Source: Apoda limacodes | Taxonomy: Eukaryota > Arthropoda > Insecta > Lepidoptera > Limacodidae | Reading direction: 5' to 3' | NCBI GenBank assembly: GCA_946406115.1 | Contig: OX291541.1 | Location: 18,383,908 to 18,447,907, forward strand | DNA: 64,000 bases | Part shown: positions 1-64,000 of the stretch, in pieces | How positions within the stretch are numbered: the stretch's first letter is position 1 | Layout: every line of letters starts with the position of its first letter | Made by a program: the position numbers and the translations under genes | Notes under the pieces: model-generated | Told to the model about the DNA's origin: nothing | What the model saw: the letters and a program-made list of their open reading frames with translations, nothing else | The model's database searches: none

Positions 1-494
1 ACGTTCTTCAACAAACCTGATACTTAAAGTCCCGTCACACTTCTCCTACCTGTCTTTTACAGTACAGACTAAACACCTATGGAATTCGATTCCTTTCCAG
101 GTTAGACAAGCACAGTATTTAAGCGTTTATAAAGAACAGCTAAGTCCTACTTTCTAAAACTTTAGCTACCTATCCAGAACATGTCACTTATCTTCCACGC
201 AAAGCTTTGGTAACCTTTACCTAATTAGAAATATGTATTTATTTATGTTTATTGTACATGTAAGTTTATGTTTTTTTTTGTATATTTTACTAATATGTAT
301 TGTTAACTTATTTTTCTTATGTACCTTTAATGTATATACTCACACTTTATCTATATTGACCTATTTATTTAATTTTTACAATTTTATTTCTTACTTTCTT
401 ATTACCTAGTTGTGTTAGTCTATATATACATTTTGTTAATTAATGTACTTTTTCTTAGTGCACCGCCTCAGTTGCTTTCTACTACTATTCAATT

Positions 495-645
495 CCATAA
501 AGGTTGTCTGGAAGAATTCGCTTTTTTGCGATAAGGCCGCCTATTGTGCTCTTTTCATTTTAAACCATATTTAAAATGTTCGTATTTTGTTAAATTATTG
601 GTGTACAATAAAGAATAATTGACTGATTGATTGATTATTACCAAA
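495..645 (+). repeat. 3' tail of a dispersed non-LTR element
   Basis: The stretch beginning GGTTGTCTGGAAGA, then a CGCTTTTTTGCGATAAGGCC block, then an AT-rich run to CAATAAAGAATAATTGA, has a second diverged copy at about 55797-55870. Two copies in one window plus an A/T-rich 3' end with short repeats fit the 3' end of a retrotransposon. No coding part is present here. The sequence from 1 to about 490 is AT-rich, with no exon or recognisable repeat that I can support. Confidence 0.5.
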
Positions 646-904
646 TTTTAAGTTTATATGTCAATGGAAAGTTAAAATATTTTTAATACCAAAATTATGT
701 AAAAAAAGCTGACTGATGGCTTCTCATTCCTTTTTTCTTTTATATTTTTTAAAACAAAAACTTCAGTATCGGTAAAAATTGTTTCTTTTCACTCCTCATT
801 AGCTGTATGGGAGCCCCCCTTAAAAAGAGGGGCTAAGATGCTCGTAATGTCATAATTTGAAGACTATATAGCTCCAACCCTTTGACCCTTCGGGTACGAA
901 AACC

Positions 905-1047
905 CCAAAAACTAGCACAATGCAGACCTAGATATTTATTCCTATAAATATATCTTCAAAATTTCATGGTATTTGATTAGTAAGTGTCAAAAATCAGTGG
1001 GAAATTTGTTTGTATGAAGCACGCTGCGTGGCGCCGCGAATCGTATT
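905..1047 (+). repeat. Dispersed repeat, copy 1
   Basis: This stretch is similar along its length to 15873-16010. Shared landmarks in order are TGCAGACCT.GATATTTATT, GTGGTATTTGAT or its variant, AAGTGTCAAAAAT.AGTG and TTGTATGAAGCACGCTGCG. The two copies lie in the same orientation 15 kb apart. The piece just before it (about 785-905, ending CCCTTCGGGTACG) belongs to the GGGTTCCGT repeat family. Confidence 0.55.
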
Positions 1048-1164
1048 CTTAACATACACGCAATTAAATTACAGTAAATCTTCTTTTTAAGTCGGTTTAA
1101 AACAGATACAACTTTTACTTTACTGGACAAGTATCAACATTTTCTATAGGTAGGTATAGCTAGT

Positions 1165-1292
1165 TACTTTCAATGGAACTTCTTGCCAGCTCTTTTTGGC
1201 AGAAATTAACATTGCTTACATTGTATTGACGATTCAAAAGTGTTCTTAGAAACCTTTTTGAATAAATATTGTTTGATTTGATTTCATTTGTT
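1165..1292 (+). repeat. 3' tail of a second dispersed retroelement family
   Basis: The segment TTGACGATTCAAAAGTGTTC followed by AATAAATATTGTTTGATTTGATTT resembles 15298-15358. Both end in T/G/A-rich short repeats, as non-LTR 3' ends do. It carries no ORF. From 1293 to about 2385 I see only AT-rich sequence and a short TG run at 1858-1885. Confidence 0.45.
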
Positions 1293-2387
1293 CTGTATTT
1301 AAAAAAAAATTTTGATGTTATAACATCACAAAAAACCTTCAACATTTCTGACCTTTCTGACATCCTTCTGATAGTGGTGAGACTCTTTATATTGTATCAA
1401 TATATGAATCATATCAGATATTAGTCGGTGGAACGATTCTAAATGGGCCCATTTTCATTTTATAAGGCATAGCCAGTCTAAAATAGGCAAAAGAGGTGCG
1501 GTGCAGTGTCTTTTGCTTTTAAATACAAAAAATAAAAAAAGGACATAGTGAAATACAAGTATATTGATTTTTCTACTCATTGGAATGCGGAAACGGAATT
1601 TAAATGTCTGAATGAGGTTCTAGTGAATTTGGTTGTTGTAATGTACATAATTAGTTTAGTACGCTTATATTAGGAACCAATTTAGGCGTAAATTCTAACG
1701 TTTTCCTCAAATTATTGGCATCAAATTATTGGAATAATAATTTATTAACTTCTTTTGAGGGAAGTTATTAAAATAGATTCGAAAATCAAAATCGCTAAAT
1801 TTGCGTTTTCTTTACGTTTGGAAACCTTGAGAATCGTTTGCCATCATTTTTAGAGTGATGTCTGTGTGTGTGTGAGTGTGTGTAGTATATAGGTTATTGT
1901 ATGTAGGTTTTGAGCAAAATCGGTCCAGCAGCGGTTTGTTGCATAAAAAATATTCTTAAGAGAAGTTACTCGTACGGTACTTGCTACAGAACTAATTTTT
2001 ATTATTACAGTATAGGCCTGAAAAATACAATTGTTTGCTGGTCATTTTCTTAATTCTCCATATTAATCATACAAAAAAAAAACTATTCTACATATATGAA
2101 GGTACTCTTATGTGATTTCGTCCAAAAACAGAATATCATCCTTAATCAAACTTTTTATTTTTTGTAAGGTATTTAGCATCTTTATTGTTTTTAAGCCACA
2201 ACTTTTGGGCTTTTTTATTATAAATTCTAGGTGATGTACTTGATACCAACAAATTTTAATAAATTTCCTGATTTACAATGCAAACAATGGTGCAATATTT
2301 ACATGTTTTAAATATATGCTTGTCAGTTTTTGGGTGATCAATATCTTCTGGTAAAAAAAATGCTTACTATTCAAAAACTGTTTTATA

Positions 2388-2942
2388 AGAAACCAGTCAA
2401 GTGCGAGTCGGACTCGCACGCCGAGGGTTCCGTAAAAGGTAAAGTGTATAGAGGAACAAACTTAACTTTGCCGTTTGACAAATGTTGTCCCAATACATCG
2501 ATATAGTTCGTGGTTGGTTAACTGCAAATAAGATTATAATCGCAAAAAAAAAATTGTGATGTAACAACAAATTTATGGTTTTCAGTTTTTTTCCTTTATG
2601 TGTGCTACATGGCACTGCTTCTTGCCAAATTTCATGATTCTAGGTAAACGGGATAAGTAGCCCATAGTTATGATTTAATTGTGTCACAATATGAAATAAA
2701 ATTACCGTATTACCGTATTCCGATCGTATTTTTTATTGCTTTGACTGAGAAGCTTGATTCTTTTACAGCTCCATACAGCAAGGAATCGGAGAATTAGTAT
2801 TTACTATTTTAAATTAATTTTAACTTGATACCTTAACATGTTCCTGAAAAAAGGATCTTAACAGACAGACAGACGTACAAAACAGTGATCCTTTAAGGGT
2901 TTCCCTTTTCCTTTTGAGGTACGTAACCCTAAAAACGAAACA
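2388..2942 (+). repeat. Dispersed 'GAGTCGGACTCGC...GGGTTCCGT' repeat
   Basis: It opens with CAAGTGCGAGTCGGACTCGC and GAGGGTTCCGT, and ends with an ACAGACAGACAGACGT tract and a GAGGTACGTAACCCT end. Partial or diverged copies are visible at 3978-4270, 13610-13720, 14370-14402, 17640-17850, 20258-20300, 39060-39115, 45254-45320, 45480-45530, 48828-48900, 49530-49575 and 63019-63065. I know this sequence as extremely common in lepidopteran genomes. The ORFs inside it have no protein-like features. Confidence 0.6.
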
Positions 2943-3977
2943 ATGAAGGGCGAATAAAAACTTTGGGATCATGGTGGCCAGGAACTTACAAATTTATTTA
3001 TAAATTTATAAATTTATTTTTTGCAATGATTTTGCACGAAGGATTTATAATCCAACGTCCAGTCTTCTGGGCATTCTTCCGCATGAAGCTGCCTTGGAGC
3101 TCATTCATTATTTATAGTGATTATTTCAGTTTAGTTATAGTTTTTATTTTAGATTATTGTATATTTAGATTAGTTATTGTTTGTTGTTATTTTACTTAAA
3201 ATGAAATAATTAAAAGATGTAATTTTATCAAGTGCAAGAATTTCATATTCACTCGTAATACGAATTTTCGTAAGTATATGAACCGGAAGTCTATCAACTT
3301 TTAACGATTTTTTCATTGAAGACTTCAAAATGCTAGTTTTAAGGATGCTTTTAAGGATAAAGATAATCTATGATTCTACACGGAAATAATATAAATTGAT
3401 CAGATTTTTTGTGAAGGACAATAACAAAAATGTGATTGTACGACGACAAGGCAAGTTATATAACCGTAGGAAATTCGCCTCATTTACATAAGTAGGTTAA
3501 TGTTATTCTGACTTTATTAATGATTATAAATTTTATAAGACCTGTCTTTTTGTTTTGAAGTATTGACCTATTTTATTCAATCAGATTAGGATAATTTTGA
3601 CCTTCATGTTTTTACTATCCTAAACACACAACTACTAAGTAGGTAGCTTACGGTAGTATTTAAATCATACAAATAACCAATTCTTCATAGAAATAAGTCA
3701 TAGAACCTAAAATCATATTATAAAACTTAGTTCGGTAGCAAGTACCGTACGAGGAACTTCGCTTGGGAATATTTGTGGCATCTTTAAAAAAATCTGTTTT
3801 TTAGCGATAAAAAACGAACCACTGGACCGATTTTGCTCAAACTCTTTTGATCTAAGTCATGACGTGACGTATCGATTGATATGGGCACGAGACAAATTGG
3901 TCCATTGGTTCTTGGGCTATCGAGGAGCAAAAAAAAGCTAACCTACATACATGCACACAGAGAGAAATCATTCTAAA

Positions 3978-4270
3978 ACTAGCCAAGTGCGAGTCTGGTT
4001 CGCGCACCGAAGGTTTCTGGACAAACTTATTATATGTAGATAGCTCTTCCATCATGATATCAAGTCTTCAAGGTCAACGGAAAGTACCTCATAGGTTTTT
4101 ATTTTTTGTGTCACAGTATGCGATAAAAATGACCGTATTTTGGGCATATTTTTTTCACATTGACTAAGAAGCTTGATTTATTTACAACATTAAGTGTCCG
4201 TAGATTTTACTATTTTATTTAATAACGCGTTCTTGAGTAAAAGGTTCTTGACAGACAAACTTATTTTTTT
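3978..4270 (+). repeat. Second copy of the GAGTCGGACTCGC repeat
   Basis: AGCCAAGTGCGAGTCTGG, then CGCGCACCGAAGG, then an AAGAAGCTTGATTTATTTAC stretch (compare GAGAAGCTTGATTC at 2748), ending at TTCTTGACAGACAAAC. It is more diverged than the copy at 2388. From about 4270 to 5260 I see only AT-rich sequence plus a short Helitron-like scrap near 4729-4770 (TCTGTCTGTTACCTCTTCACGC). Confidence 0.5.
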
Positions 4271-5330
4271 AATAGGTTATAACTACAAATTATCAAAATT
4301 TGTACCCCATAGGTTTTGATTTGTTTGTGAATGCCAAAATATGCGACAAAATGGTATTTTAGCCGTTTTTTTTATTGCGTTGATTTTATAACAGATTATC
4401 GAACATATATACGCGTATTCCTATTAAGGCTATATCATTCTCGTTAAGGTTACACCATTTTTGTATCATATGCTTATTTTTTAAAATTGCGCGCAGACCG
4501 ACGCCGTTGCAGCTAAAATAGCTCAATGTCGTAAGCACTAAAAGTACTATAAATAGTAAACAAATGACAAAAAGGGGAAATTTCAATAAGGACCTAAGTT
4601 GAATTTATCAAGTAGTGAAGGATTCTAAAGTTGAATCAAGAGCTGTAGCGAGAGGTTCAAGAGTAGAATCTTCCGACATTAAATTTTTTTTTAAAGTTAT
4701 GCACTCTGTTTTTTTTTTACATCCCTATAAATATTAAAATGACGAATCTTTCTCTGTCTGTTACCTCTTCACGCTCTACTGAGGACTGAGGAGAACACAG
4801 ACAATACTAAAAAATACGATATAACAAAGGTTAAGCTTCTTTGTTAGATAAGTTCTCCTAACTTCTCTGATTCACAAGAGTGAGAGCTGTACAAAGTGAA
4901 CGGTAACACGTTTATACTGAGATTTCTAAATAAATGTAGAAAAAGAAGAAGAAAAACATTATTTGGCAAACACTGTATACATGGTTATTAGTAAGAAGTT
5001 TAAATAAATAATGTGAGGCCAAATAGGGTCGTACTCAATGTTGCACTTCGCCTACATATTTAGACCATATTACTGGTTTTCAGTGAGATACACGCAACCT
5101 AATACATAATAATTAGGTACCTACCTATTAGTCCAGCGGAATTAGACAAAAGTCGACAAAATATACAAATCAAATACAGTGAAATAAATGATTTTTGTCT
5201 AATTTCTTGAGATATGTCAAAGGTTTGAGTTGCCGAACATGAATATTGACTCGCTGCTATTATAGGTATATATGTTAGACGTATCCAGTATTTGGGGGGT
5301 TTATGCAAGTAATATATTTCCGTACCGTGA

Positions 5331-5350
5331 TGTATAAACGGATGAAGTCC
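5331..5350 (+). CDS. Candidate first exon of gene A (uncertain)
   Basis: Exon 2 of gene A needs an upstream exon that starts with ATG and ends in phase 0. The best match I found is at 5331-5350, where two in-frame ATGs (5331 and 5342) lead to Met-Lys-Ser followed by a GTACGT donor. A TATATAT lies about 60 bp upstream of the first ATG, near 5268-5274. Against this, the site sits at the edge of a dispersed repeat split by a 900-bp transposon, so the match may be chance. A transcript would decide it. Confidence 0.25.
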
Positions 5351-5377
5351 GTACGTCTTTTTTTGGACGGATGCAGG

Positions 5378-6277
5378 CAGGGGCGCCGGGTTTTTAAAAT
5401 TCCCGTGGGTGCTCTAGCTTTCTTAATGATATACCTAGCTACTTATACTACTACTATATATTTATATATATTTATAATTATTTCTTTATTTATTTATTCA
5501 TGAAATAATTGTTAAATGTCAAACAGAAAGGAATCATAAACATGTACGGCATTAATTTTTACAGACAAGAAGTCATTAATATTTTACGTGAATTGAAATA
5601 AAACATACGTTTTTTCATTAATTACATATTTAGAAGTAATATTTTAACAAAATTTAAAAATAATTTAATATTGGCAACCATAAAAACATTTAAAAGATAA
5701 TAAAAATACCAATTATCATTGAAAATAAATAAATTACATGTATAGTTGTTTATTAGAATTCTGCGCATACCCACGTTTTGCAGTAATGAAGGGTAGAACA
5801 GTTGGAAAAGTTTAATATTGATTCAACCGAACGATAAGAAAACTGTAATACCAACAATCTCGCGTGATAACTAACAAAAATTGCTGCCACGCAAAACTAT
5901 TTTTGAACATTTTGAGATTAAATATCTCGCAAATAAAATAAAAAAATAAAAATGTAATGTGGACAGATATTTTGCCAGATTTTGAGTCCATTGAATTCAG
6001 CGCATTTTTCTCTTTAAAATGAGCCCTGTCTTGACTTCAACCATGAAATTTCGTATTAAAAATGCACATCGACTGGACTAAGACGGGCAGGTCTGGTTGC
6101 GCGACGGGGCGCGGCGCGCCGGCACGCTGCGTGCGTGAGAGCGGCTACGTTTGTTTATAGGCGCGCGTTTTACGTAGATTATTTTAGATAGGTATTCATA
6201 ATCGTAAGTGCTCGGCACCCACATTTACCTGTCGTGGGTGCTGGAGCACCCGAGCACCCACGGAGTCGGCGCCCCTG
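5378..6277. mobile_element. Non-autonomous hAT-type DNA transposon (900 bp)
   Basis: Both ends read CAGGGGCGCCG inward (the right end on the minus strand), and a further CGTGGGTGCTC block is shared just inside each end. The 8-bp GATGCAGG occurs directly outside both ends (5370-5377 and 6278-6285). An 8-bp target duplication with CAGGG termini is the signature of the hAT superfamily. The interior is AT-rich on the left, with a GC-rich right third (about 6070-6270), and has no transposase ORF. It landed inside an older repeat whose halves are GGACG upstream and TTTCCTCACGATGTTTTC downstream. Confidence 0.8.
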
Positions 6278-6601
6278 GATGCAGGTTTCCTCACGATGTT
6301 TTCTTTCACCGAAAAACCAGCGTTGTGAATTATCAATTCTTGAAAAACTCATTGGTACACGCTGCGCTCGAACATACGCCATTTAGGATGCGAGGTGAAA
6401 TCAAAACCCCTCGCAATAATTCAAATATTAAAATTTTGATAATGTGCCAAATTTCATAAGTGTATATATGTTTATTTTTATGTTTGTCCATGTATTTCTC
6501 AGACACAATTGATTTGATATTAATAATTCATATTATAGTAATTTAAATTTAAGTATAAGCCAATTTAAAAGGATGCTTTAAAAAAAAATTGTATATTTCA
6601 G

Positions 6602-6644
6602 ATAGTCAGTTTAGCGACGCTAGCTGTGACACTCGCTGCCCCAG
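6602..6644 (+). CDS. Gene A exon 2 (43 nt, signal peptide core)
   Basis: The acceptor is TATATTTCAG at 6592-6601. The exon reads in phase 0 as IVSLATLAVTLAAP plus the first base of a Gly codon. The donor is GTTGGT at 6645, weaker than consensus. Length and phases equal those of exon 2 in genes B and C, and this is the main reason for accepting it. Confidence 0.82.
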
Positions 6645-9600
6645 GTTGGTTCATTATTTATTTTAGTTATTTGCCTAATTTACAGCTTTAAAAAGAACAT
6701 CATACATTTAACTCACGGAAATTATTTTTTTCACGCACCTCATCGTGGACAACCTATTATACGATAGGGGTTGCATGCGCGAAAAAAATTTGTACAGGTC
6801 ACTTAAGAATGTAGTTGAGGATTTTGAATAACTTTTACTCTGAGATTTCTATTCAAAAAATCAAAAAATTTACTTCTACTCTAATTTTCAAATCGCTTGT
6901 TATAGAAATCCCTATTATTGGACTCTATAGGTACTTTCAATAAAAATTGGTTTGAACATAATAGGTTCATAAGGTTTCTTGTCCATGACTCCGTCCGCTT
7001 TTTAGTCAGGATAGATGATAAAGTTTCTTTTTTCTTTACAGGTTTATTACAATTTAGATACCGACTTTGACGCGTATACTTTTAGAAATATTGGACTTTT
7101 TATGAACTATAAACTACCTTTAGGTCTTCGAATCCGAGCCAGTTGTTAAAATATCATAAGATAATTATGAACAGTGGTAAAATATCGCTCTTTAAATATT
7201 TTTTTTGTTACAGGATTTGCCGATTTAAGCAGTGAATTTTTGAGTGGACTTAGTTTGGGACAGAAAGAAAAGCCTCAAGGTAAACCCATTGATACCCTTC
7301 AAGCTGACGATAGATTCAAAATACATTTAAGAGAAAGTGAAATAGCTAAAAAATATACCGAAGAAAAAGAAAATAAAGTGAAGGATGTTAATGTAGGTAC
7401 TACTTTTGGAGATCAACGTTCGGGAGTGAAGACCGATGGTAACCTTAACGATAAGGCAACTTTAGTGCCTTCGCTTGGTATGAGTAGTGATAGTAAAACC
7501 AAAATCAGTAGAAACCGAGGGAGCATAAAATATGCCACAAAAACTACGACATCGACTGAAACCAATAATGTAGGAAAAATTGAACTTAGTCTTATCGATA
7601 GAGGAAACGCAAGACATCGCGTTGGGGGAAGTAGTTTAACCGAAACAAAAAATGCCGAATTTGTAAATAAACTTAAACTTAACAGCAAAACCAGTATGTC
7701 AAATAATCGTATTACTAGCAGGTATAGTAATTTAGCTGATGGTTCTGCCCAGGTTGAGTTCGGATTAACAGATACAGCAGGGTTTGGAAACATTATACTT
7801 GATAATAATGCCAAGTCAAATTTGGCTAATCTAGCTTTACCCGGAACTGCAAACAAAAAAGTTAGTGAAACAATTAACAGTAGAATAAACATTGCTGCTA
7901 AGAATTTGGAAAATTTCAAAGATGGCAGCGAAGGGCAGGAAAAACAGGCATATTTTGGTAGGAATTTAGAAAACGAGGCTAATAATGAATATTTTAATAC
8001 CAATAACGAAACTATAAACATTGGGAGCAGTAAATCTAGTGATTTAAAAAATTCTGGTGAAAACCTAAGCCATGTGGTACAAAGTTTTATTGGCAAAACT
8101 GAAGAAATAGCAAATATTGACCTTACCACTGGTATTATTGGCTCAGATATAGTTAAAATTAACGAAAAAGAAAAAGACAAAGCTGATACCACTTTTGTGA
8201 CCCACGAAGGTGATGTTGAAATAGTAAAAAAAAATGATAGCATTAATGTCGATAGCCAACAAGAAAATGCAGATAGCAGTAAGCCGCAAAGTTTTGATGA
8301 GAATCTAAGGATTAGTGCAAAACAAAGTTTTATCGATAAATATAAAGATATAGTAAATGGTGAACTTACTACTGGGGTTATAGACCCAAGTATTTTAAAA
8401 ATTGGTGAAAGAGAAAAAGGCAAAACTGGTACTAATGTTATGTCTCACAGAGGTGATGTTCAGTTTGGAAAAAGATTTGATAGTATTAATGTAGATAGCA
8501 AACCTACAAATACAAACAGCAGTAGAATGCAAAGTTCTGATAAAAATCTAAGCTTTGGTCAAAAAAAAAAAAAAAATGTTGGATTAGGTATAAGTGATGA
8601 CAACAAAGTTAGAAGCAAGTTTGAAAACAAAGTGACCCAAATAGATGTTGATACAGCAACTTCTTCTAAACTGAACCGAGGCATAAAACAGGGTCTTAAG
8701 GCTAGTGATAGAGTTGATAGTAGTATAAGCACTGTAATGAAGAAGTCAGAAGCCCTGAAAGGTTTTGAATCAGATAAGGTTAAATCTCAAAATATTACAG
8801 GTACCATTGTTAACTACGATTTTAGTAAAATTAATGGTGTTAACGCTAGGATTAAAGACAGGGGAAATACCAGATATCGAAATAGAGAAAGTGACACAGC
8901 CAATGAACGTAAATCAAATAAAAAAATATCATCTTATGTTGAATCTACAGAAAACTCAGCAACTTTAAATGTTGGGGAAGAAAATAAGCAGAAAAATCAC
9001 ACTAGTTTTGGTTGGAGTTTCGGAAATAAATCTGTAGAAAAACAAGGAATAAAATCTAGTGATATTGAAGTCTATAGTCAAAGTGAAAATAAGGGCACTG
9101 GTATTTCTAGTACAGGAACAAATTTTGTGAAAAGCGAAAGCCTTGGTGCAACACAAACTACAACTGTTAATGCTAGCTATGGGTTAGGGGGTGAGGTTAG
9201 TATTGGATTTAAAAATAACGACACTCTCAAAGTTGTAGAAGCAGATAACGACAAAGTCTATACCGGTTTTAATTTAAGTTCCAAAAATGTAGATGTTGCT
9301 AATCAAGAAAGTTTTAATATTCGAGAACAAACGGCAGACAAAACTGAAAATCAATTCGGTTGGAGTTTCGAAAAAAGAGCTGGAGTATTTGGAATAAACT
9401 TTGCTAATATTAGTGTGGGAAACAAAAATGGAAATTTTGGAAGTGGTGCATCTAGTACACTGTCAAACGCTAGTAAAAACAGTCTTGGTATAAAAAAAAG
9501 TGAGAAAGTAGAATTAAGTTTAAGTGATGACGTCAAAATAGGAACCAAATTTGATAGTAAAATGAACCAAGTTGTTAATGATACAGTAATTTATTCAAAT

Positions 9601-12600
9601 CTAAACCAAGACGTCAAACAGAGTCTTGATGCTAGCAATGTAGTTGATAGTGATATTAACACTTTACTGAAAGAGTCAGAAAATTCGAAAGTTCTTGATA
9701 CAGATAATGTTAAAACTCAAAATAGTAAAGGTACTATTTTAGAAAACAATCACAATAAAATAAAAGATATTATTAACACCAATAGAGGAAATAACAGATA
9801 TCGCAGTGAAGGAAATTTATATGATACAGTCAACAACGTTTACTCCAAAGACGGAATGGCAATTCAGTTTGAAAGCAAAAAAAAATTAAATGAAAAAAAT
9901 CTTGACATCAGTTCATCTCGTATTAAGGTTGAAGCTACAAATAAATCTGATAACTCAGCTACTTTCAATGTTGTGAAAGAAAAAAACAAGAATACCGCTG
10001 CAAAACTTGAAATTAAATCTGGCAATACTAATCTCTACAACCAATATATAAATAAAGGTATATCGAGTAGTGGTACAAATTATAGTGAAAATGGAAGCCT
10101 TGGTACAAAACAAAGTACATCTATTAATGCTAGCTATGCACTAGCGGGTAAAATTAATTTTGGACTATTAAAAACAGAAAGTTACAAAACTGTTGAACCA
10201 AAGAAAGACGAAGCAAAGACTGCTTTTGATTTAAATTTCGAAAGTCAAGGTATTGCTAATCATGACAGTTTTAATACTGAAGGAAAAACAATACAAAAAA
10301 CTCCAAACGATTATAGTTCGGGTATTCGACATAGAACAGGCGTGAAATTTGGAATCAACTCTGATATGATTAATGTGAACAACAAGAATGAAAATGTCCG
10401 TAGTAGTATATCTAATGAAAGTTTAAGTCTTGGTGTTAAACAGAGCCTAAGTGGTGAGCCTATTAATGAAACAGTTGGTAGTGTAAGCACTTTAGTTAAA
10501 CACTCAGAAACCTTAAAATTTTCAACAAAAGATAAAATTGAAACTCAAAACAACACAGATGTAATAATAACAAATAATTTTGGTAAAATTGAAGATAAAA
10601 CAAACAATAGTTTTAGCGCTGGCTTGGAAAATAGAGAAAACACCGAAAACCGCAGTAGAGGAAGTGACTATGCTGCAGCCAATGACGCTGAATTAAGGAG
10701 CGGAACTGTACCTCAGTTCAGCCAAGACAGAAAATTGAATCATCTTCCTGATATAGGTTCAGCACGTGTTAAGATTGGAATCACAAACAATTTTGGTAAC
10801 TCAGCAACTCTCAATGACGAGGAAAAAAAAGAGGGGAAATTTCACACTAGTTTTGCTGAGAATCTTGAAAACGAAAGTGCCGCAAAACTTAGAATAAAAT
10901 CTGGCGGTATTAATGTCCACAATCAAAATAAAGTTGAAGAAAGTGGATTAACTATTTCAGGCTCAAATTATGGCGAAACCGGTGGCTTTGGTGAAAAGCA
11001 AAGTACAATTGGCTATTTCAGCGGTACACTAGGTGGTGAAATAAGTTTCGGACTTAAAAACACACAGAGTCCAAATTTCGTTGAACTAGAGAAGAACGAA
11101 GCCAGGGGCGCTTTTGATTTAAATGCTAAAAATGTACCGGTTCCCAATCATAAAAGTTTTAGTTCTGGAGGAAAAACAACAGAAAAAACTCAAAACAATT
11201 TTGGTTGGAGTTTCGGAAATGGAGATGGTATAAAATTTGAAATCAACTCTAATAATAATATTAAAAAGAACAATAGAAATGTAGGTAGCGATATATCTAG
11301 GGCACTATTAAACTCTGGTGAAAATGGTGTCAGTTTAAAACAAAGCCTAAGTGATATGCTTAGTGATGGAGCAGATAGTGGTGCTAACAATGAACGAGAA
11401 CACTCAGACGATAGAAAAATAAACAGAGGAAATACTATATATCGCAATCGGGGAGGTAACTCAGTTAGAAAAGAAAGTATATCAAATGCGCAATTTTACA
11501 ATATCAATTCGTCACGTGTTAACGTTGGGGTCGCAGAGAAATCAAATAACTCGGCAAATTTCAATATAAGGGAAGAAAAAATAGAAAAAAATAACACGAG
11601 TATTGATTGGAGTTTTGAAAACAGAAATACAAATCTAGGAATTAAATCTGGTGATGTTGACATCTACATCCAAAATAAACATGATGGTAGAAGAATAGGA
11701 GAAAACCTAAGCCTTGGTGTACAAAAAAGTTTTAATGAAACAGAAAGTAGCAAAATTAAAGCTACTTTGCAGAGTTCAAAACAATTAAATGCTGGTGGAG
11801 AAGAAGAAAAAAATCAAAGTAATTTTGGTTGGAGCCTTAGAAACGAAACAAAGCTAAGGATTAAATCTAGTAATATTGATGCTAACAGTCTTAATAGAAA
11901 TGTGTACAGTAGTGTCTCCCGTCAAGGGCATGGCTCTGATATAAACCTAAGCCTTGGTGTAAGGCAAAGTGTGACTGGTAAAGAAAGCAATACAGTAGAA
12001 AGTGTTTCCAATACTGAATTAAAAAAATCAGGAAGACTGAAACTTATTGAAGAAGAGAAGGATAAATCTAAGAACAGTTTGAATTTGAGTGCTGGAAACG
12101 GTGCTGGTACTAAAGCCCATACTAAATTTGGTAGCATTACAGTCGGAATTAAAAACGAAAACGAAGGTAATGGGTTAGCTGGGGTAGAGCTTAGCTCTGG
12201 AGAAAACCTAAGTCATAGCACAAAACAAGTTGTTATTGCTAAGTCTAATGAAGATGGACCTCAGCAATCAATAGTTCTTAGTGCTGGTGGAGAAAAGGAT
12301 AAAACGTATAGTGGTTTCGACTGGAGTTTTGAAAAAGGGGCAAGCCTTAAACCTGGGATTAATTTAAGGGACGTTGATGCTAACAACAAAAATAAAATCG
12401 TGGACCCGATTGTTTCCAGCCAAGAGCTCAGCTCAGATATAAACCTTGATGTGAAACCAAATCTATCAGGTAGAACTAGCAAAACAGCAGAAAATAATTT
12501 TGAAAGTGGATTTAAAAACACAGAAGATCTCAAAGTTGTTAATGAAGATAAGAACAAAACCAATATAAGTATTAATTTGAATGTTAGAAATGGAGCTAGC

Positions 12601-13407
12601 ACTAAAGGAGATGTTAAATTTGAGGAAGAAAAACTAAATTCGAATAGTAATATAAAAATGACTAGCACTGGGGACAAAATCAACCTAGGGCACACAGCGA
12701 GTCTTGGTTTTGACAAAATATCAGGTCTTGATGATGCTGCTATTTCAGGGAAGAAAACTTTGAGTTTTATTGATTTCGAAAATGGTAAAGTGGCCGATTT
12801 TACAGAAAAACATGATATTGAAAGAAATCCAATTGTTAGTAATGTAGATTTAAGTAAGAACAAAACAGATTTAGTTGTTACTGTAGGCCAATATTATAAT
12901 ACAGTTGGTAGTGGAATCAGCTTTAAGAAAGGAGATAATCTTAAAATTGGTTTGGAGGAGAGTAGTATTACTTTAACTGTTACAGCTAATAGTATGCTCC
13001 GACCAAACACTACTACAAATACGAGTGCAGGCGGTGTACCTAGTACTGAAGTGCCTGAAATTGACCAAGGCACTAGTAATAGCGTTACCTCTAAACAAGG
13101 CAGTGACTGCGATAAAAATGTTGAAAAAGTAATTGTAAATGTTAATTTTGAAAATAATCCTACTGACAGCGATAATGCCAGCCATAGATACAATATTATC
13201 AATATTATATTTAACGTCAACGAAACATTACCTTTCCTTGAAACTAAAGGCAGAGGTGAAAAAATGGAGCCAACTAGTTCGAGTCAAAGTCAATTAAACA
13301 ATTTAATCTTTGGTAATGTTTTAGATTTACGTAATAAGACTACAAGGCTTGACAAGATGAGTCCAGAAGGAAATGATAATAAAAAAATCATGACCATATT
13401 CTTGTAA
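6602..13407 (+). CDS. Gene A: giant secreted Asn/Ser/Lys/Gly-rich repeat protein
   Basis: Coding exons are 6602-6644 and 7214-13407, preceded by a small first exon not securely found. Exon 2 encodes IVSLATLAVTLAAP, a clear signal-peptide core. After an intron of 569 bp (GTTGGT...TTACAG) the frame stays open for 2,063 codons. Together that is 2,078 residues plus the first exon. The mature chain is hydrophilic and repetitive, with many N-x-S/T sequons and only one cysteine that I can see, in a Gly-Ser-Asp-Cys-Asp context about 110 residues from the end. Recurring phrases include FGWSF, SLGVKQS, NxSATFNV and RGNxRYR. A supra-repeat of about 300 residues recurs around 9142, 10099 and 10987. No enzyme or binding domain is recognised. 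The likely role is an extracellular structural or coating protein (sericin-like in character only). The tissue is unknown. Confidence 0.88.
7214..13407 (+). CDS. Gene A exon 3 (all of the mature repeat protein)
   Basis: The acceptor is TTTGTTACAG at 7204-7213. The ATG at 7174 lies in the intron and is not the start. The exon enters in phase 1, so the first complete residues are Gly-Phe-Ala-Asp-Leu. It runs 6,194 nt without interruption to TAA. A homopolymer of 16 A lies within it at 8561-8576 (Lys-rich), yet the same repeat style continues in frame on both sides, so the frame looks right. Confidence 0.93.
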
Positions 13408-13424
13408 ATGTTACAATTTCTAAC

Positions 13425-13430
13425 AATAAA
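13425..13430 (+). other. Polyadenylation signal of gene A
   Basis: AATAAA starts 18 bases after the stop codon of the giant exon, giving a very short 3' UTR. Confidence 0.6.
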
Positions 13431-13741
13431 AATAGGTATATTACAAATGTAGTGTTTTTTGTGGTACCTTACACAAGTTAGAAATCAAACTTTATTTACA
13501 TCAATATTATTTAATGGTTTGGTTGCAGATTTATTTATTTCACATTACTAGGCGTTTAGGGTTTTGTACTCAAAGGGCAACAACAAAACTTTACTAATAA
13601 GCCTACGCTGCGCGCTGTCCGTATGACAGTTTGTCCGTCTTTTCGTCTTTCTGTCTCGGTAATAGTTAAATTTATTATAGAAATACTATCTTACTTTTAA
13701 AGTTATGGCAGAGGAGCACTTGTTAGTGCTTTCAAATATTG

Positions 13742-14110
13742 TTTTTTTTTTATACCACTAAGGTGGCAAAAAAGATTACGGCCCGCCTCATGCTAAGCGG
13801 CCATCGTAGCCTATGGACACTTGCAACACCAAGGGCATTATTTGCACGGTTCAATCACTCCTTTCTTGATTTTGAACTTATTGGGTATAAGAAATCCCTA
13901 TAAATTGGCAGGGAGCTTAATTTATAACTTCAGCTTTCCATGTGAAGAAGTTCTTTCGAAACCGTGTGATATTTTCCTACCAATGGAGAGCTTTGCGATG
14001 GTAGAAAAAAGCCATAGGTATCATTTCAAACAATCTTTCTTAACACAGCTTATTTGGTATACAAGCGGGAGAACACACACCAGGAGGTCAACTGTTCGAT
14101 AACAAAGCAC
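13742..14110 (-). pseudogene. 5'-truncated LINE copy (3' end only)
   Basis: On the minus strand this ends with the conserved LINE tail (GCCACCTTAGTGGTATA, then a poly-A seen here as T9). Upstream it resembles the last coding part of the intact LINE: the antisense reads a Tyr-x-Arg-Leu-like patch and the Ser-Glu-Glu-Leu-Phe-Glu-Met region in decayed form. It is more diverged than the copies at 33.7 and 40.1 kb. Confidence 0.65.
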
Positions 14111-15870
14111 GCTCCCTGGCGCTATTAGGTAGCTAAATTATTTAAATTGGATATGGATGGGCCGCTACCAAATTTGTAGTTGGTAACATGTAACCCAGGT
14201 GCCGCAATACATGCTTATATGCAAGTAAAACCCATTAAAACCGCAGGGACCACAAACAGGTACATATCAACATAGCAAAATTATACCCGATTAAGACACT
14301 GAGGTACTTATAGCAGAATATGTAAAGGGGATTTCTATTAAAAAGTATTATGATATGAAATTCGTTTTTTTAGGGTTCTGTAGCCGTATGGCAATAATGG
14401 AACCACCTAACTCAGTTTTTTTACTGAGATTTTTTTTAAAAGGTAAGTGAGTGATAAAATTTTTTTCGACACCTCATTATGAAGGCTGTTATTTGATATG
14501 TCACCATAAATACATTTAGGGTGTTTTCTTTGAGAAAATCTGAAAAAATCACAACAATAAACCATGTGTTTGGCCTTTGGTAAGGGATTTGACGCGCAGA
14601 TATGTAGGTGTATGTGTGGATAGTTGTTGTATACTTGATGGCTGGGTTCCTGCATGGCTGATTGGTAACAGGTGTACATCTGAGAGTTTCTTGTCACTTC
14701 TTCCCCCAATAGGCTAGTTTGTGATAGTCGTTTAAGTGCCATTTGTTGCCAAGTTGTGTGGGAGTTAAGCCTCTTCCAGAGTTATACGATGCCTGTCTGA
14801 ATGTGTGTTTGCATATATGTATATGTGCGTCTTTGTCTGATGTCTGTGAAAATATCTTTTGGCAGCGCTTGTTAGGTAGTTACAGCGCCTTAATATCAAT
14901 TTATATTTTTATATTTATAATTTATATATATTATATATATATTATGTTTGTGTGTAAATTTATATGTGTATTAATGTCTGCTGTGTAGAGATATATAAAT
15001 ATGCAGGAATATAAATATGTATCTCAGAAGTTAATTGGGACTTTTGATGCTTTACATGGTGTTGCATTGGGGCCCCCATGCAAAAACAATAGGCAATTAA
15101 AATATGGCTTGAATTTAAATTAGGCTATTTACACTGTAAAGCTTGTTTGTTAAGTGTTTAAATATAAAATATGTATTTATTAGTTGATTCACTACAATAT
15201 TATTTTTCGTTTGTGATTTTACAAAGAGTAACTATTGGATGTTAGCAATGAACCAGTATTGTAATTAGTTTGTACATCAAATTGTAATTAATTTTTTTGA
15301 CGATTTAAAAGTGTTCCTTGGAACCCGCTTAAATAAAAAACATTTTAAATTTCAATTTGAATTTTATATAATTCCAAAGCAAATTATTTTAAAAGAAAAC
15401 TGTTAACTAAGTACTTCATATATCCGGAATTCACAGACAACAGAAAACTAACTTATAACGACACTTGGCCAGTTTTTGTGCCTGACGCTTTTAAATTATA
15501 AAATTTGCCCCAGTGCTTTATACGGACTATTGTACCGCTCATTTTTAGCCGTAAAATATCAGACTGTACTTTTTTTCAGTTGTACATTATTGTTTTCCAA
15601 ATTTGTTATAAGATAAACATTGAAGTTATGAAAACACCAGCTAGTGCCGGAAACTCAACGATCGTACCGGCATTTAAGAGGTTATACTTCGCTTTTTGAC
15701 ATTTACTGATCAATCACTGTGAAATTTTTTAGTCATAATCCCAAGCCGAATACCTAAGTCTGTGGTTTTCTAAAATTTTGTAAAATGTTTTTATTATCTA
15801 AAAATTTTTTTTTTGTACCATTTGTATGATAAACTTGAATTCTTTATAGCTTTTAAACTATAAAATTTAA
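14111..15870. other. Intergenic AT-rich stretch
   Basis: No exon can be supported. It holds a scrap of the GGGTTCTGTAGCC repeat (14370-14402), a short copy of the TTTTGGCAGCGC...CAGCGCCTTAA repeat (about 14858-14895, compare 17388-17425), TA-rich runs near 14900-14945, and a retroelement-like tail at 15298-15358. Confidence 0.5.
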
Positions 15871-15872
15871 TA

Positions 15873-16010
15873 GAAAACTGGCACACTGCAGACCTGGATA
15901 TTTATTACTAGAACATGTCTTTAAAATTTCGTGGTATTTGATCAGCAAGTGTCAAAAATAAGTGAGAAATTCTTTTGTATGAAGCACGCTGCGAGCCTCT
16001 CCGAATCGTT
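15873..16010 (+). repeat. Dispersed repeat, copy 2
   Basis: Direct-orientation partner of the repeat at 905-1047, with the same order of landmarks (CTGCAGACCTGGATATTTATT to TGTATGAAGCACGCTGCG). From 16011 to about 17150 I see nothing else recognisable. The reading frames there are short and not protein-like. Confidence 0.55.
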
Positions 16011-17154
16011 TTCTCTTAAGTTCCTAAGAATATAATAGCAGATTGTTAACTAAGGGATGAAAGGCACCCATTTCTGACGAGATAGTTTGGCGCTCAAGTA
16101 AAGTGAGAGCGCCAATAGTCGAGTCAGAAATGGGCCTCTCACCCGAATTAAACACTCTACTTTTCATTTTGAATATGAGGAATGTAAACACAAGTCAAAT
16201 ATCCAAAAGAACTTCCTATTATTCTAATTTTCATTACGAATATTATTTCAAATTTGTCATGGTTTACCTAAATTAATTTTAATGCGGTTTTCTGGTAATA
16301 TTAAACCACATATCTGGTATAGCCAGGTATCTTAAATTACATCACAAACAAAAAAATTACAACCAAGTTAAGAATAAATATGCCTTCTTTTAATCGAAGT
16401 GTGGCTGTAAAGACTTTACCCAATGTGACTGAATTTTCTTTTTTACTATTCTTTTTTTTATAGATAATATATGGTCTACTTTCAGAGTATGAGAGATGAA
16501 AACCATATTGTTCGCTTTGTTACTGGACACCCAGACAGACTTTCAACAGGCTTAAATGATTTCGCTTTTATTTTCCCGCAATACTGCTTAAATGCTGTCT
16601 TTCCACCATATGTTTCCTTAGCAGCCTACATATACCTCCACTATTAGGGCACGTGATTACGTGCTGTATTACAAATGCACGGTGTATGTGATCAGAGCAC
16701 GGTAAGGCACAAGTCGAAACTTCCGATCCGTACAAACTGCGTAAGTCTCCGTGTGAAAATAGTATCAAAAGAATCATATAGTAGGTTACAGAACAAGTGA
16801 AATAAAAGACAAACTTCATGTCGGGAACTATCAAGAGTCCTAATATCACGACGTAAATAATATTTTTAATTCTCTATCTCTACTAACTATTTTCGTTTTT
16901 GTTACGTTGTTTTGTTTTTCATGCGCCCATCAAATAATAAATAGAAGTAAATAATAAACTGAAAATATTTTGTGCAAATAACACTTATCTAGTTTTTAAT
17001 CTCTATCTCCATTTTTTACAAATTTTAAAATATTAATCTCGTTTTAACTGTAATTATTTATAATAATTATAGCATTTTATATAGTATAGTCACAGATTAT
17101 ATAATACTAAACCAATTCAATACCTATTTATTTTTATTTTTATAGATACCTATT

Positions 17155-17430
17155 TTGCTAAAAGTGGCCATTTTTAGCAAAGCGCTACATATCTACACCT
17201 CACGGGTATATTATAAATGCAATACATAACGTCCTATAGCTTAAAACTAGTCATACTAATATTATAAATGTGAAAGTTTGTATGTCTGGATGGATGGATA
17301 GAGCCGCTGGAAAAGTCTAGTTTAAAATAATTGGTTTGTAATATTTTTGAAATGTCTCGTGTACGAAGAGTAAAAGCAGGACATCTTTTGGCTGCGCGAA
17401 TAAGGTAGTCACTGCGCCTTTATAATATAG
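17155..17430 (+). repeat. Dispersed repeat with a GCTAAAAGTGGCCATTTTTAGC hairpin, plus Helitron scrap
   Basis: The first part contains a short hairpin (GCTAAAA / TTTTTAGC around GTGGCC). Related stretches occur at 37070-37200, 53150-53175 and 61190-61290, where AGCTTATGACTAG or AGCTTATAACTGG follows. At 17250-17300 a Helitron-like end is embedded (TCATACTAATATTATAAATG). The pieces together form a composite repeat. Confidence 0.5.
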
Positions 17431-17980
17431 ACTATTTTCGCTAAATGTCGCTTGGGGGATATATTAATATAACAAAGGTAATGCCACGAGCCCGTCTCTC
17501 ACTTAAACGGCTTTTCATAATTTGTTGTTATACTTAAGAGTTCACACTACACTACTAGTATAATCCCTGCAAATTTGAAGCATGTATGCATTACAGTTTT
17601 TACTTTAGATTACAAACAAAAAAAACTGTTTTTTGTAAGGAAATCCCCCTAAATTTTCATTTTTTGAACTATTTATTATTTATTACGTAATTCACCATTA
17701 TAAAAGATATTTTATTTAAATTTTAAGCTTCTTCCTATATTATCCGGCCTAAAAGATAGAGTCTTTTAAAGGTCGGACACACAGATAGACAGAGAGCATA
17801 GGCTTAAAAATAGGGCTCGATCGGCACCCTTTGGAACCCTAAGATCAAATATTGGATTTGTTTTTATCTTTCAGAAATTATGTTTGATCTTCAGTCTTTC
17901 AATAATTCAAAGATAGTATACCTACTATATTGAAAAAATATTCATCTCATTTTTATATAAATATATTGCAACCTAATCGA

Positions 17981-19365
17981 TCATTGTCTATTATCATGTA
18001 AGTGCAACGCCCCACCAAACACCTTGCCAATACCACCAGTAAAGGTACCAGCAACGTGTTTTAATAAATGTAGGCCAGTTCCAAATCCTCCCTTAATTCC
18101 ACCTAGTATACGTAAACCATGGTGTGAGTGCTCTATCCCACCTCCAAGTCCAATAGCGGAAGACACCTGCTCTCCTAAATATGCATGTGTTGCCCCCCCA
18201 AATTCTGCACTTGATTGTTTTTCGTTGTATTTGGACCCATGTTCAAGACCCCCACCAAATCGAGCTCCAAAGGATATCTGTCTTTTACCACCAAATCCGC
18301 CTCGCCTATTAACAGCCTCCAATCCACCGCCAAATGTTTGTTGTGCTCCACCACCTAATGACCCTCCAAAACTAGATTCAAATCCTCCAGCAAATGAATT
18401 CTGTGCATTTCCACCTTCATTAACTCGTCTTAATCCTCCTGAATAGGAGTCTTGTAATGCACCTCCTAAACCCTCTGCAAAGCCAGCTGCGGAATTACTT
18501 CCCAGGGCATTCTTACTGTTTGAATACGAATGTTGTATTGCCCCGCCAAATCCAGCACTTGAATGCTTTTCGTTACTAGTTCCATGCTCAAGTCCCTCAC
18601 CAAATCCAGCGCTGAAGGATGTCATTTTACTGCCACTAAATCCACCGCGCTTATATGCACCTCCCGATCCACCACCAAAAGTCTGTTGTACTCCACCAAT
18701 TCCACCGCCCGATGATCCCCCAAAATTACTTCCATATCCACCGGCATAAGAAGTCTGCACATGTCCACCTTCATTGGCGCGACTCAATCCTTCTGTAAAA
18801 GATTCTTGTGATCCAACTCCAGAGCCCCCTCGAAAGCCACCTTTAGCGATGCCATCCTTGCTATTGGAATACGCATGTTGTGTTGCCCCGCCAAACCCTG
18901 CTTTCGAATGTTTTCCGTAATCTTCAGCTCTATGCTCAACAACCTCACTAAATCCAGTGCTAAAGGATTTATGTTCACTATTAACGAACCTATCTTGCTT
19001 ATTAACACCCGCGATTCCTCCGCCAAAAGTCGGTTCTCCAACGACACCAAATCCACCGCTAAAAGTTTCTTGAGCCCCTCCAATTCTACCACCCGACTGT
19101 TGCGATTCACTTCCAAAGCCGCCTGCAGAAGTACTGCTAATGGCATCCTTGCTGTGTTGACTCGTGCCTCCAAAACCGCTACCAAAGGTATTTTGAAATG
19201 AACTGGTTTTGTACTGCTCTCCGCTGCTACTGAAGCTGCTGCTAGAAGATATTTGTTGTCCTCCATTGAAGCCAAAACTTGAGCTCCCAATGGACTCGTG
19301 TCTTAAGGGTTCTCTATAATCTTCATTAGTGATAGGTTGCGTTGGGTTGTCACTCTCTGCATTAC
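17981..19365 (-). CDS. Gene B exon 3 (mature repeat protein)
   Basis: The acceptor on the minus strand is TTAAATTACAG, read from the plus strand at about 19376-19366. The exon enters in phase 1, giving Ser-Asn-Ala-Glu once joined to exon 2. It is open for 460 codons to TGA at 17983-17981. No canonical AATAAA is seen just downstream, only ATATAAA-type variants near 17950-17965. Confidence 0.88.
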
Positions 19366-21681
19366 CTGTAATTTAAGGATATTGTTTTTAAAAAAAGAGA
19401 TTTTATTGATTAATCTGTTTTTTGGTTTATTTGGACAGAATGTAAAAAAAATATATTTCATGAGTCAAGATATTTTGATTAACCTATATTCCTGGTAAAA
19501 TATAGCTAGAGCTCTGCGATAGCTGTCAAAGTACATACTAGCATACATTTTACCATCTGCAAATACGAAGCTTGATAGACGTAATTCCAATGACAGCTGT
19601 TGCAGAGCTCATCCTACCTATATCAGATCTTAAGAATTATAGTTGTATCTATTCTTCTATACTACTATGATAAAGCTAAAGAGTTTTGTAAGTGTAAGAG
19701 TGAGGTTGAAGTTAAAAATACTCTTTGAACAACTTAATATTGTTGTACATTTTAGTAAAGTTACAATAGGTACTTATGTGTTACATAGTAACAGCTTGTC
19801 TTAATTCGCCAATATGCTACAACAGCAAAGACAAGATGCTACATGTCGTTTTAAGCATCTGAGAACCAACTTAATAATAAATTAACTTAATTTCAAATAA
19901 ATTGCTAATAGTGCACGCGATTCTCTTACTACGCGCTTATATGTCTGTGATGCAGTAGAGAAGGTTATATTCAGGTCTTGTATTATTACTTATTATTTTA
20001 TTTTCTTATATAAATACCTATGTGCTAATATTTACAACACGCTACAGTTTGTTTCTTTTTTTGTTTCAACGTGCTAACCTCTGACACTGCCAGTCGGATT
20101 TGAAAATTCTTATTTTTTTACCACTAAGGTGGCAAATAAGACTGATGGTAAGCGGTCACCGTAGCCTATGGACGCTTGCAACACCTTTGCTTATAGTGAG
20201 CAAAGTTTGAACAACCAATATTTTAGAGCCAATTTTGTCTGAAAGAAATAAAATGAGCCGAGTGCTAGTCGGACTCGCGCGCCGAGGGTTCCGCACCATA
20301 CAACATACGGCCAACCTTAAAGACAATATACTAAACTAGCTGACCGGGCAGCCGTTGTCCTGCATCCGACTGCAACACCATCTGCCGGGCTGATTTGTGA
20401 ATCTAAACCATCCAAGGCGCCACCCAAACGTATACAAAAGCCGTTAAAGAGGAGTACAGTGACATACACACGTACAGTAGAATTATATATATAAAGATAT
20501 GTCGCTATTTGACATGTTTGTTTATGATTTCAAAGACTGATCCGAAAGATGATGGTTAGCTATGATTCATTTAGCACTTTCTTTTAGCAAACCATTTATA
20601 ATAAATTATTTGGTACTTCTTTCCAATTCGGAATCTTACCGACGAACACATTTGCTTGTTTTTAATAGTTATGCATGACACAATACCTATTATTGTTTTT
20701 AATTCTTTGGACGCATTTTTTAAATTAATGTTCCACTCTATGGTTTGCAAAAGTATAATAGAGGTAATAAGTTTATACCTCTTATGTTTTTAACAGTACT
20801 GTTGGCAGTTCTTAAAACAAATAAAAAAAAGGTATGTATTTATCTTGTCTAATGTCTAATTAGTTTTTTGTTTTACTCTGTATATGTCAATTAATGTTCT
20901 TAAAACATGTTGCTAGCGATTTTACTCACACTATTAGGTATAATTATATACCTACATAACTTAACTTCTACTAATCCAGGGGTAGAACAGAAGACAGAAT
21001 ATATATATTTATATATCACTATAGTGATTATATTTCATGTAATATATGCTACACCTAGGCAATTTAATCATTACTTACTTGGTGCGGTTAACGCCACCGA
21101 TATAACAGTCCACGAAATAAGCTGAAAAAAAATATATATTTACTTAAATTAAAAAAAAGTTTTTTTTTTTTTTTTAATCCCACTGAAGTGGCAAACAAGC
21201 TTACGGTCCGCCTGATGGTAAGCGGTCACCGTCGCCTATGGACGCTTGCAACACCAGGGGTTCTCTAATAAGAATGTATTTAGGTCACGGTTCCAATCCC
21301 CCGAAGGGCTGGACACACACCTACATCATAATGTTGGGACAGCTTCTTTAGTCCTGCATGACAGGCAGTGAGCTTATCGCTGTAATACTGTTTCTGGTAC
21401 ATTATATTGTGCAGTAAAAATTTGGAAAATGGAAACATTCGTGGTACAATTAGGTTGGAATCCTATTGTCACTGGCAATGATCAAAAATATTTGACAGCT
21501 ATAGTTTGAAGTGCGTATAGTACATGGAATACCCCCCCCCCCCCCTATTCTATAAACATTAGTATTGCCCTCACTGAATCAAATAACTATGTATACTTCA
21601 CTAATTAAACTAATTTACATCTATTGCCACAAATTATAAGATCGCACTAAGCAGAAAATCACTCACCAATAACGTAAACAT
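17981..21681 (-). CDS. Gene B: secreted Gly/Ser/Phe-rich repeat protein (480 aa)
   Basis: Read on the minus strand, exons are 21681-21667 (MFTLL), 21121-21079 (LISWTVISVALTAP) and 19365-17981. All junctions keep frame: 15 + 43 + 1,385 = 1,443 nt. The signal peptide is strong. The mature chain opens with SNAESDNPTQP and then becomes Gly/Ser/Phe/Ala-rich, with about three imperfect repeats of roughly 100-110 residues. Each contains a QQTFGGG- or QETFSGG-like patch, then a GLEH- or VVEH-like patch, then AGFGGA.QH.YSNSK. It has a His-rich end (LHLHDNRQ). I see no cysteine. The frame open at 18784-19290 is a shadow, because the true frame runs through from 19365. Composition suggests a flexible extracellular structural protein, such as silk-associated or cuticle-like. 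No known family is assigned. Confidence 0.85.
19490..19620. repeat. Short inverted-repeat element in intron 2 of gene B
   Basis: GAGCTCTGCGATAGCTGTC on the left and GACAGCTGTTGCAGAGCTC on the right are inverted copies matching at 17 of 19 positions, separated by about 70 bp. The outline is that of a MITE or a decayed terminal-inverted-repeat element. No target duplication is certain. Confidence 0.45.
20112..20187 (-). repeat. LINE 3' tail in intron 2 of gene B
   Basis: On the minus strand it reads GGTGTTGCAAGCGTCCATAG, GGTGACCGCTTACCATCAG, then GCCACCTTAGTGGTA and a short A run. This is the last about 75 bp of the LINE that is intact at 26060-29700. It is an extreme 5' truncation, as target-primed integration often leaves. 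Confidence 0.75.
21079..21121 (-). CDS. Gene B exon 2 (43 nt, signal peptide core)
   Basis: On the minus strand it is flanked by a strong acceptor (TATATTTTTTTTCAG) and a consensus donor (GTAAGT). It reads in phase 0 as LISWTVISVALTAP plus one base. Length, phases and the Ala-Pro ending equal exon 2 of genes A and C. Confidence 0.85.
21160..21256 (-). repeat. LINE 3' tail in intron 1 of gene B
   Basis: Same LINE tail on the minus strand, with a poly-A of about 18 (seen as T here). It starts at GGTGTTGCAAGCGTCC and includes GGCGGACCGTAAGCTTG. It is independent of the insertion at 20112 because it carries its own A tail. Confidence 0.78.
21532..21545 (+). repeat. Homopolymer C14
   Basis: An uninterrupted run of 14 C in intron 1 of gene B. 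It is rare in so AT-rich a background and may differ between individuals or assemblies. Confidence 0.9.
21667..21681 (-). CDS. Gene B exon 1 (MFTLL)
   Basis: ATG plus four codons, ending in phase 0 at a GTGAGT donor (plus-strand ACTCAC at 21661-21666). It has the same size as exon 1 of gene C. A TATATATA lies about 95-100 bp upstream, which gives a 5' UTR of roughly 70 nt. Confidence 0.75.
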
Positions 21682-21775
21682 GTTTTAAAATACTGATTTT
21701 TTTCAACTGTATAAACCTAATTATTACTCGCTAGTAATCTAGACCTAAATAGATACTCACCGGGCCTTCACTTCC

Positions 21776-21783
21776 TATATATA
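21776..21783 (-). promoter_or_regulatory. TATA element of gene B
   Basis: TATATATA on the minus strand, about 95 bp before the ATG of exon 1. The spacing is close to that of gene C (TATAAAA about 87 bp before its ATG). The transcription start would be near 21750. Confidence 0.5.
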
Positions 21784-22047
21784 CTTACCTAATATTGTGT
21801 TAAACTACTAGGTACGAGCTGCAAAAAAGAAATACAACGAGTTTTAAATATACCATCATAAGAAATCATGTTGTTGAGTATGTGGAGAAAAATAATCTAA
21901 TCAATTTAACAAAAATACAGTTATTTGGCAAGCGCATTAATAGTTATAATAGTTTTACCGATTTGACTAATTTTTTTAATAGTTCGAAAAAAGTCTTTAG
22001 GGAAAAAAAAAATGTGAAAGTGTCGAAGAAAATTTCATTAACACGAA

Positions 22048-22335
22048 GTATCAAAGAGTGCCGGGCGCTTTTCGCCACCACTTAATCGCAATCGCAACCG
22101 CAACCACGTAACGGGGAACCTCCCTCCTGGCGCTGACTCACCTTCGGGTTGGAGGCTCACGCTGGTCGAAGGGACGACCCTAAGAGCGACATCCTAAGCC
22201 GAGGCTCCTCACGCGGCGAGCCCTTGAGCGTTAGGCGCTATATGGGCTGCGACTCCTTCAGAGTCTCGCCCCAAAAGCCCGGTGGAGCAGTAATGGCTGC
22301 AACAGTCAACTGCATAATTAGACAGAAAAAAAAAG
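22048..22335 (+). repeat. GC-rich non-LTR-like 3' element, copy 1
   Basis: A GC-rich block (AGAGTGCCGGGCGCTTTTCG ... CCCCAAAAGCCCGGTGGAGC) followed by GTCAACTGCATAATTAGACAG and an A9 run. A diverged copy in the opposite orientation lies at 56526-56792 with its own poly-A (as T). The A-tailed end points to a retroelement 3' region or SINE. No coding part is recognised. Confidence 0.6.
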
Positions 22336-23149
22336 ATTCTATTGTAATTTCATAAAAAATTGTAGGCAGGACAAAATCTGTTGGGTCAACTGATAACATC
22401 CGTTGTGAGTTTGTCGCTTTATCTGCTTCGTATTGGTACTTATATGCTAGACTACCATCTCGCACTTTAGTTTTAATGCTGGTGTAAAACTAGCTTTTGC
22501 CAAATTAGTATGCGGTTACAATAATAGCAGTTCGTTCATGTGGAATTCGGTTAAGCTAAGAATTTTTAAATTTTTCTTTTGGTTAAAGATTTACATGCGG
22601 CTTCCATTGTGAAATATCATGAGGCTGGTGCAATTTAGAATTTATACGCAAGTGGGACGATCACAGGTGGCACGTGTATTAAACAATCTATTTATAGAAA
22701 AGTATATCTGACTAACGAAATATCGACTAATATTTCTGTCTTTTTTTGCTGACCATGTTTGTATTTACACGTAAAATGACAACTGCAGACGTAAAGCGCA
22801 GGTAGTCGTCTTATCAAACAGGTATTTCAAATTATATCAAGGATGTCGCTCGAGTGAAACCTGATTCACAAAAACACAGATTTTTCTTTTTTTTATAAGG
22901 ATTTTAGGAATTTTATACCATTTACTTAGTTTTGACTTATTGTTGCGTAGTCACTATGAAGTTAAGCTAATAACGGCGCCATCATTTATTAGGTAGATGA
23001 CCGATATGCGCTTTTCATTCAATACAAAACCGGCCAAGTTTCAGTCCCCCTTAAATATTTCTTTTTTTTTTTAATTTAATTACTTTACTTTTTACTTTTA
23101 AAGTGAATATATAACTAAATATTCTGTAAATATTCAAGCGACCACATAT

Positions 23150-23390
23150 TGCCGTTATCAATATCGAGCAAAAACGAGCAAAAATATCACGTTTGTTTTA
23201 TGGGAACCCCCTTAAATATTTTATTTTATTTTTTTTAGTATTTCTGTTATAGCGGCAGCAGAAATACATCATCTGTGAAAATTTAAACTGTCTGTCTATC
23301 ACGGTTCATGAGATACAGCCTGGTACAGACGGACGCACAGCGAAGTCTTACTAATAGGGTCCCGTTTTGTACCCTTTGGGTACGTAAATA
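23150..23390 (+). repeat. Dispersed repeat, left arm of an inverted pair
   Basis: It runs from TTATCAATATCGAGCAAAAA through ATACATCATCTGTGAAAATT to ACCCTTTGGGTACG. The reverse complement recurs at 24545-24825. It belongs to the GGGTTCCGT/PyGTCCGTC group. Between 22336 and 23150 I see nothing else. Confidence 0.6.
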
Positions 23391-24544
23391 AAATTAAAAA
23401 AAAAAATATAATTAAAAATTGGGATGTCCAAATTCTTTTAAGTCAATATTACCTTACGGAAGCTATAGTTGACTAATACCGGTTTTAGCACACAGTTTAT
23501 GGTCAGAGAGATGTTCACATGGAAACGACCTCGATCTTAGAAAGCCTTGCATCATGATTAAACATGTTCCTTGGTTAGAAACACCACCCAAATTTTCTGG
23601 TGTAATAAAAAATCTTTCATACCTTGTCCTGATAGTCATGAACAAAAAAACAGCCAAATCGGTCAAACTGTTTTCAAGTGATTATCTTTCATACATACGG
23701 TAATTGATGTTTATTTTTATAAATGGACGACAAATAGGCATTAAATTTTTTTATACATACTTATTTATATTATTACGATATAAAGGAGTCGTTTAAGCAA
23801 AGGTGGTGACATGGACAATTGGACATTAGGAATAACACGGACAAAAATGCAGCAACTGAGCGATATTAAAACTAAGTTTCGTACATACGTGGCAAGCCGC
23901 CAAAACGCGATACAGCATAATAGATGTCGCTTAAAAGCGCGATTGCGATTTTAAAACCATGATCAAAAGCAGCAAGCAACCAAAGTGGAATAAGGCATCG
24001 ATACAGTCGCAAATCTATAGTCGCTGGGCACAAATATTGTATATAAATAATGTAATGTAATGTAATGTAAATATATATAAATAAGTATAGTGTCAGCTGA
24101 GGTCCTAAGTCCCTCGACTCGCCAACGTTCACTTGCCGGCATCTACAAAAAACATGAGGATGTTCCATGAGGGCAATGACATACAATTTCATTCAAACTT
24201 TAACTTAATTTAACATCCTTTCGGCCAAAAAAATCTAGAGACCAGTTTTTTATTTTCTTAATTATAATTATGCAACATCCAGTTATCAATTTGATGGCCG
24301 TGAAGTTTAATAAGAGTAAGATTTTGTTGCTAGCTCTTCAAGTATTATGATCAATTAAGAGGGTCCATAATCGTCAATTTGCAAACTTTAAGCATCTAAA
24401 AGGGTCTCTTAGATAGTAGATAAGGTAGATAAGTATCAGAATTTTACATATAATCTACATCTACTTAACAAGTCTTTTGAGGAACATGAACCTAAATGGT
24501 TGATTTTAGGTTTTCGCTTTGTAAGAAATGTATTTTCTAAGTTT

Positions 24545-24825
24545 TTAGTGTTCCGTACCTAAAGGGTAATCAGCGGCACCCTATTACTAAGACTCCGTTG
24601 TCCGTCCATTCATCCGTCCGTCCGTCCGTCAGTCCGTCTGTCACCAGGCTGTATGTCATGAGTCGTGATAGTTAGACAGTTGAAATTTTCACAGAAGATG
24701 TATTTATATTGTGGCTATAACAACAAATACAAAAAACAGAATAAAATAAATATTTAAGAAGGCTCCCATACAACAAACGTGAATTTTTTGGTTGTTTTTG
24801 CTCGATATTGATAACTCTTGCGTAA
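24545..24825 (-). repeat. Dispersed repeat, right arm of an inverted pair
   Basis: It reads TTCCGTACCTAAAGGGTA, then a CCGTCCGTCCGTCCGTC microsatellite, then CACAGAAGATGTATTT, ending TTTTGCTCGATATTGATAAC. This is the reverse complement order of 23150-23390. The arms are about 1.15 kb apart. A (TAATG)n run of four units lies between them near 24048-24070. Confidence 0.6.
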
Positions 24826-26055
24826 AATGATAATGTTACAGTATATGAAGCAGCTGATAATCTTCATTTGAGTCGTTTATTTTATGACGTTGTACCTATT
24901 AAATCTTAAACACTCTAATTCGTATTTTATACCAATAAAAGCTTTTTGTTTTACGTCCGAAGGTAGGTACTTTACCGAACGATGTGAATTTCCGTACAAA
25001 CATGTTTTTATCATTGAATGAGTCATCGTTATCGGGGTATAACGGCTTTGACGACAATCCACGAATTTGTGCTATAACGAGAATCCATGTTAATGGCGTT
25101 AGGTACTTCAGTTTAAAACTAGCGACTTGTCCCAGCTTTTCCTGTACAAGTAATATTTGGTCAGTAGGTATTATTGAGATATTTTTGGGAACTACATTTC
25201 CAGGCTTCTTTTAAAGAAATCAGTTAACTGCGATTCAAACTCGTACCTCATGTACGTAATTTACGAACACAAACAAAAATGTACTGCTAAGTAGTCATCC
25301 ATCCAATGATTGACCAAGGCCGACGTTGTTTGATGCGGTTTACCGCTGATCGTGCAGACCTGAAACTTGGAGGGCGTGTTCTTTGTCTGACGTAGGCATC
25401 CGATAAGGATCAATTGCGAGTCGGACTCGCGAAATAAGGGCAAACCAATTATAATGAAATTTTGGTAAGTTGTTATGCACACCTCGAAGGTTTCTGAATT
25501 AGAACAACCCTTTCACAATAGGTTGGTGCGGCAGTTGTTTTAAAAACAGAAACGAAATACACAAAAATCAAAATGGTGGTGCACACAATAGCATTTTATA
25601 ACATTGAACAATTAACATAAAAGAAAAGCTAGGTCTTTATATAATGGCCCAAGTAGCAATGACTAGCCTTAAAAGGAATTGTAGATATCTTGAAGACAAA
25701 TGATCGAATCTGGGCTTTTGTCGTGGCTAAAACTATTATGTCCCTCAGGATATCCTCTAGATACACTCCAAGACAATGTGAAGTAAAAATGGGTTTAGAT
25801 TTAAAGAGAATATTAGGAGTCACTTCATACTACTTTGTAAATAAACTTCAGTCGCACTTAGGAGAGACTAGTATTAGCAAATTCTTAAGACAGACTTCAA
25901 GATATCCTGAAGGTTGACTTCATCCATAGCAACAGTCCAGATTCAAAGCAGACTTACATAAATAAAATTTAATACTTGTTTGCTTTTATGTAGTTATTGT
26001 TAAGAAAAATAATGGTGAACTTAGTACATATTCGATTCCATAAAAGATTATTACT
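24826..26055. other. Intergenic, no supported gene
   Basis: One small open frame (25690-25917, 75 codons) is the most protein-like but matches no family I know and has no clear promoter or splice sites. A short piece near 25402-25500 (GCGAGTCGGACTCGCG ... GGTAAGTTGTTATGCACAC) resembles 62310-62360. Confidence 0.4.
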
Positions 26056-26059
26056 AATA

Positions 26060-26165
26060 TGGCGAGAGGTAGGGCACTGCAAGTACTCGCTCGAATAAGC
26101 CACCCGAACAACTAAAGCAGGGCATAGCGAGTACTTGCTCGAATGAGCGGCCCGAACTGGGGAAG
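26060..26165 (+). repeat. Two tandem monomers at the LINE 5' end
   Basis: GGGCACTGCAAGTACTCGCT, CGAATAAGCCACCCGAAC, and then GGGCATAGCGAGTACTTGCT, CGAATGAGCGGCCCGAAC. Together they make two about 55-bp units. Tandem 5' monomers act as the internal promoter in some LINEs. That role is inferred here. Confidence 0.55.
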
Positions 26166-26671
26166 TACCTCCACCTTACAGAAAACCGCGGCCACAATAA
26201 CACTAACATTGAGTAGTGTTGTGTTCCTGGCGGTGAGTAAGGTTGCCAGAGCTCTTTGAGGATTCGCTGCGCGGACAGCGGAGGACCGGCGGTACTTGTT
26301 GCTGTCATGCTCGGCGTAGACGCGGCGTGCTGGTTCGGCGGTCAGGGAGACCTGATGAAACGGCTGACCGCTGGCCGCCCGCAGGTTGAACGGGATCCCG
26401 AACCCAGGGATCACTTAATCTCCGCCCTGGGAGGCTGATTCGCCAGCCTGTGTAAAGTATCTGAAGTGGTAGTCGTGCCGGAGAAGGAGACCGGAGTGGA
26501 CCCGGCTACTACAACAGAGGGGGATCAGGGGCCCTTCCGCCCGCCGTGCCAGCAACCGTATCATCTGTGGCGAGCTTTGGCAGTTCTAGTACCGCACCTT
26601 TTGTCCTCTAAGCTGTCAGTGCAGTGAATCCTCATCTTTAATCTAAATAACACTTTCAAAAAATAAAAAAT

Positions 26672-29635
26672 ATGGCAAGAAATAAAAGAAAAAGAGTTTA
26701 TTCAGCGGCCGCTCCATCCACATTTAATGTGGACTTTTGCAACATTAGGGGTATTCACGCAAATCTTAACGCAGTCCACCTCCATTTGGAGACTGCGCAG
26801 CCGACCATTCTTTTTCTAACGGAGACGCAGATATCCTGCCCGGCCGATACATCATACCTTCATTATCCCGGTTACAAACTTGAGCACAATTTCGTGAGTC
26901 GTGCCGGTGTATGTATGTTCGTCCGGGAGGATATCTGCTGTCGCCGCCTTCATAGCCTTGAAGACAGGGACCTGTCGATATTGTGGGTGCGCGTAGATTA
27001 CGGCGGCCACACTCGTATCTATGCGTGCCTATACAGGTCTCATAGCGGTGACACGGACGTAACTCGACTCTTCACGCACCTGAGTTTGACGACTGACAAA
27101 GTTCTAGAGCAATATCCCACAGCAGAACTAGTTATTTTGGGAGACTTTAACGCCCACCATCGCGAGTGGCTCAGTTCTCGAACCAATAACTATGCTGGGA
27201 TATCTGCTCACGAATTTGCTCTGACCTATGGATTCTCTCAGCTGGTACTTTCTCCAACGAGAATACCAGATATAGAGGAACATACGAGCTCCTTACTGGA
27301 CCTTCTGCTGACTACTCGTCCGGACGGATACTCCGTCTCAGTGGATGCGCCTCTTGGCTCCTCGGACCACTGTCTCGTTCGGACTCAAGTGTCATGCACA
27401 CAACCTGATCCTTCTGGGCCAACTAATTGGCGTCGTGTGTGGCACTATAAGTCGGCAGACTGGGATGGATTGCGAGAATTTTACGCATCGTACCCGTGGA
27501 GGCAGATCTGCTTTAACTCAGAAGATCCTGACGTCTGCGCAGCCGCAGTCACTGAGACAATCCTTGCTGGTATGGAATGCTATATTCCTAACCCGCGAGT
27601 AGCTGCCGGCGTCAAAAAACGACCGTGGTTTAATAGGTCTTGCAGAAAAGCTAAAATTCTTAAGCAAAATGCATATGAGGCTTGGACCACGGCTCGTTTT
27701 AATAAGGATCCGAATATTTCTGAGTTAAAACGCAAATTAAATGCTGCCTCGAGGTTCAGTAAGAAAGCAACTGCCAGAGCAAAATTCCAATTCATCGGCA
27801 AAATAGGTGGGCGACTTGCGAGCTATCCTTCTGGGAGTCGTGCTTTCTGGTCGCTTGCCAAAGCTGCCGAAGGGAACTTCTGCCAGTCGTCGTTACCACC
27901 ACTGCGAAAGACCGATGGTGACTTGGCCCATAGTGCTAAAGAGAAAGCCGATCTACTGGGCAGTCTCTTTGCCTCGAACTCGAATATGAACGATGAAGGC
28001 GCTGTACCACCTACTATACCGTGGTGCGGTAAGACCATGCCGGAAATCTCCATAACGCAGCGGGAGGTCAGGCGGGCGTTGCTCTCTCTAGACGTTCATA
28101 AGTCGAGTGGGCCAGACGGTATACCAGCAGTGGTGCTTAAGCAGTGTGCTCCTGAGTTATGTCCTGTACTCACGCGCCTCTTCGCGCTTTCCTACCACAC
28201 TAGGCAATTTCCGTCTTCATGGAAGACTGCGAATGTGCACCCGGTGCCCAAAAAGGGCGATAGATCAGATCCATCGAATTACAGGCCTATCGCTATTACC
28301 TCTCTCCTCTCTAAGGTGATGGAGCGTGTGATCAACACACAGCTTTTGAGATACCTAGAAAAACATGACCTGCTCAGCGACCGCCAATATGGCTTTCGCC
28401 ACGGTCGCTCGACTGGTGACCTTCTAGTGTATCTCACACACCGATGGGCACTAGCCATTGAGAGTCAGGGGGAGGCATTGGCATGTAGCCTGGACATAGC
28501 GAAGGCGTTCGATCGGGTCTGGCACCGCGGTCTTCTATCGAAGTTGCCATCTTACGGAGTGCCCGAGGGTTTGTGCAAATGGGTGGCTAGCTTTTTGTCC
28601 GGCAGACGCATACGAGCCGTAGTTGACGGTAGTTGCTCTGATAGCATGGACATTAATGCTGGTGTCCCGCAAGGCTCTGTGCTGTCTCCTACGCTGTTTC
28701 TACTGCATATCAATGACATGTTGGACATGAACAACATACATTGCTATGCAGATGACAGTACTGGAGACGCTTTTTACACGGGTCGTGCAAACATCCCTCG
28801 TTCCGTTGTGGAGGAAAACCGCGGAGAACTTGTGTCTCAAATCGAGACCACACTGTCCCAGGTCTCTGACTGGGGACGGGTAAACTTGGTCCGATTCAAC
28901 CCTACAAAGACACAAGTGTGCGCGTTCACCGCTAAGAAAACTCCATTCACTGTAGTCCCACAATTCCAGAACACTCCCCTCTCCATCTCCAAGAGCATTG
29001 GGATCCTTGGTGTCGACATCTCCAGCGATGTTCAGTTCCGAGATCATTTATCAGATAAGGTGAAGCTGGCGTCCAAAAAACTTGGTGTACTCAACAGAGC
29101 GAAGCAGTGCTTCACGTCGGGGCAAAGGTTGTTACTTTACAAGTCGCAAGTTCGGCCCCATATGGAGTACTGCTGCCATCTCTGGGCAGGTGCACCCGGA
29201 TACCAGCTTGGCCCTTTTGACTCGGTTCAACGACGGGCTGTGAGAATTGTCGACGATTCCAAACTCACTTGCGGTATCGAGCCCTTAAGTCTAAGGAGAG
29301 ACTTTGCCTCACTGTGTGTGTTCTACCGCTTGTACAATGGGTTGTGTTCTGAGGAATTGTTCGAAATGATGCCCACGGCTACTTTCTACCATCGCACCGC
29401 TCGCCATCGGCAGGGAATCCATTCTCACACTTTAGAACCTAAATGGTCGCGTACAGTGCGGTTTCAGAGAAACTTCCTCCCGCGAACGCTTAAGTTGTGG
29501 AATGAGCTCCCTGCCAAGGTATTCTGCAAGGACTACAGTATGGAGTTCTTCAAGAAAGAAGTTATTAGATTTCTGAAGGGTCGGCAACGCGCAAGTGATA
29601 CCCCTGGTGTTGCAAGCGTCCATAGGCTACGGTGA
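26672..29635 (+). CDS. LINE endonuclease/reverse transcriptase polyprotein (987 aa)
   Basis: This is a non-LTR retrotransposon ORF2-type protein. Residues about 18-240 form an exonuclease-endonuclease-phosphatase endonuclease that nicks target DNA: CNIRG, FLTETQI (catalytic Glu), LVILGDFNAHHREW and LGSSDHCLV (catalytic Asp-His). Residues about 470-760 form a reverse transcriptase: KSSGPDGIP, SNYRPIAITS, QYGFRHGRST, SLDIAKAFDRVWH, AGVPQGSVLSPTLF and the catalytic CYADDST. The C-terminal part (about 800-987) is typical of jockey/CR1-like families. No frameshift or stop is present, so the enzyme could be functional. I chose the first ATG. A few nearby residues (MARNKRKR) are basic. The final residues are encoded by the conserved 3' tail. 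Confidence 0.93.
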   Translation: MARNKRKRVYSAAAPSTFNVDFCNIRGIHANLNAVHLHLETAQPTILFLTETQISCPADTSYLHYPGYKLEHNFVSRAGVCMFVREDICCRRLHSLEDRDLSILWVRVDYGGHTRIYACLYRSHSGDTDVTRLFTHLSLTTDKVLEQYPTAELVILGDFNAHHREWLSSRTNNYAGISAHEFALTYGFSQLVLSPTRIPDIEEHTSSLLDLLLTTRPDGYSVSVDAPLGSSDHCLVRTQVSCTQPDPSGPTNWRRVWHYKSADWDGLREFYASYPWRQICFNSEDPDVCAAAVTETILAGMECYIPNPRVAAGVKKRPWFNRSCRKAKILKQNAYEAWTTARFNKDPNISELKRKLNAASRFSKKATARAKFQFIGKIGGRLASYPSGSRAFWSLAKAAEGNFCQSSLPPLRKTDGDLAHSAKEKADLLGSLFASNSNMNDEGAVPPTIPWCGKTMPEISITQREVRRALLSLDVHKSSGPDGIPAVVLKQCAPELCPVLTRLFALSYHTRQFPSSWKTANVHPVPKKGDRSDPSNYRPIAITSLLSKVMERVINTQLLRYLEKHDLLSDRQYGFRHGRSTGDLLVYLTHRWALAIESQGEALACSLDIAKAFDRVWHRGLLSKLPSYGVPEGLCKWVASFLSGRRIRAVVDGSCSDSMDINAGVPQGSVLSPTLFLLHINDMLDMNNIHCYADDSTGDAFYTGRANIPRSVVEENRGELVSQIETTLSQVSDWGRVNLVRFNPTKTQVCAFTAKKTPFTVVPQFQNTPLSISKSIGILGVDISSDVQFRDHLSDKVKLASKKLGVLNRAKQCFTSGQRLLLYKSQVRPHMEYCCHLWAGAPGYQLGPFDSVQRRAVRIVDDSKLTCGIEPLSLRRDFASLCVFYRLYNGLCSEELFEMMPTATFYHRTARHRQGIHSHTLEPKWSRTVRFQRNFLPRTLKLWNELPAKVFCKDYSMEFFKKEVIRFLKGRQRASDTPGVASVHRLR

Positions 29636-29681
29636 CCGCTTACCATCAGGCGGGCCGTAAGCTTGTTTGCCACCTTAGTGG

Positions 29682-29700
<19 letters not shown>

Positions 29701-29716
<16 letters not shown>

Positions 29717-31095
29717 TAATTAATTTATTGTTATCAAAAACAGAATGAATTATGTTGTTTGAGACAGTAGATTTGAAACGCACGCTTGATTCTCGTTAAA
29801 AATTGACAGATAATGTCACAAAACAGACGGGCCCTATAAATTCCGCAAAATAAATTAAAAAACCCTGAAATTAAAAGTCGTAAATGTTAAATTTGCTATT
29901 AAATAAATTGAAAACTTTATGTTATTAATGTAATTTAAAAGTCTACTATTATAATTTTAGTACCAGTCTAAGCAATTTTGTTGTTTTTAAAAATCGGCAT
30001 AATATTTACATCAGTATCATAAATAATGTAAAATGGCGTTAAATCATATTTCTCCTAACGAAGTAAGACTTCAGACAATATAGATTTTTTTAGGTTAGTT
30101 CAGAAAAAGTTAAAGCAAACAAGAATTTATGTATGATTATTTAAGACAAGATATCCTAAAGTTGACCTTAAAATAGATTTGATCTATTACTACTTAAGAC
30201 AACTTAGGTTGTATACACTCTTTTTTATTTACTTAATCCTAAATTCCCGTAAATTTTATTATAATTGTATTGTTTGTGCCAGAAAGGTTTATGCAACAAG
30301 TAAGTTTACAAAACTTGAATAAACTACTACGTAGTGAACTAATGATACGTTGTAAGAACGGTACGTATGTACCTTTTTTTTTAACCTGCATATAGGTAAA
30401 TTTTTTTATGAAATAACTTGGCAAGTAAATATGTAGGTAGGTATTGTGTTGTGTCTGTCTTTAGCACAAACTTTAGCATATTCATATATATTAAATAGGA
30501 CATTAATTGGCGAAGGTACCTGACCAATTTTACACCTCCTTTTATTTGACAGGGAAACAAATATATTTTTTTACGACGAGGGTGCAATATTTAAGGGGAT
30601 GTTAATTACAGTACCTAGAATATTATTTTTTACAACTTAATATGTTATGTGAGTAAATATAAAGAAAAAATATATGTAGTTACCTATTTATATCTGTTGC
30701 CTGGTAGTTTATATTTGAGACCACCAGGATGACGCTGAGATATTGTAAAAGGTTTTTAAATAGGATGGTGAATATGGATCTGTAGAATAGAGAAGAGCGT
30801 ACAGAGAATCAGGTCAGTTCACACCAAGACGCGATGCGACATGAAGTGGCACCAGGATACCTGAAGATGCGCCTCGGGACGTTTGCGTTTCCTCACAAAA
30901 CTATGTTACCTGACGTCGGGTGGTGCCACCTTGCAGCGCTGCTTGGATGCGCCGCGCAAGCGCAGCGCTGTGCATCCTCACGTCGCTCATGTTTCGTCAC
31001 GTCTCGGTGTGCACTGACCCTAAGGCCGTACTTCCCGGCAAAAAAATCATATCTTATAAAATAATATCATATACTATGTTACATATATTCATTAT
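29701..31095. other. Intergenic AT-rich stretch
   Basis: No gene or clear repeat is seen. A moderately GC-rich patch at 30820-31030 (CGCCTCGGGACGTTTGCG, GCGCCGCGCAAGCGCAGCG) leads into the RTE fragment and may be part of the same or another retroelement. Confidence 0.4.
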
Positions 31096-31099
31096 CGTA

Positions 31100-31552
31100 C
31101 ATAATCTAAGACGCAAGTCTTCAACCAGTGTGTTTTGAGGGTGATGACCTACGGCACTGAGATGTGGCCGCTAACTATGTGCCTTATACGAAAGCTCAAG
31201 ATCGCTCAGCGGGCGATGGAAAGAGCTATGCTCGGAGTTTCCCTACGTGATTGAATCAGGAATGAGGAAATCCGTAGGAGAACTTAAGTCACCGACATAG
31301 CTCACCGAATTGCAAAGCTGAAGTGGCAATGGGCAGGGCACATAGCTCGAAGAACCGATGGCCGATGGGGAAGAAGGTTCTCGAGTGGCGGCCACGAACC
31401 GGAAAGCGCAGCGTGGGACGGCCTCCCGCTAGATGGACAGATGACCTCGTAAAGGTAGCGGGGAGCCGTTGGTTTCAGGTGGCACAGAGTCGCACGCTGT
31501 GGAGAAAGTTAGGTGAGGCCTATGTCCAGCAGTGGACGTCAATGGGCTGATA
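31100..31552 (+). pseudogene. RTE-type LINE, 3' coding end (decayed)
   Basis: Translation shows MTYGTEMW, then QRAMERAMLGVSLRD, IRNEEIRRRT, a block of IAKLKWQWAGHIARR, then RTGKRSVGRPPARWTDDLVK and WRKLGEAYVQQW. These are hallmarks of the C-terminal end of RTE-clade reverse transcriptases. A stop replaces Arg after LRD, and a frameshift near 31370 moves the last part into another frame. Only the last about 150 codons remain. Confidence 0.85.
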
Positions 31553-31818
31553 TAAATAAATATTGTTTGGACATTACACACAGCGCCGTCTGGCCCCAAA
31601 GTAAGCAGAGCTCGTGTTATGGGTGTCAGACAACGGATACAGATACATATATATTACTTTTTTTTTTGTAAATACATACATATTATACATAAATACACCC
31701 AGACTCAAGACAACCACAAATGTTATTTATCACATAAATGTTTGTCTAATGCGCGAATCGAACCCACACCCTCTGCGCAGCAGTCGGCAACACTTCCAAC
31801 TAGTCTGCGAGGGAGTCA
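31553..31818 (-). mobile_element. tRNA-headed SINE, copy 1
   Basis: On the minus strand it begins with a tRNA-like head (TCCCTCGCAGACTAGTTGG, then a B-box-like GGGTTCGATTCGCGCA), continues with ACAAACATTTATG and AGTCTGGGTGTATTTATG, then CTTTGGGGCCAGACGGCGCT and ends AATATTTATTTA. Related copies lie at 43321-43567, 59440-59705 and 61411-61572. The A and B boxes would serve RNA polymerase III. It is not a functional tRNA. Confidence 0.75.
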
Positions 31819-32108
31819 ATATGATATGATGATGACATAATCTAAATTCTCATACAAGAATTTTGACCATGTTTGCGAAGTAAAAGCCCTGTAGTGTTTA
31901 ATGCTGGGGCAATTTATAATGTTTAACATGTTAAAGATTTTACATCATTTTTGAGAGTAACTGCTGGGCCAACCGTTATATAAAAATATCTCATTAATTC
32001 GAATTTCTGTATAAGTAGTTCAGATTAGTTATTTAAAAAAATAGGAAAATCAAGAATTTCTCTTTATACTTTAATATCTTTTTTAGCAATAGTATAAAAC
32101 GCTGGTCA

Positions 32109-32640
32109 ATGTTATTACCGATTCATCTGAAAAATATAAAATTACCCTTGAAAAGTAATATTTTGAATGAACTGAGCGAAATAAGAAATCAAAATTCTTT
32201 CCATAGCTTGCCAAATGAATCCAGAGATCTTGCAAAAGCCTTTGGGGTTACAAAGGTTTTTAAAAATAAAAGTCGGAAGAAAACGAAGCGGTTTTTTCGA
32301 TGAGATATCAGAAGATGAGAGAATTTCAGACCCAGAATCGTACTTCAAAGTCAATGTGTACTATTTATTGTTGTTTAGATATATTAGTTTCTTAAACTAA
32401 ACAAAGATTTCAGAGCCTCTGTGACCTGAGTAACACATTTGAAATTCTACAACCGGATAAACGTTTATGTTTTTCAAACGAAATAATAAAAAGGATGCCG
32501 AAAAACTGTCTGCTAAATATAATAAAGACATGTCAGTTGATCTGTTTGACCATTATTTGCTTTGAAAACGTGTTAAAAATCTTAAATTCATTTCATCATC
32601 TCAGGGCTAAGTTCGTAACGCCTACAGTCCACTGCTCGGT
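32109..32640 (+). pseudogene. Decayed hAT-superfamily transposase or domesticated relative
   Basis: Patches in different frames read SRKKTKR, then FFDEISEDERISDPESYFKV, NVYYLLLF, later DLSNTFEILQPDK and KDAEKLSAKYNKDMSVDLFD. The pattern 'SYFKVNVYY', then F..L/F.VL.P, then L...Y..DMS.DL is known from the C-terminal half of hAT transposases and hAT-derived ZMYM-type proteins. Frameshifts at about 32295 and after 32390 and stops show it is dead. The N-terminal catalytic part is missing. Confidence 0.6.
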
Positions 32641-32995
32641 CTGTAACAAAGGTGTAATGTTGCCCGTAACCCAAAAGCCTGGGCTAAAGCGCTCCATAGA
32701 TAAATGTATCTCTACTTACGTACGTAACACCAAATCGAAGTCTAGCTGTCCCAGACAACGTTTTTCGACCATTTTTCTATGTTCATAAATTAAGATCACT
32801 TGCTAATGACCATAAGAAACTTGAATCATCTTGCATGTTACACGTAAAAATGCCACCAAGTTACTAAAAGTTGGAAAAAAGGGAGCATAATTTCCGATAC
32901 ATGTCTGAAGCTTAGCTAAAATTTCATGCAACAATGAACAACCCAAGAATTTTAAGGTAATAAATTATTTTTTTAGAATAATTAATACCCTAATT

Positions 32996-33083
32996 ATATC
33001 ATCAATATAAATAAATACTTTCATATCAAAGATGCAGTCAAAAGATTAACCTCGAACCAGGTATTTATTTATATTGATGATAT
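32996..33083. repeat. Perfect 23-bp inverted repeat
   Basis: Arms at 32996-33018 and 33061-33083 are exact reverse complements (left arm begins ATATCATCAATATAAATAAA), with a 42-nt spacer. From here to 33675 nothing else is recognised. Confidence 0.85.
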
Positions 33084-33679
33084 TAATAGCCATGGATATG
33101 GCATGTATAATATATATTCTTCTAAGACTCTAACATTCAGGGAGTCATAAACGAAGAGAGATTATTTCTATGTATGTATATTTATATTGTATTTCTTACT
33201 TCAATGAAGATTTTGTGTGTTTATAAGATTGATGTACTAGGACTTTATAAGTCACTAGGAGTTGTATAATACCCTTATTACTTTGATCTGAGGATGATTA
33301 GTATTTTTGTTTTTCTTAGGAGAAAATTTAAAAAAGGGTTTAATTTTCGCGCACTCATTGGTGTGGGGTGTCATTTAATAGGTCGTCAAAGGTTCCAAAG
33401 TGAGTTTTTCTTTTGGAAGTGACTATTTACTAGCTTTTATCTAGAAAATTCTTTCGAAAATAGGTACATTGATAATTTAGGCTTTTTTCCATTGTAGGTA
33501 CATACGTACGAGTTTATTTATACCGACGAATGCGGTACCTAATATTGTAAAAAAATACGAGTTTACGCAATGCCTAACTATATTTATTAGCAAAAATACC
33601 TTCTCATTTAATTTCGAAGTCAATCGTCATTGATCATAGTTTGCTCATTTGCTGAGTGACATGTTAAGAACAGAGAGAT

Positions 33680-35485
33680 GGAAAGCAGTTTTTTTGAAGA
33701 ACCCCATACTGTAGTCCTTAGAGAAAACCTTGGCAGGGAGCTCATTCCACAACCCAAGTGTTCGCGGGAGGAAGTTTCTCTGAAACCGCACTGTACGCGA
33801 CCATTTTGGTTCCAAAGTGTGAGAATGAATTCCCTGTCGATGGCGAGCAGTGCGATGGTAGAAAGAAGCCGTGGGCATCATTTCGAACAATTCCTCAGAA
33901 CACAATCCATTGTACAAGCGGTAGAACACACACAGGGAGGCAAAGTCTCTCCTCAGACTTAAGGGCTCGATACCGCAAGTGAGTTTGGGACCGTCGACAA
34001 TTCTCACAGCCCGTCGTTGAACCGAGTCAAAAGGGTCAAGCTGGTATCCGGGTGCACCCGCCCAGAGATGTCAGCAGTACTCCATATGGGGCCGGACTTG
34101 CGACTTGTAAAGTAGCAACCTTTGCCCCGACGTGAAGTACTGCTTCGCTCTGTTGAGTACACCAAGTTTTTTGGACGCCAGCTTTACCTTGTCTAGCAAA
34201 TGATCTCGGAACTGAACATCGCTGGAGATGTCAACGCCAAGGATCCCAATGCTCTTGGAGATGGAGAGGGGAGTGTTCTGGAATTGTGGGACTACAGTGA
34301 ATGGGGTTTTCTTAGCGGTGAACGCGCAGACTTGTGTCTTTGAAGGGTTGAATCGGACCAAGTTTTCCCGCCCCCAGTCAGAGACCTTGGACAGACCGAT
34401 CTCGATTTAAGACACAAGTTCTTCACGCTTTTTCTCCACAACGGAACGTGGGATGCTTGCACGGTCCGTGTAATAAGCGTCTCCAGTACTGTCATCTGCA
34501 TAGCAATGTATGTTGTTGATGTCCAACATATCATTGATGTGCAGTAGAAACAGCGTAGGAGACAGCACAGAGCCTTGCGGGACACCAGCATTAATGTCCA
34601 TGCTATCAGAGCAACTACCGTCAACTACGGCTCGTATGCTTCTGCCGGACAAAAAGCTAGCCACCCATTTGCACAAACCCTCGGGCACTCCGTAAGAAGG
34701 CAACTTCGATAGAAGACCCCGGTGCCAGACCCGATCGAACGCCTTCGCTATGTCTAGGCTACATGCCAATGCCTCCCCCTGACTCTCAATGGCTAGTGCC
34801 CATCGGTGTGTGAGATACACTAGAAGGTCACCAGTTTAGCGACCGTGGTGAAAGCCATATTGACGGTCACTGATCAGGTCGTGTTTTTCTAGGTATCTCA
34901 AAAGCTGGGTGTTGATCACACGCTCCATCACCTTGGAGAGGAGAGAGGTTATAGCGATAGGCCTGTAATTCGATGGATCTGATCTATCGCCCTTTTTGGG
35001 CACCGGGTGCACATTTGCAGTCTTCCATGAAGACGGAAATTGCCTAGTGTGGTAGGAAAGCGTGAAGAGGCGCGTGAGTACAGGACATAACTCAGGAGCA
35101 CACTGCTTAAGCACCACTGCTGGTATGCCGTCTGGCCCACTCGACTTATGAACGTCTAGGGAAAGCAACGCCCGCCGGACCTCACGCTGTGTTAAAGAGA
35201 TTTCCGGCATGGTCTTACCGCACCACGGTAAAGTAGGTGGTATAGCGCCTTCGTCGTTCACATTCGAGTTAGAGGCAAAGAGACTGCCCATTAGATCGTC
35301 TTTCTATTTTGCACTGTGGGCCAAGTCACCATCGGTCTTTCGCAGTGGTGGTAATGACGACTGGCAGAAGTTCCCCTCGGCAGCTTTAGCAAGCGACCAG
35401 AAAGCACGACTCCCAGAAGGATAGCTCGCAAGTCGCCCACCTATTTTGCCGATGAATTGGAATTTTGCTCTGGCAGTTGCTTTCT
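33680..35485 (-). pseudogene. Broken LINE copy 2 (RT half)
   Basis: On the minus strand it matches the intact LINE from the codons for ARAKFQFIGKIGG (35470) through the RT domain to MGFFKK (33685). The first part is open (34836-35291), then a stop replaces an Arg/Ser near the GFHHGR motif. The CYADDST core is at about 34510, and a frameshift near 34415 separates RT from the C-terminal region. It lacks both the endonuclease and the 3' tail with poly-A, so its 3' side was lost after insertion. It is highly similar to the intact element. Confidence 0.9.
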
Positions 35486-35770
35486 TACTTACAAAGTATT
35501 TCCATAAGAATAATTATTAGTAGAGGAAAGGCAGCATATTTGAAATACTGTCGGTAATTTGGGTTAGCAGGCGGCCGTAAAATGTTAACAAGAGGTGTCG
35601 ATATGTTTACACAGATAAATCTGACATTCTTCTAAGTTGGCGATCAGAGATTGAAATGTGGAAAAGCGTTTTTGGATTTTTTGCAAAATTTTCTATGTTT
35701 ACGACTGTACTGACGATGTGTACTGTAAAATAAATTATGAAGTTTGGATATTGGACTTCCATTTTGACAA

Positions 35771-35905
35771 AAATATTATAAATGCGAAATTAAAACTGTC
35801 TGTCTGTTACCTCTTCACGCTTAAACTGTTGTGCTGATTAAGATGAAATTTGGCATCTAGATAGTTTGAGTCCCGTAGAAGGACTACTAAAACGTCAAGT
35901 CGGAC
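35771..35905 (+). repeat. Helitron-like fragment
   Basis: AATATTATAAATGCGAAATT, then CTGTCTGTCTGTTACCTCTT, CACGCTTAAACTG and GATGAAATTTGGCAT, then AGATAGTTTGAGTCCCG. This is the 5' part of a repeat common across Lepidoptera, known there as a Helitron-like family. Related pieces lie at 4729, 17250, 44578, 49199 (inverted), 51236 and 54131. Confidence 0.6.
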
Positions 35906-36227
35906 CCGGTTTCTTTTCTATAATTAAAAAGTTTAACATTTAACATTTAATCCACCTCTGCGTTAGATTTGTCATGACAGGCCAAGTGTCATAGGATAGG
36001 TGTAATAGAAAAAGCGGCCATTTTACCAATTAAAATATCTGTTTAAATAATTCTTTCTCGATGTAAAATAAAACTAAAAAGCTACGACCTTTGCGGTATG
36101 ATAAGCTAGATTCGTCACCCCAAACCTGAACCCATATATACATATCTCGGTCTAAAATGAATATCTTCACGATCCTGTTTACCTATATGCAAATAATAGA
36201 CTATGCTGTTGTACATACATACAAGTG

Positions 36228-36234
36228 TATAAAA
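36228..36234 (+). promoter_or_regulatory. TATA box of gene C
   Basis: TATAAAA, 81-87 bp before the ATG at 36315. It predicts a transcription start near 36260 and a short 5' UTR. Confidence 0.6.
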
Positions 36235-36314
36235 TCAAGTTTATTAGCAACTTGACCGTAGTGTTATATCAACTTTCAAAGCACGTGTTTTGTATAACCT
36301 ATTTTGTATAAAAA

Positions 36315-36329
36315 ATGAAAACGGCTATG
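36315..36329 (+). CDS. Gene C exon 1 (MKTAM)
   Basis: ATG AAA ACG GCT ATG followed by a GTAAGA donor at 36330, ending in phase 0. Its length equals that of gene B exon 1, and a TATA box sits at the expected distance. Confidence 0.8.
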
Positions 36330-39300
36330 GTAAGAATAATTCCCGGCTAATTCAAACAAGTGAAATGTTTTTCTAACGCATTGTGTTTTATATTTCAGGA
36401 AGTGAACTTATTGTTGTAAATGATTCTTTCAAATACATTAATAAAATATTTACATCACATTACATAATTAGGGACATTATAATATTTTTGATAGATTGTA
36501 GAATGTCGAATAGTGCAGATGAAAATGATAAATTTGTGTTATCTTCACGTTTTGAGAGCTGGGAAATAATTAGTGACTATTTTTCTTGTAATTATCTGTG
36601 TTTGGGTGTACTATACGTCGGTACCCACTAATAATCGATTGGCCATTTTTTGAGGGAAGTTTGATATAAAATGAAAAGCTTTTATTCAAAGATTCCAAAA
36701 AGTATACAATTTGTATGTAATAAATGTATAATCTAGCAGTAATATGTTTGTCAGAATATTCAAACTCATCAAATTTTGACCAATGAGGTGTCGTTGTTTG
36801 CTTTGTTTGTGTGATCCGATCCGCTACAACGGCTATGTGGCGTCTCATAAAATCTAAGTACCTGGAGGAAGGAGCTTTAACAACGCCATCTATTGTCAAG
36901 TAGTTTTAATGTTGCTGTGTCGGTAAAAATTATAGTATTACTACTCGCCAATAGATGTCAGGAAGAGTCATATGTTTCAGTTTAACATTGCCTAAAAACA
37001 CAGATAAAACGACGTTCACTAAAAAATGAAACCTAGCTAGATCGATTTATCGCCCCCGAAATCGCTTTCTGCTAAAAGTGGCCGTTTATAGCAGATATGC
37101 TATCTACATTTCGCAGTTTTATCCTAGAAACATAACAATACATTCTTAAAATAGCTTATAACTGGTTACATATTTCTCTAGAAGCATATTTTTGAAATTC
37201 ACTTTGCACAAAGAGGAAAATAAAAATATCAATTGGCAGTGCTAGTGGACGTCAGGAACCCTCAAAAAAAAGATTAAACAACTCGAAAGATGTATTGTTT
37301 AGTACTTATAAAAGGTCTCGATAAGAACATTCCTAATATATTTTACAAGTTATGTAATTTTTGATACTCGTATAACTTGAATAGTTGTTTTTTAATTTTA
37401 AAACTTTCTCTTTTTCTATATAAGTTGTTTTATTTAATGCATGTAAATAGTTACGGCGGTAGTATGCAAGAAGCTTATGGATTCCATATATCAGCTTCTT
37501 GGTATTATGTCTTTGCCTAGTTTTTTATTTATCTTTATTAAGCTATACTTTACTATTTCACTAATTGCAACACCGATAATTTGTTATAGATAAATCTCGT
37601 TCTAACCATTTTATGTATAAAAATGTAAAAATAAATGTAAAATGTTATTATTATTATTAACTTTCAGGTGATCGTGTTGTCGTTGGTAGCTGTTGCTGTG
37701 GCTGCACCTGGTGAGTTCAGCTCAAATAGAATACTTGATATTCTGCTCAACCCCCTCCCCTTAAACGCCTTACGTGATTTATAAATCCTTTATAAATAAA
37801 AAGTGCAGAGGCCTATAAAATTTTATGTAATCATACAAACGACACCTGTGGTGATTTCGGCCAGGAATGGAATGAAATAAATATACAAAAGGCAAACAAA
37901 GTACTTATATAGGGCGCGCAAAAGGTATGTTTACATGTAGGGGAGAGTTGGGTAATACCGAGCCCCTAAGGGAATTATCCTATTACTAAGCTCAGGTTAG
38001 GTTAAAATAAAAACGAAATATAATAGAAGGTGGACAATTTATCTGACGACACTAACGGAAATTTAAATTTATCAAAAAACAAACAAAAACAATAATTCGA
38101 GCGAATAATTAAAAATTGGGAAAGCGCAGTATTATCAAACTGGTCTGATAATATCGTGCCCCAGGTAGGTAATTGCGCACTGGGTCTGATAAAACTGCGA
38201 AAAGCATCACACAATGTGTCAGTCAGAGAGTGGAACCCTGGAGACCGAATTGGAAATAGGTACAGACTCCAGATTTCACAAAATGTTTAGTATTAACCTA
38301 AGTGATTGACAATTTGACATTGACAAGACAAGAAAACAATTATTATATTACCTAGTACTTTTACTTAGGTATACATAAATACTGACACATATAAGAATAA
38401 TATACTTACATATCTTTCAGAGATATATAATAATCACAACCATATTATATAGCTGGGCATAATGTCAACGCGCCCTACGCGCGGCATTATCAAACAAGAT
38501 CATTTTATTTTGTAACCTCAAAACATAAACAAACTCAAAGGATTAATTTAAAATTATTCTACACATAAGTTATACATTATTTTTACACTATAAATGAGTA
38601 TAATTTTTTACTGAGTGTGAAATATTCATTGACTTACCTCTTATTGAAATCACCCAAAAAACTATAGCGATCGCGCGGAAAACCTGCAAGCTCGCGGCCT
38701 TGCTCTCTGGATTCTCGGCGGCAGTTGGCGGTGCTCGAGCAGGGTAGGGGGTACATAAAGCTATGATTTTACTAATATTGCAGGCGCGTTTTGTTGACTA
38801 TTTCAAAGAAACCGAGGGGCGCGGAATTTTCAACCGCGCGGTATTACCCAACTCTCCCCTATAAGGTATTTTAGACCAAACAGCAGCCAACTTATGAGAC
38901 AAATTCCAGAATTGAGAGTGAGCCTAACTAAACCATTTTTATCATCTGGATTATCGCTAATGTGAGTCAAAGGACGCGAATTAAGGCACGCTTCCACTTG
39001 CGCTAAGATAGTTGTTATAACTCTTCTACATAATATACAACACCATAAGTATAATAGGTTTGCACGGAACCGTCGGTGCGCGAGCCAGAATCACATTTGG
39101 CCAGTTTTTTTTATCTCAGCACCTTAAACTTTGATGTAGGTAACTATCTTGGTTATCTGGATTTCATTCTAGTTGATCTAATAACTTTTATAAATTATAA
39201 TTATAGAATTCTGCTTGTTCCATGATCTTTGGATATAATTTTTTTTAAATGTTGGTATGTTATAATCTGGTTACTTTATTTTCTTCTTTGTCATATTTAT

Positions 39301-39735
39301 TGACATTGAATCTAACAAAAAGCAAAAAACTAACAGTATCGTTTCCATTTCACAGGTGGTTACGGCGGCAGTGGATACAATAATGGATATGCCAATGGTG
39401 GATACGAAAGTGGATATTACGAAACCGGATATAGTAACGGATACCAGAACGGAGGCAACAATGGTAATGGTGGCTTCCAACAAGGCTATAGACCTAACGG
39501 TGGACAATACGGTGGAAATGGATTTGAGGGTAATTACGACAATGGATTTTACGGCGGCGGTTATCAAGGTGGAAATTACGAAGGAAATTATAATGGTCAT
39601 CATCATCATCACCGCGGACATGACAGGCCAAATTACGACTACAATGAGGGGTACTCTCAATCTGCATCTGGAGCAGGCTTTGGTTTCGGAGGCGTAGGCT
39701 TTGGTGCAAACTTTGACATCAATTTTGGTCGTTAA
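36315..39735 (+). CDS. Gene C: secreted Gly/Tyr/Asn-rich protein (145 aa)
   Basis: Exons are 36315-36329 (MKTAM), 37668-37710 (VIVLSLVAVAVAAP) and 39356-39735; 15 + 43 + 380 = 438 nt, and all junctions keep frame. The signal peptide is excellent. The mature chain starts Gly-Gly-Tyr-Gly-Gly and is built of short G-Y/F-x-N/G units (GYNNGYANGGYESGYYETGY), with a five-His run before RGHDRPNYDY and a Gly/Ala/Phe-rich end (GAGFGFGGVGFGANFDINF). It has no cysteine. Gly-Tyr-rich secreted proteins of this size occur in insect cuticle and in silk or egg coats; which applies here is inference. Intron 2 hosts a 920-bp transposon. The frames called at 39271-39697 are shadows of this exon. Confidence 0.88.
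36780..37240. repeat. Dispersed repeat in intron 1 of gene C
   Basis: It contains TTTAACAACGCCATCTATTG, GCTGTGTCGGTAAAAATTAT, AAAACGACGTTCACTAAAAA, GATCGATTTATCGCCCCC and a hairpin CTGCTAAAAGTGGCCG. The inverted counterpart is at 49960-50225 (GGGGCGATAAATCGATCGAG, then AAAACGTCGTTTTATCCGTG, and GATGGCGTTGTTAAA). Confidence 0.6.
37668..37710 (+). CDS. Gene C exon 2 (43 nt, signal peptide core)
   Basis: The acceptor is TAACTTTCAG and the donor GTGAGT. It reads VIVLSLVAVAVAAP plus one base. Size and phases are the same as in genes A and B. Confidence 0.9.
37940..38859. mobile_element. TIR transposon (920 bp) in intron 2 of gene C
   Basis: Positions 37938-37960 and 38839-38861 are perfect 23-base inverted copies (left begins TAGGGGAGAGTTGGGTAATA). 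Taking the outer TA as target duplication leaves 21-bp termini starting GGGGAGAG. A TA duplication points to the Tc1/mariner group, though this is not certain. There is no transposase ORF. The right part (38690-38850) is GC-richer. Intact termini imply recent activity or mobilisation in trans. Confidence 0.8.
39356..39735 (+). CDS. Gene C exon 3 (mature protein)
   Basis: The acceptor is CCATTTCACAG. It is open in phase 1 for 126 codons to TAA, and has no ATG near its start, so simple ORF finding misses it. Confidence 0.9.
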
Positions 39736-39818
39736 ATCATGTTTTTTGCAGACACGGCGCTTAAAATAGGACTTGAAACAATTAAAAAGGCATTATGTTA
39801 TAGTACATATAGTATTGA

Positions 39819-39824
39819 AATAAA
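39819..39824 (+). other. Polyadenylation signal of gene C
   Basis: AATAAA 84 bases after the stop codon, followed by a GT-rich stretch. Confidence 0.6.
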
Positions 39825-40075
39825 TTATGTAGTACACAATGTAATTGTCCGTGATTTACCAGCCAATGATTTTGATAGTGATCAGGTTTCACGTTCCCGG
39901 TCTTAAATTATTCGTTTCGGAGAATTTTCGGGTATCCGGAATAAAGCAAATCGTAAACTGAAAAAAAGAAATTGTACAGGAGATAGACACGGAGAATATA
40001 TGATAGACCAGGGGTAGTCTTGAGGTATACAAGAGGTAGATATGAGTTAGACACGAAGTAGACAAGAGGACAAGG

Positions 40076-41665
40076 ATAAATTCCCTGCCGATGACGAGCG
40101 GTGCGACCGTAGAAAGTAGCCGTGGGCATCATTTCGAGCAATTCCTCAGAACACAACCCATTGTACAAGCGATAGAACACACACAAGGAGGCAAAGTCTC
40201 TCCTCAGACTTAAGGGCTCGATACTGCAAGTGAGTTTGGAATCGTGGACAATTCTCACAGCCCGTCGTTGAACCTAGTCAAAAGGTTCAACTTTGCTACG
40301 AGGTGAAGTACTGCTTCGCTCTTAACTACACCAAGTTTTTTGGACGCCAGCTTCACCTTGTCTTGCTACTAAACATCGCTGGAGATGTCACCACCAAGGA
40401 TCCCAATGCTCCTGGAGATGGAGAGGGGAATGTTCTGGAATTGTGAGACCACAGTGAATGGGATTTTCTTAGCGATTAAGGCGCAGACTTGTGTCTTCGT
40501 AAGGTTGAATCGGACCAAGTTTTCCTGCCCCAGTCAGAGAACTTCGACAGAGTGGTCTTGATTTGAGATACAAGTTCACCGCGCTTTTCCTCCACATCGG
40601 AACGAAGGATGTTTGCACGGCCCGTGTAATGAGTGTATGTTTTTGATGTCCAACATGTCATTTATATTCAGTAAAAACAAAGAGCCTTGCACCAGCATTA
40701 ATGTTCATGCTATCAGAGCAACTACCGTCAATTACGGCTCGTATGCGCCTGCCGGACAAAAAGCTAGCCACCCATTTGCACAAACCCTCGGGCCCTTCGT
40801 AAGATGGCAACTTCGATAGAAGATCCCATTGCCAGACCCAATTGAACGTCTTGCGCTATGTCCAGACTACATGCCAATGCCTCCTCCTGACTCTCAATGG
40901 CTAGTGCTCATCGGTGTGTGAGAAATACTAGAAGGTCAACATTCGAGCGACCGTGGCGAAAGCCATATTGACAGTCGCTGACCAGGTCGTGTTTTTCTAG
41001 GTACATATCTACGAAGCTGTGTGTTAATCACGCGCTCCATCATCTTGGAGAGGAGAGAGGTAATAGCGATTGGCATGTTATTCCTATTCCGAAAATCGCC
41101 TAGTGTGGTAGAAGAGCGTGAAGAAGCGCGTTAGTACAGGACACAACTCAGGAGCACACTGTTTAAGCACCACTGTCGGTATACCGTCTGGCTCACTCTT
41201 ATGAACACACTTTTGAACATTTAGAGAAAGCAACAACCGCTGGACCTCCCGCTGTAATATGGGGATTTCCGGCATGGTCTTACTGCACCACGGTATAGTA
41301 GGTACAGCGCACGTCGTTCATATATTTGAGTTTGAGACAAAGAGACTGGCCAGAAGATCGGCTTTCTTTTAGCACTGTAAACCAAGTCACCACCGTTCTT
41401 TCGCAGTGGTGGTAGCGACGACTGGCAAAAGTTTCCTTCAGCAGCTTCAGCAAGTGACCATAAAATATAATACGAGAGGGATAGCTCTCTAGTCGCCTAT
41501 TTTCTTACTGTACCTCGAGGCGGCGTTTAATCTGCGTTTTAACTCAGAAATATTCGGATCCTTATTATTTCGTGCCGTGGCCCAAGCCTTATACGCACAT
41601 TGCTTGAGAATCTTAGCTTCTCTGCAAAAGCGATTAAGCCACAGTCGTTTCGGCAGCTACTCGCT
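40076..41665 (-). pseudogene. Broken LINE copy 3
   Basis: On the minus strand it matches the intact LINE from the end of the endonuclease linker (about position 27600 of this window) to the HRQGI region (about 29410). It is more decayed than copy 2, with several internal deletions (one removes the segment before the FADD/YADD core near 40660), frameshifts and stops. One piece, 40258-40085, still reads MRIVHDSKLTCSIEPLSLRR. It has no 3' tail. Purine-rich TAGAC repeats flank both sides (39975-40075 and 41670-41740). Confidence 0.88.
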
Positions 41666-41749
41666 AATTAGGTAGACATTGGGAGAAACGAGGTAGACAT
41701 ACATAAATAGACGAGGAGAGCAGGCGGTTAGACGAAGACCTGAGTGTAG

Positions 41750-42690
41750 TTGCCGATCTGACTTCCAAAGCTATGATGGCATAATACCTGCTTTCTTGAC
41801 AAAACCCAATAATGAGTACGTTGTTCAGAAGGTACAACCAGATTGTATCTCGAATTTTTTACCGTGAATAGCCCGCTCCATACCTGTGTTTTTCGCACTC
41901 AGTGACTGACGTGAAAACTTCTGAACGAGGTTTGACTTGCCCACAAACTCATCACTGACGTCGGTCACCACAGCGTTTTGAACGTTTCTTCGATTTAATT
42001 TTAAGAATATTGAAAATGCGTAGATTTCAACGTAATATATTTCTTAATGCTAAAGAGATTTCTAAGTCGAATTTTTTAGAGAAAAAAACCCGATCAAACA
42101 GGTTATTGCGACATCAAGAACTTAAGTACTAATTAATATTTAAATATTTTTGAGGGAGAGATTTAAGACTATGGCCTCTGTTATAAATTATATAGGTAAT
42201 GCGTGTCGAGAGTTTTAGACCAAATTAGAAATGAGGATATGTCTAAAATGGGTTTAAATGTGAATATATTTAGATAAATCTTCCAACCGTACATACAGGG
42301 ATAGGTATATTACTTTAAATATTTGAAAAAATGGTTATAAAGAACATTTTATGAGACTTTTGCTTGTCTGTGTTTATCATATCAATCTTTTTTTGTCTAT
42401 TGGTAGCAATTTCTCCTGATCTTCTGCCTTCTAGCCAGCGTCCAGCCAACACCGGCCACCATTTTAAGGTCTATCGAGCTGCGGGGCTGCCCACGTTTCT
42501 CCTTACTGTACCCGATCGTTATTCTAGAACACATCGACTATCGGTCCTCCGAACTACGTCACCAACCTACTTCCATTACAGCTTGCTATCTGTGTGTTTA
42601 CAGATGTCAAAAGTCAGCAACGATTTGTAACTTAAGGTGATTGCATACCCAAACTAGTTAAGTTTGCAAGAATTTGATTAATTTGTTACA
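41750..42690. other. Intergenic, nothing firmly recognised
   Basis: A mid-GC patch at 42415-42610 looks repeat-like but I cannot place it. The small ORF at 42364-42630 has no coding character beyond a Phe/Ile-rich start. Confidence 0.35.
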
Positions 42691-42699
42691 GACCTGACG

Positions 42700-43060
42700 T
42701 ACACTTTTTGACGTGAAAAAGATATAGTTTGTTCAAACCTTAATTAAGTGGATTTGCTAATATTATAATAATTTGGCTTATAAAACAGTTAGTAACAAAA
42801 ATCTGGCACTATGGGCTTTAATTCAAATTGTTAGGAAAACTAAAAAAATAGTGTCGGACAACCGTCCGGAATCGTGACAACTTGTGCCTTTCACTTTTTA
42901 TGTCTGTCTCTCTCGCTCTTAGGCGGGCTAACCATGCCGCGTGCCTCTCACTCGCTCTCATTGTGAGCGCATAACGTGAGCGGAGCGTAACGCAGTTTCT
43001 TGAAGTGTCACCCGGCAAACCAATTTATAAGACGTTGTCACGTCAAAAAGTGATATTCTT
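42700..43060. repeat. Element bounded by an inverted CACTTTTTGACGTG motif
   Basis: CACTTTTTGACGTGA at about 42709 and its reverse complement TCACGTCAAAAAGTG at about 43037 face each other across about 325 bp. Inside is an unusually GC-rich stretch (CTCTCTCGCTCTTAGGCGGG, CTCACTCGCTCTCATTGTGA) with CACCCGGCAAACCAATTTAT at the right. The layout suggests a small DNA element. The family is not named. Confidence 0.45.
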
Positions 43061-43320
43061 TTGATTCTCATTTTATAAAATATATATTAATATGAACAAG
43101 TGGACTTGCCAATGTCATACTTCTAAATAAATATGTGATACCGACAAAAAAACGGAGAAAAATCGAGATTTTCAACGTGCGGTCACGTGCTAGCGCCTAT
43201 CGTGGAATTGTAGCTCTTTGTATGCTTCAATAGTGTAATATGTCTTTGTATACTGGACGAAACAGCACGCTTTTGCTAGGGTATGCCATAGCCTTAATTG
43301 TACGGATATAAAGCATATTG

Positions 43321-43567
43321 TCGGCTCCCTGGCTCAGTGGGTATAATGAACCGACTGCTGAATTCGGGTTCGATTACCGCACAAGACAAACATTTATTAT
43401 ATGTGTATGTCTTGGGACTGGGTGATTTCTATGTAAAATTTAGATGTATGTAAAAGAAAAAGTATATACATGTATTTGTATCCGTTGTCTGGTATCCATA
43501 GCACAAGCTTTGCTTACTTTGGGACCAGACGGCTCTGTGTGTAATGCCCAAAAATATTTATTATTAA
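43321..43567 (+). mobile_element. tRNA-headed SINE, copy 2
   Basis: The head has an A-box-like TGGCTCAGTGGGTA and a B-box-like GGGTTCGATTACC, followed by ACAAACATTTATTAT, CTTGGGACTGGG, TTTGTATCCGTTGTCTGGTA and CAGACGGCTCTGTGTGTAAT, and ends in AAATATTTATTATTA. It abuts the truncated 3' side of LINE copy 4. Confidence 0.78.
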
Positions 43568-43659
43568 TATTGTATACGTTTTGTATACTTTCCGTTTTGG
43601 GTGTTGTTGGGCTAGAAAAAGACCTAAAATTTAAACTTAACTTACGAAAAATTGATTTT

Positions 43660-44575
43660 TGTAGCCAGTCAGAAACCTTGGACAGAGTGGTCTCGATTTC
43701 AGATACAAGTTCTCCACGCTTTTCCTCCACAACGGAACGAGGAATGCTTGCACGACCCGTGTAATAAGCGTCACTGTCGTGATCTACGCGCACCTACAAT
43801 ATCGACAGGTCCCTGTCTTCAAGGCTATGAAGACGGCGACAGCAGATATCCTCCCGGACGAAAATACATACACCGGCACGACTTACAAAATTGTGCCCGA
43901 GTTTATAGCCGGAATAATGTAGGTATGATGTTTCGGCCGGGGAGGATATTTGCGTGTCCGTTAGAAATAAATGATCGGCTCCGCAGTCTCGAGATGGTGG
44001 TGGACTGCGTTAAGATTTGCGTGAATGCCCCTGATTTTGCAAAAATCCACATTATAAGTGGATGGATAGCCGCTGTAAAAACCCTTTTTCTATTATTTTT
44101 CCTATGCATTTTTCAAAAGCTACTTAGACTAAATATATGAGGATTCACTGCACAGACAGCTTACAGGACAAAAGGGGTGCGGTACTAGAAATGTTTAAGC
44201 TTAGCACAGATAATACGGTTGCTGGCAGGGCGGGCGGAAGGGCCCCTGATCTCTCTGTGTTGTAGTAGCACGGTCCGCCCCGGTCTCCTTCTCCGGCATG
44301 ACTACTACTTCAGAGACTTTACACAGGTTGGCGGTTCAGCCTTCCAGGGCGGACATTATGTGATTCGGGAACCCATTTAACCTGCGGGCGGCCAGCGGTC
44401 AGCCATTTTACCAGGTCTCCCTGACTGCTGTATCAGCACGTACCGACCAATGACAGCAACTAGCACCACCGGTCCTCCGCTGTCTGCGCAGCGAATCCTC
44501 AACACAAAACTTCTCAATGTCAGCGTTATTATGGCCGTGGTTTTCTGTAAGGTGACAGTGACATCCATACTTAAA
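43660..44575 (-). pseudogene. Broken LINE copy 4 (5' part, internal deletion)
   Basis: On the minus strand it starts with the LINE 5' leader (CACCTTACAGAAAACC near 44560), continues into the beginning of the endonuclease ORF, and is open only in patches. At about 43783 it jumps from the sequence equivalent to 27005 directly to the RT segment equivalent to about 28755-28870 (AYYTGRASIPRSVVEE). The rest of the 3' side is missing. Short shared bases at the join fit a deletion at microhomology. Confidence 0.85.
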
Positions 44576-44577
44576 CT

Positions 44578-44800
44578 AATATGCGACAGTAACTCTGTCT
44601 GTCTGTTACCTCTTCACGCCTAAACTGCTGTACCGATGAAGATGCAATTTGGCATGAAAATATTATGAGTCTCGAGATAGGAAACAGGCTACTTTGAAAC
44701 CGTTAAGTGTGAGTCGGTTTTATTTCTAAATTTGAGAAGCTGTCGTTGAAATCCTACACCACCGGTAACCGAAACAAAAATATTAAAAATAATTAACTTT
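44578..44800 (+). repeat. Helitron-like fragment
   Basis: ACTAATATGCGACAGTAACT, CTGTCTGTCTGTTACCTCTT, CACGCCTAAACTGCTG, GATGCAATTTGGCATG and GAGTCGGTTTTATTTCTAAA follow the same order as 35771-35905 and 51236-51420. From 44800 to 45600 only scraps of the GGGTTCCGT repeat are seen (45254-45320 and 45480-45530). Confidence 0.6.
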
Positions 44801-45610
44801 AGATATTAGAACCCGGTTGCAGGTTCTGTACCCACCTCAAATAGTGACTTGTCGCTGTAAAAGGATACAGCAACCGACACCACAGAGTCTGCATTACAGT
44901 CTTTTGTGAATGTAGGTATAGAAACTGTACGTATCGGTTAATAAATACTGTGCGCCTTCGACATTAGTGAAAATGGTGTGGGTCATAATACTTAGAAACC
45001 GGTTGTCGTAAAACTTCTATAGTCGTATTGACTTGAAACTAGAGCGAGTTCGGGTTCATTTGATTTGTTTTAACGATTACAATACACTTAGCTTGGTGAC
45101 GAGGGTCTCATGATGCAACCTGAAGGTAGATTGTGGAACACTTCAATAGTTTGGGCTTATTTGGTATGTTTTAAAGACTCGAAGTATAAGTTTAAGTACT
45201 CATGTTAGATGAGATAATCATGTTGACACTATATTTGGTAAGCATGTTTCTTTAACCCTTATAGTTTCGCCATACCCGTCCGTCCGTCTGTCCGTCAACC
45301 TTTCTGTCCGTGGCTTAGCTCTGAGACCATAAGTATTAATTTCTTGTCTACCCTATATTGTAAACCCCATACCTAGAAATGTTTGTGATTTAAACTTTAG
45401 AGGTTTAGTTTTCGATTGAATATAAGATTTTAAATTCAATTTAGGTACTGACCCTTTTTTTTATTTAAATTTAAGTAACTACGGAACCTTACACTGCGCG
45501 TGAACCGACACGCATTTGGCCGGGTTATACAAAAAGTTACTTTCACTTAAGTTTCATTTCTACAAATGTCACTACAATTTCACAATTTCACTGTATTTGT
45601 ATTTAGAAAG

Positions 45611-45973
45611 TCACTGTTTTGAATACTTTTGATAGCTATTTCTTCTTAAACTATTATTCTTCTTTGGGTAATTATAATAAGGGTAATACGCCCCAGTTTT
45701 CCTATTATACACTAAATACGGTGCAGGAGTATCATAAACGCCGTATTTTGAGTAATCCGTTGAAAAGTTTCGTCTCCTGTAGGCATTCCTTTTAATTTTC
45801 TTTTTATGTTTCTCATTTTGATTTATTGTATTATCTTTTATACTTTTTGATATTTGAAGCCTCGTCGAATGTTTATTATCGTTAGCCGCTTGTAAACTGT
45901 TAGTGTTCAGTATTTCCTCTTTTTCAGCCGAAATGTTTACAATTATATTGAATATTACTGCGACCAATATGAT
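45611..45973 (-). CDS. Gene D exon 2
   Basis: Open from the acceptor at 45974 to TGA at 45613-45611. The ATG at 45991 lies in the intron and is not used. The nearest polyadenylation-like motif downstream is AATACA near 45596-45601. Confidence 0.78.
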   Translation of the reverse strand: MILVAVIFNIIVNISAEKEEILNTNSLQAANDNKHSTRLQISKSIKDNTINQNEKHKKKIKRNAYRRRNFSTDYSKYGVYDTPAPYLVYNRKTGAYYPYYNYPKKNNSLRRNSYQKYSKQ

Positions 45974-46395
45974 CTGAAAAAAAATGTACATTTATTTTAA
46001 AGAACAGTTGCTACCTACTTATATTCACACACACAAAAAAGCCGGGTGTTAAATGGCGTTGAAGTTATCCCTATGCTACAAATGCATATAAAATCATATA
46101 AGGAGAAACACAACTGAATTTTACATATTTTAAATTTATCAAATAAATATTGAATAGGTAACACTATATTAAAATTAAATATTTTGCACAATTAACATAA
46201 AATATTTTGCAAGGTGAGCCATTTATTTGTATCTCATGCATGATATAAATAAATGGCTCACCAAATGAATATACCTAATGCATGTTCATTTTAATCCCAC
46301 CCATTTTCAAACAAACAAATATTGATATTGTATATGATGACAATAGTCTTACAACGCGCACTCACCTTCAGCAAAAAACATCTCAGTTCTTCCAT
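45611..46395 (-). CDS. Gene D: small secreted basic, Tyr-rich protein (130 aa)
   Basis: On the minus strand, exon 1 is 46395-46366 (MEELRCFLLK, donor GTGAGT) and exon 2 is 45973-45611 (acceptor TTTTTTTTCAG, phase 0). 30 + 363 nt gives 130 residues. Exon 2 begins IILVAVIFNIIVNISA, which with the end of exon 1 makes a signal peptide. The mature chain has an acidic/polar start (EKEEILNTNS), a Lys/Arg-rich middle (KHKKKIKR and AYRRR, possible convertase sites) and a Tyr/Pro/Asn-rich end (YDTPAPYLVYNRKTGAYYPY). It has no cysteine after the signal. No family is recognised. It could be a matrix protein or a processed peptide. It does not share the 43-nt exon plan of genes A-C. Confidence 0.75.
46213..46262. 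repeat. 16-bp hairpin in the intron of gene D
   Basis: GGTGAGCCATTTATTT and AAATAAATGGCTCACC are perfect inverted copies around an 18-nt centre that itself contains CATGCATG-like symmetry. Nearly the whole 50 bp is palindromic. Confidence 0.8.
46366..46395 (-). CDS. Gene D exon 1 (MEELRCFLLK)
   Basis: Ten codons ending in phase 0 at a GTGAGT donor. A TATAAAA about 105 bp upstream supports it as the first exon. Confidence 0.75.
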
Positions 46396-46498
46396 ATTTG
46401 TTTCAATAACACCTATCCTTAAAAAAATGAAGAAAGTCTTTCTTGTGATAGCTCGCAATCTTGCGGTTTAGTGAAATCGCCTTGAACTTGACGTACGT

Positions 46499-46505
46499 TT
46501 TTATA
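46499..46505 (-). promoter_or_regulatory. TATA box of gene D
   Basis: TATAAAA on the minus strand, 104-110 bp before the ATG. It predicts a start near 46470 and a 5' UTR of about 75 nt. Confidence 0.6.
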
Positions 46506-47117
46506 CTGATATTCCAAAGCCACCTAGTTTTTTAGAACAGAAAAAAACATTGAGTCTCTGCTTTAAAGTAAATTTATGGCTACAATGAGTCTTATAAGAA
46601 AATTTAATAGTACATTGTGTATTAAGGGTGGTAAGGAAAAAATTACTAACGGGATTTAGAAGCCTAAGGCCGAAGGTCGAGGGTTTTAATAACTCAATTT
46701 TTAAATTTTCGTACCGCCCGTATTATACACGATGTTTTTCATGACATAAGCGCTGCGACATTGATTGGCAAGCCTATGGTTCAAATCCCGCCACTGTTTT
46801 GACATCTAGTTCTCTCTGAAAAGGACCAGTTGGTATGAGAACTTTTTGTTTTGTTTGCAAGAATGAAAACACAACAATCAGATTGCATATATGCAATCTA
46901 ATAAAAATGGTTTTTATTAAAATTTTATAAATAATGTTTTTGATAAATGTCTCTTTTTTCCTATGGTATCCTATGGTTATAGCTTAAGTATTCGTTTTCG
47001 TAATGAAAAGAAAATTGAAACTTAACCAAAAGAATAAAAAAAAATACAAGTCACCATTTAGTCGGTGACGCTGCTAAATTTCGAAAAACAACAAAGTAAA
47101 AAAAAAAATCTTATGTC

Positions 47118-47540
47118 TTAAATATATTGAAATGTAAAATAATATCTGTAAATAACAGTAATTTCTGGGTGTTGACTAATCCAATCCTGCACTATATGCG
47201 CTCGACAACATTTTGTTCTGCATAACTGCATTCCATTTCTGCGCCACAAATAAAGCCTCCCGTTTTCAGATGATACAAACGACTTCTTATCGGTGAATAA
47301 GGTGTGCTCCCAGTCACAATCTAAATACTCCCTTGAAAACAACAATCTATTTTGTTTATGGGTATTAGTTAAAAAGGGTTTTTTAGCTGGCTTTCTATGA
47401 TGCAATCCTTCAATATGTAGAGCTCGACGAACAGTGTGTATTAAACATGTTCCCAAACACAGCAGTCGGTATGAAACCATTGTTCACCATAAATCTTCTT
47501 CGACTATTTCGACCTTAAAGATCATATTTTGTTAGTAATA
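47118..47540 (-). pseudogene. Tc1-like transposase fragment with internal deletion
   Basis: Minus-strand reading gives a helix-turn-helix end (VRRALHIEGLHHRKPAKKPF), then NTHKQNRLLFSREYLDCDW and the first catalytic block LFTDKKSF (normally TDEKSF), then GRLYLWRRNG. It then jumps to RAHIVQDWISQHPEI, which normally follows the second catalytic Asp, so about 60 or more residues are lost. It is dead. A neighbouring minus ORF (47783-47589, RRVRDSPNGVLRAFADRL) is not recognised. Confidence 0.75.
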
Positions 47541-47989
47541 TATAAGAAAACCCTAGTCTAATGTTAGTAAACTTAAAAGTACCTTAATCTAGACCTTATA
47601 TCTAAGACAGCCCTGATTAGTCAGCACGTGAACCATACTGCAGTGGTTCAGGTACTGACAATCCAGCCTGTCAGCAAAAGCTCTCAGGACGCCATTAGGA
47701 CTATCCCTAACCCTGCGTACCAGGGATGTGCACCGCTTCCGCATAATCGAGTAAAAACAATCAACATGCGCATCGGCGAACATACCGGCGGATTAACCGT
47801 TGCAATCGATTAATCATTTGTATAGTTTTACGCATGATACCTTTTAACTAGGCAACAGACACCGAACTAAGACGTTTAGAAAAATGTTATGTTCATTGTA
47901 TTTATAAAAGTCGATTAGTTCTTAAGGTTGTTTTATCTCTAGTAGAAATATAATTAAATGTGAGAATTTTGGTTTCTTTTTTTACAGAA

Positions 47990-49190
47990 CCACATTAGAT
48001 TAAAAACGTCGTCTCTACAGACTTCCTTAACAATTATGTGTACCACTTAGCTCGTGTTAGTATGTTTGACCTACTGACACAGTTTGCTCTCTCGGTCGGT
48101 CGTCGCCTTTGAGATGACATTCGGTTTTCACTTTGACACTCAAAATTAGTTACCAATGTGTAAATAAAAGTGCAATGTAGTCGCTGACCAGACCCCCAGA
48201 TAATAGAAAAAATATAATCCGGCCAAATACACAGGGCACAGGATTATTTGGTAGGTACAGTTACCTGAAAAATATAGACAATTTTTTTTTATTTAGCCCG
48301 CGCTAAACTCTGTAGTCGAACTCCTTGACTGTAGTAAAACTATACCGACTCATACTTAACGTTTTTTAAGTGGCCTAAATATATCCGTCTCCAGATACCC
48401 ATCTATCTTTAAACCAAAATCGTAATCGATTATGATTAAGGCGTAAAAGCGTTACAAAAAAAAAAACAAACTCACTTTCGTATTTATAATTTTAATAAAA
48501 TTTAGGATAGGAATAGTCCAGTGTATTTAGTTTATTTTTGTCCAATGAAAGTGAAAGTTATGACATTTAAAATAAAAATAGTTTGCAACCTCGATTGACG
48601 CATAGGCTAGGCATTTTGAACTGGAAACAGTTAGTATAACAATAAATGTTATAAATATAAGAAATTCATGCAAAGCAAACCGTAATAAAGGTGATGTTCT
48701 TAAAAACTAGTGTTATTTTAGAAAGCAAGCAATTGTAAGCCATTAGGTAGGTACTGGCTTCTTATACCTATAGATAATATTCCGGAACTGTACTCACGTA
48801 TAATAACTTTCCGTTGTTTACACTTTTATTTTAAGGGTTCCGTAGCCAAATAGCATAAAATGGAATGTCGTCATGTCTGTCCGTCCGTATGGGACAACCT
48901 TAGAATTCCGTCGTCTATGGGAAGAATACTTATAAAGAAATTTTACAAAGATGTTTCTTTAGTAAACCATTATACAAATATGCTGTAGGAATTGAGATTT
49001 TTTGTTTATCATAAGCTCTTCGATGGAGCTGCGATTGAGCTTTCACATTGAGCCAAGAGATAAAAACAATTTTCGCATACCCCATCATGTGGAGTATCAT
49101 TCTAATATTTAAGGATCTTTTTTCTTCTAAATATTTTGCGAGTTATTGGCTTTTAAAGTTAAAATATTTATGCGATAGCACAGATTATAT
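47990..49190. other. Intergenic AT-rich stretch
   Basis: Nothing is supported except a scrap of the GGGTTCCGTAGCCAAATAG repeat at 48828-48900. Confidence 0.4.
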
Positions 49191-49198
49191 AATACTAC

Positions 49199-49436
49199 TA
49201 GCTGTCCCGGCGAACTTTGTTCCGCTGCCGTCCCTCTGTACCCTGCGAAAGTTGGTTTTTACCTATAGTGCCCGAGTCCGGCTCGCACTTGACATATCGA
49301 GATAAAAACTATCCTATCTTTTAAGTTGGATCAAATAACAGATATTTACGAAGTTTGATCAAAATCGGTTCAGTAGTTTAGGAGTCCATTGAGGACAAAC
49401 ATTGTGACACGAGATTTATATATATTAAGATAAGCG
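49199..49436 (-). repeat. Helitron-like element, inverted
   Basis: The plus strand starts CTAGCTGTCCCGGCGAAC, continues AAAACTATCCTATCTTTTAA, then GATCAAAATCGGTTCAGTAG, and ends near TTTATATATATTAAGA. On the minus strand this ends in CTAG, as Helitron 3' ends do. It is an about 240-bp non-autonomous copy of the family seen at 35771 and 51236. Confidence 0.65.
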
Positions 49437-49959
49437 ATAGTAAATCACGATAATAGGGCTTTATAAACACTGTTAACGAAAATTGTTAGGAACAAAATAG
49501 GTTTAGACATCCGCAATAATATTCATTCTACGGAACCCTTACTGAATGCATGTACGACACGAACTTGGCCTTTTTTAATTTGATATTAAACAGGATTCTA
49601 TTTTATTATCTGAATTGTTATTTTATTCCTAATATATGAAAGTGAAAGTCTGTTTTTTATTAATAGTAATAAGCTAAATCTTGGCTATAATTATAGATAT
49701 CTAAACATGTAATTCGAGGGTCCTCGTTATCCTCGGTGTCGCGACATAGTTTTGGTCTGGTATGTCGCTGGTATTTCAAAAAGCATTACAGGTATATACT
49801 TCGATATGGTATTTACGTCGAATTTTCTGTAGGTCTGAAGTGACTCTAACGCTTTGTTAGATCGGTCTGGCGATTTATCAATTAGGTTGTCCTCTTTATA
49901 ACGTAGATCAAATACCTTTAAATGATATATTATATATATAATCTGAATCTCGGAAACGG

Positions 49960-50225
49960 CTCCAACGATTTTCATGAAATATGCAGGGGGGCGATAAATC
50001 GATCGAGCTAGAAATTAATTTTTAGAAAACGTCGTTTTATCCGTGTTTTCAGGCAATGATAAATTGAAAAAAAAAGACTCTTCCTAATATTAATTAGCTA
50101 GTAGTAATACCATTATTTTTATCGACACAGCAACACTACTTGACAATAGGTGACGTTGTTAAGCAATACTAAAGTTACTTGACAATAGATGGCGTTGTTA
50201 AAAAAAAAAACGAGCAAAGCTCGGT
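49960..50225. repeat. Dispersed repeat (partner of 36780-37240)
   Basis: CGGCTCCAACGATTTTCATG, GGGGCGATAAATCGATCGAG, AAAACGTCGTTTTATCCGTG, two TTGACAATAG(A/G)TG(A/G)CGTTGTTAA blocks in tandem (about 50139 and 50179), ending CGAGCAAAGCTCGGTC, which is itself a palindrome-like block. From 50226 to 51100 nothing else is recognised. Confidence 0.6.
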
Positions 50226-51143
50226 CCCAGGAACTAAAATATCAAGAAGCAGTCATTGCTTTCGTACCTACATTAATAGTAAATAGAAAAAAGAAGGTAC
50301 ATTGTTTATCGAGGGGAGAAAGTTACCGATCGCATTTTTGTACCGAGTGATTTATACTACAGTGCTAGTTGTTATATTTAAGTTCGCAAAATCAAAGAAA
50401 TATAAAATAACAAAGCGGCGGCCGGGTCGTAGAAAGGTAGGTATTAACTATTTATAAATAATATAAAAACGATTTTAATTAAAAAAAACTCCCGGCCCAA
50501 AGTAGGTAGGTACTTTGTCGATTTTGCGGACTGGGGTCAGACTAATCCCCTTAGTTAAAAAAAAACCTCAAGTGCCTAAATATTATATTGTATTTTAGAA
50601 TTTTAAAACTTTAAAGGATTGTTAGCATATTTATCCTCGGCCGATTGGAAAAACTCCAATCCTCGTCCGCGAGTCAAAAACAATTGGGTGCCTGGTGTGA
50701 GGCCACTCTCCTAAAGAAAAGGATCTAAGCCATTTCATCAGAATCAAATAAACGATTGCAAAAAAAGGCTGTAACAGACAGATATGACACTATAAGGGTA
50801 CCTACCGTTTTTTCCATTTAGTTACGAAACCCTAATTTATAGTAAAAATTACGTATTGTGTAGTAAACGACTTCTAGTGCAATTACAGCATATGATGTCA
50901 AAGCAATTAATTAATTAATTACCTGATCTTGTTTTAATCAATTCTTTTTTAATTAATACTTTTGCAATTACTTTCTAACTGCGCTTTTGCCCTTCACCTG
51001 CCATAAAGCATTGGTTTTTGACGCATAATTTTTAATTGACAATATTGTGACTGTTAGTGAACAGTGAATTTGGACTGCATTGAAAAGTTTTATATTTATT
51101 TTAACTTCATTTAAATATACAAGCACTTAAGTTTATATACAAA

Positions 51144-51170
51144 ATGAGAATTAAGACAGTTTTGCTCTTG
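51144..51170 (+). CDS. Gene E exon 1 (MRIKTVLLL)
   Basis: ATG plus eight codons ending in phase 0 at a GTAAGC donor (51171). Short TATA-like motifs lie upstream (TTTATATTTA near 51088). Confidence 0.75.
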
Positions 51171-54100
51171 GTAAGCTATTTCGTATTGAGATTTGTATAG
51201 TGATAACTAATTTGAAACATATTTGACGTAATATCCATACTAATATTATAAATACGAAAGTAACTGTCTGTTTGTTTGTGGTCTGTTACCTATTTTCGCT
51301 TAAGCTGCTTTTGGCATGGAGATAGTTTGAGTCCCGGGGAATGAATGACATAGGCCACTATAAAACGTAAAGTAAGTCGTTTTTTTTCTATAATTGAGGA
51401 GTAGCCGTTGAAATCTACATCGATAACTGGATTTTGGCCGGTCCCAACCAGGAAAAGGGTCCTGTAAAAAAATTCTATATATCTAAATGGCTTTGTTAAG
51501 GTTGTATTCAAGTGTTCGTGGTGAAAGCTTGTTGTATAAAAGCGTTTTATATAATAATTTCGTTCTATAAACGTATAAAGCAAAAATAATTTATAAGAGG
51601 GTGATGTAAACAATTTTTTACAACCGTTTCTAGCAAGCACTATAAAGGACACCAATTACAATTATTTTAAAGATATTTAGCACTTTAAAAGTTTTAAAAT
51701 TGTCCTTAATGAAACAAATCTGCTCTTTATAAGTTACAAAAACACTAGTATAGCCCAGTGCACTATATTGGTGCCGAAGATGCCGAATTATTGGTGTAGC
51801 CGTACTATAACACCTTTTAAGTTTCTTATATAGTGCCTTAAGTCTGGACCTATACCAGTCACTATAGAATAATGTTATATTACCAAAATGTTATATAATT
51901 GTGTTTGATGCTTCCCTTTTGTACCAAATTTGAACATGTGTGTCTACAATACCACTTGTACAGTACTTTGAATGAAGGCGATCGGTGGCAGTCTTTTTTA
52001 GGGCGATTTAGGGATAAAGTGGGTTTTTTTTTTGCTTCTTTAGTACAGAATGATAAAAAAGTAACAACAACGACTCAGCTATACAACATTCTTTTTACTC
52101 TTTATTCTCTAATGACCCGCGTGGAAGACATATAAAAGAAATGGGACGTATAGAAGACAACAAAATTTGTTATTCTCTAAACAAAATAATACACTGGATT
52201 TAAGAAACCCTATTTTTTACTATAATGGAGTTGACCTATATTGTGGCTGGTGCCAATTGGAACTATAACCGCCACACCAAAACTTATTTTATTCGTAATG
52301 GTGTCACCGATTTATTTATTTTTAAAAACATTTATTTTACTTAATTATTGTCAATAATTCGGGGGGCGCATTAAAAATTCTGTACAAACCTAACCTTAGT
52401 ATATCAATAAAATTTCTTCCGCATATCATTCTACAGGCCGAGGCTCATAACGCACCGTATTCCCATGTACGATATGAATATAAAATATAAAAAAGTAATT
52501 AACAAGCTTCACGATTATTCCTTATAATTTCAACCACTTCAAAACAATTAAAAATTTATTAAGTGAGCGAATGAATGAATGAAGAATGATAGATATGGCG
52601 ATGTACAAGAACCTCGATAACCGCTACGGTACCGAACTGGACTATAATAGCATCGAGGTGACTTCTACATCACCATAGTAGTGGTTTAAAGGAACTATGA
52701 TCACTACTATAGTAACAAAAGGTATTACAATAGCGTTTAGGTCACTACTAAATCGTCATAAGGCCTCACTTGACGCCGCTACAGAAACACTATACAATAA
52801 CATAGTGATGTAAATGCGCCACTTCGGGGTGTTGTAAATGTTTTCTGCTCTTCTATAGGACTATTCACTTACACCGATTTGCTCTCGCCAAAAGGTTCTT
52901 AGAACCGCTATAGAACCAGGTTTTCTTGCTATTAGGGGTAGAACTGCGGGCAAAATATAGGCGGCGCGGCGGCGGTATATTATTCTTACTGTACATTATT
53001 ATAAATTTATTATAACGAATATCATAACATGTCCTCTATTACTTTGTAGAAAACGACTTTCAAAAATCTAAATGATAAAACTAGTCATAGGCTATTTTTA
53101 GAATATTTTGTATTATTTGTAGAAGATATCAGTGAGTTTCGTAGAAAGTTTTTCTGCTAGAAGTGGCCAGAAAAAACGTAGCTTTTTTCGTTGGTGTTTT
53201 TAGGACCTGGCCTAGCCACTGAGATGTGATGTCCGATAAAGCCGTGTTAACTCCCAATGTAGTCAGTTTTGTCTTAATACCACCAAGGTGGCAAACAAGC
53301 CGGCGTTTAGTCCGTCTTTTTGAAGTCGGTTGTTGTTATTGTTAAAAAGTTTCATACAATTTATCTTTGCCTGTATTATTTGCAGACAACATGTGCATTT
53401 TGTTTCGTAAGTCCAACGACAAGTTCTATAATATTGACGGGTAAAGCTGCTGTAGCCGTGGATGCTGCAGGAGCCATAGCCACTTTAGGAGCTGAGATGC
53501 TGGCTGCTAAGAGTGCTGCATTATTGGCAGCCAAGAAGGCAGCAGTCTCTTTAGCTGCTGATGGTATAGCAACAATAGCAGCCAAAGGTGCAGCTCTTAA
53601 AGGTATATATATTTTTATTTTGTGGTTTCGTTTTGACAGCACTTATTGTAAGGAAGAGCTTATTTCCTAGTTAGATTTGTCTATTGGAAATACGAAACTT
53701 AGCTCAGTTGGTCATCATAATGTGCGTGCCTACTTTTAATATTAATGTTGTGAGATTAACGTGTATTGTTAGTACGTAGGTCAGTCTACTCATAAACACA
53801 AACCAAGCTATGTTTTATATTTGTGTTACAAGAAATGAATAGATGCTTGTGTATATCAGCGTTGTATATCATTACGTCTGTTTCGTGTTGTGTGCGCATA
53901 ATTTTTTGACGGTAACATTTTGCTATTAAATGTTTGCAGGCATTATTTAAAGAAAAGTCATTTTGTAAATTCGCTTGTTGATAACAATAAACAGAATAAT
54001 AATAATAATTTCGTTTATTTAGTCTCAAAAAGTTTTTAATGATAAATTTACTTAATTACGTTTAATTAATTTAATAAAAACTTTGGTTATTTAATAATAC

Positions 54101-57097
54101 ACTAGCATATGCTTTTGATGCCAATCTATTCCAATCTTATATAAATTCGAAAGTTTGAATGAATGGATGTTTGTTACTCAATCACGCCAGAACGGCTGAA
54201 CAGATCTTGGACCATATTGGGAAAATGTATGGAAGTCTGACTTACCTCTCGAAACCCTTGAATGTACTTGCATACAATTCACTCGAATTCTATAGTCGAA
54301 TAGCTCGAGACTATTTCCAATAAGCTCCCTGGATGAAATTTGTGCACAGAGATAGATTATAGTATGAAATAGCACATATGCTACTTTTTATCCTGGTAAA
54401 TGCAGAAGTTCCCGCGAAAATAACTACAACGTTTGTTACTCAATTCTGCCGCAACGGAGCATACAGTTGAGCTGAAATGTTGCACAGAGATAGTTAAAGA
54501 CACCGAAAGCAAAGACATAGGCTATTTTTATCCCGGAAAAAAGTTCCAGCGGAAGTAACTAACCGAATTCCACTTGAACGGACTGTAGATGCAGCTGGCG
54601 TAAAAATTCAACGCCGATAACCAAATTTAAGGCGGGCGAAGCCGTTGGCAAAAGCTAATAATAAGTAGCGCTAAATAATAGTTTTGAATAGCAAAATGTT
54701 TTTAGGTGTTTCCCAACGGATATTTAATGTGATGAAATTTGTATGTAAAAAACATGCGTTAGTTTCACTTTAAGTAGGAATAAGTCTTTAGGTAAGTTTT
54801 CTATTTTATGTTCCTTGGTTCAGAAGAAAATTAATCTTTTAGGAGCTGTAGTCAGAGACGCTTTGGCAAGAGCAACTGAGGATTTGGCGGCAAAGAGGAG
54901 ATTAATTGCAGTCGCTTCTCATCTTGGAGCAAGGGCTTACCAGAATACAGCCGAAATCGCAGTGGAATTGCCTGTCTTACCGCAACCGGCCCTTGTGGTA
55001 GAAGATGCAGTAAGTACAATCCGTACGTGAATAGACCTCAAATCTTAATTAAGTACCTATGAACGATTTGGAACATTCATTGAATCAATACACACCGCTT
55101 TCATCTTGATCCCTTCGGCACAGTATGCTAATAGAAAATTGTCAACAGACGCCAGATTTTATAGAGTTGGAAGTAGACCCACGCCCGGCATTACAAGTCG
55201 TCAGTCCATTGCGGAAGTTGATCCATGACACGCTGCAACATAAAGCAAACCTCGTCGGTGAACTTTTGGACGCTATTCATGGGGTTGCTGTTCACCAACA
55301 TATACCAGCTCCAGTTCATGAGTACCAGTAAGTCTTTTTATGCGTTTTCTTTTCTTTTTATTTCAGGACTAAAATGAGAGAGCTCCATATTTGCTTGAAT
55401 AACCACCAGTATACAACAAACTTATACCGTAAACATCAACTCTATTCTTATTCCAACACACAGGCGACATCACAATAAAAGTTTTAATGAATGTTTCACC
55501 ACCCGTGACAGAATTAGGTATTACTCCACTAATCTGTGACGTTGAACTTAGATATTGGGTTACATATTTTATTTGGGATTTAGGTGCACATTTTCAACGG
55601 GATTTAAATAAGTTTCACGTACTTGGCAGAACACACACACACACACACACACATTTCTCATCTCACACTTACATTCTTACATCAATATTTTATGTGCGGT
55701 TTTTTTATTTGTAATTTATATTGATATAATTAATTAATTTGTAATTTTATTTATATTATAAAGGCGATTAATATTATTTAACATTATTTCCTCTAACCAA
55801 AGTTGTCTGGAAGAGGTCGCTTTAAAGCGATAAGACTGCCATTTGTTTTCTCTATCTGTAGATATATTGTTGTATTATTATTATGTTGATGAAAAAATTA
55901 TATTATTATTACAAATATCAACTTTTGCCAGAAAGTATTTAAGTGTATAGGTATTTATGTGTCCAGATATAATATTTATTTTATGAAATAAATAAATAAC
56001 TATTAACGAAGAATACAAATACTTTCATAAAAAGCATCTTAGATTTTTGCATGATAATTTGACACCCTGAAAGTGTCGAGGTGACTGGTGGCTTTTCTCT
56101 CAATTCATCAATAGACCTCTTAATATTATGCGTATCTCCAAACGTGACTTATGTTTTGTTCTTAATAGTTCGTTAGCAATGCATTCACAATCAAAAGAGC
56201 ATATTATTCAGGCTATATTCATATACATTAAAGCTGGTTATATCCGAGTTACAGGCCATACAAAAGCCATTTTAGTACAGGTACACTGACGGCATGAGAA
56301 GTAGTGATTGCAGCGATGGACTCACCCCCTCACACCACGCAGGACTAAAGTGGTTGGTTAAAAATTCTGAGATGTGGCAAAGATGTAGGATGTTTCCAAC
56401 GTTTACCAATTTTGGGGATTAAAAAAGATATACATTCATCAGAGGTCACATTCCAGTAGCTAAAACAAAAGTTCAGTCGCCCAGTTCACAACTCGCCTTA
56501 GTGATGGTCTATAGCCCCTTTAAGTTTTTTTTTTTGCTGATCTGACTATGCAGTTGGCTGATGCAGCCATTACTGCTCCACCGGGCTTTTGGGGCGAGAC
56601 TCTGAGTCTCAGCCCATATAGCGCCCATCGCTCAGGAGCTCCCCGCGGGGGGAACCTCGGCTTGGGTTGTTCGACCGGCGTGAGCCTCGAACCCTAAGGT
56701 GAGTCAGCGCCAGGAGGGGAATTCTTTGTTACGCGGTTGCGATTGCGAGTGAGTGGGGGCGAGAAGCGCCCCGGTATACTCTTTGATAGCTCGTATATGA
56801 GGTAGGTCCGTGCGTTCGCCGATTAACCCGGGGACGTCGGCGTCGTGTAAGGGGGTAAGCCCTATTACGACGCCGACGTCCCCGGTTTCGTTTTAGGAAA
56901 ACCGTGAAGTACTACCCTCAGTACCTAGTTCGACTTTTTTAATTTTTGAAAACGAAAAGCTAGAAATGTTGAAATTAAAAGATATATTGTGTTCAATTGA
57001 AATTATTTGCAATAACAATGATTTTAATTTTCACAGAGTCGACAAAGCAAGACTACATCGAATACCAGTCTTCGCAAACATTGAAATAGGAAAGTAA
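51144..57097 (+). CDS. Gene E: secreted Ala-rich protein, five exons (216 aa)
   Basis: Exons are 51144-51170, 53386-53602, 54843-55009, 55149-55327 and 57037-57097. They total 651 nt and every junction keeps frame (phases 0, 1, 0, 2). The first exon gives MRIKTVLLL and the second opens TTCAFCFVSP, a clear signal peptide. Next is an Ala/Lys/Leu-rich segment likely to be helical (AAVAVDAAGAIATLGAEMLA and LAAKKAAVSLAADGIATIAA). Then comes AVVRDALARATEDLAAKRRL, a hydrophobic/Pro stretch (ELPVLPQPALVV), a second helical patch (LRKLIHDTLQ) and a short basic tail (RLHRIPVFANIEIGK). No known family is recognised. The MR[IV]KT start also occurs in lepidopteran fibroin heavy chains, but this is too short to prove kinship. 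The acceptor of exon 4 is the weak point. Confidence 0.78.
51236..51420 (+). repeat. Helitron-like fragment in intron 1 of gene E
   Basis: TCCATACTAATATTATAAAT, TGTCTGTTTGTTTG, GTCTGTTACCTATTTTCGCT, GGAGATAGTTTGAGTCCCGG and ACATAGGCCACTATAAAACG. The TCC start and order equal the other copies. Confidence 0.65.
51740..52960. other. ACTATAG-rich stretch in intron 1 of gene E
   Basis: Motifs of the type CACTATA, ACTATAG, CACTACTA and TCACTA(C/T) recur many times (for example 51769, 51818, 51859, 52690-52712, 52742, 52788). It does not translate. It reads like diverged short tandem sequence or an old element with its own internal structure. No ends are certain. Confidence 0.35.
53275..53303 (-). 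repeat. Very short LINE 3' end remnant
   Basis: TTAATACCACCAAGGTGGCA on the plus strand is the last part of the LINE tail, just before exon 2 of gene E. It is followed by a scrap of the GAAGTCGGTTGTTGTTATTG repeat. Confidence 0.5.
53386..53602 (+). CDS. Gene E exon 2 (rest of signal, Ala-rich segment)
   Basis: The acceptor is CTGTATTATTTGCAG. It is open from ACA in phase 0 to AAA G, then a GTATAT donor. The frame is strongly Ala-rich, about one residue in three. Confidence 0.8.
54131..54662 (+). repeat. Helitron-like composite in intron 2 of gene E
   Basis: Two related units follow each other. The first has TGTTTGTTACTCAATCACGC at 54169, the second CGTTTGTTACTCAATTCTGC at 54431. Both then contain CACAGAGATAG and a CTATTTTTATCC-like or CTACTTTTTATCC block. 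The right end GGCGGGCGAAGCCGTTGGCA is the family's typical 3' portion. Confidence 0.6.
54843..55009 (+). CDS. Gene E exon 3
   Basis: The acceptor is TTAATCTTTTAG. It enters in phase 1, reads GAVVRDALARATEDL onward, and ends in phase 0 at a GTAAGT donor. Confidence 0.8.
55149..55327 (+). CDS. Gene E exon 4
   Basis: The acceptor AATTGTCAACAG (55148) keeps the frame TPDFIELEVDPRPALQVV and leads to a GTAAGT donor in phase 2. A stronger-looking acceptor (CCCTTCGGCACAG, 55123) lies 25 bp upstream. From exon 3 it would give a different frame that stops after 35 codons. Confidence 0.65.
55630..55652 (+). repeat. (AC)n microsatellite
   Basis: An uninterrupted AC run of about 11 units in intron 4 of gene E. 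Confidence 0.9.
55797..55870 (+). repeat. Non-LTR 3' tail (partner of 495-645)
   Basis: AGTTGTCTGGAAGAGGTCGC, then GCGATAAGACTGCCATTTGT. It matches the block at 507-560. Confidence 0.5.
56526..56792 (-). repeat. GC-rich non-LTR-like 3' element, copy 2
   Basis: On the minus strand it runs from TATCAAAGAGTATACCGGGG through CTCCTGGCGCTGACTCACC and CCAAAAGCCCGGTGGAGCAG to an A10 tail. It is the same family as 22048-22335, in opposite orientation. Confidence 0.6.
56828..56885. repeat. Perfect 19-bp GC-rich hairpin
   Basis: CCGGGGACGTCGGCGTCGT (56828-56846) and its exact reverse complement (56867-56885) flank a 20-nt loop (GTAAGGGGGTAAGCCCTATT). The stem also contains the palindrome GACGTC. It lies in intron 4 of gene E, 35 bp beyond the GC-rich element. 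Confidence 0.9.
57037..57097 (+). CDS. Gene E exon 5 and stop
   Basis: The acceptor is TTTTAATTTTCACAG. Joined in phase 2 it completes Gln and reads VDKARLHRIPVFANIEIGK, then TAA. Confidence 0.75.
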
Positions 57098-57159
57098 AGG
57101 ACAAGAAGCTAGAAATATTGATCAATTATTTTTAATTAAAACTGTGTTCCTAATATCTT

Positions 57160-57165
57160 AATAAA
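57160..57165 (+). other. Polyadenylation signal of gene E
   Basis: AATAAA 63 bases after the stop codon. It supports exon 5 as the last exon. Confidence 0.6.
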
Positions 57166-57169
57166 AAGT

Positions 57170-57950
57170 TGAATTCAATATATGAGATCACAATTTACAT
57201 AGATATATATCACTATAATATAATAAATTAACATTATTAACACAGTTACCTTGTAATCTGTTGCAAATAAACTGTTGGAACATGTTACATGGGTTAAGAA
57301 CATAGGCAATATAGGAGCTGGCATATTTTTTTCCAAACCTTTTCACGCACGACGTAATCTTTATTTAACAAAAGCTTTATGTCACTTCTTCGTTTTCTTT
57401 CCTTGTTCCTTTCTAATCTCTGAAGGCGGGACATCATCCATGAAAATTGTCTCTGGCTAAGTTAAACAGCTTCACGACGAACGCTTGTTACACGTATTTA
57501 AAGCTAAGACTTTTTCCGCCAGCCAACTCCAAATTTTTCCACGATTTTGCCCATCATTATTAGTTGCAGTAGTCTGTATATGAGGTACCCACCTACCATG
57601 TTTGAAGATATGACATTAAATACGACGAAATCGTAAGGGAGTGCTGAAATGGTGACCGGAAAGTACCTATTGATCTCGTTTTATTAAAGGTACTGCTGGT
57701 TTGCTAATTACTAATGGTTTTATTTACCTCATATCACTTTCTCAATCTTTATTTAAATACCCATCCACGTGCCTAAATATTTATATTTGAGCATTAAATC
57801 AATTTTTTGGGAGGGCGTGCTTATTTTAGGACTAAATTTTTTGCCCCTTGATGTCCTGGTCCAGTCATGATTTTGACTTTTGTTTGTTATATATTCATTT
57901 TGAGTCCCAACTCCAGGCAACAATCACTCAATTTTATCCGGAAGGTTCGG
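57170..57950. other. Intergenic AT-rich stretch
   Basis: Nothing is supported. The open frame at 57275-57460 shows no homology that I recognise. Confidence 0.35.
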
Positions 57951-57959
57951 TTCAATAGA

Positions 57960-58270
57960 TGCCATAACAGTATCATTGGTCACCAGTCATCACCGGTGGT
58001 TATTAATAACACGTGCGTTGACTTGGATGCCACAGTCAAGGTCTCTTAACGCTACGGCTATTACAGATTCAGAAATCAAATTGAGTGTTGGTGATAGAAT
58101 ACAGCCTTGTCGAACTCCTCTTTTTATAACTGTCGTCGGATTCTTCGTATTTAACACGGACTACTGCTGATTGATTCCAATACAGTTTCTATATAACTCT
58201 GGTGTCCTTACCATCGAGTCCGATATCATTTAGAATAGTTATTGAACGATCATAATGAACTCGATCGAAT
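57960..58270 (-). pseudogene. RTE-type reverse transcriptase fragment
   Basis: On the minus strand the translation shows an FDRVHYDRSITILNDIGLDG block, KDTRVI, LYWNQSAVVRVK, a KRSSTRLYSI patch at the place of the usual GVRQGCILSP, then ISNL/ISESVIAVAL-like and DLDCGIQVN sequences. The order fits RT blocks 3-5 of an RTE-clade LINE. Stops and frameshifts make it dead. Confidence 0.7.
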
Positions 58271-58867
58271 TCTTATAGACGTTATGAGACATATAGTCTT
58301 AAACGTCTTAAAGTGTCACATTTTAGTGCTTCATAATTATTTATATATTTAAAGTCATATCTACTGCTTTAAAAAACTATAAAATACATATAAAGTTTGA
58401 ACCAAATGCAAGAACGTACCTCTGTACGGCCGTTATCGAAGGGGTCACCGACACCGTACCTCGTAGTTCGTAGTCGACAGAGGGAACATACCTACCAGTG
58501 TGTGGGAAGTAGGAATTTCTTTCAGTTCAATCAGCTTCATATACTGTTTTGAAGTGAAAACTTCTTTAGCGGCGCTGTGCACTTTTTTTGTGATGGGTAA
58601 AAACTGTTAAACTCGCGTCAGGTCACGTGACCTTTATTTACATTAGGTTAGTTTTTATTTTTAGTATATGGCGATTATGAGTAGTACAGGGAGGTTGGAT
58701 ATGGGATTTTAATTCTATGACAGATTGAGCTGTCAAATATACAACGTCAAAAAAGTAAATAAACAAAAGTTATTATTTTTAATAAATAAATATGGATAAG
58801 AAGTGATGGGAAGTAAATAGCGAGTATGTTGTCACTTCTGCCGGCACTCCCGGAGTGCAACGCGTTT

Positions 58868-58975
58868 TTTTTTTTTCATCATCACTGTTGGGGCACGGCC
58901 TACCTTCGCCGAGGGTGATTTAGGCCATAGTCCACACGCAGGCCCAGGGCGGATTGTGGACTTCACAATATATCT
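58868..58975. repeat. Repeat scrap (GGGCACGGCCTACCTTCGCC)
   Basis: A T-run, then TGTTGGGGCACGGCC, then GGCCATAGTCCACACGC and GCCCAGGGCGGATTGTGGAC. The wording is familiar from lepidopteran dispersed repeats, but it has no second copy in this window. Confidence 0.35.
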
Positions 58976-59439
58976 TTTTTTTTGAGATATGTAGGTTTCC
59001 GCACTATCTTTTTTTTCATCGCTAAGCCAGTGGTGTGAATAATATAATCAATGTACTTGAGAAATTAAGAAAACTACTCATTACACACGGCGCCCGAACC
59101 TCACTCAGGACGCAACATTTACCTATATATGAATTTTAGTTATAATTCGGTTAATTTGTTGGTATTATAAATTATTACTATTTATTAGAATTTTAAGGTA
59201 CGTCTCTACGAATAGTAAAAGAAGCGTGTGAAAAGACGTGCAAACAAATTACGTGTTGTTATACACGTACTTATCTCCAGTTAATGAATTAAACCGTACA
59301 TAATAGCTTATGCAGTAATAAATTGTGGTAATATAACATAAAACTTACTGGTGGCTGGTTCAGATAATTAGGTAATGTTATTAATCGCTTTATTACACGC
59401 ATTATGCGAGTAAAATTTATGATAACGTTAATGGTTCAG

Positions 59440-59705
59440 ACTCTTCCGCAGCATAGTTGGTAGTATGACCGGTTGCTACGCAGAGGGTGTGGGTTCGACT
59501 ACCGCACTGGACAAACATTTATGTGATTAACATTTGTGTTTGTCTTGAGTCTGGATATATTTATGTCTGATATGTATGTATTTACAAAAAAAAAGTAATA
59601 TATATGGTATATGTATTTGTATCCATTGTCTTATATCCATAACACAAGCTTTGGTTACTTTGGGGCCAGACGGCACTGTGTGTAATGTCCAAAAATATTT
59701 ATTTA
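59440..59705 (+). mobile_element. tRNA-headed SINE, copy 3
   Basis: The head has AGCATAGTTGGTAGTATG (A-box region) and GTGGGTTCGACTACCGC (B box), then ACAAACATTTATGTG, CTTGAGTCTGGATATATTTA, ATCCATTGTCTTATATCC, GGCCAGACGGCACTGTGTG and a tail of ATTT repeats. Confidence 0.78.
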
Positions 59706-61175
59706 TTTATTTAGTCCTTTATTTACCACAATTAACTACTTCCCGTCAACTTTTAATATACCGTTTTTTAATAGTAGAAACGAAGCCCTTATAGTTAAAA
59801 TGTACGTATATATCACAGCCTTATATTACAGCCATATTTTAGCTGAGTCTGTTGAAATTTTAGAGACTGATGTCGCATTCAAATCGCCATGCTGTAATGT
59901 AATTATCAACAAGTGGAAGTTTTACAAATAAAACACTTTGATAGGGTACTATCAAAGACAGCGTTATTCTTTTTGTTGTTAAGAACTACGTTTAAAGTAT
60001 TTATATATTTGAATTGTCCTCGTCAAGGGCTTTCATTCGATACCAAACATGGTTTAATTTTAAATGTTTTTTTTATTAACGCAACAAAGTTTTACGCAGA
60101 TTATATCCGCCATATTGGTTTTAATGTGACCTTGCATTGTTTATGCGTGGACCATTGTAAAAAATCGAGTGACACCTCATTTAACAAAATTGTCATAGTA
60201 GTTAAGCCGCTTTGGTGGAACATACGTAAATACAAACATACATACCTAAATAGACTACTAAAATCATAACCCTTCCTTTTGGCTTTGCCGTAGTCGGGTA
60301 AAGAGTAGGTGAACAGAGAATATTCATAGATCATAAAACGGAGGATTCATAGAAATTAAGAAATAAATTATAAATATATCTACATAGAAAAAAATCTTGC
60401 TTCGTTTAAAGACTCTTTGAAGATGAAGAACATATTATTATAGGTAAATATTTACTTATTGGGCACGAGCTACTTTTGCATAACAACATTTTTAATCGGT
60501 ATAAAAGTATCTCCTTAGAAACAATTAAAATACAAAAATCGGCGGAAAAGAATAGTTTTACAAATACTGGTTAAGTTAAGTTTGGTTATTTTTTTTCCCC
60601 CAACGGGGCGCAGCGAAGCGAGGGCAGCCCACAGAGGGCTGTGTTTGATACATACCAAGCAAAATATTTCAAACATACATACAAAAAAAACATAAAATGC
60701 ATACAATTTTTTTTTTTTTAAAACCATATAAAAATATATTGTTTCCGCCGATTTTTGCATTTCATTTGTGTGTAAGGGGATGCTTTATCCTTAAATTTTT
60801 ATGTAAATATAGCGCAATAAGTATATATTTACCACTAGCGGTGCCAAAAGATATTCTCTATTACCACTTTGTACAAAACACACTTCAAAAATGTTATTAA
60901 CCAATTATTAGGAACTATTAACAAGCTATTTTTAGAACGCTACTCGTCGTTTCTAGTATAAATCTGTGAGTTGCAAAACAAATGCAACAAACAATGACAC
61001 GCACCGGTGGCTAGTTTTTGCGCGCGTTCGGTTTTTGTGTGGACATAATCAGTTAACTCGTCTGATATGTAGTCTGTGGACGAGTCCATGCAATCAAGTT
61101 TCAGGCGTGTTTATATAGTTGCAAACCCAAACAAGCAATAGTTATGCGTTTTAGTTAAGGGCCCTCTTACACCCC
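59706..61175. other. Intergenic AT-rich stretch
   Basis: No gene is supported. The reading frames near 59913-60334 overlap on both strands and look accidental. A GC patch (CAACGGGGCGCAGCGAAGCG) at 60601-60620 is repeat-like. Confidence 0.35.
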
Positions 61176-61179
61176 ACTA

Positions 61180-61330
61180 GCGCTGCCATTAGATATCCTC
61201 AAAAAGTTGCCGTTTTTAGCAGAAATGCCAACTACAACTCACAGATATTATTTAGAAACTATACAAAAGCTTTTAAAAATAGCTTATGACTAGCATTATA
61301 TTTGCGACATTTGGATTTAAGAAATTCGTT
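61180..61330. repeat. Dispersed repeat (GTTGCCGTTTTTAGCAGAAAT)
   Basis: CACTAGCGCTGCCATTAGAT, AGTTGCCGTTTTTAGCAG, then AATAGCTTATGACTAGCATT. The order parallels 37070-37180. A shorter relative at 60833-60860 (CACTAGCGGTGCCAAAAGAT) matches its left end. Confidence 0.5.
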
Positions 61331-61410
61331 TTCTACGAAGAGAAAACTGAGGATATGCGCCTTAAGGTGAATCCGAATCAGATTTCGGAATTGGATAGAA
61401 ATAGTTATAT

Positions 61411-61572
61411 ATCCTTTTCAAATACATACATATCATACATAAATATACCCAGACTCAAGATAAACACAAATGTTTATCACATAATAAAAATGTTTGTCCA
61501 CTGCGGGAATCGAACCCGCACCCTATGCACAGCAGCCGGCCACACTACCAAGAAGGCTGCGAGGGAGTTAAA
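61411..61572 (-). mobile_element. tRNA-headed SINE, copy 4 (truncated)
   Basis: The minus strand has the head CTCCCTCGCAGCCTTCTTGG, then GTGCGGGTTCGATTCCCGC (intact B box) and AGTCTGGGTATATTTATG. It lacks the right half with the CAGACGGC block. Confidence 0.75.
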
Positions 61573-62371
61573 GCATTTATTTTGCATTAATTGCAGAATA
61601 AGTTAAAATTACACGCTAAATAAACTCGACCTAAATTTGTCCTCCATTAACGCAGAATTTTGACCGTATCTATAAATAAAAAAAATTTTTTGTTGTTTCG
61701 GTGTCGTATCGTTGTATTCTACAAATAACATAATTTTGATTACTGACAAAAGTATGTAATTACAAATTGTAACTTTTATAAACTTCTTTCTAGTAACGTC
61801 AGCTCATAATAAGCGTATACAGTTGCGAATAAAATCAATTTTTAAATTTTAAAATAAGTCTTGTAAAATATATCATTAATCACTTATTACGTGTTACTAG
61901 TTTTTTCAAAAACAATAAAGCTTTCTAACACGTTTGAGTTTCATCCTACAAAAAATATTGAAATTTTACAAATTTTCATCCTCTTATATTTTACCCTAGA
62001 GAATGACTCCCAGACGTCATTCGTGTGTTTTGAAAAATCTTTCTTTCCATTTTAGCAAAACTCCTCACTTGTGTAAATACAAATTTTGCGGTTCTATGAC
62101 GACTTAACCATACCATACAAAATATGAAGTCCGCGCGCAATCTAATATAAATAAAAATCAGTCGCCACATGTGGCGGGCGCTCGACTGATTTGGCCATTT
62201 TCTTTTTTGTTGCCTTCTGAATTGTCAGGACACTCTTAGTATAAAAGAAAACGGTGAAATGCGAGAGAGAATCGCACACTAAGTGTAAACCATTCACCCG
62301 AGTGTAAAGAAATGTCGGTAAGTTATTGTGCACACGCCGGAAAGTTTTTGAATTAGCACAACACTTTAAAA

Positions 62372-62415
62372 ATAGGTGGAGTCAATAGGTGGAGTCAATA
62401 GGTGGAGTCAATAGG
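62372..62415 (+). repeat. 13-bp minisatellite
   Basis: AGGTGGAGTCAAT is repeated three times in tandem with a partial fourth (AGGTGGGG). Confidence 0.9.
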
Positions 62416-62479
62416 TGGGGCTGTGGTCAAGTTATAATATCCCGATAAAGAGGTAAGTGAAGAAGGAGGAAAATCGAGA

Positions 62480-62845
62480 GAGGGCTAAAGTAAAACAACG
62501 CTCGCAGGTTTAACTAGGGAAAATGGAGTGAGGGCTAATGTAAAACAACGCTTGCAGGTTTAACTATGGAAAACGGAGAGAGGGCTAAAGTAAAACATAG
62601 CTCGCAGGTTTAACTAGGGAAAATGGAGTGAGGGCTAATGTAAAACAACGCTTGCAGGTTTAACTATGGAAAACGGAGAGAGGGCTAAAGTAAAACATAG
62701 CTCGCAGGTTTAACTAGGGAAAATGGAGTGAGGGCTAATGTAAAACAACGCTTGCAGGTTTAACTATGGAAAACGGAGAGAGGGCTAAAGTAAAACATAG
62801 CTCGCAGGTTTAACTAGGGAAACTAGGGCTAAAATAAAACAACGC
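62480..62845 (+). repeat. 50-bp tandem array with alternating A/B monomers
   Basis: Seven full 50-bp monomers start at 62480, 62530, 62580, 62630, 62680, 62730 and 62780, followed by a partial one. Odd monomers carry GCTCGCAGG and ACTAGGGAAAATGGAG; even ones carry AATGTAAAACAACGCTTGC and ACTATGGAAAACGGAG. Successive A-B pairs are almost identical at a 100-bp period, so the array grew by duplication of a dimer. Confidence 0.92.
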
Positions 62846-63018
62846 GTCAACTAGTTGAATATAAATGTCAATTATTGTTACAATTGCCGTTACAAATAAA
62901 AAATTAAAAAAAAAAACACAAACACAGGGACACAAACCTTTCATTTTGTGCATTGCACCTTGTGATTTGACGGTGACAGAGGTAGTAGGGTTATTATCAT
63001 GACTATATCAAACAAAAC

Positions 63019-63065
63019 CCGGCCAAGTGCAAGCCGGTCTCACGCACCGAGGGGGCCGTACCACC
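63019..63065 (+). repeat. GAGTCGGACTCGC-family scrap
   Basis: CGGCCAAGTGCAAGCCGGTC, then CGCACCGAGGGGGCCGTACC. Confidence 0.5.
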
Positions 63066-63147
63066 AAATAATGCACGAGTTTTGAACTCTTATTTTATTT
63101 TATTTATTTATTAAATTAGCATAGCGATTACTTGATAAATGATATTT

Positions 63148-63830
63148 TTATAGATAACAACTGAATTTGTTATTTATCACACAGCATTTTCTATGCGTAG
63201 TTATTTGGTAGTTATTTTCCCGACGTTTCGGCTGGGTTACATCAGCCTTGGTTACGGGTAGACTGGCGGTGCGCGGCGTCTTCGGCTTTGACTGGAGGCG
63301 TCCTGTTGAACTACCCTCACATCGTATACTTGTCATAATCCCTACACACAACACTAACGGTGTCCTTGGGTGAGTTTGTTGATAAAACTCGAGAGCTGAA
63401 TTTTCCTATGACTGGATTCCATGCAGGCGACAGTTTGTATCCATCCTCACGATTGAAGTTCTTATGCTTTTTTATTTGAATTGCTTCGCGTACCAATCCA
63501 CGGTAATATTAGCGTTCGGTGGACAAAACCTTAGGCTGGTGGAGCTCAATCCAGTGGTTGAAATTGAGTTAATCAGATGTTCCGCTACAGCTGATTTTGT
63601 CGTCTGCCAATTCTTTACAGCAGCAATATGTTTTTTGACCCTGTCCGCAATTGTGCGTTTGGTCTGGCTAGTGTAAGAACTGTCGCAGCTGCAGTAAATT
63701 TTGTAGACATCTGGTGCATGGTTTACGTCCTTTGGTGTGCGCACCTGCTGTTTAATTTTGAAGAACGGAATATATACAGTCTTAATAGAGAAATTGCTCA
63801 AAATCAATCCAATTTTTAACCGACTTCAAA
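63148..63830 (-). pseudogene. Penelope-like element, GIY-YIG endonuclease end
   Basis: On the minus strand, 63807-63472 reads VRTPKDVNHAPDVYKIYCSC, then a YTSQTKRTIADRVKKHIAAV block (normally YIGQT-R), then KSAVAEHLIN. This is the GIY-YIG endonuclease end of Penelope-like retroelements. After a frameshift near 63530 the usual continuation REAIQIKKHKNFNREDGYKL and SPAWNPVI follows in another frame (to about 63410), and the 3' region has CAGCCGAAACGTCGGGAAAA. No reverse transcriptase part is present before the window moves into other sequence. The copy is broken. Confidence 0.8.
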
Positions 63831-64000
63831 AAAGGAGGAGGTTCTATGTTTGGCGGGTTTGAATTTGAACTGATATTAAACTTTTTTTATTCAAAAGAGT
63901 ATACTGCTGAGGTGGTCCCATTGTAACCAAGTCAATGATGATGTGATCTTAGGGAAATCGAGGGAAAACCGTATTTTCACCGATTTCTCGGCTACTAAAT

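Follow-up and report, generated by a model that had tools for sequence, protein, structure and literature searches.

Within the analyzed window, a 64,000-nucleotide stretch of Apoda limacodes contig OX291541.1, three neighboring genes (A, B, and C) share one exon plan in front of mature sequences that do not resemble each other. We consider it rather probable that they are real genes for secreted, low-complexity structural proteins and that they arose from one three-exon gene by local duplication and inversion. Each gene has a second exon of 43 nt, which lies between a phase-0 and a phase-1 intron, ends with Ala-Pro, and is followed by a single last exon. Exon 1 consists of exactly five codons in B (MFTLL, 21681-21667) and C (MKTAM, 36315-36329). 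These features had been claimed in the original prediction, whose exon coordinates for the three genes were all correct on rechecking (Table 1); judged from the sequence, the arrangement is real and had been read correctly. The prediction had also called the 43-nt exon identical, which is right for length and phase but not for the bases, because 18 of 43 match between A and B, 22 between B and C, and 25 between A and C.

Table 1. Exons of the five gene models, with positions in the window and splice-site scores
Gene	Exon	Positions	Strand	Splice-site scores and remarks
A	Tentative exon 1, MFIVH	245..259	+	Donor 9.0 (GTAAGT), best-scoring candidate
A	Exon 2, 43 nt, phase 0 to 1, IVSLATLAVTLAAP	6602..6644	+	Acceptor 7.3, donor 6.2
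A	Last exon, 2064 residues, Asn/Ser/Lys-rich	7214..13407	+	Acceptor 11.1
B	Exon 1, MFTLL	21667..21681	-	Donor 9.0; TATATA 102 nt upstream of ATG
B	Exon 2, 43 nt, phase 0 to 1, LISWTVISVALTAP	21079..21121	-	Acceptor 9.7, donor 9.1
B	Last exon, Gly/Ser/Phe-rich, ~115-residue repeats	17981..19365	-	Acceptor 8.9
C	Exon 1, MKTAM	36315..36329	+	Donor 8.9; TATAAAA 87 nt upstream of ATG
C	Exon 2, 43 nt, phase 0 to 1, VIVLSLVAVAVAAP	37668..37710	+	Acceptor 9.7, donor 11.4
C	Last exon, Gly/Asn/Tyr-rich	39356..39735	+	Acceptor 10.5
D	Exon 1, MEELRCFLLK (ten codons)	46366..46395	-	Phase-0 donor 12.3; TATAAAA 110 nt upstream
D	Exon 2, remaining signal peptide and Lys/Asn/Tyr-rich mature part	45611..45973	-	Acceptor 9.7
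E	Candidate exon 1, MRIKTVLLL	51144..51170	+	Donor 7.5; without well-placed TATA box
E	Exon 2, Ala-rich	53386..53602	+	Hand-chained
E	Exon 3	54843..55009	+	Hand-chained
E	Exon 4	55149..55327	+	Hand-chained, splice sites unscored
E	Exon 5, with stop codon	57037..57097	+	Hand-chained, acceptor unscored

The named splice sites of A, B, and C score 6.2-11.4 with an insect-type matrix, and secretion of the three products is predicted from hydropathy. The donor of exon 1 is the best among the candidates within 4 kb upstream in both B (9.0 versus 5.8) and C (8.9 versus 6.3). The longest frame reachable from exon 2 begins at the named acceptor in A (2064 codons) and in B (461 codons), which argues against an artifact of selecting matching exons by eye, with at least one of them unused. 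We give such an artifact the least credence of all the readings considered here. It draws some strength from a gene plan read from sequence alone and from the uncertain first exon of A. The candidate at 245-259 is tentative and would require a 6.3-kb intron. TATAAA lies 117 nt upstream of it, with a short upstream open reading frame, noted by eye, between the TATA box and the ATG, and an alternative start would extend it to 233-259 (MYLFMFIVH). Exon 2 of A is entered in phase 0, whichever first exon is right.

The last exon of C, of ordinary length for an open reading frame, also speaks for an artifact. It has 126 codons, and the longest phase-1 frame reachable from 200 random positions has a median of 106 codons, a baseline that takes in gene A itself. 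The exon is not long for this window, and its length by itself proves little. A rival frame of 158 codons at 43665 has a weaker acceptor (5.4 versus 10.5). What supports the predicted gene C is the acceptor, the composition, and an AATAAA found 83 nt past the stop codon; the gene has at most weak short-period repetition.

Independently of the claim, both strands were scanned for exons of 22-120 nt that have fair splice sites and run from phase 0 to phase 1. The scan returned 86 candidates, five of which were 43 nt long. Four of these 86 candidates were hydrophobic and contained no more than one polar or charged residue, namely exon 2 of A, B, and C and a 55-nt exon at 53386. The acceptor of this 55-nt exon is also used in the model of gene E. 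First-order Markov windows (n=100) contained on average 2.05 hydrophobic matches; a 43-nt match appeared in four of them, and an Ala-Pro end in none. Against this background, the agreement of three of the four hydrophobic exons in length, phases, and Ala-Pro end argues for common descent, and so do the five-codon first exons of both B and C. With exit phases 0 and 2, the main thresholds gave 4 and 0 matches, respectively. At stricter thresholds (5/5 and 6/6), the exons of A, B, and C were still three among the same four matches, which also weighs against an artifact. Looser thresholds (3/3, hydropathy 1.0) gave 10 matches, five of them 43 nt long, and this is a point in its favor; no gene could be assigned to the two extra 43-nt matches (5266, plus strand, and 57108, minus strand).

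The mature parts had been described as unrelated, and pairwise alignment shows no similarity between them (z 1.5 for A-B, 0.1 for A-C, and 1.3 for B-C). Their serine content is 12.1% (A), 14.5% (B), and 4.8% (C), and they contain 1, 0, and 0 cysteines, respectively. A protein search with B, C, or residues 540-1040 of the last exon of A found no relatives in a collection whose insect coverage is unconfirmed, a result that is counted against common descent. A search of genome_contigs with B found none either; that collection holds bacteria and archaea, so the result has little weight. No match to the last exon of A was found in the PDB.

The long exons of A and B are internally repetitive. When A was cut into seven segments, 8 of the 10 pairs among the five segments spanning residues 260-1790 had z scores of 6.2-27.7 and the other two had 2.7 and 3.3, while the 11 pairs that included the first or last segment gave -0.8 to 2.5. 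On these scores, A is a string of degenerate repeats of ~310 residues (residues ~260-1790, numbered from exon 2) with unique ends. An AlphaFold prediction of the repeat from five aligned copies gave a mean pLDDT of 34.4 and no fold, which would fit disorder, although the alignment was shallow. The best pair of the ~115-residue repeats in B (residues 160-275 versus 275-390) had a z score of 24.1. The dN/dS ratios (with bootstrap intervals) between A repeats were 0.67 (0.47-0.93), 0.77 (0.53-1.06), 0.73 (0.51-1.06), and 0.90 (0.66-1.27), and three of the four intervals include 1. The corresponding values for B were 0.51 (0.33-0.85) and 0.46 (0.25-0.86). These ratios refer to segments chosen by the analyst, four of the ten A pairs and two overlapping B pairs with dS of 0.58-0.74, in alignments guided by amino acid similarity, which lowers dN. 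Amino acid changes in the A repeats thus appear to be tolerated nearly as well as silent ones, with the frame kept open, and the B repeats appear moderately constrained.

The original prediction had offered two fates for the repetitive exon, replacement or divergence beyond recognition. Divergence by drift suffices, and replacement is not needed because the repeats in A, and less so those in B, show weak amino acid constraint. Recombination within introns that placed a single signal-peptide cassette ahead of unrelated repetitive exons is, in our view, very unlikely. The unrelated mature exons behind the same phase-1 boundary would suit such an event, which has a precedent proposed for the cassette effectors of the pea aphid (PMC7495047; this and the other papers below are cited for the parts of their text available to us). 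The aphid KQY/KHI effectors resemble A, B, and C in combining one kind of signal-peptide region with divergent mature parts. However, the coding sequence of that region is highly conserved in the aphid, whereas A, B, and C keep only the exon frame. Moreover, the flanks and introns of the three genes (the first intron of A is not placed) have in common only matches of 15-101 bases, several of them at more than one site, which we read as dispersed repeats. The shortness of these matches counts against exon replacement and against common descent as well.

We return to descent from one three-exon gene. In this scheme, exon 1 would supply the start of the signal peptide, the 43-nt exon 2 its hydrophobic core and end, and the large exon the mature protein. 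The ER signal would be cut off at or near the boundary between exons 2 and 3, and the proteins would be exported to an extracellular material, for which silk and cuticle are the most likely candidates. We propose that the exon lengths and phases persisted because the splicing frame and the length of the signal peptide are under constraint. The mature exons may have drifted apart because selection acts mainly on composition and on an open frame, with A and B expanding by duplication of internal repeats.

The sequences of exon 2 add little to this scheme. Only 3-4 of 12 residues match between genes (4 of 12 for A-C). When the codons were shuffled 5000 times with Ala-Pro kept, the observed match was reached at rates of 0.0036 (A-C), 0.0896 (B-C), and 0.3248 (A-B); when Ala-Pro was not kept, the values were 0/5000, 0.0088, and 0.0662, respectively. 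The A-C likeness was nevertheless given no weight because the unrelated signal peptides of six Manduca Vmp proteins match C at 6, 8, 8, 8, 6, and 5 of 12 residues, better than A does. This comparison used six of the nine proteins in the table of PMC3843731 (Vmp4, 7, and 9 were left out) and an assumed cleavage site for the alignment, and the six are not independent, being one family with three members from one gene model. Homology of the exon 2 sequences was accordingly rejected as a candidate signal; they seem hardly closer than unrelated signal peptides and appear to carry no family signal here. The secretory cassette that was said to have stayed fixed is not fixed in sequence, and what the genes have in common is the exon length, the phases, and the Ala-Pro end. 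The poor likeness of the exon 2 sequences and the uncertain exon 1 of A count against common descent.

A serious rival, which we rate as doubtful, is that three unrelated secreted genes gained introns independently at favored sites, in phase 0 early and in phase 1 at the end of the signal peptide. Exon 2 would then be near 43 nt because the typical length of a signal peptide sets the spacing. Convergence is in keeping with the lack of a family signal in the three signal peptides, and the published intron statistics agree with it. Animal genes for proteins with signal peptides have a concentration of phase-1 introns near residue 20, and arthropods show a phase-0 peak at position 5 in a set of 20 genes reduced for homology to pairwise identities of at most 32.1% (PMC1626468). 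Among the 88 Drosophila genes in the phase-0 peak, 38 are annotated as cuticle genes and 46 are without known function (PMC1626468). In mosquitoes, 86% of the intron-containing CPR genes are interrupted within the signal peptide, which leaves first coding exons of 3-36 nt (median and mode 12), and a TATA box and INR are present in 93% of the CPR genes (PMC2259329). On the other hand, the known phase-0 peak follows the fourth codon rather than the fifth, and the Drosophila introns in it are mostly (80 of 88) the sole intron of their gene, unlike those of A, B, and C (PMC1626468). All five gene models in the window have a phase-0 intron within or just ahead of the hydrophobic core, and only A, B, and C have the added phase-1 intron that makes the 43-nt exon. 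The early phase-0 intron is all that the modeled secreted genes D and E share with them, which is what convergence would lead us to expect and is a point against descent. The chance agreement that had been called unlikely is less improbable than claimed because intron positions near both of those observed are favored in unrelated arthropod secreted genes. However, the exact length, both phases, and the ending in three neighbors among five gene models still ask for some coincidence. The shared plan is therefore partly evidence of descent. Our weightings of common descent and convergence are judgements and were not computed.

The order of the genes also bears on descent. Since the strands alternate (A+, B-, C+, continuing with D- and E+), A, B, and C do not form the simple head-to-tail tandem that had been supposed, and this alternation counts against common descent. 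The view of a secreted-protein family with a common exon plan is fair overall, without the fixed sequence, the exon replacement, and the simple tandem that came with it.

The plan of A, B, and C looks like a pattern already in print for sericins. In Bombyx mori, the signal peptides of Ser1 and Ser2 are encoded by their first two exons, which are similar in size (PMC5124675); PMC8329953 assigns the same role to the first two exons of Ser1. Ser3 of this species has three exons (PMC5124675, PMC8329953). The signal peptides of B and C, and that of A if an exon 1 like 245-259 is right, are also spread over the first two exons. The total exon number differs from that of A, B, and C, with 9 exons in Bombyx Ser1 and 13 in Ser2. 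Yponomeuta cagnagella Ser2 and Ser3 are neighbors with three exons and two introns and one inferred progenitor (PMC9684489), but they have the highest serine content among the sericins of that moth, while the mature parts of A, B, and C differ in composition. Sericin clusters have been described in Galleria and Ephestia (PMC9745057). The caddisfly cadhesin (caz) genes are clustered and heterogeneous and mostly have a short signal-peptide exon and a long, often repetitive exon (PMC11092239); unlike A, B, and C, they mostly have two exons and encode mostly Ser- and Thr-rich products. The sericin and caz precedents would favor common descent. In the fibroin heavy chain, the first of two exons encodes part of the signal peptide (PMC9684489), which differs from the three-exon plan. 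A 43-nt phase 0-to-1 exon was not found for sericins in the literature searched (original gene-structure papers and supplementary figures aside), and the available parts of PMC12661448 and PMC6405961 contain nothing on exon plans.

A, B, and C themselves are not filed as sericins because of their serine content and the missing Ser1-type motif. Against the 14.6 to 53.5% serine of named pyralid sericins (PMC9745057), C is plainly not serine-rich, A is below the range, and B is at its lower edge; repeats are present in A and B. A CXCX-type motif near the C-terminus, as in Ser1 (CVCY in PMC9684489), is absent, as A has one Cys and B and C have none. Among cuticle genes, arthropod CPR genes resemble A, B, and C in a short first exon within the signal peptide, a TATA box, and tandem arrays (PMC2259329). 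The last exons of A, B, and C gave no Pfam match to the R&R (chitin-binding) domain at E <= 1. Chorion proteins are cysteine-rich, and the suggestion of an egg-coat locus is unsupported because of the near absence of cysteine from the three mature parts. The silkworm GRPs are Gly-rich (PMC4171585), as are B and C but not A; of the GRP traits, Gly(n)-X repeats with a signal peptide, the motif was judged by eye only, and Gly makes up 32.5% of C, 24.3% of B, and 8.4% of A. By analogy, a fast-evolving matrix locus of the silk or cuticle type, formed by local duplication, is the most likely reading, and either silk or cuticle is plausible as the material.

Silk proteins evolve fast, and similarity searches for them often fail between species (PMC9745057, PMC9684489). 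Searches by gene structure have been used for the aphid bicycle genes (PMC9168663), and if the length and phase of signal-peptide exons mark descent, such searches could bring back matrix-protein families that have been lost from view. A convergent origin of the agreement would be a caution against taking signal-peptide exons as evidence of kinship. It seems unlikely, though conceivable, that one secretory front end has yielded at least three chemically unrelated matrix proteins with the exon frame as the sole mark of homology, possibly by real exon replacement and with D and E as restructured relatives. Such a locus would parallel, in an insect, the SCPP cluster of vertebrates.

The list of five gene models may be incomplete. 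The model of E, with five exons chained by hand and an Ala-rich product, is weaker than that of D. Its first exon was picked for completing a signal peptide, and another upstream donor scores higher (8.2) with non-hydrophobic peptides. A scan for internal exons flanked by good sites on either side listed just one of its five exons. Pfam and NCBIfam gave nothing above their cut-offs for A, B, C, and D, Pfam gave nothing for E, and an Rfam search at the gathering threshold gave no match. A LINE with reverse-transcriptase and endonuclease domains lies between B and C (26675-29632), its protein gave no match in viral_contigs, and a Tc3-like transposase fragment was found at 47118-47480.

The five gene models, known from the sequence alone, occupy alternating strands across 6602-57097 (+, -, +, -, + from A to E). 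The putative secreted-protein genes A, B and C each carry a 43-nt exon 2, which is absent from the two further models, D and E. Owing to the alternation, A/B and C/D form two convergent pairs. The predicted translation of D comprises 130 residues and is rich in Lys, Asn and Tyr. The product of E (~216 residues) is Ala-rich, with Ala accounting for 21.7% of the 207 residues from exon 2 onward, and a Pfam search with it returned no match.

Gene A contains degenerate repeats, and the unit of ~310 residues seems long for a low-complexity secreted protein. Comparison of the repeat copies, in four pairs of segments of our own choosing, gave dN/dS values of 0.67-0.90.

Features of the gene A-E region
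Feature	Coordinates	Strand	Remarks
Degenerate repeats, unit ~310 residues	7951-12540		within gene A
LINE, endonuclease and reverse-transcriptase domains	26675-29632	plus	between genes B and C
Broken copy related to this LINE, three ORFs	33645-35303	minus	between genes B and C; by eye
Gene model D, two exons, predicted secreted	45611-46395	minus	TATA box; phase-0 intron within signal peptide
Gene model E, five exons	51144-57097	plus	exons joined by hand

Near the window end, a 100-bp unit is repeated in tandem at 62468-62822 (3.5 copies, 98% matches); alternatively, it can be read as 7.1 copies of a 50 bp unit with 86% matches.
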